Source: Streptomyces sp. NBC_01723 (lineage in GTDB: Bacteria; Actinomycetota; Actinomycetes; Streptomycetales; Streptomycetaceae). Taken from it: a DNA stretch of 64,000 nt. The translations under genes and the position numbers were made by a program. Positions 1 through 64,000 of the stretch are shown here, piece by piece. The notes below the pieces were generated by a model. The model had not been told where the DNA came from, made no database searches, and saw only the letters and a list, made by a program, of their open reading frames with translations. The DNA is taken from contig NZ_CP109171.1 of assembly GCF_036246005.1 (NCBI RefSeq), positions 3,088,001-3,152,000 on the forward strand. The letters run 5' to 3'. How positions within the stretch are numbered: position 1 is the stretch's first letter; every line of letters starts with the position of its first letter.

Positions 1-1
1 G

Positions 2-535
2 CGCCGGTCCGGGGCCGTCCCGCCGCTGCCCCGCCTCGTGGTGGTCGTGGACGATCTCGACGCGCTCGTCACTCCCCCGCTCGGCTCGCCCGGACGCCCC
101 GCGGCCGGTTCGGTCGTGCGTGCGCTGGAGGCCGTCGCGCGGGAGGGCGGGCGGCTGGGCGTGCACCTGGTGGCCGCCACCGCGCCTGGCGGCCGTACGG
201 CCCAGACGGAGCCCGCCCAGCGCGCCACCCTGCGCATCACGCTGGACACCCCGGCCCCGGGGCCGGACGAACCGATGCCGGGACGCGGCCGGTTGACCCG
301 CCCCGACGGACCCGCCGTGGTCTTCCAGGCCGGGAGGGTCACCGGCCGCATCCCGCGCACCGCGACCCTGCGCCCCACGGTGATCCCGCTGGAGTGGCAC
401 CTCATGGGCGACCCGCCCACCCGCCGCCCGGTACGCGAGCTGGGCAACGGCCCCACCGACCTGGCCCTGCTGGCCAGCGCGTTGGAACGGGCGGCCCGCG
501 AGGTGGAGGCGGCACAGGTGCCGTCACTCCTGTGA
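2..535 (+). CDS. FtsK/SpoIIIE-type ATPase, C-terminal fragment (5' end outside window)
   Basis: The reading frame is open from the window edge to the TGA at 533-535, so only about 177 C-terminal residues are seen. A hydrophobic strand followed by two acidic residues (VVVVDDLDAL) looks like the Walker B strand of an FtsK/SpoIIIE or EccC-type ATPase. A second conserved-looking stretch, GVHLVAATAPGGR, resembles the following strand of the same fold, where DNA translocases and type VII secretion ATPases carry HLVLATQRP. No Walker A or N-terminal domain is visible because the gene starts upstream. It could be an FHA-FtsK fusion typical of Streptomyces, but that part cannot be seen. A strong hairpin lies about 70 nt downstream. 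Confidence 0.6.
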   Translation, partial: RRSGAVPPLPRLVVVVDDLDALVTPPLGSPGRPAAGSVVRALEAVAREGGRLGVHLVAATAPGGRTAQTEPAQRATLRITLDTPAPGPDEPMPGRGRLTRPDGPAVVFQAGRVTGRIPRTATLRPTVIPLEWHLMGDPPTRRPVRELGNGPTDLALLASALERAAREVEAAQVPSLL

Positions 536-602
536 CGCCGGGCCCGTAACCGACAGCCCGTCCGGCGTTTGAGGACGAGGCCGTCCAGGCCGAACCGGGG
601 GT

Positions 603-622
603 CCGGGGGCGGCAGCCCCCGG
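603..622 (+). terminator. Hairpin downstream of the FtsK-type gene
   Basis: A perfect 8-bp stem (ccgggggc / gcccccgg) with a GGCA loop. There is no T-tract, as is usual in Streptomyces. The surrounding text (cgtccggcgtttgagga, then a G-rich run and this hairpin) resembles a dispersed intergenic sequence I have often seen after Streptomyces genes, so it may be a repeat family as well as a terminator. Confidence 0.5.
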
Positions 623-736
623 CGACGCCCACACCGGTGCCGCCCACCTGGTCACGACGCGGTCACGATCCCCCCGCTGACCGCGGACGCGGTCTTGCCG
701 CCCTCACCCCCCTGGCGTACACCAGAGCGCACGGAA

Positions 737-744
737 GAGCGCTC
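737..744. promoter_or_regulatory. Candidate LacI-type operator core upstream of the sugar ABC operon
   Basis: The palindrome gagcgctc lies 34 bp before the ATG at 778. LacI-family regulators of Streptomyces sugar importers (CebR-like) bind sites with a central GAGCGCTC core. The flanks here are not symmetric beyond 8 bp and no LacI gene is in the window, so this is a weak call. Confidence 0.25.
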
Positions 745-777
745 AACGTTCGACGAGGCACGAAGAACGGGGCAGTG

Positions 778-2175
778 ATGCGCACGAGCAGCACCATGGG
801 GCCACGCAGGACCCTCGGCAGAAGCACCCGGATCGCCGCCACCCTCGCCGCGGGAGCGCTCGCGCTCTCGCTCACCGCGTGCGGTGGCGACGACGACAAC
901 GGCGGTGGCGACAAGGGCGGTCAGGGGGACGGCGGCAAGGACACGGCCGCCACCGTCACCCTCCCGAAGCTGGACGGCGAGACTCTGGAGGTCGCCGCCG
1001 TCTGGACCGGCGCGGAGCAGGAGAACTTCAAGAAGGTCCTCGCCGAGTTCGAGAAGCGCACCGGCGCCAAGGTGACCTTCGTGCCCGCCCAGGACCCGAT
1101 CATCAACTTCCTCGGTTCGAAGATCGCCGGCGGTGCCCCGCCGGACGTGGCGATGCTCCCGCAGCCCGGCGCCATCAAGCAGGCCGTCGAGAAGGGCTGG
1201 GCCAAACCGCTCGGCGCGGAGGCCGCCAAGGAGCTGGGCGAGAACTACTCGCCGGGCTGGCAGGAGATAGGCAAGGTCGGCGGCAAGCAGTACGGCGTGT
1301 ACTACAAGGCCGCCAACAAGTCGCTGATCTGGTACAACGCGCAGGTCTTCGAGAACGCGGGCGCCGCCGAGCCCAAGACCTGGGACGAGCTGCTCACCGC
1401 CGCCCAGACGATCTACGACTCGGGCGTGACCCCGTTCTCCGTCGGCGGCGCGGACGGCTGGACCCTCACCGACTGGTTCGAGAACGTCTACCTCTCGCAG
1501 GCGGGCCCGGAGAAGTACGACCAGCTGGCCAAGCACGAGATCAAGTGGACGGACCCGTCCGTCAAGGAGGCCCTGACCACCCTCGCCGAGATCTGGGGCA
1601 AGAAGGACTACGTGGCGGGCGGCGCGTCCGGCGCGCTCCAGACCGAGTTCCCGGCCTCGGTGACGCAGACCTTCACCGGCGGCGACCAGCCGAAGGCGGG
1701 CATGGTCTACGAGGGCGACTTCGTGCAGGTCAACATCGGCGAGACGGACGCGGAGATCGGCACCGACGCGAAGGTGTTCCCCTTCCCGGCGGTCGGCGAC
1801 ACCGCGCCGGTGGTCTCCGGAGGCGACGCGGCCGTGGTCCTGAAGGACTCGAAGGCGGCGCAGGCGCTGGCCACCTGGCTGGCCTCGCCGGACGCGGCGA
1901 CGATCCAGGCGAAGCTCGGCGGCTACCTCTCGCCGAACAAGAACGTCGAGGCGTCGGCGTACCCGAACGACGTGCAGAAGAAGATCGCCGAGGCGCTGGT
2001 CGCGGCCGGCGACGACTTCCGCTTCGACATGTCGGACCAGGCTCCGCAGGCCTTCGGCGGCACGCCCGGCAAGGGCGAGTGGAAGGCCCTCCAGGACTTC
2101 CTGAAGAACCCGAAGGACGTCGAGGGCGCACAGCAGCGGCTGGAGGCGGACGCGGCCGCCGCCTACGGGAGCTGA
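778..2175 (+). CDS. Carbohydrate ABC transporter substrate-binding lipoprotein
   Basis: A 465-residue extracytoplasmic solute-binding protein of the family 1 (CUT1) type. The N-terminus has basic residues, a hydrophobic stretch and a lipobox (S-L-T-A-C, Cys35), then a Gly/Asp-rich linker, as expected for an anchored Streptomyces binding protein. The mature part carries typical features: DVAMLPQPG near residue 130 and a tryptophan/tyrosine-rich central region that could line a sugar site. The open frame extends upstream to 637, but ATG 778 gives the signal peptide directly, so it is preferred. ATG 796 would also fit. The two permeases follow after 3 nt. No ATPase gene is adjacent. In Streptomyces the shared ATPase MsiK usually energises such importers. 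The substrate cannot be deduced. Confidence 0.9.
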   Translation: MRTSSTMGPRRTLGRSTRIAATLAAGALALSLTACGGDDDNGGGDKGGQGDGGKDTAATVTLPKLDGETLEVAAVWTGAEQENFKKVLAEFEKRTGAKVTFVPAQDPIINFLGSKIAGGAPPDVAMLPQPGAIKQAVEKGWAKPLGAEAAKELGENYSPGWQEIGKVGGKQYGVYYKAANKSLIWYNAQVFENAGAAEPKTWDELLTAAQTIYDSGVTPFSVGGADGWTLTDWFENVYLSQAGPEKYDQLAKHEIKWTDPSVKEALTTLAEIWGKKDYVAGGASGALQTEFPASVTQTFTGGDQPKAGMVYEGDFVQVNIGETDAEIGTDAKVFPFPAVGDTAPVVSGGDAAVVLKDSKAAQALATWLASPDAATIQAKLGGYLSPNKNVEASAYPNDVQKKIAEALVAAGDDFRFDMSDQAPQAFGGTPGKGEWKALQDFLKNPKDVEGAQQRLEADAAAAYGS

Positions 2176-2178
2176 CGG

Positions 2179-3525
2179 ATGACGTCGGCCACGGCGGCGG
2201 GGACCTCACCGGGCCCCGCCGCCCCCAAGTCGCGCAGGAGCGTGACCGGCACCCGCAGGACCGTGGCGGCCCTGTTCCTGCTCCCCGCCCTGGTGCTGCT
2301 CGGCGCGCTCGTGGTCTACCCGATCGGGTACTCGCTGGTCCGCAGCTTCTACGACCAGTCCGGCGACTCCTTCGCCGGATTCGACAACTACCAGGCGCTG
2401 TTCACCGACGACGGCATCCGCACCGCCCTGAAGAACAACGTCATCTGGGTGGTGTTCGCGCCGACGGTCGCCACCGCGCTCGGCCTGATCTTCGCGGTGC
2501 TGACCGAACGGATCCGCTGGGGCACCGCGTTCAAGCTGGTCGTCTTCATGCCGATGGCGATCTCGATGCTGGCGGCCGGGATCATCTTCCGCCTGGTGTA
2601 CGACCAGGACCCGGACAAGGGCGTCGCCAACGCGGTGTGGGTGGGCGTGCACGACACGTTCGCCGAGTCGTCCGCGTTCCCGAAGGCGCACCCGGGCCGT
2701 GACTCGCCGCTGGAACCGGCCGGCGGCGGCGCCTTCGTCACCAAGCAGCCGGTCGAGGCCGGCACCGCGGTCGTCCTCCCCCTCGTCGGCGTCGCCCCCG
2801 ACCTGATGCCGGACGGCGCGGAGAAGGCCGTACCCGCCGAAGCCGAGGACGGGAAGATCACCGGCACCACCTGGCAGGACTTCACCCGCGGCAAGGGCGT
2901 CGGGAAGCTCAACGGCGTCGACGCGGCCGAACTGGGCTATGCCGGGATGACGATCGAGGCGGTGAAGGACGGCAAGGTCGTCGCGTCGGCGAAGGCGTCG
3001 GGCGACGGCACGTTCACGCTGCCCGCCGCGGCCGACGGGGCGCTGCTCAGACTCCCCGCCGACAACTTCAAGGAGCCCTACAACGGCCTGAACTGGCTCG
3101 GCCCCTCCCTCGTCACCCCGGCCATCATCGGGTCGTACGTGTGGATGTGGGCGGGCTTCGCGATGGTGCTGATCGCGGCGGGTCTCGCCGGGATGCCCCG
3201 GGAACTGCTGGAGGCCGCCCGGGTCGACGGCGCCAACGAGTGGCAGGTCTTCAGACGGGTCACGGTGCCGCTGCTGGCGCCGGTCCTCGCGGTCGTGGCC
3301 GTCACCCTGATGATCAACGTGCTGAAGGTGTTCGACCTGGTCTTCATCATCGCCCCGGGCTCCTCGCAGGACGACGCGAACGTGCTCGCGCTGGAGCTGT
3401 ACCGCAAGGGCTTCGCCTCCGACCAGCCGGGCATCGCGAGCGCCATCGCGGTGTTCCTGCTGCTCCTGGTGATCCCGGTGATGTGGTTCAACGTACGGCG
3501 ACTGCGGCGGGAGGTGCGGCGATGA
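2179..3525 (+). CDS. Sugar ABC transporter permease (MalF type) with large extracytoplasmic insert
   Basis: A 448-residue inner-membrane permease. A basic N-terminus is followed by TM1 (about 28-50), then TM segments near 85-107 and 118-141. The cytoplasmic EAA loop (EAARVDGANEWQVFRRVTVPLLAP, about 345-368) couples to the ATPase. Typical CUT1 permeases have about 300 residues; this one is about 150 longer. The excess lies between the third and fourth core helices, roughly residues 145-300. It is rich in Gly, Ala, Val and Lys and ends in an alternating beta-like stretch (GTFTLPAAADGALLRLPADNF). MalF of E. coli carries its P2 loop at a comparable place, but I see no sequence likeness. The stop overlaps the next start (ATGA). 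Confidence 0.88.
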   Translation: MTSATAAGTSPGPAAPKSRRSVTGTRRTVAALFLLPALVLLGALVVYPIGYSLVRSFYDQSGDSFAGFDNYQALFTDDGIRTALKNNVIWVVFAPTVATALGLIFAVLTERIRWGTAFKLVVFMPMAISMLAAGIIFRLVYDQDPDKGVANAVWVGVHDTFAESSAFPKAHPGRDSPLEPAGGGAFVTKQPVEAGTAVVLPLVGVAPDLMPDGAEKAVPAEAEDGKITGTTWQDFTRGKGVGKLNGVDAAELGYAGMTIEAVKDGKVVASAKASGDGTFTLPAAADGALLRLPADNFKEPYNGLNWLGPSLVTPAIIGSYVWMWAGFAMVLIAAGLAGMPRELLEAARVDGANEWQVFRRVTVPLLAPVLAVVAVTLMINVLKVFDLVFIIAPGSSQDDANVLALELYRKGFASDQPGIASAIAVFLLLLVIPVMWFNVRRLRREVRR

Positions 3526-4382
3526 CGGCGAAGCGTTCCCTGGGGGCGCGGCTGGCCGAGGGCGTCAGCGGCGGCCTGGTCCGGGTCTTCCTGATCGTCG
3601 TCGGCCTCTTCTGGCTGGTGCCCACGATCGGCCTGCTGCTCTCCTCGCTGCGCACCCCGCGGGACATGGCGGCGAGCGGCTGGTGGGAGGTCTTCACCAA
3701 GCCGTCCCAGCTCACCTTCCAGAGCTACGAGGACCTGCTGGCGAACGGCGACATCACCTCGTCCCTCCTCAACACCGTGCTGATCACCGTCCCCGCGACG
3801 GTCCTGGTGGTGGTCATCGGATCGCTGGCCGGGTACGCCTTCGCGTGGATGGAGTTCCCGGGCCGCGACTGGTGGTTCCTGGCCGTGGTCGGGCTGCTGG
3901 TCGTCCCCGTGCAGGTGGCCCTGATCCCGATCGCCGAACTCTTCGGCAAGATCGGACTGTTCGGGTCGATCGTCGGCGTGGTCCTCTTCCACGTCGGCTT
4001 CGGCCTGCCCTTCGCGGTGTTCCTGCTGCGGAACTTCTTCGCGGAGATCCCCCGGGAGCTGCTGGAGGCGGCCCGGCTGGACGGCGCCGGTGAACTGCGG
4101 CTCTTCGTGCGGGTCGTGATGCCGCTCGGCGGGCCCGCGATCGCGAGCCTCGGCATCTTCCAGTTCCTGTGGGTGTGGAACGACATGCTGGTCGCGCTGA
4201 TCTTCTCGGACTCCGGGAGCCAGCCGATCACGGTCGCGCTGCAGACGCAGGTACGGCAGTTCGGCAACAACATCGACGTGCTGGCGCCGGGCGCGTTCAT
4301 CTCCATGGTGATCCCGCTGGCCGTGTTCTTCGCGTTCCAGCGGCAGTTCGTCTCCGGCGTGATGGCGGGCGCCGTCAAGTAG
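3522..4382 (+). CDS. Sugar ABC transporter permease (MalG type)
   Basis: A 286-residue second permease of the importer. It starts at ATG 3522, overlapping the previous stop by 4 nt, which implies translational coupling. Six hydrophobic segments are visible, and the EAA loop (EAARLDGAGELRLFVRVVMPLGGP) is near residues 180-203. The length is normal for the MalG group, and the protein should pair with the larger MalF-like partner. The C-terminus ends in FQRQFVSGVMAGAVK, which is characteristic of the family. A strong hairpin follows 24 nt after the stop and closes the operon. Confidence 0.9.
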   Translation: MTAKRSLGARLAEGVSGGLVRVFLIVVGLFWLVPTIGLLLSSLRTPRDMAASGWWEVFTKPSQLTFQSYEDLLANGDITSSLLNTVLITVPATVLVVVIGSLAGYAFAWMEFPGRDWWFLAVVGLLVVPVQVALIPIAELFGKIGLFGSIVGVVLFHVGFGLPFAVFLLRNFFAEIPRELLEAARLDGAGELRLFVRVVMPLGGPAIASLGIFQFLWVWNDMLVALIFSDSGSQPITVALQTQVRQFGNNIDVLAPGAFISMVIPLAVFFAFQRQFVSGVMAGAVK

Positions 4383-4405
4383 CCGCCGCGACACCACCCT
4401 TGAGT

Positions 4406-4430
4406 GGGCGGACCGGACACCGGTCCGCCC
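4406..4430 (+). terminator. Terminator of the ABC importer operon
   Basis: A perfect 11-bp stem (gggcggaccgg / ccggtccgccc) with a 3-nt loop (aca), placed 24 nt after the permease stop and followed by a C/T-rich stretch. Confidence 0.75.
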
Positions 4431-4546
4431 CCTCATCCGTACGGGCACCGTGCGCGGCGAGGATCCCCCGAATGCCGCAGCGGCCGTAACCGAATCACTC
4501 CATTGGCCGTTCCCGGCGCGAACGCCCGCGCCGACCCCGCCGACCC

Positions 4547-6811
4547 ATGGATGTTCCCGTGCCCAGGTTCAGTGTCATCGTGCCCGCGTACCAGGTCCAG
4601 GCCTATCTGCACGCGTGCCTGGAGTCGGTGCTGTGCCAGTCGTACCAGGACTTCGAGGTGATCGTCGTCGACGACCGGTCGCCGGACGCGTGCGGTGCGA
4701 TCGCCGACGAGTTCGCGGACCGCGACGCGCGCGTACGCGCCGTGCACCTGCCTCAGAACCAGGGCCTCGGCCCCGCCCGCAACGTCGGCATCGAGCGGGC
4801 GGGCGGCGACTACCTGGTCTTCCTCGACGGCGACGACACCCTCGCCCCGGGCGCGCTCCGGGCCCTCGCCGACCGCGTGAAGGAGACCGGCGACCCGGAC
4901 GTACTGGTCTACGACTACGCCCGGACGTACTGGACCGGCGAGACCGTCCGCAGCCAGGCGGCCGCGCACCTCACCGAGCAGGGACCGGCGCCGTTCCGGC
5001 TGGCCGACCGGCCGGGGCTGCTGCGGCTGCTGATGGTGGCCTGGAACAAGACGGTGCGGCGGGAGTTCGCCGAGCGCGAGGGCCTCACCTTCCCGCCCGG
5101 CTACTACGAGGACACCCCGTGGACGTACCCGGTCCTCCTGACCGCGGAGTCCGTCGCCACCCTGGACCGGGTCTGCGTCCACTACCGGCAGCGCCGCCGG
5201 GGCAGCATCCTGGGCACGCCGAGCGAACGCCACCTGGACGTCTTCACGCAGTACGACCGGGTCTTCGCGTTCCTCGAGTCGCATCCGGAGCACGACCGCT
5301 GGCGGCCGGTGCTGTACCGCCGCATGTGCGACCACCTGGCGACCGTGTTCACCCGCCCCGACCGCCTCCCGCGTTCCCAGCGCGCCGAGTTCCTGCGCCG
5401 GGCGCGGGTCCACTGCCGCCGCTACCGGGTCGCCGGTGCCCCCGCCCCGGCGCCGGTCCGGGTGCGCCACGCCCTGCTCCGGCTGGGCCTGCGCCGTACC
5501 TGGGAGACCCTGCGGCTGGCGTCCGCACTGCGCCGACGGACGGCGAGGGCCGCCGCCGGCTGGCTGCGGGCCGCCCGGACCGGCACCCTGCGCCTGCACT
5601 ACCGGGGCCAGCGCCTCCTCCCGCTGAGGACCGACCGCGCCCTCTTCGCCGTCGACGGCGGCGGGGGGTACGGCTGCAACCCCGGGGCGCTGGAGGACGC
5701 GTTCCGCCGCTGCGCGCCGCATGTGCGCACGGCGTGGGCCGCCGCCCCCGCGCACCACCACACGGTCCCGCCCGCGACCCGGCGCCTCACTCCCGGCACG
5801 GCCGCCTACTGGACGGCCCTGGCCCGCTCCCGGTACCTGGTGCACAACTCCGCCTTCGACAGCGGCCTGGTCAAGCGCCGGGGCCAGGTACTGGTCCAGA
5901 CGCAGGCCGGGACGCCGCTCGCGCACGCGGGCCTGGACCTCCAGGAGCGGCCGGCCGCCGGGGGCGGCACCGACTTCGCCCGGTTGCTGCGCGAGGTCGA
6001 CTCCTGGGACTACGTGGTCTCCGCCAACCGCCACTCCACCCTCACCTGGGAACGCGTCCACCCCGGCGGCTACACCACCCTGGAGTACGGCCAGCCCCGC
6101 ACCGACGCCCTCCAGCGGGCGACCGCCGCGGACGTGGCCCGGCTCCGCGAGACCCTCGGCATCCCCGAGGGCACGGTGGCGATCCTGTACGCGCCCGCGC
6201 ACCGCGACTACCGGCGCACCCAGCGCTCCGCCCTGGACCTGGAGCGCGTCGTACGCCGCCTCGGCCCCCGCTTCATGGTGCTGGCCCGCGCCCACCCGGG
6301 CCACGACGTCCGGCCGGCCGCGTCCGTCGGCCGGGTCCTGGACGTGAGCGGTCACCCATGCGTGGAGTCGCTCTGCCTGGCCTCGGACGCCCTCGTCACC
6401 GACTACGCGTCCCTGATGTTCGACTACGCGGGCCTGGACCGGCCGATCGTGCTCCACGCCGACGAGCCGGAGGCGTTCGAGGCGGCCCGCGGCACCTACG
6501 TCGACCTGCGCTCCGTCCCGCCGGGGCCGATCGCGCGGGACGAGGACGAGCTGATCGCCGTCTTCGCCGGCGGCGACTGGTACGGCGCCCGGTCCACCCG
6601 GCTGCGGGCCGAGTTCCGCGAGCGGTTCTGCCCGTTCGACGACGGCCACGCCGCCGAGCGCGTGGTGCGCCGGGTGGTGCTCGGCCAGACCCGGCTGCCT
6701 CCGGTGGTGCCACCCGGCGCCCGCCGTCCGCCCGCGGCGGCGGTCGCCCGCACCCCGCTGGCCACGGTCCCGCAACCGGCCGGGCCGCGCACCGTCACCG
6801 ACAGCCTCTGA
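4547..6811 (+). CDS. GT2 glycosyltransferase / TagF-like fusion, paralogue A (GT2 intact, TagF motif lost)
   Basis: A 754-residue two-domain cytoplasmic protein, probably membrane-associated. The N-terminal GT2 domain (about 1-280) keeps every hallmark: VVDDRSPD (Asp42-Asp43), FLDGDD (94-97) and the base motif YYEDTPW (Glu188-Asp189). A basic, helical linker follows. The C-terminal half (about 365-715) is a CDP-glycerol glycerophosphotransferase-like domain with RAH (His583) and TDYASLMFDYA. The expected HGTPLK motif reads AGTPLA, so both the first catalytic His (position 454) and the Lys are gone. ATG 4547 has no clear ribosome-binding site. GTG 4559 would give MPRFS, exactly like paralogues B and C, and may be the true start. 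First gene of a tandem trio; probably acts in surface polymer synthesis. Confidence 0.85.
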   Translation: MDVPVPRFSVIVPAYQVQAYLHACLESVLCQSYQDFEVIVVDDRSPDACGAIADEFADRDARVRAVHLPQNQGLGPARNVGIERAGGDYLVFLDGDDTLAPGALRALADRVKETGDPDVLVYDYARTYWTGETVRSQAAAHLTEQGPAPFRLADRPGLLRLLMVAWNKTVRREFAEREGLTFPPGYYEDTPWTYPVLLTAESVATLDRVCVHYRQRRRGSILGTPSERHLDVFTQYDRVFAFLESHPEHDRWRPVLYRRMCDHLATVFTRPDRLPRSQRAEFLRRARVHCRRYRVAGAPAPAPVRVRHALLRLGLRRTWETLRLASALRRRTARAAAGWLRAARTGTLRLHYRGQRLLPLRTDRALFAVDGGGGYGCNPGALEDAFRRCAPHVRTAWAAAPAHHHTVPPATRRLTPGTAAYWTALARSRYLVHNSAFDSGLVKRRGQVLVQTQAGTPLAHAGLDLQERPAAGGGTDFARLLREVDSWDYVVSANRHSTLTWERVHPGGYTTLEYGQPRTDALQRATAADVARLRETLGIPEGTVAILYAPAHRDYRRTQRSALDLERVVRRLGPRFMVLARAHPGHDVRPAASVGRVLDVSGHPCVESLCLASDALVTDYASLMFDYAGLDRPIVLHADEPEAFEAARGTYVDLRSVPPGPIARDEDELIAVFAGGDWYGARSTRLRAEFRERFCPFDDGHAAERVVRRVVLGQTRLPPVVPPGARRPPAAAVARTPLATVPQPAGPRTVTDSL

Positions 6812-6895
6812 GCGCCGTTTGTCCCTCGGGAGCCCCGGGTGTCGCGGCCGGCGCAGGGCTCCCGCCCGGACCAGCACATCGAGAGAAAGAGCAGC

Positions 6896-9100
6896 ATGCC
6901 CCGCTTCAGCATCATCGTCCCGTCCCATGGGGTCGCGGGGCGGCTCTCCCAGGCACTGGACTCGGTGCTCGACCAGTCCTTCGGCGACTTCGAGCTGATC
7001 CCGGTCTGCGACGCCCCGGACACCGCCGCGGCGGACGTCGCCGAGGAGCACTCCGGACGGGACTCGCGGGTCACGCCCGTGCACGCCCCGCCGTCGGCCG
7101 GGCTGGCCGGGGCGCGCAACGCCGGGATGCGGGCGGCGACCGGCGCGTACCTGCTGTTCCTCGACGGCGACGACGTCCTCGTGCCGGGCGCGCTGGCGGC
7201 GCTGGAGGCGCGGCTGGCGGACACCGGGGGCGTCGACGTGCTGTACTTCGAGTACGAGCGGGTGCCCTGGTGGGAGGGCGAGGCCACCAACCCGGCCGCC
7301 CCGCTGCTGGCGAGGACCCCCGACGGCGCCTTCACCCCCGACCGCGCCCCCGATCTGACCGGCGTGCGGCTGCCCGCGTGGAGCGCCGTCCACCGCCGCA
7401 CCTTCCTCACCGAGCGCCGGCTCGCCTTCCCCGACGGGCACTTCACGGACATCGGTTTCGGCGCCCTGGTCGCGGCGCGCGCCGAGCGCGTGGCGGTGCT
7501 GCGCTCGGTGGTCGTCCGGCATCTGGTGCGGCGCCAGGGCAACCGGCTGAACCTGCCCGGCGTGCACCACGGTGACCTCCTCGACCAGGCCGAACTGGCG
7601 CTCGCGCACGCCGCCGAGCGGGGACTGCCGGACGCGCGCCGCGGGCCGCTCTTCGAGCACCTGTTCGCCGCGATCCTGAAGACGGCGACACATCCGCGGC
7701 GGCTGACGAGCCGGCAGCGCCGGGTCTTCTTCCGGCGCGCGAGCCGCCTCTACCGCCGCCACCGCCCCGCCGGCTTCCGCCCGCCGGGCGGCCGGCTCGG
7801 CGTCCAGCACCGGCTGCTCGCGGCGGGGTCGTACGCCGGCTTCCGCGCCCTGCGCGCCACCAACCGGGCACTCACCGGGGCGCTGCGCCGCCTGCCGTGG
7901 CCGCGGGGGCTGCGCACCCGGCTGCTGTACCGCCGCCACCTGCGCCGCCCGCTGGATCCGAACCTCGTCGTGTACTGCGCCTACTGGGGCCGCGGCTACG
8001 CGTGCAGCCCGGCCGCGATCCACGCCAAGGCCCGCGAACTCGCCCCGCACCTCAGGTCGGTGTTCCTGGTCGAGGCGGACCAGGCGCACACCGTGCCGGA
8101 GGGCGTCGACCACGCGGTCATCGGCGGCCGGCGGTACTGGGAGGTGCTGGCCCGCGCCAAGTACCTGGTGAACAACGCCAACTTCGCGGAGGGCGTGGTC
8201 AAGCGCCCCGGCAGCGTGCACGTGCAGACGCAGCACGGGACCCCGCTGAAGACGATGGGCGTGGACCAGTCGACGTACCCGGTGGTGGCCGCGGCCAGCG
8301 GCAGCTTCACCAGGCTGCTGGGCCGCGTGGACCGCTGGGACTACAACGTCTCCGCCAACCGGCACTCCACCCAGGTGTGGGAGCGCGCCTTCCCGGGCTC
8401 GTACGAGCACCTGGAGTACGGCTATCCGCGCAACGACGTCTACTGCACGGCGACCGCCGAGGACGTGGCCCGCGTCCGCCGCGAGCTGGGCGTCCCGGAA
8501 GGGGCGACGGCGGTCCTCTACGCGCCCACGCACCGGGACTACGAGAGCGGCTTCGGCGCGGGCGCCCTGGACCTGGAGGCGTTCTGCGAGGCGGCCGGCG
8601 AGGGCGTGGTGGTGCTGCTGCGCGCCCACTACTTCTACGACCGGGGCGGCCGCGCGGGCAGCGGCCGGATCATCGACGTCACCGCGCACCGCTCCTCGGA
8701 GGACGTGTGCCTGGCCGCGGACGCGCTGGTCACCGACTACTCGTCGATCATGTTCGACTACGCCAACCTGGACCGGCCGATCGTCGTGTACGCCGACGAC
8801 TGGGACGTCTACCGGGAGACCCGGGGCGTCTACTTCGACCTGATGGCGGCGCCGCCCGGACCGGTGGCGCGGACGCCGGAGGAGTTGGCCCGCGTCTTCG
8901 GCGACGGCTCGTACGCGGGCCCGGAGTCGGCGGCGCTGCGGGCGGCCTTCCGGGAGCGGTTCTGCGAGTTCGACGACGGCCGGGCCGCCGAGCGGGTCGT
9001 GCGCCGGGTGCTGCTCGGCGAGCCGCCCGAGGCGCTGCCGCCCGTGATCCCGCTCGCGGAGCGCGTCCCGGCCCCCGCCGCCACCCTCGTAAGGAGCTGA
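6896..9100 (+). CDS. GT2 / TagF-like fusion, paralogue B (TagF motifs intact, GT2 base lost)
   Basis: A 734-residue relative of A. ATG 6896 follows a purine-rich site (gagagaaaga) and gives MPRFSIIVPS; the frame is open further upstream, but those residues do not match the paralogues. In the GT2 part FLDGDD (89-93) remains, but the first motif is VCDAPDTA instead of DDxSxD. The catalytic-base motif reads FTDIGF (Asp185 without the preceding Glu) where A and C have YEDTPW. The C-terminal domain is complete: QHGTPLK with His447, RAH with His578, and TDYSSIMFDYANLDRPIV. In B. subtilis TagF the two equivalent histidines are essential. It probably transfers a polyol-phosphate (or other CDP-linked) unit, while its GT2 part may be structural. 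Confidence 0.85.
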   Translation: MPRFSIIVPSHGVAGRLSQALDSVLDQSFGDFELIPVCDAPDTAAADVAEEHSGRDSRVTPVHAPPSAGLAGARNAGMRAATGAYLLFLDGDDVLVPGALAALEARLADTGGVDVLYFEYERVPWWEGEATNPAAPLLARTPDGAFTPDRAPDLTGVRLPAWSAVHRRTFLTERRLAFPDGHFTDIGFGALVAARAERVAVLRSVVVRHLVRRQGNRLNLPGVHHGDLLDQAELALAHAAERGLPDARRGPLFEHLFAAILKTATHPRRLTSRQRRVFFRRASRLYRRHRPAGFRPPGGRLGVQHRLLAAGSYAGFRALRATNRALTGALRRLPWPRGLRTRLLYRRHLRRPLDPNLVVYCAYWGRGYACSPAAIHAKARELAPHLRSVFLVEADQAHTVPEGVDHAVIGGRRYWEVLARAKYLVNNANFAEGVVKRPGSVHVQTQHGTPLKTMGVDQSTYPVVAAASGSFTRLLGRVDRWDYNVSANRHSTQVWERAFPGSYEHLEYGYPRNDVYCTATAEDVARVRRELGVPEGATAVLYAPTHRDYESGFGAGALDLEAFCEAAGEGVVVLLRAHYFYDRGGRAGSGRIIDVTAHRSSEDVCLAADALVTDYSSIMFDYANLDRPIVVYADDWDVYRETRGVYFDLMAAPPGPVARTPEELARVFGDGSYAGPESAALRAAFRERFCEFDDGRAAERVVRRVLLGEPPEALPPVIPLAERVPAPAATLVRS

Positions 9101-9107
9101 CCCCGCC

Positions 9108-11342
9108 GTGCCCCGCTTCAGCGTCATCCTTCCCTGTTTCAAGGTGCAGGGCTTCCTGCGCGAGTGCCTCGACTCGGTCCTGGACCAGTCCTTCCGGGAC
9201 ATCGAGGTCATCGCCGTCGACGACTGCTCGCCCGACGGCTCGGGCGCGATCCTGGACGAGTACGCCGCCCGCGACGACCGGCTGCGCGTGCTGCACCTGG
9301 AGGAGAACGTCGGCCTCGGCCGGGCCCGCAACGCCGGGCTGCCGCTCGCCACCGGCGACTACCTCTTCTTCCTCGACAGCGACGACACCCTCACCCCGGG
9401 CGCGCTGCGCGCCATGGCCGACCGGCTCGCGGAGACGGCCGACCCCGAGGTTCTGGTCTTCGACTACGCGCGCACCTACTGGTGGGGCGGCACCCGGCGC
9501 AACGCCCTGGCCCGGGTGCTGGCCGAGGCCGGGGAGGACACGTTCACGGCCGCCGGTCACCCCGAGATCCTCGACCTGCTGATGGTGGTGTGGAACAAGG
9601 TCTACCGGCGCGACTTCGTCGAGCGCGAGGGCTTCACCTTCCCGCCCGGCTACTACGAGGACACGCCCTGGACGTTCCCGGTGATGTTCAGCGCGGAGCG
9701 GATCGCCACGCTGGACCGCATCTGCCTGAACTACCGGCAGCGGCGGCAGGGCAACATCCTGTCCACCACCAGCCGCAAGCACTTCGACGTGCACGCGCAG
9801 TACGAGCGGGTCTTCGCCTTCCTGGACGCCCGACCGGAACTGGCCCGCTGGCGGCCGTTCCTGCACGCCAAGATGGGCGAGCACTGCCTGGACATCCTGT
9901 CCAAGCCGGACCGGCTGCCGCCCTCCGACAAGGCCGAGTTCTTCCGGCGCACCGCCGAGATGTTCCGCGCGTACCGGCCCGAGGGCGCCGAGGTCCCGGC
10001 CGAGCTGCGGGTGCTGGCGGGCGGCGCGCTCGGCTACCCGGCCTACCGGCTGCGGCGGCGGTCCGGGCAGGCGGCCCGGGAGCTGGAGCGCCGGGCTCGG
10101 CAGGCGGGGGGCGCGGTCGCCGGACGGCTGCGCGGGGCCGGCAGCGCGGTGCGCACGCGACGCCCGCTGGACCCTGACCTGGCGGTGTACTCGGCGTTCT
10201 CGCACCGGGGCGTGCTGGGCGACCCCGCGGCGATCCACCGCGAGGCGCGCGAACTCGCCCCGCACGTGCGCGGGGTGTGGGTGGTGCGCGACGAGGAGAC
10301 GGCGGCGCTGCTGCCGCCGGACACCGAGCACGTGGTCCTGGGCAGCGCCGGCTACCGGCGGGTGACCGAGCGGGCGACGTTCTTCGTCAACAACGTCAAC
10401 TGGCCCGGTGCCGTGACCAAGCGCCCGGGCAGCGTCCACATCCACACCCACCAGGGCACCCCGCTGAAGTACATGGGCGTCGACCTGCTGGGCCGGCCGG
10501 GCGCCCGGCACGGCCTGGACGTGCCGCAGATGCTGCGCCGGGCCGACCGCTGGGACTACAGCCTGGTCGCCGGCCGGTACGCGGAGCGGGTGTGGGAGCG
10601 GGCGTACCCGTGCCACTTCACGTCCGTGCCCAGCGGCAGCCCGCGCAACGACGTGCTGGTGAACGCGGGTCCGGACGACGGCCGCCGGGTGCGTGAGCGG
10701 CTGGGCGTCCCGGACGGCCACACCGTGGTGCTCTACGCGCCGACCCGGCGCGAGTACCGCCGGGGCGGGCTCGTCGACCGCCTCGACCCGGCCCGGCTCG
10801 CCGCGGACCTCGGCGAGGGCCACACCCTGGTGGTCCGGCTGCACCCGTCGCTGGCCACCGGACCGGCCCGCGGCATGGGCCTGTCGGAGCTGCACCGGCG
10901 GGGCGTCCTGGTCGACGCGACGGACGAACCGCACGTGGAGGAGCTGATGCTCGCCTCCGACCTGCTGATCACCGACTACTCCGCCCTGCTGTTCGACTAC
11001 GCCCTGCTGGACCGGCCGATCGTGATCCACGCCGACGACTGGCGCGCGTACGAGGCGAGCCGCGGCGCCTACTTCGACATCACCGAGGAGGCACCCGGGC
11101 ACGTGTCGCGCTCGTACCGGGAGCTGGCCTGGCTGCTGGCGTCCGGGGCGTGGCGGGACGAGGAGGCGGCGCGGCTGCGGTCGGCGTTCCGGGCCCGGTA
11201 CTGCGAGTACGAGGACGGCCGGGCCGCCGAGCGGGTGGTGCGGACGCTGCTGCTGGGCGAGCCGATGCCCGGCCCGGAGCCGTCCGGCGTCCCCGGCGCC
11301 CGTTCGGTCGCCGCCGGACACGACCTGCTCGCCTCCTCGTGA
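9108..11342 (+). CDS. GT2 / TagF-like fusion, paralogue C (GT2 intact, TagF His replaced by Gln)
   Basis: A 744-residue third member of the trio. GTG 9108 follows the ribosome-binding site aaggag at 9091-9096 and gives MPRFSVILPC. The GT2 domain has VDDCSPD (Asp38-Asp39), FLDSDD (88-93) and YYEDTPW (Glu184-Asp185), so it looks active. In the C-terminal domain HGTPLK is changed to QGTPLK (Gln449, with His448 just before it). The second motif is RLH (His579), and TDYSALLFDYALLDRPIV is kept. The GT2 part is closest by eye to paralogue A (both have a WNK motif, YEDTPW and YRQRR). The stop overlaps the start of the following membrane protein gene (GTGA), so the two are probably co-translated. Confidence 0.85.
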   Translation: MPRFSVILPCFKVQGFLRECLDSVLDQSFRDIEVIAVDDCSPDGSGAILDEYAARDDRLRVLHLEENVGLGRARNAGLPLATGDYLFFLDSDDTLTPGALRAMADRLAETADPEVLVFDYARTYWWGGTRRNALARVLAEAGEDTFTAAGHPEILDLLMVVWNKVYRRDFVEREGFTFPPGYYEDTPWTFPVMFSAERIATLDRICLNYRQRRQGNILSTTSRKHFDVHAQYERVFAFLDARPELARWRPFLHAKMGEHCLDILSKPDRLPPSDKAEFFRRTAEMFRAYRPEGAEVPAELRVLAGGALGYPAYRLRRRSGQAARELERRARQAGGAVAGRLRGAGSAVRTRRPLDPDLAVYSAFSHRGVLGDPAAIHREARELAPHVRGVWVVRDEETAALLPPDTEHVVLGSAGYRRVTERATFFVNNVNWPGAVTKRPGSVHIHTHQGTPLKYMGVDLLGRPGARHGLDVPQMLRRADRWDYSLVAGRYAERVWERAYPCHFTSVPSGSPRNDVLVNAGPDDGRRVRERLGVPDGHTVVLYAPTRREYRRGGLVDRLDPARLAADLGEGHTLVVRLHPSLATGPARGMGLSELHRRGVLVDATDEPHVEELMLASDLLITDYSALLFDYALLDRPIVIHADDWRAYEASRGAYFDITEEAPGHVSRSYRELAWLLASGAWRDEEAARLRSAFRARYCEYEDGRAAERVVRTLLLGEPMPGPEPSGVPGARSVAAGHDLLASS

Positions 11343-12616
11343 GACCGCGGCTGTGGGTGCTGGTCCTGGCCGCCGTGTTCGCCGCGCTGCAACTGGCGAA
11401 CATCACCGGCCGGGACACCCCCGACACCAAGAACTACCTGGCGTACGCGCTGAGTCTCAGCGGTGAGGGCAAGCGCGGGGTGGCGACGGCCACGATCGAC
11501 TACGTGTGCGCGAGCCGGGCCGAGCGGGCCCGCCGGGACCAGAGCGTGCACGTGGTCCGACTCCACCGGCCCGACCCCGCCGACCAGGTGGCGGCCGAGT
11601 GCCGCGAGCAGGAGTGGGGGGTGGTGGAGCCGCAGCTGGCGGCGGGCCGGACCGGCGGGCACACCCTGCCGTACATGCCGGACCGCTTCATGCGGATCTT
11701 CGAGGTGCGGCCCGGCTACCCGCTGTTCCTGGTGCCGTTCGTGGCGGTCCTCGGGGTGACCTGGGGCCTGTGGGCGGCGGGCGTCGTCATCGCGTGCGCG
11801 GGCGGGGTACTGGCCTTCCTGATCCTGCGCGCGCTGTCGGTGCCGGTGCCGCTCGCGCTGGGCGGGCAGGCGCTGTACTACGCGCTGCCGTGCGGGACGA
11901 CCGCGATGCGCCCGATGACCGAGGGGCTGCTGATGGCGCTGACCCTGGCGGCGGTCTGGGGCTGTGCGCTGATGCTGCGGGCGGGACGGACGCGGGCGGG
12001 GCTCGCCCTGGTGGCCGGGTCGCTGGCGGCGCTGTTCACGGTCAAGCACTCCCAGTCGCTGTTCCTCGGGCTGTGCCTGGCGGCGGCGGGCGCGCTGATC
12101 GCGTTGCGCCGCCGACGGGGCGGCCGGTCGCCCCGGGACGTGCTCGCGCTCGCGGCGGTGGGGCTGGCCGGGGCCGTCGGCACGCTGGTGCTGGCGCGGC
12201 TGCTGCACTATCCGTCGGTGTCGGACAGCGTCCAGGATCTGCTCACCGACCACTTCGCGCGGCCCGACCGGGAGCGTCCGTGGCCGGAGTTCTGGCAGCT
12301 GCAGGGCAACTTCTGGGTGGAGTGGCTGCGACGGCAGGCGTGGCAGCCGCTGTTCGTCGCGGCGCTGGCCGCCGGGGCGTGGGGCGCGCTGCGGCGCGGG
12401 GGCGCGGTCGGCGGGTTCCTGGTCGCGGCAGCGTGCACCGGGATCCTCACCCAGGCCGGGCATCCGGACATCAACATCTGGGGCGAGCGGCTGATCGTGC
12501 TGGCCTGGCTGCTGCCCGTGGTGGGCATCCCACTGCTGCTGGAGCCCGTGGTGCGGGGTGGCAGGGTGCCGCTGCCCGCGCAGGGGGCGGCCGACCCGGT
12601 CCGGGCGGTCGGCTGA
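11339..12616 (+). CDS. Polytopic membrane protein, GT-C-like, coupled to paralogue C
   Basis: A 425-residue protein starting at GTG 11339, overlapping the upstream stop by 4 nt. One helix at 5-22 is followed by GRDTPDTKNYL, then an extracytoplasmic loop of about 80 residues with two cysteines (DYVCAS and AAECRE). About seven more hydrophobic segments follow. An acidic motif after the first helix and a large first outer loop are typical of GT-C glycosyltransferases that use lipid-linked sugars, but no family signature is certain. Its coupling to a GT2-TagF fusion suggests a role in building or decorating the same polymer. The C-terminal tail is short and cytoplasmic. Confidence 0.7.
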   Translation: MRPRLWVLVLAAVFAALQLANITGRDTPDTKNYLAYALSLSGEGKRGVATATIDYVCASRAERARRDQSVHVVRLHRPDPADQVAAECREQEWGVVEPQLAAGRTGGHTLPYMPDRFMRIFEVRPGYPLFLVPFVAVLGVTWGLWAAGVVIACAGGVLAFLILRALSVPVPLALGGQALYYALPCGTTAMRPMTEGLLMALTLAAVWGCALMLRAGRTRAGLALVAGSLAALFTVKHSQSLFLGLCLAAAGALIALRRRRGGRSPRDVLALAAVGLAGAVGTLVLARLLHYPSVSDSVQDLLTDHFARPDRERPWPEFWQLQGNFWVEWLRRQAWQPLFVAALAAGAWGALRRGGAVGGFLVAAACTGILTQAGHPDINIWGERLIVLAWLLPVVGIPLLLEPVVRGGRVPLPAQGAADPVRAVG

Positions 12617-12708
12617 GCGTCACCCGTTGAGGTGACTTGGGTTCAGGGCGGCGACCCCGCCGGGAACATACGCCCAATGTCCCGAATGTCCCACCCTCTG
12701 ATCCCTTC

Positions 12709-14262
12709 GTGAGCGCCGACGTCCTCGTCCGGCGGCCGGTACGCGGCGCTACGGCGCTGCGCGGTGGCCGCGGATGGCGCCCCACCCCGTACCAGGTCGC
12801 CGGTTTCCTGTTCCTCCTGGTGATGTCGCTGGCGTACTGGGCGGTGCCGCTCTGCTGCGACGCGGGCCAGCACGCGGCGGTCGTGGAGCGCCTGAAGGCC
12901 GACCTCCTGGCCCCCCGGCACCCGATGGCCGACCTGCCCGGCGCGGGCAGCGCGTACTACTCGCCGTACGCCCTCGCCCAGGGCGTGTTCGCGCGGCTGA
13001 CCGGGCTGGGCGGCTGGGAGGTGGTGCGGCTCGCCGGGCCGCTGAACCTGCTGGTGCTGCTGACCGGCCTGAACCGGTTCGTACGGGTGCTGAGCCCGCG
13101 GCCGTGGGCGCCGGTCCTGGCGCTGGGCGCGATGACGCTGCTGTGGGGCACCGAGCGGGCCTGGTGGAGCGGCTACCTCGGGCTGATGTCGATGACGGGC
13201 AACCTCGGCTACCCGTCGACGTGCGCGATCGGGCTCACCTTCTGGGCCTGGGCGCTGACCGGGGCGCGGGCGAGGGACGAGCGCCGGGTGCGGTACGTGG
13301 GGCCGAGCGGCCTGCGCGGACTGCCCGGGTACGCGGGGCTCGGCGCCCTGTACGGGCTGGTCCTCCTGATCCACCCCATCACCTCGGTGGCGGCGGCGCT
13401 GGGCGCGGTGGCGCTGGTGGCCGGGTGGCAGCGCGGATGGCGCGGCCCGGTCGTGGGGCGCTGGGCGCTGACGGGCGCGGTGGCGGTGGCGTCGGCGGCA
13501 CTGTGGCCGTACTTCGACGTGTTCGCGCTGGCCGGCGACGACAGCGTGGACGCGCTGCACCGGGTGCTGTACCTGGACCTGCCCGGCGAGTTCTGGCTGG
13601 GGCTGCTCGGGCTTCCGGCGCTGTGGGCGCGCGGACGCCGGTCGGCCCGGGACCCGCTGGTGCTGATGTGCGCGCTGGACTGCGCGGTGGTGGCGTACGG
13701 CTGGTGCAGCGGGCACTACACCTACGGCCGGATCCTCGGGCTCTCGCTGGTGCCGGCGCAGTTCGCGCTGGCGGTGGAGCTGGCGGCACCCCGGCCGTGG
13801 GGGCGGTGGCGCAGGGCGCTGGGCGGGATGGCGGCCGCGGGTGCCGCGCTGGGGTTCCTCACGGTCCACGCGGGGGCGGTGGTGCCGCGGGCGCTGGACC
13901 CGGTCGGCTTCGAGCAGCCGCCGGACTGGCCGGAGTACGCGTGGGCGGCCCGGCACATCGGCCCCGGCGAGGTCGTGATCACCGACGGCTACTACGCCGG
14001 GCACGCCATCGCCGGATACGGGCCCAATCTCGCGGCCCCCGCCTGGCCGGACCCCTCGCTGGACGAACGGGAGCGCGGGCGGCGGGTGGCCGACATCCGG
14101 GCGTACCTCGCGCCCGGTTCGAGCCGCGCCGAGCGCGCCGCCGTCGTCCGCCGCTACGACGTCCGCTGGCTGCTGCTGACCCGCTGGCATCCGGTGCCCG
14201 AGGAGGCGGTCGTGGTGGCGTGGAGCGGGCGCACCGGCGAGGTCCTGGCGCGGGTCGGGTGA
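12709..14262 (+). CDS. Polytopic membrane protein, GT-C-like (paralogue of the gene at 24191-25663)
   Basis: About 517 residues from GTG 12709. The frame is open from a TTG at 12637, but that extension is Pro/Arg-rich and gene-like only after MSADVLVRR. About ten to twelve hydrophobic helices. Conserved blocks are shared with the protein encoded at 24191-25663: D-x-G-x-H-A near the first outer loop, an ERL..DLL.P stretch, YYSPY, LLWGTE...WSGYLGL, WPYFD.FAL, and H.(T/S)(Y/W)GR near the middle. The C-terminal 120 residues are soluble (ARHIGPGEVVITDGYY). It could be a sugar or polyprenyl-phosphate-dependent glycosyltransferase. It ends 19 nt before the convergent ohr gene. Confidence 0.7.
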   Translation: MSADVLVRRPVRGATALRGGRGWRPTPYQVAGFLFLLVMSLAYWAVPLCCDAGQHAAVVERLKADLLAPRHPMADLPGAGSAYYSPYALAQGVFARLTGLGGWEVVRLAGPLNLLVLLTGLNRFVRVLSPRPWAPVLALGAMTLLWGTERAWWSGYLGLMSMTGNLGYPSTCAIGLTFWAWALTGARARDERRVRYVGPSGLRGLPGYAGLGALYGLVLLIHPITSVAAALGAVALVAGWQRGWRGPVVGRWALTGAVAVASAALWPYFDVFALAGDDSVDALHRVLYLDLPGEFWLGLLGLPALWARGRRSARDPLVLMCALDCAVVAYGWCSGHYTYGRILGLSLVPAQFALAVELAAPRPWGRWRRALGGMAAAGAALGFLTVHAGAVVPRALDPVGFEQPPDWPEYAWAARHIGPGEVVITDGYYAGHAIAGYGPNLAAPAWPDPSLDERERGRRVADIRAYLAPGSSRAERAAVVRRYDVRWLLLTRWHPVPEEAVVVAWSGRTGEVLARVG

Positions 14263-14281
14263 GCGGCCCCCGCCGGCCGGA

Positions 14282-14695
14282 CTACTCGATGACCAGCTCG
14301 ACCGGGATGTTGCCCCGGGTGGCGTTGGAGTAGGGGCACACCTGGTGGGCCTGCTCGACGAGCTTGCGGCCGGTCTCCTGGTCGAGGCCCTCGGGCAGCT
14401 CGACCCGCAGCGTGACGGCGAGCGCGAAGCCCTCACCCTGCTTGCCGATACCGACCTCGGCGGTCACGGCGGCCTCGCTGACGTCGACCTTCGCCCGTCG
14501 GCCGACGACGCCCAGGGCACTGCCGAAGCAGGCGGCGTACCCGGCGGCGAACAGCTGCTCGGGGTTGGTGCCCTTGCCGTCGCCGCCCATCTCGACGGGG
14601 GCGCCGAGCGCGAGGTCGAGCTTGCCGTCGGAGCTGACGGCGCGGCCCTCGCGGCCGTGGGTGGCGGTGGCGGCGGCGGTGTAGAGCGCGTCCAT
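14282..14695 (-). CDS. ohrA: Organic hydroperoxide resistance protein, OsmC/Ohr family
   Basis: A 137-residue thiol peroxidase that reduces organic hydroperoxides in the cytoplasm using lipoyl-type reductants. Both redox cysteines are present: Cys56 (AACFGSA) and Cys120 (VCPYSNATR). Arg18 and Glu47 (NPEQLFAAGY) match the active-site Arg and Glu of Ohr enzymes. Length and ending (NIPVELVIE) are normal. The ATG at 14693-14695 has a gaggga-like ribosome-binding site upstream. It is divergent from a MarR-type gene with a redox Cys, the classical ohrA/ohrR arrangement, with operator sequences between them. Confidence 0.95.
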   Translation of the reverse strand: MDALYTAAATATHGREGRAVSSDGKLDLALGAPVEMGGDGKGTNPEQLFAAGYAACFGSALGVVGRRAKVDVSEAAVTAEVGIGKQGEGFALAVTLRVELPEGLDQETGRKLVEQAHQVCPYSNATRGNIPVELVIE

Positions 14696-14762
14696 GGGAA
14701 ACCCGTCCCTCTCAGTGGGGTGCGTCGCACGTGGCGACCTCTGACGCCGACAAGTAGAGCAC

Positions 14763-14803
14763 GCAACTTGAATGCGCGCAACTAAATTGCGCGCAACTTA
14801 ATG
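14763..14803. promoter_or_regulatory. OhrR-type operator between ohrA and ohrR
   Basis: A perfect inverted repeat at 14774-14794 (gcgcgcaa, 5-nt spacer, ttgcgcgc). The motif gcaact recurs three times about 15 bp apart (14763, 14779, 14793), suggesting cooperative binding of more than one dimer. A possible -10 (tactct, 14817-14822) lies next to the regulator start. Placement between divergent ohrA and ohrR genes supports the assignment. Confidence 0.75.
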
Positions 14804-14829
14804 ACGTCCGGTCGGCTACTCTGGGGGGC

Positions 14830-15300
14830 ATGACCACGCCCGCGACCGACTGGCTCCGCCTGGACCAGCAGATCTGCTTCTCCCTGAACGCCGCGTCCCG
14901 CGCCTTCGGTGGCGTCTACCGCGTGGTCCTCAAGGACCTGGGCCTCACCTACCCGCAGTACCTGGTGCTGCTGGTGCTGTGGGAGCACGGCGAACTCCCC
15001 GTGAAGAGGCTCGGCGAGCACCTCCGCCTCGACTCCGGCACGCTCTCGCCGCTGCTCAAGCGGCTGGAGGCGGCCGGTCTGGTCCGGCGGGAGCGCAGCG
15101 CGCGCGACGAGCGGTCGGTGGAGGTGCGGCTGACCGGGGAGGGCGTCGCGCTGCGCGAGCGGGCCGCCGAGGTGCCGCGCCGGATCGCCGCGGCGACGGG
15201 GCTGGACGTGACCGAGGTCCAGGACCTGCGCGACCGTCTCGACCGGCTCACCTCCGCCCTGGACGCGTACGGCACCGATCCGGCCCCGGCGCCGTCCTGA
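14830..15300 (+). CDS. ohrR: MarR-family organic peroxide sensor OhrR
   Basis: A 156-residue winged-helix repressor. The peroxide-sensing Cys is at residue 16 (QQICFSLN), the position used by OhrR proteins. The tyrosine-containing helix [14 protein letters not shown] and the MarR DNA-binding part ([42 protein letters not shown]) follow. The ATG at 14830 has a G-rich site (ggggggc) immediately upstream. It is expected to repress ohrA and itself until the Cys is oxidised. Regulation is suggested by the inverted repeat in the 134-nt divergent intergenic region. Confidence 0.92.
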
Positions 15301-15392
15301 GGGGTGCGGGCGCCCGCGGGTCCCCGATGACGGATCATGTCCACACAGGACCACTGTCCACCCAGGACCACTCACGAAGGGGACGGCCGCAC

Positions 15393-16373
15393 ATGACCTG
15401 GCTGATCACCGGCGGCGCCGGATACATCGGGGCGCACGTCGTACGGGCGATGACCGAGGCGGGCGAGAAGGCGGTGGTGTACGACGACCTGTCCACCGGC
15501 ATCGCCGACCGCGTGCCCGACGGCGTCCCGCTGGTGGTGGGCTCGGTCCTGGACGGCGAACGGATCGCCCGCGCCCTCGCCGACCACTCCGTCACCGGCG
15601 TCGTGCACCTGGCCGCGAAGAAGCAGGTCGGCGAGTCGGTGGACCTGCCGCTGCACTACTACCGGGAGAACGTCGAGGGCCTGCGCGTCCTGCTGGACGC
15701 GGTCACGGCGGCCGAGGTCCCGTCCTTCGTCTTCTCCTCCTCCGCCGCCGTGTACGGCATGCCGGACGTCGACCTGGTGACGGAGGAGACGCCGTGCGCG
15801 CCCATGTCGCCGTACGGCGAGACCAAGCTGGCCGGCGAGTGGCTGGTCCGCGCCACCGGCAAGGCGACGGGCCTGGCCACCGCCTCCCTCCGCTACTTCA
15901 ACGTCGCGGGCGCGGCGAGCCCCGAGCTGGCCGACACCGGTGTCTACAACCTCGTCCCGATGGTCTTCGAGAAGCTGACCGAGGGCGCCGCCCCGCGCGT
16001 CTTCGGCGACGACTACGCGACGCCGGACGGCACCTGCGTCCGCGACTACATCCACGTCGTCGACCTGGCCGAGGCCCACGTCGCCGCGGCCCGCGCCCTC
16101 CAGTCCTCGCCGGGCCGCACCCTCACCCTCAACATCGGCCGGGGCGAGGGCGTCTCCGTCCGCGAGATGATCGACCACATCAACGCCCTCACCGGCTACG
16201 ACCACCCTCCGACGGTCACCCCCCGCCGCCCCGGCGACCCGGCCCGCGTCGTCGCCTCGGCCGACCGCGCCGCCGTCGAACTGGACTGGAAGGCCAAGTA
16301 CGACGTCGAGGAAATGATCACGTCGGCGTGGTCGGGCTGGGTACGGCTGCATCCGGAGGCGGCGCGGGACTAG
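15393..16373 (+). CDS. galE: UDP-glucose 4-epimerase (GalE-type extended SDR)
   Basis: A 326-residue NAD-dependent nucleotide-sugar epimerase. The N-terminal Rossmann motif GGAGYIGAH (7-15), the Ser-rich strand FSSSAAVYG (Ser117 region) and the catalytic pair Tyr141/Lys145 (YGETK) are all present. The later ALTGYDHPPTVTPRRPGDPARVVASADRA stretch is typical of GalE. The start is ATG 15393, with aaggggac upstream; the open frame continues upstream but overlaps ohrR. No galT or galK is adjacent, so this is an orphan epimerase that may supply UDP-galactose for the neighbouring glycopolymer genes rather than for catabolism. Related UDP-sugar epimerase activities cannot be excluded. Confidence 0.9.
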   Translation: MTWLITGGAGYIGAHVVRAMTEAGEKAVVYDDLSTGIADRVPDGVPLVVGSVLDGERIARALADHSVTGVVHLAAKKQVGESVDLPLHYYRENVEGLRVLLDAVTAAEVPSFVFSSSAAVYGMPDVDLVTEETPCAPMSPYGETKLAGEWLVRATGKATGLATASLRYFNVAGAASPELADTGVYNLVPMVFEKLTEGAAPRVFGDDYATPDGTCVRDYIHVVDLAEAHVAAARALQSSPGRTLTLNIGRGEGVSVREMIDHINALTGYDHPPTVTPRRPGDPARVVASADRAAVELDWKAKYDVEEMITSAWSGWVRLHPEAARD

Positions 16374-16394
16374 GAGACGCACGGGGGGCCAGTC

Positions 16395-16919
16395 ATGACC
16401 GCGTACGACCTGCTGCTCATCGGCGGTGGCTCCGGCGTCGGCAAGAGCACCGTCGGGTGGGAGATGTCCGCGCTGCTGCGAGAGGCCGCGACCGCGCACT
16501 GTCTGATCGAGGGGGACGGCATGGACCAGATCCATCCCGCCCCCGAAGGGGACCCGCACCGCACGGCGGTCACGGAGCGGAACATCGCGGCGGTGTGGGC
16601 GAACTACGCGGCGCTCGGACAGCGCCGGCTGATCTACACCAACACCGTGAGCATCCTCGAGGCGCCGATGATCGGGCGGGCCATGGGCGGGGGCGAGGTG
16701 CGGGTGACCCACGTGCTGCTGACCGCCGGCGAAGCCACCGTGCGGCGGCGGCTCGCCCTGCGGGAGACCGGTTCGCAGCTCGGCGTCCACATCGAGCGGA
16801 GCCTGCGTATGGCCCGGCGGCTGTCCGACGAGGCTCCCGCCGGGACGGTCAGGGTGGCTACGGACGGCCGGACGGTGCCGGACGTCGCGGCCGAGGTGCT
16901 CCGGGCCGCCGCCTGGTGA
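16395..16919 (+). CDS. P-loop kinase-like ATP-binding protein
   Basis: A 174-residue protein with a Walker A motif near the N-terminus (GGGSGVGKST, about 10-19). The length and fold resemble small-molecule kinases of the gluconokinase/shikimate kinase type: DGMDQIHP after the second strand, an arginine-rich lid-like segment (RRRLALRE) and a C-terminal region with VRVATDGRTVPDVAAEVL. No substrate-specific motif is recognised. It follows the epimerase after 21 nt on the same strand and ends 10 nt before a convergent gene, so it is probably co-transcribed with galE. Confidence 0.75.
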   Translation: MTAYDLLLIGGGSGVGKSTVGWEMSALLREAATAHCLIEGDGMDQIHPAPEGDPHRTAVTERNIAAVWANYAALGQRRLIYTNTVSILEAPMIGRAMGGGEVRVTHVLLTAGEATVRRRLALRETGSQLGVHIERSLRMARRLSDEAPAGTVRVATDGRTVPDVAAEVLRAAAW

Positions 16920-16929
16920 ATGCGGCGGG

Positions 16930-17313
16930 TCACAGGGGCTGGACGAATTCCGCCCGCCACTGGGGGGACGGGTCCGAGCCCAGCTCCGTCCAGTACTCCC
17001 GGCCGCCGGTGATCCGGCCGTCGCGGACCGTCCAGAGCGACACGACCCGGTGGACGCCCATCGTGTCGTGCGGGACCTCCACCTCGGAGACGACGGTCTC
17101 GCCGCCCCCGTCCGCCACGACGCGCATGACGTGGATGGACCAGCCCTCCGGGTACTCCGCGTTGACGGCCACGAAGTCCGCGCGGCCCACGATGCGCTCG
17201 GCGCTGACCGGCCACTCCACTACCAGGTCGTCGGCCAGCAGGGCGCCGAGACCCACCCAGTCACGGGCCTGCATGCGCGCCCAGAACTCCTGCACGACCG
17301 CCATAGGTTCCAT
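16930..17313 (-). CDS. SnoaL/NTF2-like protein
   Basis: A 127-residue single-domain protein with the cone-shaped NTF2-like pattern: an N-terminal helix (MAVVQEFWARMQARDWVGLGALLADDLVVEWP), then alternating strands ending in VVSLWTVRDGRITGGREYWTE. Members include polyketide cyclases and many ketosteroid isomerase-like proteins of unknown function. The visible motifs resemble the nuclear transport factor 2 domain proteins common in actinobacteria. The substrate is unknown. It is convergent with the kinase-like gene and in the same direction as the TetR gene upstream of it. Confidence 0.75.
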   Translation of the reverse strand: MEPMAVVQEFWARMQARDWVGLGALLADDLVVEWPVSAERIVGRADFVAVNAEYPEGWSIHVMRVVADGGGETVVSEVEVPHDTMGVHRVVSLWTVRDGRITGGREYWTELGSDPSPQWRAEFVQPL

Positions 17314-17365
17314 ACCCGCATCCTCGCAAGCACCACTGACAGTGCGGTGATGCCGCGACCCCGCC

Positions 17366-17998
17366 TCAGAGCGCCCGCAGCCCCGCCGCCGTGGCCCGGG
17401 CCAGCGCGGCCAGGTGGCCCTTCGGCAGCTTCGGGCTGCGGATGACCACCGAGCGCCAGTACAGCGGGCCCGAGATCAGGTCGAGGGCCAGGTCGGTGTC
17501 GAGACCGGCGGCCAGCTCACCGCGTTCCGTCGCCGCCGCGAGGATCTTGCTGGCGACGCCGTCCTGACCCTCCCGCAGGGTCTTCCGCAGCACCTCGGCG
17601 ATCTCGGGATTGCGGGCCGCCTCCGCCTGGAGGTCGGGGATGATCTGCGAGGCCACCGGGTGGCGCAGGGCACGGGACGTCACCTCGTACAGGAGCCGCA
17701 GGTCACCCTCCAGCGAACCCGTGTCGGGCGCGGGCAGGCCCTGCACGGCCAGCGCCGAGACGACGTCGAGCACCAGGTGCAGCTTGGAGCGCCAGCGCCG
17801 GTAGACGGCGGTCTTGCCCACCCCCGCGCGGCGCGCGATCCCCTCGATGGACATCCGCGCGTAGCCGACCGCCGCGAGCTCCTCGAAGACCGCCGCCCGG
17901 ATCGCCTCCGTCACGTCCTCGCGGAGCACGGCCGCCCCGGCGGGGGCCCGGCGGCGGCGCGGGCGCGGCTGGGGCTCGTCGGCGGCGTCGGTCGTCAT
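17366..17998 (-). CDS. TetR-family transcriptional regulator
   Basis: A 210-residue regulator. The N-terminal helix-turn-helix (AVFEELAAVGYARMSIEGIARRAGVGKTAVYRRWRSK, about 37-73) is a clear TetR signature. The rest is a helical ligand domain with a C-terminal part resembling TetR_C regulators (LDLISGPLYWRSVV). ATG 17998 is preferred over ATG 18010, which would add only MLSR. The gene is divergent from the TagGH-type exporter genes with 96 nt between starts. A partly symmetric sequence lies in that interval, so the exporter is a plausible target. Confidence 0.9.
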   Translation of the reverse strand: MTTDAADEPQPRPRRRRAPAGAAVLREDVTEAIRAAVFEELAAVGYARMSIEGIARRAGVGKTAVYRRWRSKLHLVLDVVSALAVQGLPAPDTGSLEGDLRLLYEVTSRALRHPVASQIIPDLQAEAARNPEIAEVLRKTLREGQDGVASKILAAATERGELAAGLDTDLALDLISGPLYWRSVVIRSPKLPKGHLAALARATAAGLRAL

Positions 17999-18019
17999 GC
18001 GGGACAGCATAGGGCGTAG

Positions 18020-18043
18020 CGACGAAACGGTTGCGTTCCGACG
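18020..18043. promoter_or_regulatory. Candidate TetR operator between the regulator and the exporter operon
   Basis: A 24-bp imperfect palindrome with arms cgacgaaacg and cgttccgacg (8 of 10 positions symmetric) and a 4-bp centre (gttg). It lies 22 bp upstream of the TetR start and 52 bp upstream of the permease start. A second ccgt...acgg pair follows near 18062-18078. Inference only. Confidence 0.4.
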
Positions 18044-18094
18044 TCAGCACGCCGTACGCTCCCGTTACGACGATACGGTCCCGTCCCGACGTGA

Positions 18095-19090
18095 ATGAAC
18101 GCCTCCCGACACCCGGGTGAACGACGGGAATCGCTTCCACCCCCCGAGCGAAAGCAGCGCGGAGTGAGCCAGGTCCTCGACACACCGCCCCCGACAGCGG
18201 CCCCGCCCGCCCCCGCCGACCACGACCTCGGGGCCCTCGCCGCCCGGCACGGTCTGACGGTCAGCGGCGCCCGTCCCTCCCTGCCCGAGTACGTCCGCCA
18301 GCTGTGGGCCCGCCGGCACTTCATCGGCGCCTTCTCCACCGCCAAGCTCACCGCCCAGTACAGCCAGGCCAAGCTGGGCCAGGTCTGGCAGGTGATGACG
18401 CCGCTGCTCAACGCGGCGGTGTACTACTTCATCTTCGGCATGCTGATGAACACCAGCCGCGGGGTGGAGGACTTCGTCCCGTTCCTGGTCACCGGCGTGT
18501 TCGTGTGGACCTTCACCCAGAGTTCGATCATGGCGGGCACCCGGGCCATATCCGGCAACCTCGGCCTCGTCCGCGCCCTGCACTTCCCGCGGGCCGCGCT
18601 GCCGGTCTCCTTCTGCCTCCAGCAGCTCCAGCAGCTGATGTTCTCGATGGGCGCCCTCGTGGTGATCCTGCTCGCGTTCGGCGTCCCGCCCGGCCCCTCC
18701 TGGCTGCTGGCGATCCCGGCGCTGGTGCTCCAGTTCGTGTTCAACGCGGGCGTGGCGCTGGTCATGGCCCGGGTGGGCTCCAAGATCCCGGACATGGCCC
18801 AGCTGATGCCCTTCCTGCTGCGCACCTGGATGTACGCCTCGGGCGTCATGTTCAGCATCCACCACATGACCGGCCCCGACAGCGACCTGCCGTCCTGGGT
18901 CGGCCCGCTGCTCCAGGTCAACCCGGCCGTCGTCTACATCGACCTGATGCGGTTCGCCCTGATCGACAGCTTCGGCGGGGACATGCTGCCGAACCACGTG
19001 TGGGCGATGGCCCTGGGCTGGGCCCTGGTCGCCGGGATCGGCGGCTTCATCTACTTCTGGAAGGCCGAGGAGACCTACGGTCGTGGCTGA
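18095..19090 (+). CDS. ABC-2 type polysaccharide export permease (TagG/Wzm-like)
   Basis: A 331-residue membrane component of an exporter for lipid-linked surface polymers. A proline-rich cytoplasmic N-terminus (about 60 residues) is followed by the hallmark AKLTAQYSQAKLGQVWQVMTPLLNAAVYYFIFGML of the TagG/KpsM family. Further helices cover 135-155, 175-200, 205-230, 240-260 and 300-325. ATG 18095 has no obvious ribosome-binding site, and GTG 18164 (giving MSQVLDTPPP) is an alternative start. The stop overlaps the start of the ATPase gene by 8 nt. Together they would flip wall teichoic acid-type or similar polymers to the outside. Confidence 0.88.
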   Translation: MNASRHPGERRESLPPPERKQRGVSQVLDTPPPTAAPPAPADHDLGALAARHGLTVSGARPSLPEYVRQLWARRHFIGAFSTAKLTAQYSQAKLGQVWQVMTPLLNAAVYYFIFGMLMNTSRGVEDFVPFLVTGVFVWTFTQSSIMAGTRAISGNLGLVRALHFPRAALPVSFCLQQLQQLMFSMGALVVILLAFGVPPGPSWLLAIPALVLQFVFNAGVALVMARVGSKIPDMAQLMPFLLRTWMYASGVMFSIHHMTGPDSDLPSWVGPLLQVNPAVVYIDLMRFALIDSFGGDMLPNHVWAMALGWALVAGIGGFIYFWKAEETYGRG

Positions 19091-19934
19091 CAACACCCCT
19101 GCCGAGCGCGTTCCCACCGTCGTCGTCGACGGCGTCGACATCGTCTACCGGGTCAACGGCACCGGGGCGGGCCGCGGCTCCGCGACCGCCGCCCTCAACC
19201 GCATCCTGCGCCGCAAGAAGAGCGAGAAGGCCTCGGGCGTGCGCCGGGTGCACGCGGTGAAGAAGGTGTCCTTCGTGGCGTACCGGGGCGAGGCGATCGG
19301 CCTGATCGGCACCAACGGCTCCGGCAAGTCGACGCTGCTCAAGGCGGTCGCCGGGCTGCTCCCGGTGGAGAACGGCCGCATCTACACCGACGGCCAGCCC
19401 TCGCTGCTCGGCGTGAACGCCGCCCTGATGAACGACCTCACCGGCGAGCGCAACGTGTACCTCGGCGGCCTGGCGATGGGCATGTCCCGCGCGCAGATCA
19501 AGGAGCGCTACCAGGACATCGTCGACTTCTCCGGGATCAACGACAAGGGCGACTTCATCACCCTGCCGATGCGCACGTACTCCTCCGGGATGTCCGCCCG
19601 CCTGCGCTTCTCCATCGCCGCGGCCAAGGACCACGACGTCCTGCTGGTCGACGAGGCCCTGGCCACCGGCGACCGCTCCTTCCAGAAGCGTTCCGAGGAG
19701 CGCATCCGGGAGCTGCGCAAGCACGCCGGCACGGTCTTCCTGGTCAGCCACAGCAACAAGTCCATCCGCGACACCTGCGACCGGGTGCTGTGGCTGGAGC
19801 GCGGCGAGCTGCGGATGGACGGGCCCACGGAGGAGGTCCTGAAGGAGTACGAGAAGTTCACCGGCGGCCCGGACAAGGCGGCGAAGCCGAAGGCCGCACC
19901 CAAGGCAGCGCCCAAGACGAAGGTCCCCGCCTGA
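19083..19934 (+). CDS. ABC transporter ATP-binding protein (TagH/Wzt-like)
   Basis: A 283-residue ATPase partner of the upstream permease, starting at GTG 19083 within its 3' end. It has Walker A GTNGSGKST (76-84), ABC signature YSSGMSARLRFS (166-177), Walker B VLLVDEALATGD (186-197) and the switch His223. The ten residues after DGVDIVYRV form a typical polysaccharide-exporter N-terminal strand. The C-terminus is a short Lys/Ala-rich tail (KAAPKAAPKTKVPA) with no extra carbohydrate-binding domain like that of B. subtilis TagH or E. coli Wzt. The next gene, the TagF-like fusion D, starts 124 nt downstream with its own aaggag site. Confidence 0.92.
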   Translation: MADNTPAERVPTVVVDGVDIVYRVNGTGAGRGSATAALNRILRRKKSEKASGVRRVHAVKKVSFVAYRGEAIGLIGTNGSGKSTLLKAVAGLLPVENGRIYTDGQPSLLGVNAALMNDLTGERNVYLGGLAMGMSRAQIKERYQDIVDFSGINDKGDFITLPMRTYSSGMSARLRFSIAAAKDHDVLLVDEALATGDRSFQKRSEERIRELRKHAGTVFLVSHSNKSIRDTCDRVLWLERGELRMDGPTEEVLKEYEKFTGGPDKAAKPKAAPKAAPKTKVPA

Positions 19935-20058
19935 CGGCGCCCTTCCCCCGTGAGGCGTACTCTCGATTAACCCTTTTGCCTGTTTGATGCCACCATGTCC
20001 GAATAGACGCGACCCCAAGGAGTGCGCAGGGAGCGACCGAGGCTAAGGAGCCCCAGCG

Positions 20059-22275
20059 ATGCCCGAGACCCCCGACCTCAGCGTCGTCGTCCACGGCCCC
20101 AACGTCCAGGACCACCTGCCCGCACTCCTCGACTCCCTGGCCGCCCACCCCCTCACCGGCGTCGAAGTGATCGTCGCCGCCGTCGGGGACTGGGCCAGGG
20201 AGACGGCCGAGGGCCACACCCCCGCGTTCACCGTGCTCCCCCTCCCCGACGGCGCCCGCGACTCCGCGGCCCGCGCGGCGGGGGCGGCGCGGGCGCAGGG
20301 CCGGTGGCTGCACTTCGTCCACGCCAAGGACGGGCTGCCCCCCGGCGCACCGCGCACCGTCGCCCAGCACGCCGCGGACCTCCCCGACACGGTGGACGTC
20401 CTGCTGTTCGACCACGTCCGCAGCACCTGGCGGGCCTCCGGTCTGCCCTCCCCCGACGGCCCCCGCCTCGCCCGCGCCGGACACGCCGACCTCGCCCTGG
20501 ACGACCGCGCGGCGCTGCTCGGGCTGACCCCGCTGCTCGGAAACCGCGCCGTGCGCGCCGGCTTCTGGCGGGCGCACGAGCGCCTCCTCACCACCGACGA
20601 CGAGCCGTTCGCCGCCCTCGTCGCCCTGCTGCTCGCCGACCGCGTCGCCTGCCTGCCCCAGCCGGCGTTCGAGGACCGCCGGCTGCGCGCCGAGAGCCTC
20701 CCACCGGTCACGCCGGAGCAGCGGTACGCCCTGGTCGACCGCTACGAGACGCTGCTCGGCCTCGCCGCCGACCGCCCGGCCGTCCGCGGCACCCTGTACG
20801 ACCTGATGGTCCGCGACTGCCTGCGCACCTTCGCCCGCGCCGGAATGCCGGACGACGTGGCGCGGGAGTTCTTCCGCCGGGCGTCGTCGGCCGCCCGGCG
20901 CCTGCGCCCCGACGGCCACCGGAGCCCGTCCGGGCTCGAAGGCGTACGCCGGTCGCTGCTGATCGACGGCGCGTACACGAAGTACCGCGCCCTCCAGGCC
21001 GCCAACCACACGCGCCGCAGGGTGCGGTCGGCGGTGCGCACCGGCGGGCGCCTGGCCGGCGACCGGGTGCGCTCCCTCCAGTACCGCAGGGCACTGGCCC
21101 GCCCGATCGACCCGCACCTCGCCGTCTTCTCGGCCTACTGGGCCCGCGGCGTGGCCTGCAACCCGGCCGCGATAGCCGCCGAGCTGGCCGAACTCGCCCC
21201 GAACGTCCACCCGGTGTGGGTGGTCACGGCGGCGAACGCGGCGCTGCTGCCGCCCGGCACCGACCACGTCGTCCCCGGCACCCGCCGCTACTGGGAGGTG
21301 CTGGCCCGCGCCAAGTACCTCGTCAACAACGTCAACTTCCCGGACTCGGTGGTCAAACGCCCCGGCACCGTCCACCTCCAGACCCACCACGGCACCCCGC
21401 TCAAGCGCATGGGCCTGGACCAGATGCCGTACCCCGCCGCCGCCCGGGGCCTGGACTTCCCGGCGCTGCTGGAGCGCGTCGACCGGTGGGACTACAGCGT
21501 CTCCGCCAACGGCCACACGACCCGCATGTGGCAACGGGCCTACCCGTCCCGCCACGTCTCCCTCGACCACGGCTATCCGCGCAACGACGTCTACTACACG
21601 GCCGGCGCCGCCGAGGTCCGCGCGGTCCGCGAGCGCCTGGGCATCCCGCCCGGCCGCAGGGCGATCCTCTACGCGCCCACCCACCGCGACTACGAGGCGG
21701 GCTGGACCCCGCGCCTCGACCTCGCGGCACTGGCGGCCGACCTCGGCGAGGAAACGGTCCTGCTGGTCCGCGCCCACTACTTCTACGAGGGCGCGTCCAC
21801 CCCGTCCGCCCCGCTGGCCGGCCTGCGCCGCACCGGCCGCCTCATCGACGTCTCCTCCTACGAACCCGTCGAGGAACTGTGCCTGGCCGCCGACGCGCTG
21901 GTCACGGACTACTCGTCGATCATGTTCGACTACGCCAACCTGGACCGCCCGATCGTCATCCACGCCGACGACTGGGAGACGTACCGCACCACCCGCGGCG
22001 TCTACTTCGACCTGATGGCCGAGGCACCCGGCCCGGTCGCCCGCGGCCAGGCCGAACTGACGGAGATCCTCACCACCGACGCCTGGCACGACGAGCGCGC
22101 GGCCAAGGCACGGACCGCCTTCCGGCGCCGGTTCTGCGAGTACGACGACGGCCGCGCCGCCGAACGCGTCGTCCGCCGGGTCTTCCTCGGCCAGGACGAA
22201 CGCACGCTGCCCCCGGTCCTGCCGATCGAGGAGCGCACCCCGGCGCCGAGCCCCGAGGAGGCCAACGCGTCATGA
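20059..22275 (+). CDS. TagF-like glycerophosphotransferase with degenerate GT2 domain, paralogue D
   Basis: A 738-residue relative of A-C, with ATG 20059 after a strong aaggag site. The N-terminal part aligns with the GT2 fold by length and order, but the motifs are gone: where DDxS is expected there is AAVGDW, FLDGDD reads FVHAKD (86-91), and the YED base motif is absent. The C-terminal CDP-glycerol glycerophosphotransferase-like domain is complete: HHGTPLK with His444, RAH with His573, TDYSSIMFDYANLDRPIV. It follows the TagGH-type exporter and overlaps the following GT2 gene by 4 nt. A TagF homologue of S. coelicolor (SCO2997) linked to sporulation-associated wall polymer is, as I remember, in this context. 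Confidence 0.87.
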   Translation: MPETPDLSVVVHGPNVQDHLPALLDSLAAHPLTGVEVIVAAVGDWARETAEGHTPAFTVLPLPDGARDSAARAAGAARAQGRWLHFVHAKDGLPPGAPRTVAQHAADLPDTVDVLLFDHVRSTWRASGLPSPDGPRLARAGHADLALDDRAALLGLTPLLGNRAVRAGFWRAHERLLTTDDEPFAALVALLLADRVACLPQPAFEDRRLRAESLPPVTPEQRYALVDRYETLLGLAADRPAVRGTLYDLMVRDCLRTFARAGMPDDVAREFFRRASSAARRLRPDGHRSPSGLEGVRRSLLIDGAYTKYRALQAANHTRRRVRSAVRTGGRLAGDRVRSLQYRRALARPIDPHLAVFSAYWARGVACNPAAIAAELAELAPNVHPVWVVTAANAALLPPGTDHVVPGTRRYWEVLARAKYLVNNVNFPDSVVKRPGTVHLQTHHGTPLKRMGLDQMPYPAAARGLDFPALLERVDRWDYSVSANGHTTRMWQRAYPSRHVSLDHGYPRNDVYYTAGAAEVRAVRERLGIPPGRRAILYAPTHRDYEAGWTPRLDLAALAADLGEETVLLVRAHYFYEGASTPSAPLAGLRRTGRLIDVSSYEPVEELCLAADALVTDYSSIMFDYANLDRPIVIHADDWETYRTTRGVYFDLMAEAPGPVARGQAELTEILTTDAWHDERAAKARTAFRRRFCEYDDGRAAERVVRRVFLGQDERTLPPVLPIEERTPAPSPEEANAS

Positions 22276-24014
22276 GAGCCGCCACCAGAGCCGCCACGAG
22301 TCCCGCCACCGCCCCGGCCGCGGGCCTGCCGTCCGCGCCCTCGTCCGCGGAGGCCCCGGACGTCACCGTCACGGTCATCGTCTACAACGACGCCGAGCGC
22401 CTCCCGCGCGCGGTCGCGTCCGTGCTGCGCCAGACCCACGCGAACATCGAGGTCGTCATCAGCGACGACCACTCGACCGACGCGACCCCCGAGGTGGCCC
22501 GCGCGCTGGCGGCCCGCGACCCGCGCGTCGTGTACCTGCGCCTGCCGGAGAACAGCGGCGGGTGCAGCGTGCCGCGCAACCGCGCCCTGGAGATCGCGCG
22601 GGCGCCGTACCTGATGTTCCTGGACAGCGACGACGAACTCCCCGAGCGCGCCGTCGAGACCCTGCTCGCCGCCCACCTCGAACGTGACCTCGACTTCGCG
22701 ATGGGCGCGGTACACCGGATACGCGTGGACGGCGGACGCCGCACCACCTGGATGCCGCACCTGGTCGCCGAACGCCGCACCCTGGACGGCATCGAGGCCG
22801 ATCCGCGGCTGCTCTTCGAACACCTGTCGACCAGCAAGATGTACGCCCGCGCCTTCCTCGACCGGCACGGCCTGCGCTTCCCCGAGGGCATCCACTACGA
22901 GGACCAGCTCTTCTCGGCGCAGGCGTACTGCCTGGCCAGGACGTTCACCGTCGTCCCCGAACCGGTCTACCGCTGGTACGTCGCCCCGTACGCCGCCTCC
23001 GAGACGGCCTCCATCTCCAACCAGCGGCACCTGCTCAGCAACGTCCGCGACCGCGTCCACGTCCAGCGCCTCATCGACGCGTTCCTGACCGGGAGCGGCC
23101 ACGAGTCACTGCGCGAGGACAAGGATTTCAAGTTCCTCAAGCACGACTTCCGCATGTACGCCGGCGACCTCCCGTACCGGGACGACGCCTGGCTCGCGTC
23201 CTTCGCCGACCTCGTGACGCCCTACCTCGACACGCTCGCCGAGGGCGCCTACGCGCGCCTGCCCCGCGCCGAACGGGTGGTCCTGCGACTGCTCCGCGAC
23301 CGGCGCCTGTCCGACGTACGCGTGGCGGCGCGGGGCCTCGGTCACGCCGTCGCCCCGCGCCGGGTGACGCCGGACGAGGAGAGCGGCCGGACCTACTGGG
23401 GCGAGGAGGTCCCGGGGTCGGCCGAGGCCCGCCACGAGCTGGACCTGACGGACCTGGAGCTGGACACCCGCCCGTTCTTCACCGCCCTGCTCCGGCACGA
23501 GATCACGGACCTCGCGCGCGGCCCCGGTGCGTCGATCGACCTCACGGTCCGCACCTACGACCCCGCGCTGCGCCTCCCGGTCGGCCCGCAGCGTGCCACC
23601 CTGCACCTCTCACCGGGCCACCGGCGCCTGACGGTCCCCTTCCGCCTCTCCCCGGTCCGCCCCGGCGTCTTCGAGGGCCGCGTCCGCCTCGACCTCGCGG
23701 CGGCCCGCCTCCCCCTGCACGGCTTCGAGGGGCTGCGCCACCCCGTACTCCGGCTGCGCCACGAGGGCCGCGTCCACACCGGCATCCTCCTGGCCCCGCT
23801 GCACTTCCCGGCCCTCACCGCCCGCGTCCCGTACCACGCCGGCACCACCCCCCACCGGGTCACGGTGGGACCGGAGGGCCACAACCCGGGCCGCCTCCAG
23901 GTCCACTGGCAGCCGGTGGGCACCACGGCGACCATCCTCCACCCGGCCGCCCGCCACCTCTCCACCCCCCGAACCCGCCGAGCGGCCCGCCTCGCGGCAA
24001 ACATCCTCCACTGA
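22272..24014 (+). CDS. Family 2 glycosyltransferase with C-terminal beta-rich domain
   Basis: A 580-residue protein starting at ATG 22272, overlapping the stop of fusion D (ATGA). A low-complexity Ala-rich leader of about 28 residues is followed by an intact GT2 domain: SDDHSTD (64-70), FLDSDD (117-121), YEDQLF with Glu210-Asp211, then a YRWY motif. Residues about 310-390 form a helical linker. The last 200 residues are strand-rich with repeated LRL..GHRRLTVPFRL-like patterns and no TagF motifs. It is therefore a stand-alone GT2 and not a fusion. It probably adds a sugar to the same polymer as D. The acceptor and donor are unknown. Confidence 0.85.
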   Translation: MRAATRAATSPATAPAAGLPSAPSSAEAPDVTVTVIVYNDAERLPRAVASVLRQTHANIEVVISDDHSTDATPEVARALAARDPRVVYLRLPENSGGCSVPRNRALEIARAPYLMFLDSDDELPERAVETLLAAHLERDLDFAMGAVHRIRVDGGRRTTWMPHLVAERRTLDGIEADPRLLFEHLSTSKMYARAFLDRHGLRFPEGIHYEDQLFSAQAYCLARTFTVVPEPVYRWYVAPYAASETASISNQRHLLSNVRDRVHVQRLIDAFLTGSGHESLREDKDFKFLKHDFRMYAGDLPYRDDAWLASFADLVTPYLDTLAEGAYARLPRAERVVLRLLRDRRLSDVRVAARGLGHAVAPRRVTPDEESGRTYWGEEVPGSAEARHELDLTDLELDTRPFFTALLRHEITDLARGPGASIDLTVRTYDPALRLPVGPQRATLHLSPGHRRLTVPFRLSPVRPGVFEGRVRLDLAAARLPLHGFEGLRHPVLRLRHEGRVHTGILLAPLHFPALTARVPYHAGTTPHRVTVGPEGHNPGRLQVHWQPVGTTATILHPAARHLSTPRTRRAARLAANILH

Positions 24015-24057
24015 CCCCCGAGCCGGCGGGCAGTCGTACCGCGCTCAGGTGCGGGCA

Positions 24058-24084
24058 GTGCCGCTGGGGCGGCACGGGTGGGCG
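24058..24084. repeat. Dispersed intergenic hairpin element, copy 1
   Basis: A hairpin with stem gtgccgc / gcggcac and loop tggg, followed by gggtgggcg. The 25-bp core gccgctggggcggcac + gggtgggcg recurs exactly at 37342-37366, again between genes. It lies 44 nt after the GT2 stop, so it may also act as a terminator between two convergent genes. I see no other feature in the 24015-24190 gap. Confidence 0.6.
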
Positions 24085-24190
24085 CAGCGGCACCCCGCCA
24101 CGCCGGGCCGCGACACCCACCCCCGCCCAGCCCGCACGCCGGTCACCGGTCACCCGGTCAGCTCACGCCCGCACCCACACCCACTCACCG

Positions 24191-25663
24191 TCACTGCACC
24201 ACCGCGTACAACACCCACCCATCCGGCCCCCGCCGAACCACCCGCAACCCCTCATCGCCCCGAACCCCGACCCCCCTGTCAACAACCCACCGCACGCCGT
24301 ACTCCCGCTCGATCCCCCTCCGCACACTCCCCGACACCCCCTCCACCCCCTCCGAGAAATACCTCCGCACCGCCCCCACCCGCTCCCCCTCGTCATCGAG
24401 GAAGAAGTCGGTGTACCCCGGCGCCACCGTGTACGCCCCGGTCGCCGGAATCCGCCGGGACGGAAACTCCCTCGCCATGACCACGTCCCCGTACCCCACC
24501 CACCGCGTGATCCAGCCGAACCCCTCCCACGGCTCCCGGTACTTCTCCGCCACCACCCCCGGCAACGCCCCTGGCCCGACCGCGTACCCCAGCACCCCCA
24601 CCTGCCCCCAGACCCCCACCACCAGCGCCACCCCCAACACCCCCGCCCACACCCACCGCACCGCCCGCCGCCCGGACTCCCCCACCTCCACCGCCACCGC
24701 GAGCTGCGCCGGAATCACCGCCGCGGGCAGCACCCGCCCCCACGACCAGTGCCCGGTCACCCCGCCCGCCACGACCACCACCAGCCCCAGCGCGAAGAAC
24801 AGCACCAGCACGTCCCGCCGGTCCCGCCGCCACCGCACCACCAGCGCGGCCACCCCCACCAGCACCAGCCAGTACCGCGCCCACAGGTCCCGGTACAGCG
24901 ACCGGTGCACCTCGTCCATCCCGTCCCCGGCGCCGAAGAGCGCGAAGAAGTCGTAGTACGGCCAGACCCCCAGCACGACCACCCCCAGCGCCAGCGCCCC
25001 CGCCACCCGCGCCCACACCCGTCGCCCGGCATGCCGCGTCCCGACCACGACGGCTAGCGCGCCCAACGACGCGACGATCCCGGAGTACTGATGGACCAGC
25101 AGGATCACGGCCCACAGCACCCCGCACCCCAGCCAGCTCCCCCACCCGTCCGCCCGTGCGAGCCACGCCCACAGGTGAAACGCCAGCCCGAGGGCGAACA
25201 CACTCGGGTACGCCACCGTCAACGCGAGGGAGTGCAGCCCGAGGAAGCCGCTCCAGCTGAACTCGGTCGTCCCCCACAGCAGCACCAGGCACAGCAGCGC
25301 CAGCGGGGGCACCACCGGGCGCGCACTCAGCGTGCGGGCGTACCGCCACACCCCCGTGACCAGCACCGCGAGGGCCACCACCGCCCCGATCCGCAGCACG
25401 GTGAAGACGGAGAACCCGCTCACCCCGGCCACCCAGCCCAGCGGCACCGTCCACGGCGTGTAGTACGGGCTCGGCGTGTCCGCGTCGACCAGCGGGTTGC
25501 CGGGGTGGAGGAGGTCGTGCCGCAGGCGTTCGAGAGTGGCGGCGTGCATGCCCAGGTCACCGATCCAGGGCAGCCGGACCACCACCAGGACCAGCAGCAG
25601 GAGGACGAGGGCCGCCCCCGCTCGCGGCAGCGCGGTGCGCGTCAATGCGGAACGCCCGGTCAC
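24191..25663 (-). CDS. Polytopic membrane protein, paralogue of the gene at 12709-14262
   Basis: A 490-residue protein with about eleven hydrophobic helices and a soluble C-terminal domain of about 120 residues. Blocks shared with the plus-strand paralogue: GDLGMHAATLERLRHDLLHPGNP, SPYYTPW, LLWGTTEFSWSGFLGLHSL, WPYYDFFALFG, HWSWGRVLPAAVIPAQ, and a soluble end with REYGVRWV. The topology resembles GT-C glycosyltransferases with an acidic residue in the first outer loop. The start is ATG 25663, with an alternative at VKVIA upstream not favoured. It is convergent with the GT2 gene and thus closes the glycopolymer locus. Confidence 0.7.
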   Translation of the reverse strand: MTGRSALTRTALPRAGAALVLLLLVLVVVRLPWIGDLGMHAATLERLRHDLLHPGNPLVDADTPSPYYTPWTVPLGWVAGVSGFSVFTVLRIGAVVALAVLVTGVWRYARTLSARPVVPPLALLCLVLLWGTTEFSWSGFLGLHSLALTVAYPSVFALGLAFHLWAWLARADGWGSWLGCGVLWAVILLVHQYSGIVASLGALAVVVGTRHAGRRVWARVAGALALGVVVLGVWPYYDFFALFGAGDGMDEVHRSLYRDLWARYWLVLVGVAALVVRWRRDRRDVLVLFFALGLVVVVAGGVTGHWSWGRVLPAAVIPAQLAVAVEVGESGRRAVRWVWAGVLGVALVVGVWGQVGVLGYAVGPGALPGVVAEKYREPWEGFGWITRWVGYGDVVMAREFPSRRIPATGAYTVAPGYTDFFLDDEGERVGAVRRYFSEGVEGVSGSVRRGIEREYGVRWVVDRGVGVRGDEGLRVVRRGPDGWVLYAVVQ

Positions 25664-25716
25664 GCGATCACTTTATCCGCACAAGGCGCCTGAATAGGAC
25701 ATGAACCAGGCATAAA

Positions 25717-25747
25717 GGCGCCCCGAGCCATCAAGACCCGGGGCGCC
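25717..25747 (-). terminator. Terminator downstream of gdhB
   Basis: A 9-bp perfect stem (ggcgccccg / cggggcgcc) with a 13-nt loop, 30 nt past the gdhB stop on the minus strand. It lies in the 113-nt gap before the next minus-strand gene. Confidence 0.65.
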
Positions 25748-25776
25748 CGCCAAGCCCTGTTCGGGCGGCTACGCCG

Positions 25777-28700
25777 TCACGCGTGCGTACGCAGTAGCGT
25801 CCGCATCGTCCGCATCGCCACCGAGAGGTTGGACAGGTCGAACGCGTCCGAACCCTGGATCTCCTCCAGCGTGGTCCGCGCCCGGCCGAGGATCGCCGCG
25901 TTCTTCTGCTCCCACGCCTTGAACCGCTGCTCCGGCGTGGACGTGCCGTTGCCCGCCGCCAGGACGTCGGCGGTGAGCGAGGCGTGGGCCGCGTACAGGT
26001 CCTCGCGGATCGCCGCGCGGGCCATGGACTGCCAGCGGTCGGTGCGGGGCAGATCGCTGATCCGGTCCATCAGCTGGGTGACACCCAGCCGGTCGGCGAG
26101 GTCGTAGTACACATCGGCGACCTCCAGCGGCTCCTTGCCCATGCGGTCGGCCACCGACACGATGTCCAGCGTCGGGAAGGCCGAGGAGAACCCGGCCACC
26201 CGGGTGGCCGCCTCGTCCGGGACGCCGGCGTCGGTCAGCTCGTCGAAGATGCGCTGGTACCACTCCGCGTCGGCGCCGCGCAGCAGCTTCGGCAGCTGCG
26301 ACCAGACCTGCTCGACGCGCTCGGCGAAGAACTCCACCGTCTCGGCCAGCTCCAGCGGCTGCGGCCGGTTGTTGAGCAGCCAGCGGGTGCCGCGCTCGAC
26401 CAGGCGGCGCGAGTGCAGCCGGATCCGGGTCTGCACCGCGGCGTCGACCTTGGTGTCCAGGGCCTCCACCGCGTCCCACACCGGGGCGGAGCGGAAGATC
26501 GCCCGGGCCGCGGTCTGCGCCCGCACGATCTCCTCCAGCGACGCGCCGGTCTCCTCGCGCATCCGGTGCAGGTACGTCGTACCGCCCGTGTTGACCGTGT
26601 CGTTGACCAGGACGGTCGTCGTGATCTCCCGGCGCAGCGGGTGGCTGTCGATCCGCTCGAGGAACTGCTCGCGCAGCGCCGTCGGGAAGTAGGCGTGCAG
26701 CAGGCCCTTGAGGTACGGGTCGTCGGGCAGCGAGGTGTGCAGCAGCTCCTCGGCGACCGTGATCTTCGTGTACGCCAGCAGCACGGCCGTCTCCGGGCCG
26801 GTCAGGCCCTGGCCGCTCTGGAGGCGCTCGCGGATCTGGCGGTCGGTGGGCAGGAACTCCAGCGCCCGGTCGAGACGCCCGTCCCGGACCAGGTGGCGCA
26901 TGAAGCGCTGCTGGGCGTGGAGCATGTCGTTGGACTGGGCGAGCGCGTTGGCGATCGCCGTGTTCTGCGCGTAGTTGTTGCGCAGGACCAGCGTGCCGAC
27001 CTCGTCGGTCATCTGGGCGAGCAGCTTGTTGCGCTGCTTGACCGTCATGTCACCGTCCTTGACCAGGCCGGTGAGCAGGATCTTGATGTTCACCTCGTGG
27101 TCGGAGGTGTCCACGCCCGCGCTGTTGTCGATGGCGTCGGTGTTGATCTTGCCGCCGGTGCGGGCGAACTCGATCCGGCCCAGCTGGGTCAGGCCCAGGT
27201 TGCCGCCCTCGCCGACGACCTGGGCGCGCAGGTCGCCGCCGTCGACGCGGATGGCGTCGTTGGCCTTGTCGCCGACGTCCGCGTTGGACTCCGTGGAGGC
27301 CTTGACGTAGGTGCCGATGCCGCCGTTCCACAGCAGGTCCACCGGGGCCGAGAGGATCGCCTTCATCAGGTCGGCCGGGGTCATCTTGGTGACGCGGGCC
27401 TCGATGCCGAGGGCCTCGCGCAGGTGCGCGTTGACCGGGATCGACTTGGCGGTGCGCGGGAAGATGCCGCCGCCGGCCGAGAGCAGCGCGGTGTCGTAGT
27501 CCTCCCACGACGAGCGCGGCAGGTCGAACAGGCGGCGGCGCTCGGCGTACGAGGTGGCCGCGTCCGGGTTCGGGTCGATGAAGATGTGCCGGTGGTCGAA
27601 GGCCGCGACCAGGCGGATGTGCTCGCTGAGCAGCATGCCGTTGCCGAACACGTCGCCGGACATGTCACCGATGCCGACGACCGTGAAGTCCTGGGTCTGG
27701 GTGTCCACGCCCAGCTCCAGGAAGTGCCGCTTGACGGACTCCCAGGCGCCGCGGGCGGTGATGCCCATGCCCTTGTGGTCGTAGCCCGCGGAGCCGCCGG
27801 AGGCGAAGGCGTCGCCGAGCCAGAAGTTGTAGGACTCGGCGACCTCGTTGGCGATGTCCGAGAACTTCGCGGTGCCCTTGTCGGCGGCGACGACGAGGTA
27901 GGTGTCGTCCTCGTCGTGCCGGACGACGTCCGCGGGGTGCACGACCTCGCCGGCCACCATGTTGTCGGTGATGTCGAGGAGCGCCGAGATGAAGGTCTTG
28001 TAGCTGGCGATGCCCTCGGCCATCCAGGCGTCGCGGTCGACGGCCGGGTCGGGCAGCTGCTTGGCGACGAAGCCGCCCTTGGCGCCGACCGGCACGATGA
28101 CGGTGTTCTTCACCATCTGCGCCTTGACCAGGCCGAGGATCTCGGTGCGGAAGTCCTCCCGGCGGTCCGACCAGCGCAGACCGCCACGCGCGACCTTGCC
28201 GAACCGCAGGTGCACACCCTCGACGCGCGGCGAGTACACCCAGATCTCGAACGCCGGGCGCGGCGCGGGCAGGTCGGGGATGGCCTGCGGGTCGAACTTC
28301 ATGGAGACGTAGTCGTGCGGCTTGCCGCCCGCCGCCTCCTGGAAGAAGTTGGTCCGCAGCGTCGCCTTGATCACGGTGAGGAAGGACCGCAGGATCCGGT
28401 CCTCGTCGAGGCTCGCCACCTGGTCGAGGGCCGCGTCGACCTCTTCGAGCAGGGCGTCGACGATCTCCCGCCCGGCGCGCTGGCGCTCGGGGGCCATCCG
28501 CGCCTCGAAAAGGGAGATGAGCAGCCGCGTGGTGTGGACGTTGTTGCGGAGGGTGTCCTCCATGTAGTCCTGGCTGAACGTGGAGCCCGCCTGCCGCAGG
28601 TACTTGGCGTACGCCCGCAGCACCATGGCCTGGCGCCAGGTCAGTCCGGCGCTGAGCACGAGGGCGTTGAAGCCGTCGTTCTCCGCCTGGGCGTTCCAGG

Positions 28701-30723
28701 TGGCGGCGAAGGCGTCCTGGAAGCGCTCGCGGGCGTCGTCGCCGAGGTAGTCGGCGCCGCCGGCCACCGACTTCGGCATCCGCAGGCCGAAGTCGTAGAT
28801 CCAGGCCGTCGTGCGGTCGGCGCAGCGCAGCTCGTAGGGCCGCTCGTCGGTCACCTCGACGCCGAGCCGGCTGAGCACCGGAAGGACGGCGGACAGGGAG
28901 ACCGTGCCGCCCTTCTGGTAGATCTTGAAACGCCGTTCCTCCGGGCCGGCGCCGACCGGCTCGTAGAGGCTCAGCGCGAAGGTGTTCTGCTCGTCGAGGC
29001 GCTCCAGGTGGCCGAGGTCGGCGACCGCGGAACGCGGGCCGTGGTCGGCCTTGTAGCCCTCGGGGAAGGCACCCCCGTAGTGCCGCAGCAGCTCGGCGGC
29101 GCGCTCCTCGCCGACCTCGGCGGTCAGCGCCTCGCCGAATCCGTCGGCCCAGGACCGGGCGGCCTCGACCAGGCGGGCCTCGATGCGCTCCTTGTCGGCG
29201 TCGGAGAGCTGCGGCAGCTCGGTGCCCTGCGGGACCCGGACCACGAAGTGCAGCCGGGACAGGATCGACTCGGTGTTCCAGGCGGTGAAGTCGACGCTGG
29301 TGCCGCCCAGCTCCTCCTTGAGGATGTCGATGATCCGCAGCCGGACGCCGGTGGTGTAGCGGTCGCGCGGGAGGTAGACGAGCGCCGAGTAGTAACGGCC
29401 GTATTCGTCCTGGCGCAGGTAGAGCCGCAGGCGGCGGCGCTCCTGGAGGTAGAGCACCGAGGTGACGATCGGCTCCAGCTCCTCGACGGGCATCTGGAAC
29501 ATCTCGTCGCGCGGGTACGTCTCCAGGATCTGGAGCAGGTCCCGGCCGTCGTGGCTGTTGGGTGAGAACCCGGCGCGCTCCAGCACCTCCTCCACCTTGC
29601 GCCGCACGACCGGCACCCGGCGGACGGACTCGGTGTACGCGGCGGAGGAGAACAGACCGAGGAAGCGCCGCTCACCGACGACGTCACCGTTCGCGTCGAA
29701 CTTCTTGACGCCGACGTAGTCCAGGTACGAGGGCCGGTGCACGGTGGCCCGGCTGTTCGCCTTGGTCAGCACCAGCAGCCGGTGCTCGCGCGCCTTGGCC
29801 CGGGCGTCGGCCGGGAGCCGCTCGAACGAGGGGCTGACGGGGTGGCTCTCGTCGGTCTCGTGGTGCGGGTCGGAGCGCAGGATGCCCAGGCCGGTACCGG
29901 CGACGGCGCCGAGGGAGTCGTCCTCGCGCAGCTCGTACTCGCGGTACCCGAGGAAGGTGAAGTGGTCGTCGGCCAGCCAGCGCAGCAGCTCGCGGGCCTC
30001 CTCCACCTCGCGCGGGGGCAGGTCGCCGGGGGTGTGCTCGGCGGGCAGCTCCTCCGCGATGCGGACGGCCGCGTCCCGCATCTTGCCCCAGTCCTCGACG
30101 GTCTCGCGGACGTCGTTGAGGACGCGCAGCAGGTCGGCGGTGATCTGCTTGAGGTCGCCGCGGTCGGTCTCGCGGTCGAACTCGACGTGGATCCAGGACT
30201 CGACGTGCGCGTCGTGCGGGAGGTCGGCGGTGGGCCGGCCGTCGAGCACCTCCACGAGCTTGCCGGCGACATCGCGGCGCACCACGATCTGCGGGTGGAC
30301 GACGACGTGGATGCCGCGGCCCTGACGGGTCAGCTCGTTGGTCACGGAGTCGACGAGGAAGGGCATGTCGTCGGTGACCACCTCGACGACGGAGTGGCTG
30401 CACGTCCAGCCGTTCTCCTCGACCGTCGGGGTGTGCACCCGCACGTTCGCCGTGCCCTGCGGGCGGTTCTCGGCCAGCCGGTAGTGCGAGACGGCGCCGC
30501 CGAAGACGTCGACCGGGTCGCGGTCGGCCAGGTCCTCCGGAGCGGTGTGCCGGTAGTAACGCCGGAGGAACGCGAACACGGATGCGTGGTCCGGGGCCGG
30601 GATGCCCGGGGTCCCCTTGTCCGTCGTCCCAGTCGGTAGGTGCCCCCCGACCGGGCTGTTCTCAGCTACCCGCGCAGCCCTTTCGAGCAGCTCGGCCTTG
30701 GCTTCGTCCAGCTTGGTCTGCAT
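25777..30723 (-). CDS. gdhB: NAD-specific glutamate dehydrogenase, large (180-kDa) class
   Basis: About 1648 residues, the L-180 class known from Streptomyces clavuligerus and Pseudomonas. It converts glutamate to 2-oxoglutarate and ammonium with NAD. A long N-terminal regulatory region is followed by the catalytic part: VPVGAKGGFVAK with the substrate lysine motif, RWSDRREDFRTEILGLVKAQMVKN, FTVVGIGDMSGDVFGNGM and SAGVDTSDHEVNIKILL. The frame runs upstream to 30792, but ATG 30723 (MQTKLDEAKAELL) follows caggagccagagga, an acceptable ribosome-binding site. No operon partner is present; a hairpin follows the stop. Length and composition are normal for the family. Confidence 0.93.
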   Translation of the reverse strand: MQTKLDEAKAELLERAARVAENSPVGGHLPTGTTDKGTPGIPAPDHASVFAFLRRYYRHTAPEDLADRDPVDVFGGAVSHYRLAENRPQGTANVRVHTPTVEENGWTCSHSVVEVVTDDMPFLVDSVTNELTRQGRGIHVVVHPQIVVRRDVAGKLVEVLDGRPTADLPHDAHVESWIHVEFDRETDRGDLKQITADLLRVLNDVRETVEDWGKMRDAAVRIAEELPAEHTPGDLPPREVEEARELLRWLADDHFTFLGYREYELREDDSLGAVAGTGLGILRSDPHHETDESHPVSPSFERLPADARAKAREHRLLVLTKANSRATVHRPSYLDYVGVKKFDANGDVVGERRFLGLFSSAAYTESVRRVPVVRRKVEEVLERAGFSPNSHDGRDLLQILETYPRDEMFQMPVEELEPIVTSVLYLQERRRLRLYLRQDEYGRYYSALVYLPRDRYTTGVRLRIIDILKEELGGTSVDFTAWNTESILSRLHFVVRVPQGTELPQLSDADKERIEARLVEAARSWADGFGEALTAEVGEERAAELLRHYGGAFPEGYKADHGPRSAVADLGHLERLDEQNTFALSLYEPVGAGPEERRFKIYQKGGTVSLSAVLPVLSRLGVEVTDERPYELRCADRTTAWIYDFGLRMPKSVAGGADYLGDDARERFQDAFAATWNAQAENDGFNALVLSAGLTWRQAMVLRAYAKYLRQAGSTFSQDYMEDTLRNNVHTTRLLISLFEARMAPERQRAGREIVDALLEEVDAALDQVASLDEDRILRSFLTVIKATLRTNFFQEAAGGKPHDYVSMKFDPQAIPDLPAPRPAFEIWVYSPRVEGVHLRFGKVARGGLRWSDRREDFRTEILGLVKAQMVKNTVIVPVGAKGGFVAKQLPDPAVDRDAWMAEGIASYKTFISALLDITDNMVAGEVVHPADVVRHDEDDTYLVVAADKGTAKFSDIANEVAESYNFWLGDAFASGGSAGYDHKGMGITARGAWESVKRHFLELGVDTQTQDFTVVGIGDMSGDVFGNGMLLSEHIRLVAAFDHRHIFIDPNPDAATSYAERRRLFDLPRSSWEDYDTALLSAGGGIFPRTAKSIPVNAHLREALGIEARVTKMTPADLMKAILSAPVDLLWNGGIGTYVKASTESNADVGDKANDAIRVDGGDLRAQVVGEGGNLGLTQLGRIEFARTGGKINTDAIDNSAGVDTSDHEVNIKILLTGLVKDGDMTVKQRNKLLAQMTDEVGTLVLRNNYAQNTAIANALAQSNDMLHAQQRFMRHLVRDGRLDRALEFLPTDRQIRERLQSGQGLTGPETAVLLAYTKITVAEELLHTSLPDDPYLKGLLHAYFPTALREQFLERIDSHPLRREITTTVLVNDTVNTGGTTYLHRMREETGASLEEIVRAQTAARAIFRSAPVWDAVEALDTKVDAAVQTRIRLHSRRLVERGTRWLLNNRPQPLELAETVEFFAERVEQVWSQLPKLLRGADAEWYQRIFDELTDAGVPDEAATRVAGFSSAFPTLDIVSVADRMGKEPLEVADVYYDLADRLGVTQLMDRISDLPRTDRWQSMARAAIREDLYAAHASLTADVLAAGNGTSTPEQRFKAWEQKNAAILGRARTTLEEIQGSDAFDLSNLSVAMRTMRTLLRTHA

Positions 30724-31181
30724 TGTCCTCTGGCTCCTGTCGCGCGCCGTTGCGTGACGTAGAAGGAAGTACGGTCTCCTGCCTTCCGGCACGACGTCGA
30801 GACGCGGGGTGTCCGGTCTGCTCCGACGCTATGCCGCAAGATGAGAGGAGCGGGGGCATATCGGCCAATGTCGCCGCACCGACCGGGTGTGACATCGCTC
30901 TCGCCGTCACCGTCCGGGGTGTGCGCGGCGCCGTGCGGGGAGCCTGCGGCGCCCCGTCCCGCTCGCGAGGACCAGCGACCGCCGCCCGGACACGGATGTG
31001 GTCCGTGCGTACCGGGCGCGGGGCAGGGGCACCTGTGCCCCCGCGAACTATCGCGCTGATCACGCCACCAGGCTATCGCCCCCGACGGGCGCCTCGTCAC
31101 GAGCCGCATATGTACAAAACCATGCCCGAAACTTGGACGTTCCGCACAGCTGCGCACGCGGGCCCGACGGCGGCCACGGAC
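30724..31181. other. 458-nt interval between gdhB and the HAD gene
   Basis: This is the presumed upstream region of gdhB. It contains a ggggca/tgcccc hairpin at 31026-31041. Several short frames cross it on both strands, but they are Arg/Pro-rich, lack a ribosome-binding site and look spurious. I identified no RNA gene. Confidence 0.4.
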
Positions 31182-31853
31182 TCACGCGGCCAGCCGCTCC
31201 GCCTCCGCCACGGCCTCCGCCAGCGTGTCGACCACGGGCACCCCGACGCCCTCCAGGCTGGCCCGGCTGTGCGATCCCCCGGTGTACAGCACCGCCCCCG
31301 CGCCCACGTACCGCGCGGCGACCGCGTCGTCGGCGGCGTCCCCGATCACGACCGTCCGGGCGGGCTTCACCCCGGAGACGGCGAGCTCCTCGAGGTGCCG
31401 CACCATGTGCTCCGCCTTGCTGCCCCCGGACGGCCCGGTCCGCCCGTCGACCCGTATGAAGTGCGCCTCGATCCCGAGCCCCTGGACCAGGGGGACCAGC
31501 TCCTCGTGGCCGTACATGCTCAGGATCGACTGGCTCCGCCCCGCCGTGCCCCAGCCCGCGAGCAGTTCGGCCGCCCCCTCGGTGAGCCCGCACGCCGCCC
31601 GGTGCCGGGTGTAGTGCCGGTGGAAGGTGGCGTCCATGACCGCCCACTCGGCCTCCGTGGGCAGGCGGCCCAGCAGCCGCTCGTAGAACTTCGGCACGGG
31701 CACGCAGTACAGCGCCCGGTACTGCTCCATCGTGATCGGCGTCATGCCCAGCTCGGCGAAGGCGGCGTTCGTCGCCCCGATGATCGCGTCGTTGTCGTGG
31801 AACAGCGTCCCGTTCCAGTCCCAGACGATGTGCGCCCCTGTCTGCATCCCCAT
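31182..31853 (-). CDS. HAD-superfamily hydrolase (phosphatase)
   Basis: A 223-residue single-domain HAD hydrolase. Motif I is WDWNGTL, with the nucleophile Asp12 and Asn14 where the classical second Asp would be, a substitution seen in some HAD phosphatases. Motif II is YGHEE-like, the conserved Lys lies in GGSKAEHM, and motif IV reads VVIGDAADDAVAA. The cap region is helical (type C1). A possible role is sugar phosphate or phosphoglycolate dephosphorylation, but the substrate is unassigned. The start could be ATG 31853 or 31847; neither has a clear ribosome-binding site. It lies 46 nt downstream of the next minus-strand gene. Confidence 0.85.
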   Translation of the reverse strand: MGMQTGAHIVWDWNGTLFHDNDAIIGATNAAFAELGMTPITMEQYRALYCVPVPKFYERLLGRLPTEAEWAVMDATFHRHYTRHRAACGLTEGAAELLAGWGTAGRSQSILSMYGHEELVPLVQGLGIEAHFIRVDGRTGPSGGSKAEHMVRHLEELAVSGVKPARTVVIGDAADDAVAARYVGAGAVLYTGGSHSRASLEGVGVPVVDTLAEAVAEAERLAA

Positions 31854-31899
31854 GCCCGAAAAAGTACCCGCCGCCACTGACAATCGGCAGGCCGCCGTG

Positions 31900-32403
31900 T
31901 CAGCGCCCGGGTTCCAGCAGGGCGGGGATCTCCTGCGTGGCGTACCAGAGCAGTTCGTGGTCCTCGGCGCCCTCCACCACGGACCGGGCGTCGTCGTCCC
32001 CGGCGTCCGCCGCCGCGAGGGCCCGGGCCGCGGCGGTCACGTCCGCCTCCGCGTCGCCGGAGTCGACGTGCACCGAGGCCACCTTGGCCAGCGGCAACGG
32101 CCCGGCCACCCGCACCGCGCCGTCGGGCGCCCGGTCCGGGTCGGCCGAGACCGCGCCGTCGGGTACGTCGACGGCGACCACGACCCGGTGCCACTGGGCA
32201 CCCGGGGCGGCCGCGAGCAGTCGCAGTGAGGCCTGGGCGGCCCGGCCCAGGGCGGCGTACTCCAGCTCCTCGACGTCGTCCGACCGGTACCACTCGCGCA
32301 GCGCCGGCGTGACGGCGTGGGCGGGGAGCGGCCCGGCCCCCAGCTCTCCCGCCCGGTGCGCCTCGGCGAGGCCGGACAGGGTCAGGGGGACGTAGACGCG
32401 CAT
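31900..32403 (-). CDS. Conserved actinobacterial hypothetical protein (MRVYVPLTL N-terminus)
   Basis: A 167-residue cytoplasmic protein. ATG 32403 gives MRVYVPLTLSGLAEAHRAGELG, a form I recall from uncharacterised actinobacterial proteins (possibly DUF6912). The frame is open upstream, but that part is Pro/Arg-rich and overlaps a tandem repeat. Three segments are visible: an N-terminal strand-helix part, a middle beta part (WHRVVVAVDVPDGAV) and an acidic helical end (AEDHELLWYATQEIPALLEPGR). No catalytic motif is recognised. It is probably transcribed with the HAD gene (gap 46 nt). Function unknown. Confidence 0.7.
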   Translation of the reverse strand: MRVYVPLTLSGLAEAHRAGELGAGPLPAHAVTPALREWYRSDDVEELEYAALGRAAQASLRLLAAAPGAQWHRVVVAVDVPDGAVSADPDRAPDGAVRVAGPLPLAKVASVHVDSGDAEADVTAAARALAAADAGDDDARSVVEGAEDHELLWYATQEIPALLEPGR

Positions 32404-32440
32404 GAGACCGCCGCTTTCGGGTCGGGGACTTCGGGCCCGC

Positions 32441-32484
32441 GGAGCCCTGGTGGAGCCCCGGTGGAGCCCCGGTGGAGCCCCGGA
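32441..32484. repeat. Four-copy 11-bp tandem repeat upstream of the MRVYVPLTL gene
   Basis: Four head-to-tail units of ggagccccggt, the first and last each differing by one base. The array lies 38-81 bp upstream of the minus-strand start at 32403, in the 347-nt divergent gap before the Rv3235-like gene. I found nothing else identifiable in that gap. Confidence 0.85.
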
Positions 32485-32750
32485 GGGGTCTTCAGGATAC
32501 GGCCGGGTGTCCCCTTTCGAGTTCCCACCCGTGACGCCCAGGGCGTCCACCCCCGGCCCGGAATTCACCCGCCCCGCCCGCTCCGCACCGGGCCTCGGCA
32601 CGGGCCCGGTCACTCTGATAGGTGAACCTTGCGACCCCCGCGGCACGGCCACCCGCCTCCTTGCCGTGCGGTGCCCCGACCCCGTACAAGATCCTCAACC
32701 ACTAAGTTACTGCCCGGTATCACCCGGGCCACCGCCGAACGGGGACCTCC

Positions 32751-33488
32751 ATGCGCAAGGTCATGACCAGGACTCAGCTCCCTCCCAGCAGCCCTCCCCC
32801 GCCCACCCCCGAAGCCCTGCCCGACCCCGGAGCCGCGACCCGGGCCCCCGGTGGCCTCCCGCCCCGCCGGCCCGGCGGGCGGCCCGTGCGCAGCGCGCCC
32901 TCCGGCGGGCGCCCGCCGGGCTCCCCCGGCCGGTCCTCACGGGGCCGCACCAGGCCCGCGGACACCCGCCCGCCCACGGCGGGACAGGGCCCCGGCCGGG
33001 CGCCCGGAACGGCGCCGCTCCAGCCGGGCGCCCACCGGCTCGCTCCCGATGCCACGACGCCTCGCGCGACACGGCCGCTCCCGCCCCTCACCCGACCGTC
33101 CGCCGCGCCCCGCGTCCCCGCCCAGACCCCGCGCCGCCCCGTCCCGCAGGTGCGCCCCACGGACCGCTTCGCCGAGCTTCTCCTCCATGTGCTCAGCGGC
33201 CGGCGCCCCGTCCACTCGATGCTCCGCCACACCGTCGGCCACGCCTACGACGACCTGGCCCACCTCGCCGAGCGCGGCCCCCTGCGTACGCGCGGCGCCC
33301 TCCCCGTCGTCCGGGACATCGGCTACTTCGAGCCCCGGCCGGGCGCCCTGGAGGTCTTCGCCCGCATCGGCGCGGGGGACCAGCTGCGCGCGATGGCCTT
33401 CCGGCTGGAACGGGGACAGGACCTGCGCTGGCGCTGCACCGCGGTGGAGCTGGGCGGCCCCCGCAGGCCGCACGCCGACGACGACTGA
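32751..33488 (+). CDS. Rv3235-family protein with proline-rich N-terminus
   Basis: A 245-residue protein. The first 140 residues are low-complexity (Pro, Arg, Gly, Ala), probably disordered. The C-terminal 100 residues form a compact domain with alternating strands: FAELLLHVLSGRRPVHSMLRHTVGHAYDDLAHLAER, then VVRDIGYFEPRPGALEVFARI, DQLRAMAFRLERGQDLRWRCTAVELGG. This pattern is that of the mycobacterial Rv3235-like proteins encoded near secA, and here it converges on secA. The function of the family is unknown. The start could also be ATG 32763. Confidence 0.75.
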   Translation: MRKVMTRTQLPPSSPPPPTPEALPDPGAATRAPGGLPPRRPGGRPVRSAPSGGRPPGSPGRSSRGRTRPADTRPPTAGQGPGRAPGTAPLQPGAHRLAPDATTPRATRPLPPLTRPSAAPRVPAQTPRRPVPQVRPTDRFAELLLHVLSGRRPVHSMLRHTVGHAYDDLAHLAERGPLRTRGALPVVRDIGYFEPRPGALEVFARIGAGDQLRAMAFRLERGQDLRWRCTAVELGGPRRPHADDD

Positions 33489-33546
33489 CAACCGACGACT
33501 CCGCAGGCGACCGTCCACTGCCCGCCGCCCCGCCCGCGCCTACGCC

Positions 33547-33579
33547 GAAGGGCCGGCCACCACGGGTGACCGGCCCTTC
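33547..33579. terminator. Bidirectional terminator between the Rv3235-like gene and secA
   Basis: A 10-bp perfect stem (gaagggccgg / ccggcccttc) with a 13-nt loop that can pair further (cacc/ggtg). It lies between the convergent stops at 33488 and 33611. Confidence 0.7.
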
Positions 33580-33610
33580 CACCGCTGCGGCCCCCTGAGG
33601 CACCGCACCG

Positions 33611-36457
<2,847 letters not shown>

Positions 36458-36736
36458 GGGGGTTGGTCTCCTTGCCGGTCGGGCCTGGGACGGTCGGTTT
36501 CCTGTCACGGACTGAGCAACGGCCATCGTATGCGAGGACCCCGGCACCCCGGGAGGCCCGCCGTAGCGGGACCGTCCACTCCTTGCATCCAGCTTCGCTG
36601 TCTGCCGTCACCGGGTTCAACGTCCGGGCCCCGCCGATGGTGCCGCACCCTCCGGCGAATTGAACGAAAAGTGACCACGTGTTCACGCAGGGCAAAAAGA
36701 TGGCGCCCGCCACCGGAGGCCGCGCAGAATCGGCGG

Positions 36737-37309
36737 ATGGAACCCGTCACCCTCACCACGGAACGCCTCGTCCTGCGCACGGTCGGCCCCCAGGACAACG
36801 ATGCCGTGTACGCCGCCTGCCAGGACCCCGACGTCCAGCGCTGGACGACGATCCCCTCGCCCTACCTCCCCGAGCACGCGCGGGGCTTCACGGAGCAGAT
36901 GGTCCCGGACGGCTGGGCCAACGCCTCGATGTTCACCTTCGGCGCCTTCCTCCCCGCCGGTGACCTGGCGGGCATGATCGGCATCACGATGATCTCCCTG
37001 GGCGTCGGCGAGCTGGGGTTCTGGAGTGCCAAGGAGTTCCGGGGCCGGGGCTACATCACGGAGGCATCCCTCGCCGTCGCGCGCTGGGCCTTCACCGAGC
37101 TGGCGATCGACCGCCTGGAGTGGCGCGCCGAGGTCGGCAACACGGCCTCCCGCGCGGTGGCCGATCGGGCGGGCTTCACCATGGAGGGCACGTTGCGCTC
37201 CGCGGCCAACAACAAGGGCGTACGCCGAGACTGCTGGATCGCCTCCCTCCTCCCCTCGGACCTGGCACTCCCGTCGACGGCGCCCTACTTGCCGGCGCAG
37301 ACCGCGTAA
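36737..37309 (+). CDS. GNAT acetyltransferase (RimJ/RimL type)
   Basis: A 190-residue N-acetyltransferase. It starts at ATG 36737 with TTERLVLRTVGPQDNDAVYAA, the typical first strand and helix. The CoA-binding segment is EFRGRGYITEASLAVARWAFTELAIDRLEWRAEVGNTASRAVADRAGF, the RimJ/RimL signature. Conserved GxxxG-type positions are kept. Likely substrates are an N-terminal amino group or a small amine; nothing in the context narrows this. The 279-nt region between secA and this gene must hold both promoters. I could not assign them. Confidence 0.87.
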   Translation: MEPVTLTTERLVLRTVGPQDNDAVYAACQDPDVQRWTTIPSPYLPEHARGFTEQMVPDGWANASMFTFGAFLPAGDLAGMIGITMISLGVGELGFWSAKEFRGRGYITEASLAVARWAFTELAIDRLEWRAEVGNTASRAVADRAGFTMEGTLRSAANNKGVRRDCWIASLLPSDLALPSTAPYLPAQTA

Positions 37310-37339
37310 GCGCGCTCAGCCGCCCAGCTGCGCGCAGTC

Positions 37340-37366
37340 GTGCCGCTGGGGCGGCACGGGTGGGCG
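37340..37366. repeat. Dispersed intergenic hairpin element, copy 2
   Basis: The same hairpin (gtgccgc, tggg loop, gcggcac) and the same 25-bp core as at 24060-24084. It is extended on both sides here, with further similarity upstream (gcagtcgtgccgc). It lies 30 nt after the acetyltransferase stop. Confidence 0.6.
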
Positions 37367-37503
37367 ATGGGGCCCCTCGAGCGAAGCCGAGAGCGGGGGA
37401 GGCACCCCCGCGACGCCGGGCTGCGCACCACCCGGCCCACCCCCACGCCGTCCACCTCGCGGGCGACCGGCACTGTCAGACCCACCCTCTATCGTGCGGA
37501 CGT

Positions 37504-38679
37504 ATGACGACCCTCCCGCCCCCCGCCACGGAACTGTCCGCAGACGAGGCCCGCCGCCTCGCCCTCCGCGCACAGGGCTTCCTCGGCGCCCCCGACCGCC
37601 GCGCGGGCGTCCGCGGCGTCCTCCGGCACCTGGGCGCGGTGCAGCTCGACACCATCTCGGTCCTCGCCCGCTCCCACGAGCTCATCCCGTACGCCCGCCT
37701 GGGCGCGGTCGGCCGCAAGACGGTCGAGGACGCCTACTGGAAGGACACTCACGCCTTCGAGTACTGGTCGCACGCCGCCTGCGTCCTCCCCATCGAGGAG
37801 TGGCCCCACTTCGCCTTCCGCCGCCGCGCCTACCGCAACCGCCCGCACTGGAACCACTCCCTCCCGGACGGCACCTACGACCAGGTCGTCAAGCAGCTCC
37901 GCACCGAGGGCCCGCTCACCGCGACGGACCTGGGCGGCGCGAAGCGGACCAGCGAGTGGTGGGACTGGTCGGGCACGAAGGTCGCCGTCGAGCGCGCGCT
38001 GATGTACGGCGAGGTGGTGTGCGTGGAGCGCCGCGGCTGGAAGCGGGTGTACGACCTCGCGGAGCGCGCGGTCCCGGCAGCGCTGCTCCATGACGACCTT
38101 GACGACACCGAGTGCCTGCGCCGTCTCGTACGGCTGGCCGGCGAGTCCCTGGGCGTGGGCACGCGCGCGGACATCGCGGACTACCACCGCCTCAAGGCCG
38201 AGCAGGTCGACGCCGTGATCGCCGACTCGGGTCTGGTGCCGGTCACGGTGGCGGGCTGGTCCAAGCCCGCCTGGGCGGACCCCGCCGCCCTGGAGACGGT
38301 CCCGCGCGGGCGTCACCGCACCACGCTGCTCTCGCCCTTCGACTCCCTGATCTGGGAACGGGCGCGCACGGAGCGGATCTTCGGCTTCACCCACCGCCTG
38401 GAGGCCTACGTGCCCAAGCCCAAGCGGGTGCACGGCTACTTCGCGATGCCGGTGCTGGCCGGCGGACGGCTCGTCGGCCGCGTGGACCCGGCGCGGGAGG
38501 GACGCACCCTGGTCGCCAAGCAGGTCAGACTGGACGGCCTCAAGGCCGCTCCGGCGGTGGCCCAGGCGCTGGTCGAGGCGGCGAGCTGGGTCGACTGCAC
38601 GGACGTACGGGTGGAACGGGTCGACGCCCCGCACCTGCGCGAGGCCCTGGCGGCGGAGCTGGCCCGCCTGCTCGCCTGA
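37504..38679 (+). CDS. YcaQ/AlkZ-like DNA glycosylase (HTH_42 winged-helix protein)
   Basis: A 391-residue protein of the family of interstrand-crosslink-repair glycosylases. The catalytic motif region is GAVQLDTISVLARSHELIPYARLG. Gln47 and Asp49 form the QxD pattern typical of YcaQ-like enzymes, in contrast to the QxQ of antibiotic-resistance AlkZ. A winged-helix part (GPLTATDLGG....GTKVAVERALMYGEVVCVERRGWKRVYDLAERAVP) and a C-terminal beta domain (FDSLIWERARTERIFGF, RVHGYFAMPVL) follow. The start is ATG 37504. It probably acts in general alkylation repair; there is no neighbouring biosynthetic cluster. Confidence 0.85.
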   Translation: MTTLPPPATELSADEARRLALRAQGFLGAPDRRAGVRGVLRHLGAVQLDTISVLARSHELIPYARLGAVGRKTVEDAYWKDTHAFEYWSHAACVLPIEEWPHFAFRRRAYRNRPHWNHSLPDGTYDQVVKQLRTEGPLTATDLGGAKRTSEWWDWSGTKVAVERALMYGEVVCVERRGWKRVYDLAERAVPAALLHDDLDDTECLRRLVRLAGESLGVGTRADIADYHRLKAEQVDAVIADSGLVPVTVAGWSKPAWADPAALETVPRGRHRTTLLSPFDSLIWERARTERIFGFTHRLEAYVPKPKRVHGYFAMPVLAGGRLVGRVDPAREGRTLVAKQVRLDGLKAAPAVAQALVEAASWVDCTDVRVERVDAPHLREALAAELARLLA

Positions 38680-38685
38680 CCGGAG

Positions 38686-39450
38686 TCAGCGGATCTCGAG
38701 AATCTTCTCCCGCATCGCGTACACCACGGCCTCCATCCTGGAGTGCAGCTGCAGTTTCTCCAGGATGTTGCGGACGTGGTTCTTCACGGTGTTCTCGGAG
38801 ATGAAGAGTTCCTTGGCGATGTCCCGGTTGTTCATTCCGGTGGCGACGAGCTTGAGGACCTCCAGCTCGCGATCGGTGAGCCGCGGCGCCGGCACCAGTC
38901 GGCGTTCGTCGGTCCGCTGAATCATCGACTTGAACTCGGTGAGCAGTTTCGACGCCATGGACGGACTGATCTGAGACTGCCCGTCGGCCACCGCGCGAAT
39001 GGCGGTGGCCACTTCGTCCGTGGAGATCTCCTTGAGGAGATAGCCGGTCGCGCCCGCCTTGATCGCGTCGTAGAGGTCGGCCTCCTCATCACTGATCGTC
39101 AGCATGATGATCTTGGCGCTGGGGGCCACTTCCTTGATGGAGGTGCAGGCCTCGATCCCGCCCCGCTTGGGCATCCGCACATCCATCAGGATGATGTCCG
39201 GCAGCAGATCTGCGGCCTTCTCCACGGCCTCGGCGCCGTCACCGGCCTCGCCGACGACCTGGATGTCCTCCTCGGCCGCGAGCACGATCTCGAGGCCCCG
39301 GCGGAAGAGGGCGTGGTCGTCCACGACCAGGACCCTGATGGGTTCCTCGCGTGTGGAGCCCACGTCCGCGTCCGGCCCCAGGCCGGCGGCCCCGTCGTCG
39401 ATCCCGTGGTCGACGCCCGCACCCCGCATCGGTCCGAAACTGTCCGCCAT
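38686..39450 (-). CDS. NarL/LuxR-family response regulator (orphan)
   Basis: A 254-residue response regulator. ATG 39450 follows an ideal gggggagg site; the upstream frame has none. A variable acidic N-terminus (about 35 residues) precedes the receiver: VDDHALFRRG (acidic pair at 44-45), phosphoacceptor Asp90 (ILMDVRMPKRGG), LTISDEEADLYDAIKAGATGYLLKEIS with the conserved Lys. The C-terminal LuxR helix-turn-helix is RLTDRELEVLKLVATGMNNRDIAKELFISENTVKNHVRNILEKLQLHSRMEAVVYAM. No histidine kinase is adjacent. It is close to hpf on the same strand but separated by a strong hairpin. Confidence 0.9.
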   Translation of the reverse strand: MADSFGPMRGAGVDHGIDDGAAGLGPDADVGSTREEPIRVLVVDDHALFRRGLEIVLAAEEDIQVVGEAGDGAEAVEKAADLLPDIILMDVRMPKRGGIEACTSIKEVAPSAKIIMLTISDEEADLYDAIKAGATGYLLKEISTDEVATAIRAVADGQSQISPSMASKLLTEFKSMIQRTDERRLVPAPRLTDRELEVLKLVATGMNNRDIAKELFISENTVKNHVRNILEKLQLHSRMEAVVYAMREKILEIR

Positions 39451-39612
39451 CGTTCCTCCCCCTGAAGGCTTTGGCCCGTGGTCCTGCGCCATCGCCAACC
39501 CAGAGCAACGGCCCACCGGTTGGGCCGTTGCCGCCATGATTCCATGTCCGACGGACAACGGGGTGACCGCGCGGGTCCCGGAGGGGTCGCACACCCTCGC
39601 GCACCGTCGCAC

Positions 39613-39655
39613 ACCGGTGCCCCTGGGGGCGCACACGCGCTCCAGGGGCACCGGT
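39613..39655 (-). terminator. Terminator of hpf
   Basis: A 14-bp perfect stem (accggtgcccctgg / ccaggggcaccggt) with a 15-nt loop, 20 nt beyond the hpf stop on the minus strand. Confidence 0.75.
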
Positions 39656-39675
39656 CCGCTGTCACCCGGCGGTGG

Positions 39676-40368
39676 TCAACCGCCGAGCGCGTCGCCCGCG
39701 TCGGGGGCGTGCGCCTGGGTGACCATCGTGTCCGTGGTGAGGTGGATCACGCCGTAGTCGTAGGCGTGCCGCCGGTAGACGACACTGGGTTCCTTCGTCT
39801 CGGAGTCGACGAACAGATAGAAGTCGTGCCCGACCAGTTCCATCTCGTAGAGCGCCTGGTCGAGGGACATCGGCGCCGCCACGTGGGTCTTCTCGCGGAC
39901 GACGAGCGGCCCGTCGCCCTGGACCTCCAGCGAGCCGATCTTCCTGGTGGGGACGCCGTCCTGCTTCTCGGTCGGGACGACGTCGCCGTTCCCGTTGAGT
40001 GTTGCCGCGCCGGGTACGTGGTCGGCGACCTCGGCCGCCGGGATCCGGCGTGCGCCGCGGCGCGAGAAGCGCTTGTCGTGCTGCTTGCGCAGTCGTGCGC
40101 CAAGCTTCTCCGCCGCCAGGTCGAGCGCCGCGTACGGGTCGCTCGCCGCTGCCTCCGCCCGGATCACCGGACCGCGGGAGCGGAGCGTGATCTCCACTCG
40201 GTCACAGCGGTCGGCCTGTCGGGGGTTCGGCTCCTTGGACACCTCGACGTCGAGGCTGATCACCTTGCCATCGAGCTTCTGGATCTTCTCCAGCTTCAGC
40301 TTCTCGGCCACGTGCTTCCGGAACCGCTCGGGCACCTCGGTCTTGCGGCCCTTGACGACGATGTCCAC
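39676..40368 (-). CDS. hpf: Ribosome hibernation promoting factor, long form
   Basis: A 230-residue long HPF that dimerises 70S ribosomes into inactive 100S particles. GTG 40368 has a ggag site 6 nt upstream and gives MDIVVKGRKTEVPERFRKHVAEKLKLEKI. The N-terminal ribosome-binding domain (about 1-105) is followed by a linker of about 60 residues and a C-terminal dimerisation domain (about 165-218: MSLDQALYEMELVGHDFYLFVDSETKEPSVVYRRHAYDYGVIHL). All expected motifs are present. The 287-nt gap to comF holds two hairpins. Expected to be induced in stationary phase or under stress. Confidence 0.93.
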   Translation of the reverse strand: MDIVVKGRKTEVPERFRKHVAEKLKLEKIQKLDGKVISLDVEVSKEPNPRQADRCDRVEITLRSRGPVIRAEAAASDPYAALDLAAEKLGARLRKQHDKRFSRRGARRIPAAEVADHVPGAATLNGNGDVVPTEKQDGVPTRKIGSLEVQGDGPLVVREKTHVAAPMSLDQALYEMELVGHDFYLFVDSETKEPSVVYRRHAYDYGVIHLTTDTMVTQAHAPDAGDALGG

Positions 40369-40389
40369 GCAGAACTCCGTTCCCGGATC

Positions 40390-40450
40390 GCTCCGCTTCC
40401 ATGGCGGAGCATCTCCCTTTTGCACCAGGTTCCGGTGTACTCCGGAACCT
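40390..40450 (-). promoter_or_regulatory. Two hairpins in the 5' leader of hpf
   Basis: Read on the minus strand, a 9-bp stem (aggttccgg / ccggaacct, 6-nt loop, 40427-40450) is followed by a 7-bp stem (gctccgc / gcggagc, 40390-40410), ending about 22 nt before the GTG. They could serve RNA stability or translational control. The remainder of the 287-nt comF-hpf gap shows no gene. Confidence 0.4.
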
Positions 40451-40655
40451 CGGACTCGGTGACGTCCACCTCCTCCCCCGCGGGCGAGATCTCCACTCCC
40501 CCGGTGCGGGTGATGACGGTAAAACCCGCAGCACGGCATTCGGATTTGAGAGGTGTGGCCTGCGGCTTTGCCTCACAACCGAACATATCTCGCCCGGGTG
40601 GATGTCGTCACCCTCTACCGCGACGTACCTCCGTTCCGGTGAATAGGACCTCTCA

Positions 40656-41552
40656 TTACCTGCAACGACGTAAGTTCCCAGTCAGTTCCGGTTTATTTTC
40701 GAAAGAATCAGGTGAAGCTGCGACCACTGCCGCGCAGATCGCTTCACGGAACGCGCCATCTCCTCCGTTGGGTCCCGCCATTTGCGGCCCGGTCTTCCGT
40801 TCCTCTCTGCCTTCCCCCGCCACCGACGGATACACAGCCGATCTCGCCTTCCCGTACGTGTGGGGCCCCGTCCGCGACTCAGCCGCGCGCACGGCACGTG
40901 CCGCCTCGGTCAGGGACGCCCCCGTCGTCATCAGGTCGTCGACCAGGACGACCGGGCCGCCGCCGCACAGGAGCCGGCCGCCGCCAGGAGCCACCGCCAG
41001 GGCGCCGGCGAGGTTGTCCAACCGCTGCCGGGCGTCGAGGTCCGCCTGGTCGGCCACGGGATGCCGCTGGCGCAGCAGTGCGGCCACCCGGACGGGCACC
41101 CCGGTGCGCCGCAACTCCCCCGCCGCCGCGAGGGCGATCCGCCGCGCCGGGTCGTGCCCGCGTCTGCGCACCGCCCGGCGCGCCGACGGCACGGGCACCA
41201 GAAGCACCGGGCCCGGTACGCCGTCCGCTCCCCCGACGCCGGTCCACGCCTCGCGGAGCCCAGCCCGCACCGCTCCCGCCAGGGCCTCGCCGAGCGGCGG
41301 TGTGAGGGCCAGGACGCCCCGCTCCTTGTGCGCCAGCAGCGCCGCCCGCACCTCGTCCGCGTAGGGCGCTGCCGCGTGCACCGACGGCAGCCCGGACGGC
41401 TCCGGCACCGGCCGCACCCGGCGCGGCTCGGACCCGCTCAGGGCGGTGCGGCACCCTGGGCACAGCACCGCCCGGGACCAGCCGCAGCCGCCGCACTCGG
41501 CCGGCAGCACCAGGTCCGTGAGGTCTCGCCACCAGTCCCGCAATCTCCACAT
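40656..41552 (-). CDS. comF: ComF-family phosphoribosyltransferase-like protein
   Basis: A 298-residue protein. An N-terminal zinc-finger-like part has four cysteines (ECGGCGW and LCPGC, within residues 15-40). The PRTase domain has LLVPVPSARRAVRRRGHDPARRIA, and the PRPP loop is VVLVDDLMTTGASLTEAARAV. After that loop a run of about 50 residues (ESRTGPHTYGKARSAV...) precedes the expected last strand AICAAVVAASPDSFE. ATG 41552 gives MWRLRDWWRDLTDLVLPAECGGCG. Upstream starts would extend into lpqB-side intergenic sequence. Family members aid DNA uptake in competent bacteria; here the role is unknown. It lies downstream of lpqB on the same strand. Confidence 0.88.
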   Translation of the reverse strand: MWRLRDWWRDLTDLVLPAECGGCGWSRAVLCPGCRTALSGSEPRRVRPVPEPSGLPSVHAAAPYADEVRAALLAHKERGVLALTPPLGEALAGAVRAGLREAWTGVGGADGVPGPVLLVPVPSARRAVRRRGHDPARRIALAAAGELRRTGVPVRVAALLRQRHPVADQADLDARQRLDNLAGALAVAPGGGRLLCGGGPVVLVDDLMTTGASLTEAARAVRAAESRTGPHTYGKARSAVYPSVAGEGREERKTGPQMAGPNGGDGAFREAICAAVVAASPDSFENKPELTGNLRRCR

Positions 41553-41641
41553 GGCCACCACTGTGCCAAGCCCGGCGAAACCCGGCCAGGCCTGTGGAAA
41601 ACGTCTCCGGGCCCCTGTGGAAAACCGTTGGGGACGATGTC

Positions 41642-43489
41642 TCAGCCCGGATAGACGGGAGCCGTCCCCTCCGTGACCTTCTGCCACTGGAGCCCCGACG
41701 GCAGCCGCACGATCAGGTCCTCGGAGTAGGCCACGAGCGGCAGCCGCTCGTCCTCGGTCGCGGCGATCTCCTTGACGCCGGTCAGGGCGGCGGGCACGGA
41801 GGCCTCCGGCGTCGAGCCGTCGACCTGGACGTATCCGACCTGCTGGACGCCGCCGCGCTCGCGCCCGACCACCACGAGCCTGCTGTCACCGGCCCACGAC
41901 ATGGCCGTGACCTCCTCCAGCTCGGGAGTGGCGGAGCGCAGTTCGAGGACGGTGACCGCAGGCCGTTCGCCCGCCCTCTCGTCCCGTTCGATCCGCCCGA
42001 TGAGCAGCGACCGCTTGCCGTCCTTCTCCACGATGAGCGCGATCCGCACCCCGTCGGCCGCCGCCCGCACGGCCTGCACCCGCCCGTCGAGACCCGGCGT
42101 GCGCACCTCCACCGGCTCACCGGCGCCCTTCTCCAGCAGCAGCAGCCGCGGGTCGGCCGGGTCGCGGTCGGCGATCCACAGGTCGCCCTGCGCGTCCCAG
42201 CTGGGCGGGGTCAGCCGGTCGGCCTCCGCCTTGCCCTTGCTGAGCAGCACGGGGTCGCCGAGCGAACCGCCCGACACCAGGGAGCCGACGTACAGCGACT
42301 TGTTGTCGAGGCCGATACCGGCGGCGCTGTGCTCGTCGCGCGACACCGCCACCGCCCGCAGCGCCTTCTCACCCTCGCCGAGCGGGCCGGGCACGGGTTC
42401 CGCCCGGGTCCCGTTGCTGCCCGCGGCGATCCGGACCAGGCGGTCCTCGTCGTCCACGAAGTACAGGTAGTCGGGCCGCTGTGCCGAGCCCCGCGCGGCG
42501 ACCGTCTCCGCGCGGTCCTCGCTGAGCGAACACAGCTGCTCACCACCCGCGCGCAGCTCGACCTCCTCCACCGCCGGGGTGAGGTTCTGCAGCGTGAACA
42601 GGAGCTGGGCGGCCATCTCGTCGCACTGGTCCTGATCGGCGCCGGCGGCCTTCTCGTTCAACGGGACGGTGAGCTTGCTGCGATCGTCGGGCGTCAGCGA
42701 ACCGGCGTTCTTCGCCAGCGCCGTCCCGGTCGGGAAGCTCGACCTCACCACGGGCCCGAGCAGGCCCGACGGCCCGCCGATCAGAGAGCTCACCACCTGG
42801 GTCATGGGGTCCACCCGCCGACGGAGGTACACCGGGTCGGCCACGGCCGCCGGCTGCGGGCTCGCGCCCTCGTCGGCCGCCGAGCGCACCGCGGTGTTCG
42901 AGGCGAAGTAGTACCGGTTGACCGACATGTAGTTGCGCTGGAAGTCCGACTTGCCCATGACGACGCCCTGCGGCAGCTGGTCGATGCGCCACTGCTTGGT
43001 CTTGCCGTCCCGGGTCAGGTGCACCGACTGCCGGTACGCGCCGTCGGCCGGCGAGTACGACTGCTGGGCGTCCACCGTGGCGACCTTGGCGCCCGTCAGG
43101 GTCACCGAGTAGTCGTTGGCTTCCTCGCGGCTGCCGGAGTGGTCCGACTCGGTACCCGGGCCGCCCGCGAGCACGGTCGCCGACTCGTCCGGCCGCCAGT
43201 TCTCCGCGGCATCGCCGGTCAGATACTTGCGTGCCGTCTCATAGTGCGGATCGTCGCTGGTCAGGGCCTCCAGAAAGCCCTGCACGATGTCGGAGGGCGG
43301 CGCGTCCTCCCGCGGCGGCATCGCGAACACCCGCACCTGCGGGTCCTGCCGCGGTGTGGACTCCACCCCGCGCAGATCCCCGCTGTCCGGCATGGACGCG
43401 CATCCCGCCAGCAGCACGACGCCGCCGACGGCGTACCCCACCACACGTGCCGGCCTGCGCCGACCGCCTCCCCCGCGGTCAGCGCCCAC
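41642..43489 (-). CDS. lpqB: Lipoprotein LpqB, partner of MtrAB
   Basis: A 615-residue lipoprotein. GTG 43489 follows ggggagg and overlaps the mtrB stop by 11 nt, so the genes are coupled. The basic N-terminus, hydrophobic core and lipobox VVLLAGC (Cys30) are clear. The N-terminal third resembles a GerMN-type domain (SYSPADGAYRQSVHLTRDGKTKQWRI), and the C-terminal part a beta-propeller-like region. In actinobacteria LpqB binds the extracytoplasmic part of MtrB and modulates its signalling. The mtrA-mtrB-lpqB order is the conserved one. Confidence 0.93.
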   Translation of the reverse strand: MGADRGGGGRRRPARVVGYAVGGVVLLAGCASMPDSGDLRGVESTPRQDPQVRVFAMPPREDAPPSDIVQGFLEALTSDDPHYETARKYLTGDAAENWRPDESATVLAGGPGTESDHSGSREEANDYSVTLTGAKVATVDAQQSYSPADGAYRQSVHLTRDGKTKQWRIDQLPQGVVMGKSDFQRNYMSVNRYYFASNTAVRSAADEGASPQPAAVADPVYLRRRVDPMTQVVSSLIGGPSGLLGPVVRSSFPTGTALAKNAGSLTPDDRSKLTVPLNEKAAGADQDQCDEMAAQLLFTLQNLTPAVEEVELRAGGEQLCSLSEDRAETVAARGSAQRPDYLYFVDDEDRLVRIAAGSNGTRAEPVPGPLGEGEKALRAVAVSRDEHSAAGIGLDNKSLYVGSLVSGGSLGDPVLLSKGKAEADRLTPPSWDAQGDLWIADRDPADPRLLLLEKGAGEPVEVRTPGLDGRVQAVRAAADGVRIALIVEKDGKRSLLIGRIERDERAGERPAVTVLELRSATPELEEVTAMSWAGDSRLVVVGRERGGVQQVGYVQVDGSTPEASVPAALTGVKEIAATEDERLPLVAYSEDLIVRLPSGLQWQKVTEGTAPVYPG

Positions 43490-45554
43490 GAGATGCCTCC
43501 CCTTGCCTGCTCGGATCCTCCGACCGGGTGCCCTGACTGCCGTCCGCCTCCGCGGGACCGCCGTCCTGTCTCCGGGCGCCCGGCGGCGCGGGCCTCGGCA
43601 CCACGCGCGCCCCGTTGCCCGGAAGGGCCGTCGGGTCGGCCGTGGGGGCCGCCATGGCCGACCTCGACGGTATCGGGCCCCGCGCGGGCACCTGGGACGT
43701 CTGTCCGGCCGACGCCTGCGCCGGGACACCCGCCGCCTTGTTGTCCGCACCGCGCGGGGTGGCGTTGTCGTCGAGACCGGCGTCGTGGAGTCCGCGGTTG
43801 CGCCGCGAGTCCGCCGGCTCCAGCGGTATCGGTGAGCCCCGCAACGGCTCGTCCGCGGTCCTGGGCAGCGTCAGCCGGAACTGCGAGCCGCCGCCCGGTT
43901 CGCCCCAGGCCTGGAGCCAGCCGCCGTGCAGCCGCGCGTCCTCCAGGGCGATCGACAGTCCCAGCCCCGTACCGCCGGTGGTACGCGCGCGTGCCGGGTC
44001 GGCCCGCCAGAAGCGGCTGAACACCCGCGTGGCCTCGCCCGGCTTGAGCCCGACGCCGTAGTCGCGCACTCCGACGGCGACCGCGCCGCCGGCCGCGGCG
44101 AGCTTGACGACGACGTCCCGCCCCTCGCCGTGCTCGACGGCGTTGACGACGAGGTTGCGCAGCACCCGCTCGACACGCCGGGCGTCCGCCTCCGCGACGA
44201 CGGGCTGCTGGTCGCCGACCACGCGGATCGGCGTGCCCTTGCGCTCGGCGAGCGGCTCCGCACCGCTGACGACCCGCCGTACGACCTCCCTGAGGTCTAT
44301 CGGCTCGGCCTCCAGGGCGGCGGCGCCCGCGTCGAAGCGGCTGATCTCCAGCAGGTCCGCGAGCAGCGTCTCGAACCGGTCCAGCTGGTCGGCGAGCAGT
44401 TCCGCCGACCGCGCGGTGACCGGGTCGAAGTCCACGCGCGCGTCGTGGATGACGTCGGCGGCCATCCGTACGGTCGTCAGCGGCGTACGCAGCTCGTGCG
44501 ACACGTCGGACACGAACCGCCGCTGCATCCGCGACAGGTCCTCCAGCTGGCTGATCTTGAGCTGGAGGTTCTGCGCCATCTTGTTGAAGGCCTCGCCGAG
44601 CCGCGCGATGTCGTCCTCTCCGGTGACCTTCATACGTTCCTGGAGCCGCCCCGCGGACAACCGCTCGGCGATGCTGGCGGCCATCCGTACGGGTGTGACG
44701 ACCTGGCGCACGACGAGCCAGGCGATGGCACCGAGCAGTACGACGACGAAGAGCCCGGCCGTCGCGAGCGTGCCTCTGACGAGGCTGAGGGACTTCTCCT
44801 CCTGGGTGAGCGGGAAGAGGTAGTACAGCTGGTACGGCTCGCCGTTGGGGTCGTTGACCTGCTTGCCGATGACCAGCCCGGGCTGGGAGCCCTGGTCGGA
44901 GTTGTAGACGATCCGGGTGTAGCTCTGGGCCGCAGCGGTGTCGCCGTCGATCCGCTCCCGCAGGGCCTCCGGGACGCTGACCGCCCAGTCGACCGATCCG
45001 GAGGCACGCGGGCCGCGTCCGCTGCCGCTCTCGCCGCCCATGGGGAGCGTGACCACGTCGAAGGCGCCCTGGCCGCCGCTGGAGAGCGACTTCACCAGTT
45101 CACTCATCCACTGGATGACGTTCTGCGAGGGCCGGCCGTCCGCGGGGTTGGTGTCGTCGCCGTCGGCGCCCGCCGCCTCCTCCGCCTTCTGCTTGGCCGC
45201 CGTGAAACCGCCGGTGGCCTGGCTCTGGGACGCCTTCACCTTGGCGTCCAGCAGTCCGTTGCGGACCTGTCCGATCACCACGAAGCCGAGCAGGAGCACC
45301 ACACCCAGCGACATCAGCAGCGTGGTGACGACGACCTTGAGCTGGATGTTGCGCCGCCACAGCCGCATGACGGGCAGCAGCGGACGCCGCACCCAGCGTA
45401 TGAACAGCCGGATCACCGGGCTGCCCTGCACCCCGCCGTGCAGGAGCCCGCCCTTCAGCAGGCGGCCGAAGCGCGAACCGGCGGGCGGGGGGCCGACAGG
45501 CCGTCCGGCGCGGGCCTCGGACCCGGGCGCCGAAGCGGCACTGTCCCTGGTCAT
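43479..45554 (-). CDS. mtrB: Sensor histidine kinase MtrB
   Basis: A 691-residue membrane kinase. Cytoplasmic basic N-terminus, TM1 (about 72-96), an extracytoplasmic sensor of about 165 residues, TM2 (about 262-284), HAMP (about 284-337), then the phosphoacceptor His353 in SDVSHELRTPLTTVRM. ATPase boxes: N (LRNLVVNAVEHG), G1 (VRDYGVGL) and G2 (GGTGLGLSIA). A C-terminal extension of about 110 residues is Pro/Ala/Arg-rich and disordered-looking. One nucleotide separates it from mtrA. It controls cell-wall and division genes through MtrA in other actinobacteria. Confidence 0.95.
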   Translation of the reverse strand: MTRDSAASAPGSEARAGRPVGPPPAGSRFGRLLKGGLLHGGVQGSPVIRLFIRWVRRPLLPVMRLWRRNIQLKVVVTTLLMSLGVVLLLGFVVIGQVRNGLLDAKVKASQSQATGGFTAAKQKAEEAAGADGDDTNPADGRPSQNVIQWMSELVKSLSSGGQGAFDVVTLPMGGESGSGRGPRASGSVDWAVSVPEALRERIDGDTAAAQSYTRIVYNSDQGSQPGLVIGKQVNDPNGEPYQLYYLFPLTQEEKSLSLVRGTLATAGLFVVVLLGAIAWLVVRQVVTPVRMAASIAERLSAGRLQERMKVTGEDDIARLGEAFNKMAQNLQLKISQLEDLSRMQRRFVSDVSHELRTPLTTVRMAADVIHDARVDFDPVTARSAELLADQLDRFETLLADLLEISRFDAGAAALEAEPIDLREVVRRVVSGAEPLAERKGTPIRVVGDQQPVVAEADARRVERVLRNLVVNAVEHGEGRDVVVKLAAAGGAVAVGVRDYGVGLKPGEATRVFSRFWRADPARARTTGGTGLGLSIALEDARLHGGWLQAWGEPGGGSQFRLTLPRTADEPLRGSPIPLEPADSRRNRGLHDAGLDDNATPRGADNKAAGVPAQASAGQTSQVPARGPIPSRSAMAAPTADPTALPGNGARVVPRPAPPGARRQDGGPAEADGSQGTRSEDPSRQGEASRGR

Positions 45555-45555
45555 G

Positions 45556-46245
45556 TCAGCTCGGCCCGGCCTTGTAGCCGACGCCGCGAACGGTCACCAC
45601 GATCTCCGGCTTCTCCGGGTCCTTCTCGACCTTGGAGCGCAGCCGCTGCACATGCACGTTGACCAGCCGGGTGTCGGCGGCGTGCCGGTAGCCCCAGACC
45701 TGCTCGAGGAGCACCTCGCGCGTGAACACCTGCCACGGCTTGCGGGCCAGCGCCACCAGCAGGTCGAACTCCAGCGGCGTCAGCGCGATCGACTGCCCCT
45801 CGCGCTTCACGGAGTGACCGGCCACGTCGATGACCAGGTCGCCTATGGCGAGCTGCTCCGGTGCCGGTTCCTCCGACCTCCTGAGCCGCGCCCGGATACG
45901 GGCCACCAGCTCCTTGGGCTTGAACGGCTTCACGATGTAGTCGTCGGCGCCCGACTCGAGACCGACCACGACGTCGACGGTGTCACTCTTCGCCGTCAGC
46001 ATCACGATCGGCACACCCGACTCCGCCCTGATCAGGCGGCACACCTCGATGCCGTCCCGACCGGGCAGCATCAGGTCGAGCAGCACCAGATCGGGCTTGG
46101 TCTCCCGGAAGGCGGCCAGCGCCTTGTCGCCGTCGGCTACGAAAGATGGCTCAAAACCCTCACCACGCAGCACAATGCCGAGCATCTCGGCCAGTGCGGT
46201 GTCGTCGTCGACGACAAGGACTCGTCCCTTCATAAACGACATCAT
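45556..46245 (-). CDS. mtrA: Response regulator MtrA (OmpR family)
   Basis: A 229-residue regulator. Receiver: VVDDD (11-15), phosphoacceptor Asp57 (LVLLDLMLPGRDG), Thr84 and Lys106 (YIVKPF). The OmpR-type winged helix covers about 135-227 (LTPLEFDLLVALARKPWQVFTREVLLEQVWGYRHAADTRLVNVHVQRLRSKVE). The start could be ATG 46245 or 46233 (MKGRVLVVDDD); neither has a strong ribosome-binding site. Only 4 nt separate it from the mtnA stop, so transcription probably also comes from upstream. MtrA regulates development and cell-wall genes in Streptomyces. Confidence 0.96.
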   Translation of the reverse strand: MMSFMKGRVLVVDDDTALAEMLGIVLRGEGFEPSFVADGDKALAAFRETKPDLVLLDLMLPGRDGIEVCRLIRAESGVPIVMLTAKSDTVDVVVGLESGADDYIVKPFKPKELVARIRARLRRSEEPAPEQLAIGDLVIDVAGHSVKREGQSIALTPLEFDLLVALARKPWQVFTREVLLEQVWGYRHAADTRLVNVHVQRLRSKVEKDPEKPEIVVTVRGVGYKAGPS

Positions 46246-46249
46246 CCCA

Positions 46250-47392
46250 TTAGCTAATCGTTACCTGGCGTGACCTGGCACACAGCTCGGCGAGGGCCTC
46301 GCCGGTCACGGGCGAAACCACGCCTTCCTCGGTGACGATCGCCGTCACCAGCTCGGGCGGAGTCACGTCGAACGCCGGGTTGTACGCCTGGGTCCCCAGG
46401 GGTGCCACCGGAATCCCGCCTCCCGCTCCCGTCACCGGCACCTGAGGCGCTGTGAACTCGGTCACTTCATGTCCGGGACGCTGTTCCACCTCGATGGCGG
46501 CCCCGTCCGGCGTGTGCGGATCCACCGTCGTGACCGGCGCCACCACGATGAACGGTACGTGGTGGTAGCGCGCGAGCACCGCGAGCGGATAGCTCCCCAC
46601 CTTGTTCGCCACCGATCCGTCGGCCGCGATACGGTCCGCGCCGACCAGCACGGCGTCCACCTCGCCCGCCGCGAACAGCGAACCCGCCGCACTGTCGGTG
46701 AGCAGGGTGTACGTCATGTCGTTGCGGGCCGCCTCGTATGCCGTCAGGCGAGCACCTTGCAGCAAGGGACGCGTTTCGTCCACCCACAGGCGTCGCAGCC
46801 GCCCCTCCCGGTGCGCCGCGAGCGCCACCGCGAAGGCCGTGCCCTCCCCGCCCGACACCAGCGAGCCGGAGTTGCAGTGCGTGAGAACGCGGTGTCCGCC
46901 GGCGGGCAGCAACTCGTCCAGCAGGGCCAGTCCGTGGGCGGCCATCCGCGCGCTGGCCTGGGCGTCCTCCTGGTGCAGGGCCCGTGCCGCCGTCAGCGCC
47001 GCCGCTGCCGCCTCCCGTGTGTCGCCGGTCCTGGCGAGCGCCTCCCGGTGAGCGTCCTGCGCCCGGCGTACCCCGACGGCGAGGTTCACCGCGGTGGGCC
47101 GGGCCCCGGCCAGCGCGGCTGCGGCCTCCTCCACCTCGAAGCCCCGGACGGCGGCGAGCGCGACCCCGTAGGCGCCCGCGACACCCAGCAGCGGCGCCCC
47201 GCGCACGGCGAGCGAACTGATCGCCTCGACGAGTCCGGCCGGGTCCGTGCAGACCAGCTCGACCTCCTCGGCCGGCAGCCTGGTCTGGTCCAGCAGGACC
47301 AGCACCGGGCCTTCGGGGGGCTCCTCCCAGCGGAGCACGGGGATCTCGGTCGGCCGCTTGTCCTCGCCGTTTCGCGCGTCCTGATCAGCCAT
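46250..47392 (-). CDS. mtnA: S-methyl-5-thioribose-1-phosphate isomerase
   Basis: A 380-residue isomerase of the methionine salvage pathway converting methylthioribose 1-phosphate to the ribulose form. Catalytic Cys173 (LTHCNSGSL) and Asp253 (VGADRIAADGSVANKVG) are present, as are RGAPLLGVAGAYGVALA and the C-terminal YNPAFDVTPPELVTAIVTEEGV. ATG 47392 (MADQDARNGED) is preferred over 47473. No other methionine salvage gene is near. It is directly upstream of mtrA with 4 nt between them, and divergent from the membrane protein operon at 47533 (140-nt gap). Confidence 0.93.
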   Translation of the reverse strand: MADQDARNGEDKRPTEIPVLRWEEPPEGPVLVLLDQTRLPAEEVELVCTDPAGLVEAISSLAVRGAPLLGVAGAYGVALAAVRGFEVEEAAAALAGARPTAVNLAVGVRRAQDAHREALARTGDTREAAAAALTAARALHQEDAQASARMAAHGLALLDELLPAGGHRVLTHCNSGSLVSGGEGTAFAVALAAHREGRLRRLWVDETRPLLQGARLTAYEAARNDMTYTLLTDSAAGSLFAAGEVDAVLVGADRIAADGSVANKVGSYPLAVLARYHHVPFIVVAPVTTVDPHTPDGAAIEVEQRPGHEVTEFTAPQVPVTGAGGGIPVAPLGTQAYNPAFDVTPPELVTAIVTEEGVVSPVTGEALAELCARSRQVTIS

Positions 47393-47532
47393 GCGGTCAG
47401 TCTGCCCCCTATCCGGCGGACAATTGAAGGTGTGCAGCCCATACCGCGCCCGGTCCGCACCCGGGCACCCCATGGCACGATGGCTGCCAACCTGCCGCCG
47501 CGCCCGCGGACGGGCACCGTGAAGGAGCGACG

Positions 47533-48903
47533 ATGAACGACACTCCGGGCTGGGCCTCGCCCGGATCCGCCCCGTCCGACGGGCGGGAGCCTGGCGCGTC
47601 CGGCCCCGCCGAGCCCGCCGACCGGCCCGTCGGTCCCGATCAGCCCGCGGACCAGCCGGGCGCGGAACCGACGAGTCCCGGCACGAAGTGGTCCAAGGAG
47701 CAGCCGCCCCCCGGCCAGTGGTCCGCCCCCACCGGCCCCGGCGACCAGGGGCAGGGGCAGACCCCGCCTCCGCCGCCCCCCGGCCCTGGCTGGGGCGCCC
47801 CGCCCCCCGGACCTCCCGGCGGCGGCTACGGAGGCCCCGGTGGCTACGGCGGCCAGGGCGGCGGCTACGGCGCCCCCGGTGGACACGGTGGCTGGGGAGG
47901 CGGCTGGGGCGGCCCGCCGCCCGCGGCCAAACCCGGCGTGATCCCGCTCCGCCCGCTCGGTGTCGGCGAGATCCTCGACGGCGCGGTCTCCACGATGCGC
48001 ACCTACTGGCGCACGGTCCTCGGCATCTCCCTGACCGTCGCCGTCTTCACGGAGATCATCGTCGTGCTGCTCCAGGGCCTCGTCCTGGACAACACCGGCA
48101 CAGAGGCCCTCAACGACCCCGACGCCTCTCTGAGCGAACTCGGCGACGCCCTCACCGAGACCACGATCAACTCGGGTGTCGTCTTCCTGATCTCCCTGAT
48201 CGGCACCGTCCTGGCCACCGCGCTGCTGACGACCGTCACCAGCCGTGCCGTGCTCGGCCGTCCGGTGACCGCCGGCGAGGCCTGGCGGGACGCCCGCCCC
48301 CAGGTGCTCAAGCTGTTCGGCCTGATCATCCTGCTGCTGCTCATCGTCGCGGGCATCGTCGTCGTCGGCATGGCGCCCGGTCTCCTCGTGGCGGCCACCG
48401 CGGGCGACGAGGCCGGCGTGGCCCTGACCGTCCTGGGCGTCATCGCGGGAGGGGTCGTCGCGGTGTGGCTGATGGTCCGCTTCTCGCTGGCGTCCCCCGC
48501 GCTGATGCTGGAGAAGCAGGGCATCAAGAAGGCGATGAGCCGCTCCGTGAAACTGGTGCGCGGCTCCTGGTGGCGGGTCTTCGGCATCCAGCTGCTCGCC
48601 ACGATCATCGCCAACGTCGTCGCGTCGATCATCGTCATCCCGTTCGCCTTCCTCGCCGCCGCCCTCGGCGGCGACGGCGTCAGCGGCTTCCTGGAGGGCA
48701 CCGGGGACCTCGGCTGGACCTTCCTCATCGTCAGCGGCATCGGCTCGGTGATCGGCTCCATGATCACCTTCCCGATCACTGCGGGCGTCGCCGTACTGCT
48801 GTACATCGACCAGCGCATCCGCCGCGAGGCCCTCGACCTCGAACTTGCCCGCGCCGCGGGCACCCAGGGCTCCGGCGCCCCCGGCGCCGTCCCGGGGAGC
48901 TGA
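47533..48903 (+). CDS. Membrane protein with Pro/Gly-rich N-terminus
   Basis: A 456-residue protein. Residues 1-135 are low-complexity and contain repeated GGYGG and PPP runs. The rest has about six hydrophobic helices and resembles the membrane domain found in bacterial glycerophosphodiester phosphodiesterases (IPLRPLGVGEILDGAVSTMRTYWR, then SRSVKLVRGSWWRVFGIQLLATIIANVVASIIVIPFA). No catalytic part is present. The start is ATG 47533 with a gaaggagcgac site. First gene of a five-gene coupled operon; the gap to the next is 4 nt. Mycobacteria have a similar gene in the same position of the moxR-DUF58 locus, as far as I recall. Confidence 0.8.
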   Translation: MNDTPGWASPGSAPSDGREPGASGPAEPADRPVGPDQPADQPGAEPTSPGTKWSKEQPPPGQWSAPTGPGDQGQGQTPPPPPPGPGWGAPPPGPPGGGYGGPGGYGGQGGGYGAPGGHGGWGGGWGGPPPAAKPGVIPLRPLGVGEILDGAVSTMRTYWRTVLGISLTVAVFTEIIVVLLQGLVLDNTGTEALNDPDASLSELGDALTETTINSGVVFLISLIGTVLATALLTTVTSRAVLGRPVTAGEAWRDARPQVLKLFGLIILLLLIVAGIVVVGMAPGLLVAATAGDEAGVALTVLGVIAGGVVAVWLMVRFSLASPALMLEKQGIKKAMSRSVKLVRGSWWRVFGIQLLATIIANVVASIIVIPFAFLAAALGGDGVSGFLEGTGDLGWTFLIVSGIGSVIGSMITFPITAGVAVLLYIDQRIRREALDLELARAAGTQGSGAPGAVPGS

Positions 48904-48907
48904 CGGG

Positions 48908-49681
48908 GTGAGCCCAGCGGGGGGAGTTCTCACAGAGACGTCGCACATCGCCGTACGCACGCTGTCGCGCACCGGCGACAGCCTCGTACGGTCGCTGTCG
49001 CGCTCCGGCGACGAACCGCCGGTGACGATTCCGCGCGACCCCGCGCGGGAGGCCGCTGAGCGCGAGCTGTCCAAGGGCATGTACCACGAGAACGACCCCA
49101 GCTGGTTCCAACGGGCCCTGGACACCTTCTGGGAATGGATCGACGAGCTGTTCGCCAGGGCGTCCACGGCGACGCCCGGAGGAACGCTCGGCCTGGTCGT
49201 CGTCGTCCTGGCCGTCGCAGCGGTACTGGGCGCCCTCTGGTGGCGCCTGGGCACCCCACGCCGCGGGCCGGCCTCCGCCCCCGCCCTGTTCGACGACCGC
49301 CCCCGCAGCGCCGCCGAGCACCGCGCCGCCGCCCAGGCACACGCCGCCCAGGGCCACTGGAACCAGGCCGTCCAGGAGCGCATGCGGGCCGTCGTCCGCG
49401 CCTTGGAGGAACGCGCCCTGCTCGACATCCGGCCCGGCCGCACCGCCGACGAGGCGGCCACCGAGGCCGGCCGCGCCCTGCCCGCCCAAAGCGACCGACT
49501 GCGGGCCGCCGCCCGGGACTTCGACGACGTCACGTACGGCGGCCGCCTGGGCACCGAGCAGGCGTACCGGCGCCTCACCGAACTCGACCACGACCTGGAC
49601 CGCAGCAAGCCGCACCTGGCGGGCAGCACGCCCGGTAGCAGCGGGAGCGGCACGGACACCCGCCGGGGAGCCGCCGGATGA
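48908..49681 (+). CDS. DUF4129 domain protein
   Basis: A 257-residue single-pass membrane protein. GTG 48908 gives MSPAGGVLTETSHIAVRTLSR; an upstream frame overlaps the previous gene. An N-terminal extracytoplasmic part (FQRALDTFWEWIDELFARAS) precedes one TM helix (about 92-115). The cytoplasmic DUF4129 domain is at the C-terminus (AQGHWNQAVQERMRAVVRALEERALLDIRPGRTADEAATEAGRALP...FDDVTYGGRLGTEQAYRRL). The stop overlaps the next start by 4 nt. DUF4129 proteins often accompany MoxR/DUF58 proteins. Confidence 0.85.
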   Translation: MSPAGGVLTETSHIAVRTLSRTGDSLVRSLSRSGDEPPVTIPRDPAREAAERELSKGMYHENDPSWFQRALDTFWEWIDELFARASTATPGGTLGLVVVVLAVAAVLGALWWRLGTPRRGPASAPALFDDRPRSAAEHRAAAQAHAAQGHWNQAVQERMRAVVRALEERALLDIRPGRTADEAATEAGRALPAQSDRLRAAARDFDDVTYGGRLGTEQAYRRLTELDHDLDRSKPHLAGSTPGSSGSGTDTRRGAAG

Positions 49682-50874
49682 CCACCGAGGCCACGATCCC
49701 CACCACCTCGGCCTCGCCCACCGCCCGCCAGATCTGGTCGCGCGGCCGGGGCGTCGCCCTCGCACTCGTCCTGCTGCTCGCCGGGGCCGTGGCGATCGCC
49801 GTCGTCCGCTCCGGCGACCACCACGGCGAACTCGACCCGCGCTCCGCCGACCCCTCCGGCAGCCGCGCGGTCGCCGAACTCCTCGCCGACCGGGGAGTCT
49901 CCACGCGCGTGGTCAGCACCCTGGACGACGCCCGCGCCGCGACCGGCCCGGACACCACCCTGCTGGTCGCCGCCCCCGACCTCCTGACCGAGCGTCAACA
50001 GACGCGCCTGCGCTCCGCGGTCACCGGATCCGGCGGCCGCACCGTCCTCGTGGCCCCCGGCGGCCCCGCCGTCGAACGTCTCGTCCCCGGCGTCACCGCC
50101 GACCCCGCGCTCAGCTTCGACTCGACGCTGGCCCCCGCCTGCGACCTGCCCGCCGCCCGGCGCGCGGGCACCGCCGACACGGGCGGCCTCCGCTACAGCA
50201 CCCACATCGAAGCCGACGCCTGCTACCCCAGCCGACGCCTGGCCACGCTGCTGCGCGTCCCCGACGCCTCCGCGGAGGGCACCCGGGGCGACACCGTCGT
50301 CCTCGGCGCCCGCGACATCCTCGTCAACGACCGCCTCGACGACCACGGCAACGCCTCGCTCGCCCTGCAACTCCTCGGCTCCCGCGACCATCTGGTCTGG
50401 TACCTCCCCTCGCTCTCCGACGTCCCCGACCCGGACGACGAACGCAGCTTCTTCGACCTGCTCCCCTCCGGCTGGCTCTGGGGCACCCTGCAACTGTTCA
50501 TCGCCGCCACCCTCGCCGCCCTGTGGCGGGCACGCCGGCTCGGCCCCCTGGTGCCCGAGAAACTCCCCGTCGCGATCCGCGCCTCCGAGACCGTCGAAGG
50601 CCGCGCCCGCCTCTACCGCAAGGCCAACGCCCGCGACCGCGCGGCCGCCGCTCTTCGCTCCGCCACCCGCACCCGCCTCGCCCCCCTCGTAGGCGTCCCC
50701 GTCTCCCAGGCGCACACGCCCGAGTCCCTGCTCCCCGCCCTCTCCGCCCACCTCCACGGCGACGGACAGTCCCTGCACACCCTCCTCTTCGGCCCGCCGC
50801 CCGGCGACGACGCGGCCCTGATCGCCCTCGCCGACCAACTCGACGCCCTCGAAAGTGAGGTACGCCGTCCATGA
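49678..50874 (+). CDS. DUF4350 domain protein
   Basis: A 398-residue protein with an N-terminal TM helix (about 26-43) and a second near 258-275 (WGTLQLFIAATLAALWRARRLG). Between them is an extracytoplasmic domain with the motif DPRSADPSGSRAVAELLADRGV, the typical beginning of DUF4350, followed by alternating strands and helices resembling a Rossmann-like fold (VLVAPGGPAVERLVPG). A cytoplasmic C-terminal part is Arg/Ala-rich. It overlaps both neighbours by 4 nt (ATGA). Function unknown. Confidence 0.85.
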   Translation: MTTEATIPTTSASPTARQIWSRGRGVALALVLLLAGAVAIAVVRSGDHHGELDPRSADPSGSRAVAELLADRGVSTRVVSTLDDARAATGPDTTLLVAAPDLLTERQQTRLRSAVTGSGGRTVLVAPGGPAVERLVPGVTADPALSFDSTLAPACDLPAARRAGTADTGGLRYSTHIEADACYPSRRLATLLRVPDASAEGTRGDTVVLGARDILVNDRLDDHGNASLALQLLGSRDHLVWYLPSLSDVPDPDDERSFFDLLPSGWLWGTLQLFIAATLAALWRARRLGPLVPEKLPVAIRASETVEGRARLYRKANARDRAAAALRSATRTRLAPLVGVPVSQAHTPESLLPALSAHLHGDGQSLHTLLFGPPPGDDAALIALADQLDALESEVRRP

Positions 50875-51863
50875 TGGACCCGACCACTGACAACGCCGGG
50901 CAGAGCGGGGACCCGGGCAGCGCCCGCACCGCCCTCGAAGCCCTGCGCGCCGAGATCGCCAAGGCCGTGGTCGGCCAGGACGCCGCCGTGACCGGTCTCG
51001 TCGTCGCGCTCCTGTGCCGCGGCCACGTCCTCCTCGAAGGCGTCCCCGGAGTCGCCAAGACCCTCCTCGTCCGCGCCCTCGCCGCAGCCACCGAACTCGA
51101 CACCAAGCGCGTCCAGTTCACCCCCGACCTGATGCCGAGCGACGTCACCGGCTCCCTGGTCTACGACGCCCGCACCGCCGAGTTCTCGTTCCAGCCCGGC
51201 CCGGCGTTCACCAACCTGCTCCTCGCCGACGAGATCAACCGCACGCCCCCGAAGACCCAGTCGTCCCTCCTCGAAGCCATGGAGGAGCGCCAGGTCACCG
51301 TCGACGGCACCCCCCGACCGCTCCCCGAGCCCTTCCTCGTCGCGGCCACCCAGAACCCCGTCGAGTACGAGGGCACCTACCCCCTCCCGGAAGCCCAGCT
51401 GGACCGCTTCCTCCTCAAGCTCACCGTTCCCCTCCCCTCCCGCCAGGACGAGATCGACGTCCTCACCCGGCACGCCACCGGCTTCAACCCGCGCGACCTG
51501 CGCGCCGCGGGCGTACGCCCGGTCACGAACGCCGCCGACCTCGACGCCGCCCGCGCCGAGGTCGCCAAGACGACCGTCTCCCCGGAGATCACCGCCTACG
51601 TCGTCGACATCTGCCGCGCCACCCGCGAATCGCCGTCCCTCACCCTCGGCGTCTCCCCGCGCGGAGCCACGGCACTGCTCTCGACCTCCCGCGCGTGGGC
51701 CTGGCTCACCGGCCGCGACTACGTCACTCCGGACGACGTGAAGGCCCTGGCCCTCCCCACCCTCCGCCACCGCGTCCAGCTCCGCCCGGAGGCCGAGATG
51801 GAGGGCGTGACAGCTGACTCCGTCATCAACGCGATCCTCGCTCACGTCCCCGTCCCCCGCTGA
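50871..51863 (+). CDS. moxR: MoxR-family AAA+ ATPase
   Basis: A 330-residue MoxR ATPase with Walker A GVPGVAKT (57-64), Walker B LLLADEIN (116-123), sensor 1 VAATQNPVEYEGTYPLPEAQLDRF (157-180) and the C-terminal lid. MoxR proteins act as chaperones that insert cofactors or assemble partners carrying VWA domains. The DUF58 gene follows with a 1-nt overlap, the standard partnership. The start may be ATG 50871 or 50874. Confidence 0.93.
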   Translation: MMDPTTDNAGQSGDPGSARTALEALRAEIAKAVVGQDAAVTGLVVALLCRGHVLLEGVPGVAKTLLVRALAAATELDTKRVQFTPDLMPSDVTGSLVYDARTAEFSFQPGPAFTNLLLADEINRTPPKTQSSLLEAMEERQVTVDGTPRPLPEPFLVAATQNPVEYEGTYPLPEAQLDRFLLKLTVPLPSRQDEIDVLTRHATGFNPRDLRAAGVRPVTNAADLDAARAEVAKTTVSPEITAYVVDICRATRESPSLTLGVSPRGATALLSTSRAWAWLTGRDYVTPDDVKALALPTLRHRVQLRPEAEMEGVTADSVINAILAHVPVPR

Positions 51864-53173
51864 TGGCACTCACCGGACGCGCCGCGCTCATCGCGGCCCT
51901 GGGCTCCGTCCCGATCGGCATCTGGGACCCCAGCTGGACGGGCATCCTCGCGGTCAACGCGCCGCTCGCCGCCGCCTGCGCCTGCGACTTCGCGCTGGCC
52001 GCCCCCGTACGACGCCTGCGCCTCACTCGTTCCGGCGACACATCCGTACGCCTGGGTGACACCGCGGACGTCACGTTGACGGTCACCAACGCGTCCACGC
52101 GCCCGCTCAGAGCCCGACTCCGCGACGCCTGGCCGCCGAGCAGCTGGCAACCCGGCACCGAGGTGGCGGCCTCACGCCACACCCTGACGGTGCCGGCCGG
52201 TGAACGCCGACGCACTACCACCCGCCTACGGCCCACCCGTCGCGGCGACCGCCACGCGGACCGCGTCACGATCCGGTCGTACGGCCCCCTGGGCCTCTTC
52301 ACCCGCCAGGGCACCCACCGGGTCCCCTGGACCGTGCGCGTGCTCCCCCCGTTCACCAGCCGCAAGCACCTCCCCTCCAAGCTGTCCCGCCTCCGCGAGC
52401 TGGACGGCCGCACCAGCGTGCTCACCCGCGGCCAGGGCACGGAGTTCGACAGCCTGCGCGAGTACGTTCCCGGCGACGACACCCGCTCCATCGACTGGCG
52501 AGCGACAGCCCGGCAGTCCACCGTCGCCGTACGCACCTGGCGCCCCGAACGCGACCGCCACATCCTGCTCGCCCTGGACACCGGCCGCACCTCCGCCGGC
52601 CGCGTGGGCGACGCCCCCCGCCTCGACGCCACCATGGACGCCGCTCTGCTCCTGGCGGCCCTGGCCTCCCGCGCCGGGGACCGGGTCGACCTCCTCGCGT
52701 ACGACCGCCGGGTGCGCGCCCTCGTTCAGGGCCGGACCGCGGGCGACGTGCTCCCCTCCCTGGTCAACACCATGGCGAACCTGGAACCCGAGCTCGTGGA
52801 GACCGACGCCCGCGGCCTCACCGCCACCGCACTCCGCTCGGCCCCGCGCCGCTCGTTGATCGTCCTCTTCACCACTCTCGACGCGGCGCCGATCGAGGAA
52901 GGGCTCCTCCCGGTCCTGCCGCGACTGACACAGCGCCACACGGTCCTCCTGGCCTCGGTGGCAGATCCGCACGTCGCGGGGATGGCGAAGGCCCGCGGCC
53001 ACACGGACGCCGTGTACGAGGCCGCCGCGGCCGCACAGTCCCAGGCCGAACGCCGTCGCACGGCGGACCAGCTCCGTCGACACGGCGTCAGGGTCGTCGA
53101 CGCCACCCCGGACGACCTGCCGCCGGCACTCGCAGACGCCTATCTGGAACTGAAGGCGGCCGGACGCCTGTAA
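51863..53173 (+). CDS. DUF58 domain protein (VWA-like)
   Basis: A 436-residue membrane-associated protein. Two N-terminal hydrophobic segments (about 5-22 and 26-44) are followed by a beta domain (LTVTNASTRPLRARLRDAWPP). The DUF58 core is FDSLREYVPGDDTRSIDWRATARQ (about 194-217), and the C-terminal half has a VWA-like fold (HILLALDTGRTSAGRV...LLAALASRAGDRVDLLAYDRRVR). It starts at ATG 51863, overlapping the moxR stop. Last gene of the operon; a perfect hairpin lies 52 nt downstream. Confidence 0.92.
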   Translation: MALTGRAALIAALGSVPIGIWDPSWTGILAVNAPLAAACACDFALAAPVRRLRLTRSGDTSVRLGDTADVTLTVTNASTRPLRARLRDAWPPSSWQPGTEVAASRHTLTVPAGERRRTTTRLRPTRRGDRHADRVTIRSYGPLGLFTRQGTHRVPWTVRVLPPFTSRKHLPSKLSRLRELDGRTSVLTRGQGTEFDSLREYVPGDDTRSIDWRATARQSTVAVRTWRPERDRHILLALDTGRTSAGRVGDAPRLDATMDAALLLAALASRAGDRVDLLAYDRRVRALVQGRTAGDVLPSLVNTMANLEPELVETDARGLTATALRSAPRRSLIVLFTTLDAAPIEEGLLPVLPRLTQRHTVLLASVADPHVAGMAKARGHTDAVYEAAAAAQSQAERRRTADQLRRHGVRVVDATPDDLPPALADAYLELKAAGRL

Positions 53174-53224
53174 AGGGCTGAGGCGGGGCCCTTTGGCTCC
53201 GCCTTCATTTCCCCCTAAACGCAG

Positions 53225-53256
53225 AAAGCCCCGCACCGTTCCCGGTGCGGGGCTTT
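53225..53256. terminator. Shared terminator between the DUF58 operon and the rRNA operon
   Basis: A perfect 14-bp stem (aaagccccgcaccg / cggtgcggggcttt) with a 4-nt loop. It lies 52 nt after the DUF58 stop and 13 nt beyond the 5S 3' end on the other strand. Short T-runs on both sides support bidirectional use. Confidence 0.85.
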
Positions 53257-53268
53257 CATACAATGATT

Positions 53269-53387
53269 GTTCGGCGGCGTCCTACTCTCCCACAGGGTCC
53301 CCCCTGCAGTACCATCGGCGCTGTAAGGCTTAGCTTCCGGGTTCGGAATGTAACCGGGCGTTTCCCCTACGCTATGACCACCGAAAC
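53269..53387 (-). rRNA. 5S ribosomal RNA
   Basis: About 119 nt. On the minus strand it begins gtttcggtggtcatagcg and ends ggacgccgccgaaca, the typical actinobacterial 5S. It is last in the rRNA operon, 87 nt after the 23S end. Ends estimated by eye to within about 3 nt. Confidence 0.95.
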
Positions 53388-53474
53388 ACTATGAAACAGA
53401 CAACCAGCCGCCCCTGTGACCGGGGGCGGGTTGTTCGTGGTTTCAGAACCAACACAGTGGACGCGAGCAACTGA

Positions 53475-58426
<4,952 letters not shown>

Positions 58427-58990
58427 TGTTTACCCGTAATCGGGTGACACCACGAGAGCGGAACGGTCGAAGGAATAATCCGACCGTCCACAGCGTCCTC
58501 GCTGTGTGTATTTCAAAGGAACCTCAACCTGAACCGGATGAACCGATCAGGCCGGAGGTATCAACATATCTGGCGTTGACTTTTGGCACGCTGTTGAGTT
58601 CTCAAGGAACGGACGCTTCCTTTGTACTCACCCTCTCGGGCTTTCCTCCGAGCGCTTCCCTTCGGTCTTGCGTTTCCGACTCTATCAGATCTTTCCGATC
58701 CGATTTCCTCGGTGCTTTCCAGGTTCACGCTTTCGCGTTTCCCTTTCCGGCGGTTCCGACTTTATCAGAAGTTCCGGGTCGGTCTGGCCGGCCGTTCGTT
58801 TCCGATTTGATCGGGAGAGTGCTTCGTCGAATTCGAGATTCGGGAGGAAGCAAGCAGATGTTCACTGTGGCCCTCGGGGATGAACCCCGTCTACAGGCAA
58901 CTGTTCAAATCTACCTCCCCGCTCGCTCCGTGTCAACGGCTCTTGCGGGAACGAAGAGGACACTAGCAGTTCACCAAGGCTCCATGCACA
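58427..58990 (-). promoter_or_regulatory. rRNA leader with tandem promoters
   Basis: 564 nt upstream of 16S. On the minus strand, ctgatagagtcggaaacg (-10 tagagt at 58679-58684) and ctgataaagtcggaaccg (-10 taaagt at 58759-58764) are near-identical copies 80 bp apart. A weaker copy (gatcaaatcggaaacg) lies near 58799-58814. The -35 regions are weak. Nearer 16S, ttgagaactcaacagcgtgcc (written as two parts: ttgagaactcaa and cagcgtgcc) is the usual leader antitermination/processing sequence. No gene is seen here. Confidence 0.7.
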
Positions 58991-59998
58991 TCAGGCGGCC
59001 GTGGGCACCGTGGCGCTGCGCTCGGCCTCCTCCACGTCGCCCGTGTCGCCTTCGCGTACCGCACGACGGCCCAGGACATAGACGTAGGCGAGGAAGGCCA
59101 GCTCGGCGACGACGCCGATGGTGATGCGGGCCCAGGTGGGCAGGCCGGACGGGGTGACGAAGCCTTCGATGGCGCCGGAGATGAAGAGGACCAGGGCGAG
59201 TCCGATGGCCATGCCGATGGCGGCTCGGCCCTCTTCCGCCAGGGCGATGCGCCGGCTGCGGGGTCCCGGGTCGATCAGGGTCCAGCCGAGGCGGAGTCCG
59301 GTGCCCGCGGCCACGAAGACCGCCGTCAGTTCGAGCAGGCCGTGGGGCAGTACGAGGCCCAAGAAGGTGTCGAGGCGCCCGGCCGACGACATCAGACCGA
59401 ATCCGACTCCGAGGTTCAGCATGTTCTGGAACAGGATCCAGATGACGGGCAGGCCCAGGAAGACGCCCAGGATCAGGCAGAGCGCGGCGGCCCACGCGTT
59501 GTTCGTCCAGACCTGTGCGGCGAAGGAGGCCGCGGGGTGGCTCGAGTAGTACGTCTCGTACTGACCGCCCGGGCGGGTCATCTCGCGCAGTTCGGCGGGC
59601 GCCGCGATGGTCGACTGAACTTCGGGGTGCGTGCCGATCCACCAGCCGAGGAGAGCCGCCACGGCGGTTGACAGGAGTGCCGTGGGGACCCACCAGTGCC
59701 GGGCCCGGTAGACGGCGGCCGGGAACTGCCGGGTGAGGAAGCGTGTGACGTCGCGCCAGGAGGCTCGGCGGGTGCCGGTCACGGCGCTACGCGCGCGTGC
59801 CACCAATTGGCTCAGGCGTCCGGTCAGCTGGGGGTCGGGCGCGCTGGACTGGATCAGGGAGAGGTGGGTGGCGGTGCGCTGATAGAGGGTGACGAGTTCG
59901 TCGGTCTCGGCACCGGTGAGTCGGCGCCGGCGCCGGAGCAGGGCGTCGAGGCGATCCCATTCCGCGCGGTGGGCGGAGACGAAGACGTCGAGGTCCAT
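58991..59998 (-). CDS. Stage II sporulation protein M-like membrane protein
   Basis: A 335-residue membrane protein starting at ATG 59998 (MDLDVFVSAHRAEWDRLDALLRRRRRLTGAETDELVTLYQRTATHLS). About five TM helices follow a cytoplasmic N-terminus of about 95 residues: near 103-122, 175-200, 215-240, 265-285 and 295-315. The pattern is that of the SpoIIM family (ILGVFLGLPVIWILFQNMLNLGVGFGLM; GLVLPHGLLELTAVFVAAGTGLRLG). It is divergent from the RDD gene (126-nt gap). In mycobacteria the same pair follows the moxR-DUF58 genes. Here the rRNA operon lies in between. Confidence 0.88.
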   Translation of the reverse strand: MDLDVFVSAHRAEWDRLDALLRRRRRLTGAETDELVTLYQRTATHLSLIQSSAPDPQLTGRLSQLVARARSAVTGTRRASWRDVTRFLTRQFPAAVYRARHWWVPTALLSTAVAALLGWWIGTHPEVQSTIAAPAELREMTRPGGQYETYYSSHPAASFAAQVWTNNAWAAALCLILGVFLGLPVIWILFQNMLNLGVGFGLMSSAGRLDTFLGLVLPHGLLELTAVFVAAGTGLRLGWTLIDPGPRSRRIALAEEGRAAIGMAIGLALVLFISGAIEGFVTPSGLPTWARITIGVVAELAFLAYVYVLGRRAVREGDTGDVEEAERSATVPTAA

Positions 59999-60124
59999 CG
60001 GTGTGCCTGCTCCTCGGCTATCGTCAGCGGCTCGTCGTGGATCAGCTTGTCGTACCGCGGCGCGGTGCGTCCTCAGCTTGGCAGACTGGCGGGGGCAGGG
60101 GGAGACGAGGGAAGGGCGGCGGGC

Positions 60125-61060
60125 GTGAGCGAGCTGGTGACGGGCGAGGCGGTGGCGCTGGAGCTGCGCCCCGCGAGGCTGCCCAGCAGGGCGTTGGCCG
60201 TGCTGCTCGACCTTGCGGTGGCCGTGGCCGTCTACATAGCGGTCACCATCGCCCTGGTGGCCTCCACCGCCTCCTTGGACATGGCGGCGCAGACCGCGCT
60301 GTCGATCGCCGTCTTCGTGCTCGTCCTGGTGGGCGGGCCGATCGCCGTCGAGACGCTCAGCCATGGACGTTCGCTCGGGAAGATGGCGTGCGGGCTGCGG
60401 GTGGTGCGGGACGACGGCGGGCCGATCCGGTTCCGGCACGCGCTGGTGCGGGGCCTGATCGGGGTGATCGAGATCCTCATGACGTTCGGGGTGGTCGCCT
60501 GTATCGCCTCGCTGGTGTCGGCGCGGGGGCGTCGGCTCGGGGATGTGTTCGCGGGCACCCTGGTCGTACGGGAGCGGGTGCCGGTCGCGTCCGCGGGGTT
60601 CATACCGCCGCCTCCGCCCTGGCTGGCCGGTCGTTTCTCGGAGCTCGACCTGTCCGCGGTACCCGATGAGCTGTGGCTCGCCGTCCGTCAGTACCTGTCG
60701 CGGATGGGGCAGCTCGATGCCCGCGTCGGCTGGGCCATGGCGGAACGGCTCGCCGCGGACGTGGCGGCTCGCACGGGTGCCCCGGTACCACGGGAGGTTC
60801 CGCCGCCCGCCTATCTCGCGGCCGTGTTGCAGGAACGGCAGGCGCGCGAGGCGCGGCGGGCGTTCGGGGGTGCGGCCTTGGGTGCGGATCCGGCGGCGAC
60901 GGCATCGCCGCTGCCTCCCGTCACTCCTGTGGCTCCTCCTGCAACTCCCGCAGCTCCGGTCACGCCTGCCCCTCCCCCGCCGGGTTCCTCAGCCACGCCT
61001 CCGGCTGCGCCGTCGGACGGGCGCCCCGGTTCCGGTACCGGGTTCGTGCCGCCCGCGTAG
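60125..61060 (+). CDS. RDD-family membrane protein
   Basis: A 311-residue protein from GTG 60125 (MSELVTGEAVALELRPARLPSRALAVLLDLAV). The RDD signature residues occur in R-A-L-A-V-L-L-D-L at the first TM helix. Two more helices follow, with the conserved motif HGRSLGKMACGLRVVRDDGGPIRFRHALVRGLIG and later RGRRLGDVFAGTLVVRE. After residue 155 the protein is soluble, and the last 60 residues are Pro/Ala-rich. Function unknown (some RDD proteins transport ions or compatible solutes). Convergent with the hypothetical gene, with stops only 2 nt apart. Confidence 0.87.
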   Translation: MSELVTGEAVALELRPARLPSRALAVLLDLAVAVAVYIAVTIALVASTASLDMAAQTALSIAVFVLVLVGGPIAVETLSHGRSLGKMACGLRVVRDDGGPIRFRHALVRGLIGVIEILMTFGVVACIASLVSARGRRLGDVFAGTLVVRERVPVASAGFIPPPPPWLAGRFSELDLSAVPDELWLAVRQYLSRMGQLDARVGWAMAERLAADVAARTGAPVPREVPPPAYLAAVLQERQAREARRAFGGAALGADPAATASPLPPVTPVAPPATPAAPVTPAPPPPGSSATPPAAPSDGRPGSGTGFVPPA

Positions 61061-61062
61061 CT

Positions 61063-61677
61063 TCACGGGAACGCGGACGGCGGTGACTCCAGGTCCTCCA
61101 GCTCGATGCCGGGGGCCGCGAGCACTACGTCGCCGGCGATGTGCACGGCATGCTGCTCGCCGGTGTCCAGGGCTGTGACCTGGTATTCGTCCACGGTGAG
61201 GGGGCCGTTGTCAGTGGCGTGTGCTTCTCTCTTCAGCAAGGCCCAGGACTGGTCCACGGTGCGGGGGGCGAGGACCGGGTCGGTGAGGGCGACGAGGCGC
61301 AGGCGTGTGGCTGATCCGGAGGGGGCGAGGCGCAGGAGACGGGTGACGGCGACGAGGAAGGCCGGGGAGCTGCCGGTGAAGGCGTGGGCGCGCACATTGC
61401 CTTCGGTGGCGTGGACTCCGGTGGGGTCGGTACGGACCCAGGTGATGCCGTCGATGGCCGCGCCGCGTACCTGCCAGTCGGCGGCGTGGACTTCGAGGCG
61501 GATGGGGCGGCCGAGTTCGTCGAGGGCGAGGTCGACGGAGCCGTGGTGGTCTCCGGTGGGCGTGGTCAGCCGGGAGACGTAGCGCCAGCCGGAGGGCCCC
61601 GGGGCGCACTGGAAGTGCTCTTCTGCGAGGGGGGTGTGGTCATGCGGGTCGTGGAGCGAATAACGGCCGCGGGGCAT
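61063..61677 (-). CDS. Conserved hypothetical protein
   Basis: A 204-residue cytoplasmic protein with no signal or membrane segment. It is rich in beta-like segments (FQCAPGPSGWRYVSRLTTPTGDHHGSVDLALDELGRPIRLEVHAADWQVRGAAIDGITWVRTDPTG), ending in ADVVLAAPGIELEDLESPPSAFP-like acidic residues. The repeated strand pattern suggests a beta-barrel or sandwich fold. I do not recognise a family. The ATG at 61677 opens it. It lies 106 nt downstream of the ahcY stop, with the ahcY terminator between, so it is probably transcribed on its own. Confidence 0.65.
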   Translation of the reverse strand: MPRGRYSLHDPHDHTPLAEEHFQCAPGPSGWRYVSRLTTPTGDHHGSVDLALDELGRPIRLEVHAADWQVRGAAIDGITWVRTDPTGVHATEGNVRAHAFTGSSPAFLVAVTRLLRLAPSGSATRLRLVALTDPVLAPRTVDQSWALLKREAHATDNGPLTVDEYQVTALDTGEQHAVHIAGDVVLAAPGIELEDLESPPSAFP

Positions 61678-61731
61678 GGTGGTCCTGGAGGGTGACGGGC
61701 TGCTGTTCCGGCCGCTGAGGCGCCAACGGGG

Positions 61732-61762
61732 CAGGCCCCCGGCACGGGGGTGCGGGGGCCTG
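61732..61762 (-). terminator. Terminator of ahcY
   Basis: A 9-bp perfect stem (caggccccc / gggggcctg) with a 13-nt loop, 21 nt past the ahcY stop on the minus strand. Confidence 0.7.
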
Positions 61763-61783
61763 TCTCGGAGGAGCCGTCAAGGC

Positions 61784-63241
<1,458 letters not shown>

Positions 63242-63440
63242 TACGGGCTGCTCCTCGGGTTGGGTCGAGGTGGGTACGGCTGACCTGCACGGCGGCGGAC
63301 ACAGGGGTGCCCCGGAAGAGGACACAGGCATGCCCGCGTACGCGCAGCGCAGTCCGTCGGAGGCCCTCTCTCCCTCGGCCGGTCCGTCCTGGACCGCCCG
63401 ACCGCCATCAGCAGCGACGTCTGGCTCCACCCCAAGCTAC

Positions 63441-63458
63441 ACCGCGGGCGCCCGCGGT
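63441..63458. promoter_or_regulatory. 18-bp perfect palindrome in the ahcY promoter region
   Basis: accgcgggcgcccgcggt is an 18-bp perfect palindrome with no spacer. On the minus strand tagctt (63434-63439), a plausible -10, begins 1 bp downstream of it. This would place the palindrome between the -35 and -10 regions, a typical repressor position, with a leader of about 185 nt. Confidence 0.4.
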
Positions 63459-63500
63459 CCCCAGTCCGCCTCCGAACACTTCCGGACGTTCATGACGGCG

Positions 63501-63550
63501 CGGACGTCCGTGGGCGTCCGTGGGCGTCAGTGGGCGTCAGTGGGCCTCGG
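63501..63550. repeat. 10-bp tandem repeat across the 3' end of the cation transporter gene
   Basis: Five head-to-tail 10-bp units: cggacgtccg, tgggcgtccg, tgggcgtcag twice, tgggcctcgg. The stop codon of the cation diffusion facilitator (63537-63539) lies in the fourth unit. The 63242-63500 interval upstream of ahcY otherwise holds only the palindrome. Confidence 0.8.
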
Positions 63551-64000
63551 GCGGTGTGGCCGGGCCGCCGGGGGTCGCCTCGCGGTCCGCTCCCTTGGCG
63601 GCCTCGGACTCGCTGTAGATGTCGGGCTCCAGGTAGATGACGCGGGCGATCGGGACGGCGTCGCGGATGCGGGACTCGGCGGCGTCGATCGCGGAGGCGA
63701 TCTCGGTGGCCGTGCCGTCGTGGCGGACTGCGATCTTGGCGGCGACGAGCAGCTCCTCGGGGCCGAGGTGCAGCGTGCGCATGTGGATGACACCGGTGAC
63801 CGTGTCGCCCGCGACGATCGCGGCCTCGATCCGCTGGACCGCCTCGGTGCCGGCCGCCTCACCGAGCAGCAGGGACTTGGTCTCGACGGCCAGGACCAGC
63901 GCGATCACGACGAGCAGTACGCCGATGCAGAGGGTGCCGATGCCGTCCCAGACGCCGTCGCCGGTGAGGAGGGCGAGGCCGACGCCGCCGAGGGCGAGGA
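63537..64000 (-). CDS. Cation diffusion facilitator transporter, C-terminal part (5' end outside window)
   Basis: The last 154 residues of a protein continuing beyond the window. It opens with a hydrophobic helix pair (LALGGVGLALLTGDGVWDGIGTLCIGVLLVVIALVLAVETKSLLLGE), the final TM helices of CDF metal exporters. The cytoplasmic ZT-dimer-like domain follows (IEAAIVAGDTVTGVIHMRTLHLGPEELLVAAKIAV). The C-terminal 25 residues are Ala/Pro-rich. Likely substrates are Zn(II), Co(II) or similar ions, not determinable from this part. Confidence 0.8.
   Translation of the reverse strand, partial: LALGGVGLALLTGDGVWDGIGTLCIGVLLVVIALVLAVETKSLLLGEAAGTEAVQRIEAAIVAGDTVTGVIHMRTLHLGPEELLVAAKIAVRHDGTATEIASAIDAAESRIRDAVPIARVIYLEPDIYSESEAAKGADREATPGGPATPPEAH

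Follow-up and report, generated by a model that had tools for sequence, protein, structure and literature searches.

The 64,000-nucleotide stretch of DNA analysed here (the window) comes from a genome whose close relatives are Streptomyces, and it carries a probable wall-polymer locus. Three adjacent open frames on the forward strand, A (4547..6811), B (6896..9100, with an alternative GTG start at 6839) and C (9108..11342), each encode a GT2–TagF fusion matching both PF00535 and PF04464. Downstream on the same strand lies D (20059..22275), an open frame found in some genomes only, whose product has intact TagF motifs, a GT2 region without the DxD motif, and PF04464 as its sole Pfam match. All four products score above the PF04464 cut-off (366–450 bits), and they account for four of the seven PF04464 genes in the 8.85-Mb genome. 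Among the neighbouring genes are a galE-type UDP-glucose 4-epimerase (14979..16373, forward; TIGR01179, 329.6 bits against a cut-off of 262.3, with homology from about residue 139), a TetR-family regulator (17366..18010, reverse), an ABC-2 permease that is TagG-like by neighbourhood (18095..19090, forward; PF01061, NCBIfam matches below cut-off) and a TagH-like ABC ATPase (19083..19934, forward; PF00005, best NCBIfam match TagH at 178 bits, below the cut-off of 320). D is followed by E (22272..24014, forward), a stand-alone GT2 protein with FLDSDD and YEDQLF motifs whose ATG start overlaps the stop codon of D (ATGA), and then by an NAD-glutamate dehydrogenase gene (25777..30792, reverse). The best PDB sequence match of E is 6h1j (86 bits), the wall teichoic acid glycosyltransferase TarP; E itself is a neighbour of D and does not belong to the fusions. 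In S. roseosporus, the available text of one study describes TagR as a regulator of the wall teichoic acid (WTA) exporter (PMC10269677).

None of the four fusion-type proteins carries both catalytic motif sets in one chain, and an intact bifunctional paralogue (L002) is encoded elsewhere in the same genome. The motifs read FLDGDD, YYEDTPW, QAGTPLA (5903..5923, forward) and RAHPGH in A; FLDGDD, HFTDIG (7439..7456, forward), QHGTPLK and RAHYFY in B; FLDSDD, YYEDTPW, HQGTPLK (10449..10469, forward) and RLHPSL in C; and FVHAKD (20314..20331, forward, at the former DxD), HHGTPLK and RAHYFY in D. Alignment to the solved TagF of S. epidermidis (3l7i, from which chains 3l7j and 3l7m depart at both histidines) places an Ala of A and a Gln of C on the first catalytic histidine (H1), while the second (H2) is kept in both; A additionally has Ala at the motif Lys. 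Both histidines, H444 and H584 in S. epidermidis TagF, are present in B and D. The first-pass annotation had proposed that A and C retain the GT2 motifs but are missing the first histidine of TagF, that B and D keep both histidines, and that D has lost its GT2 motifs; the motif readings and the alignment to a solved structure bear out the first two points, and the third agrees with the absence of DxD from D and its presence in A, B and C. The further proposal that B has lost its GT2 base motif holds in part, in that the Glu of YED is gone (FTD) but the Asp of this ED motif, usually taken as the GT2 base, is retained in B as it is in A and C. In D the ED-motif region is shortened and its alignment varies between runs. 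The D N-terminus nevertheless aligns with the GT2 domains of A and C over 271–278 columns at a probability of 99.3–99.4%, against 0.3% for a TagF control, and some D orthologues bear a precomputed PF00535 call.

We placed 278 TagF-domain proteins from the window and related loci on a FastTree phylogeny of the TagF domain, which gave an A clade of 81 rows (L035, an intact basal relative, and 80 others), a B clade of 67 (62 plus five intact bifunctional relatives), 62 C rows, 22 D rows and 46 others; nine partial TagF matches, including pieces in L076, L101 and L102, were dropped before counting. The GT2 part could not be aligned in three A rows (L037, L040 and L041), and in the 78 assessable rows DxD is invariant and the ED-motif Glu is lost once (L019). 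H1, by contrast, is kept in only 22 of 80 A orthologues (L035 set aside) and is otherwise E, Q, A, R, P, T, G or D. B orthologues keep each TagF histidine in 61 of 62 rows, the GT2 DxD in 59 and the ED-motif Asp in 60, and all 62 lack the GT2-conserved residues Asn71, Lys168, Glu188 and Tyr213 (A numbering). The sole B exception, L033, has Pro at both TagF histidines, and there A has both histidines and no D was found in the genome. The H1 position of C is occupied by Q (51), R (7), L (3) or H (1), with H2 and the ED motif present in 62/62. D has both histidines in all 22 rows and the first Asp of DxD in none. The best 120 database matches for each protein gave Q in 119 and L in one at H1 of C, His-Lys-His in 120/120 for D, and H1 in 22/120 for A, although these sets are not independent because they hold many near-identical strains and overlap in part with our loci.

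The motif losses are orthologue-specific across Streptomyces, more so than expected by chance. Random loss of either motif set, the pattern that would have argued against a split of activities, was not seen for B, C, D or the GT2 domain of A; loss in the TagF domain of A is scattered among relatives, yet associated with D. Nine intact bifunctional relatives, including L002, occur in the sample. In subsample trees A, B and D mostly form separate groups with bifunctional copies between them, although one B stands apart, C is split in the GT2 tree, and the deep branches are weakly supported. Nineteen loci of the S. griseus group (among L021–L047) present a distinct arrangement, in which both TagF histidines of A are replaced, the first by Glu or Arg and the second by Pro, and B, C and D are absent from the locus; 16 of the 19 carry two WHG-type TagF genes on the opposite strand, the other three loci being short. 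Some A orthologues (P0265, P0311, P0353 and P0356) are named CRISPR system Cascade subunit CasB in their source, apparently a naming error.

A His directly precedes the Gln of C, and the first-pass annotation had cautioned that a register shift might preserve activity. The same His occurs before the H1 position in 62/62 C, 22/22 D and seven of nine intact bifunctional relatives; as it is common to D and most intact relatives, such a shift is unlikely. The residue before H1 is Gln in 57/62 B and in 20/22 A proteins that keep H1; among 43 other TagF proteins, 42 have Trp there.

We sought D in 72 whole genomes, calling it at 57% identity or more and leaving weaker matches in G067 and G125 (47–48%) uncounted. 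Eleven genomes were not entered in the resulting table of 61: in five A is missing or broken (L076, L077, L081, L101 and L102), and six have no A row. A has lost H1 in 33 genomes with D and seven without, and is intact in five with D and 16 without (p=1.3e-5); for 55 loci with A, B and C the corresponding counts are 31, 5, 4 and 15 (p=3e-6), and requiring the motif Lys as well gives p values between 3e-6 and 8e-8. Because these genome counts ignore kinship, we turned to tree-aware Mk models fitted to a tree of B and C with midpoint rooting, where letting the rate of A loss depend on D improved the fit (chi2 11.9, p=6e-4, 55 tips). Without two poor assemblies (L067 and L015) the improvement was chi2 13.4 (p=3e-4, 53 tips), in a run whose fuller dependent model reached a lower likelihood than a nested one, so that its optimisation had not converged; none of 120 simulations under independence reached 13.36. 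The idea arose from the A–B–C loci and its test drew largely on these genomes, and a search for fresh C-bearing genomes for replication returned only genomes already in the sample. Exceptions run in both directions. H1 is kept beside D in L053, L072, L078, L108 and, without the motif Lys, L095; it is lost without D in L013, L014 and L107, in L015 and L067, where D may be missing from the assembly, and in two loci of the S. griseus group with other TagF genes, L022 and L043. As to the genomes outside the table, A was not found in L077, L081 and L102, where B and C are present and no D was found in the genome; A of L101 is without internal parts, and in L076 the match to A does not begin until residue 325. 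L077 and L081 also show Gly in place of the GT2 Asp of B, and Leu at the H1 position of C. That loss in the TagF domain of A accompanies the presence of D is the new and testable part of these observations.

The reading we find probable is that the two reactions of a bifunctional polymerase have been divided among paralogues, with D relieving A and C complementing B. The sequences themselves supply the motif states, their orthologue specificity, the A–D association, the uneven erosion described below and the locus anatomy. That loss of a motif means loss of activity, that the proteins would act in trans on the same polymer, and what the dead domains would do are points we infer.

We identified 109 TagF positions conserved in intact copies, 55 of which are also conserved in outside TagF proteins (B numbering). 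Over these 55, the mean fraction kept is 1.00 in A with H1, 0.89 in A without H1 and 0.89 in C. The erosion of A without H1 is uneven, lowest at H447 (0), K452 (0.22), N427 (0.34), T545 (0.40), S616 (0.40) and H578 (0.45), then at A623 (0.64), N513 (0.69) and S617 (0.71), with many other positions at 1.00. Donor-site residues are named for Cps3D and TagF in the available text of one source (PMC11666461); judged by motif, their counterparts H447, H578, S616 and S617 erode in A without H1, and G448, R512, A543, R576 and D621 stay. The TagF site of A therefore appears damaged at its catalytic residues but not erased, given that several donor-site counterparts remain. The ratio of TagF to GT2 protein distance, 0.73 in intact bifunctional copies, moves as expected in A (0.85 with H1, 1.18 without) and in D (0.41), whereas the shift in B (0.61) is small and C (0.67) is neither accelerated nor displaced in the expected direction. 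Rough dN/dS values for the TagF domain, from the Nei-Gojobori method without codon-bias correction, have a median of 0.47 and a maximum of 0.82 in A without H1, and the maxima across five groups lie at 0.50–0.82.

A simple decay through redundancy, in which the TagF domain of A drifts away beside any other TagF without a shared polymer or any use for the dead domain, would account for the variety of letters at H1 of A, for the five sampled loci in which A is broken or absent, and for L022 and L043, where A lacks both histidines beside other TagF-type genes and no D. It sits poorly with the near-invariant GT2 motifs of A, with most deeply conserved TagF positions being close to invariant and rough dN/dS values below 1, and with the prevalence of Gln at H1 of C. 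We consider it rather unlikely.

The main TagF losses of C are H447 and S617 (Ala in 50/62), with the changes L574V and V595A, while H578, K452 and R576 are present in 62/62 and S616 in 61/62; the TagF domain of C may retain a function. This retention, the lack of acceleration and the invariant His before the H1 position are what would be expected if the site of C, and perhaps that of A, had been repurposed to catalyse or bind with another base or donor, a switch of specificity. The available text describes Cps7A, which belongs to the same Pfam family and has Tyr at the H1 position, as active in glycerol-phosphate transfer (PMC11666461); it fits such a switch, and with this example at hand loss of H1 is no proof of inactivity. 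A single conserved new base, however, would be an awkward description of a position held by Gln, Arg, Leu or His, the preceding His is shared with D and most intact relatives, and S617 is mostly Ala. On balance we think repurposing improbable. The GT2 domain of B, which keeps DxD and the Asp, appears altered and not clearly dead, and it may still work.

The order A–B–C on one strand holds in 56/56 loci with all three genes, and A and B are both lost in 0/56, which is weak evidence, B having been lost just once. D comes after tagH in the D-bearing loci that reach that far, and in D-less loci the gene after tagH is glutamate dehydrogenase. Fifteen D-less loci were compared, of which 12 have tagG and tagH, 12 the TetR gene and 10 galE. 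Nine show both tagH and the glutamate dehydrogenase gene, separated by a gap shorter than D in every case: 86–197 bases in L083, L101, L103, L105 and L106, 648 in L082, and about 1.8 kb in L077, L081 and L089. The fetched D-bearing loci all end short of glutamate dehydrogenase, which leaves the window as the one view of what lies to the right of D and E. E occurs in all three D-bearing loci that extend at least 1.1 kb past D (L084, at the edge, L090 and L100) and in 0/15 D-less loci, so D and E may travel together.

The first-pass annotation had inferred that activities were split between paralogues with both folds kept, and had pictured A–B and C–D partners. Orthologue-specific losses and the retention of both domains sustain the split, but since the TagF loss of A follows the presence of D, the pairs look like A with D, which is recurrent, and B with C, which is nearly fixed in the sample. 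That A–B and C–D heteromers use the dead domains for docking is very improbable, given that the state of A varies with D while B is almost constant and that D is often absent where C is present, whatever the constant A–B–C adjacency and the four chains in each solved TagF entry, which do not by themselves show an oligomer, might suggest.

Under the division of reactions among paralogues that we favour, the ancestors of A, B, C and D would have been bifunctional polymerases of the GT-A/TagF type, each chain adding both a sugar (GT2) and a phospho-unit (TagF), and duplication would have been followed by a division of the two reactions between copies. C would have become mainly a glycosyltransferase with a TagF domain lacking its base; B, its GT2 domain changed, would serve chiefly as a phosphotransferase. 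In genomes without D, A would have remained able to perform both reactions, as it retains both motif sets in most of those sampled. D, located after tagH with a presumably dead GT2 and an intact TagF domain, would take over the TagF reaction, so that A beside D, usually without its TagF catalytic residues, would act as a glycosyltransferase only. Purifying selection would continue to act on the dead domains, presumably since the architecture of the chain, membrane or oligomer needs them.

Precedent for such complementation comes from Cps1B, CslB and Cps12B, which likewise join a GT-A and a TagF-like domain in one chain and whose DxD and two histidines were tested by mutation, as the available text of Litschko et al. 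describes (PMC5974469). Single-domain mutants of Cps1B made no polymer, and mixtures of them regained wild-type activity (PMC5974469), which makes a division of labour in trans plausible. In those systems, so far as the accessible text describes them, both domains are active in one natural chain, whereas the apparent inactivations here are natural and spread over paralogues. S. epidermidis TagF (3l7i) is similar in that its TagF domain aligns over its full length, including both histidine positions, and its N-terminus gives a GT2-like score with A, B and C; it differs in having WHG where these proteins have QHG or HHG, and in using a CDP-glycerol donor, whereas no TagD was found in the present genome. 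In S. coelicolor, SCO2997 is reportedly linked to sporulation. Going by gene numbers alone, SCO2981, SCO2982, SCO2983 and SCO2997 probably correspond to A, B, C and D as orthologues; they have been named WTA glycosyltransferases, in a source whose available portion contained nothing on domain inactivation (PMC3937824). Our literature search, which was incomplete and does not prove novelty, turned up no account of these paralogues being inactivated domain by domain.

A search of the genome for a TagD-type cytidylyltransferase gave no TIGR01518 match and two PF01467 matches, and with no such enzyme found, the CDP-glycerol names of these TagF proteins appear doubtful. Three IspD-family matches were present, one strong, one read by eye as a GlmU-like protein, and a third whose long open frame, when tested, gave no Pfam match. 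The available text of PMC11666461 associates WHG with glycerol-phosphate polymerases and QHG with hexose-phosphate transferases, and does not mention HHG. The same genome, however, has two WHG-type TagF genes (L005 and L007), so this motif does not settle the donor. We considered a polydiglycosylphosphate as a possible product, given the presence of galE in the locus and the description of that polymer from S. coelicolor in the part of PMC7831098 available. It contains alpha-galactose, however, and beta linkages are what one would expect from inverting GT2 enzymes; the available text of PMC5974469 links GT-A to beta linkages.

A fuller version of the division between paralogues can be offered only tentatively. 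It would be a natural, repeatedly evolving split in which gain of D frees A from TagF catalysis and half-dead enzymes jointly make one wall polymer, possibly in mixed oligomers where the dead domains form a scaffold or relay substrates. This polymer might be of the sugar-phosphate kind, built from UDP-sugars and not from CDP-glycerol. If true, this would be a natural counterpart of the laboratory trans-complementation experiment, and the dependence of the TagF state of A on D would provide a testable rule for labour division in two-domain polymerases. The automatic name bifunctional glycosyltransferase/CDP-glycerol glycerophosphotransferase, carried by many of the matches, may mislead for many such proteins. 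Motif-based predictions could then be made of which Streptomyces gene serves which step of a wall-polymer pathway that published work connects with sporulation, resistance to stress and recognition by umbrella toxins.
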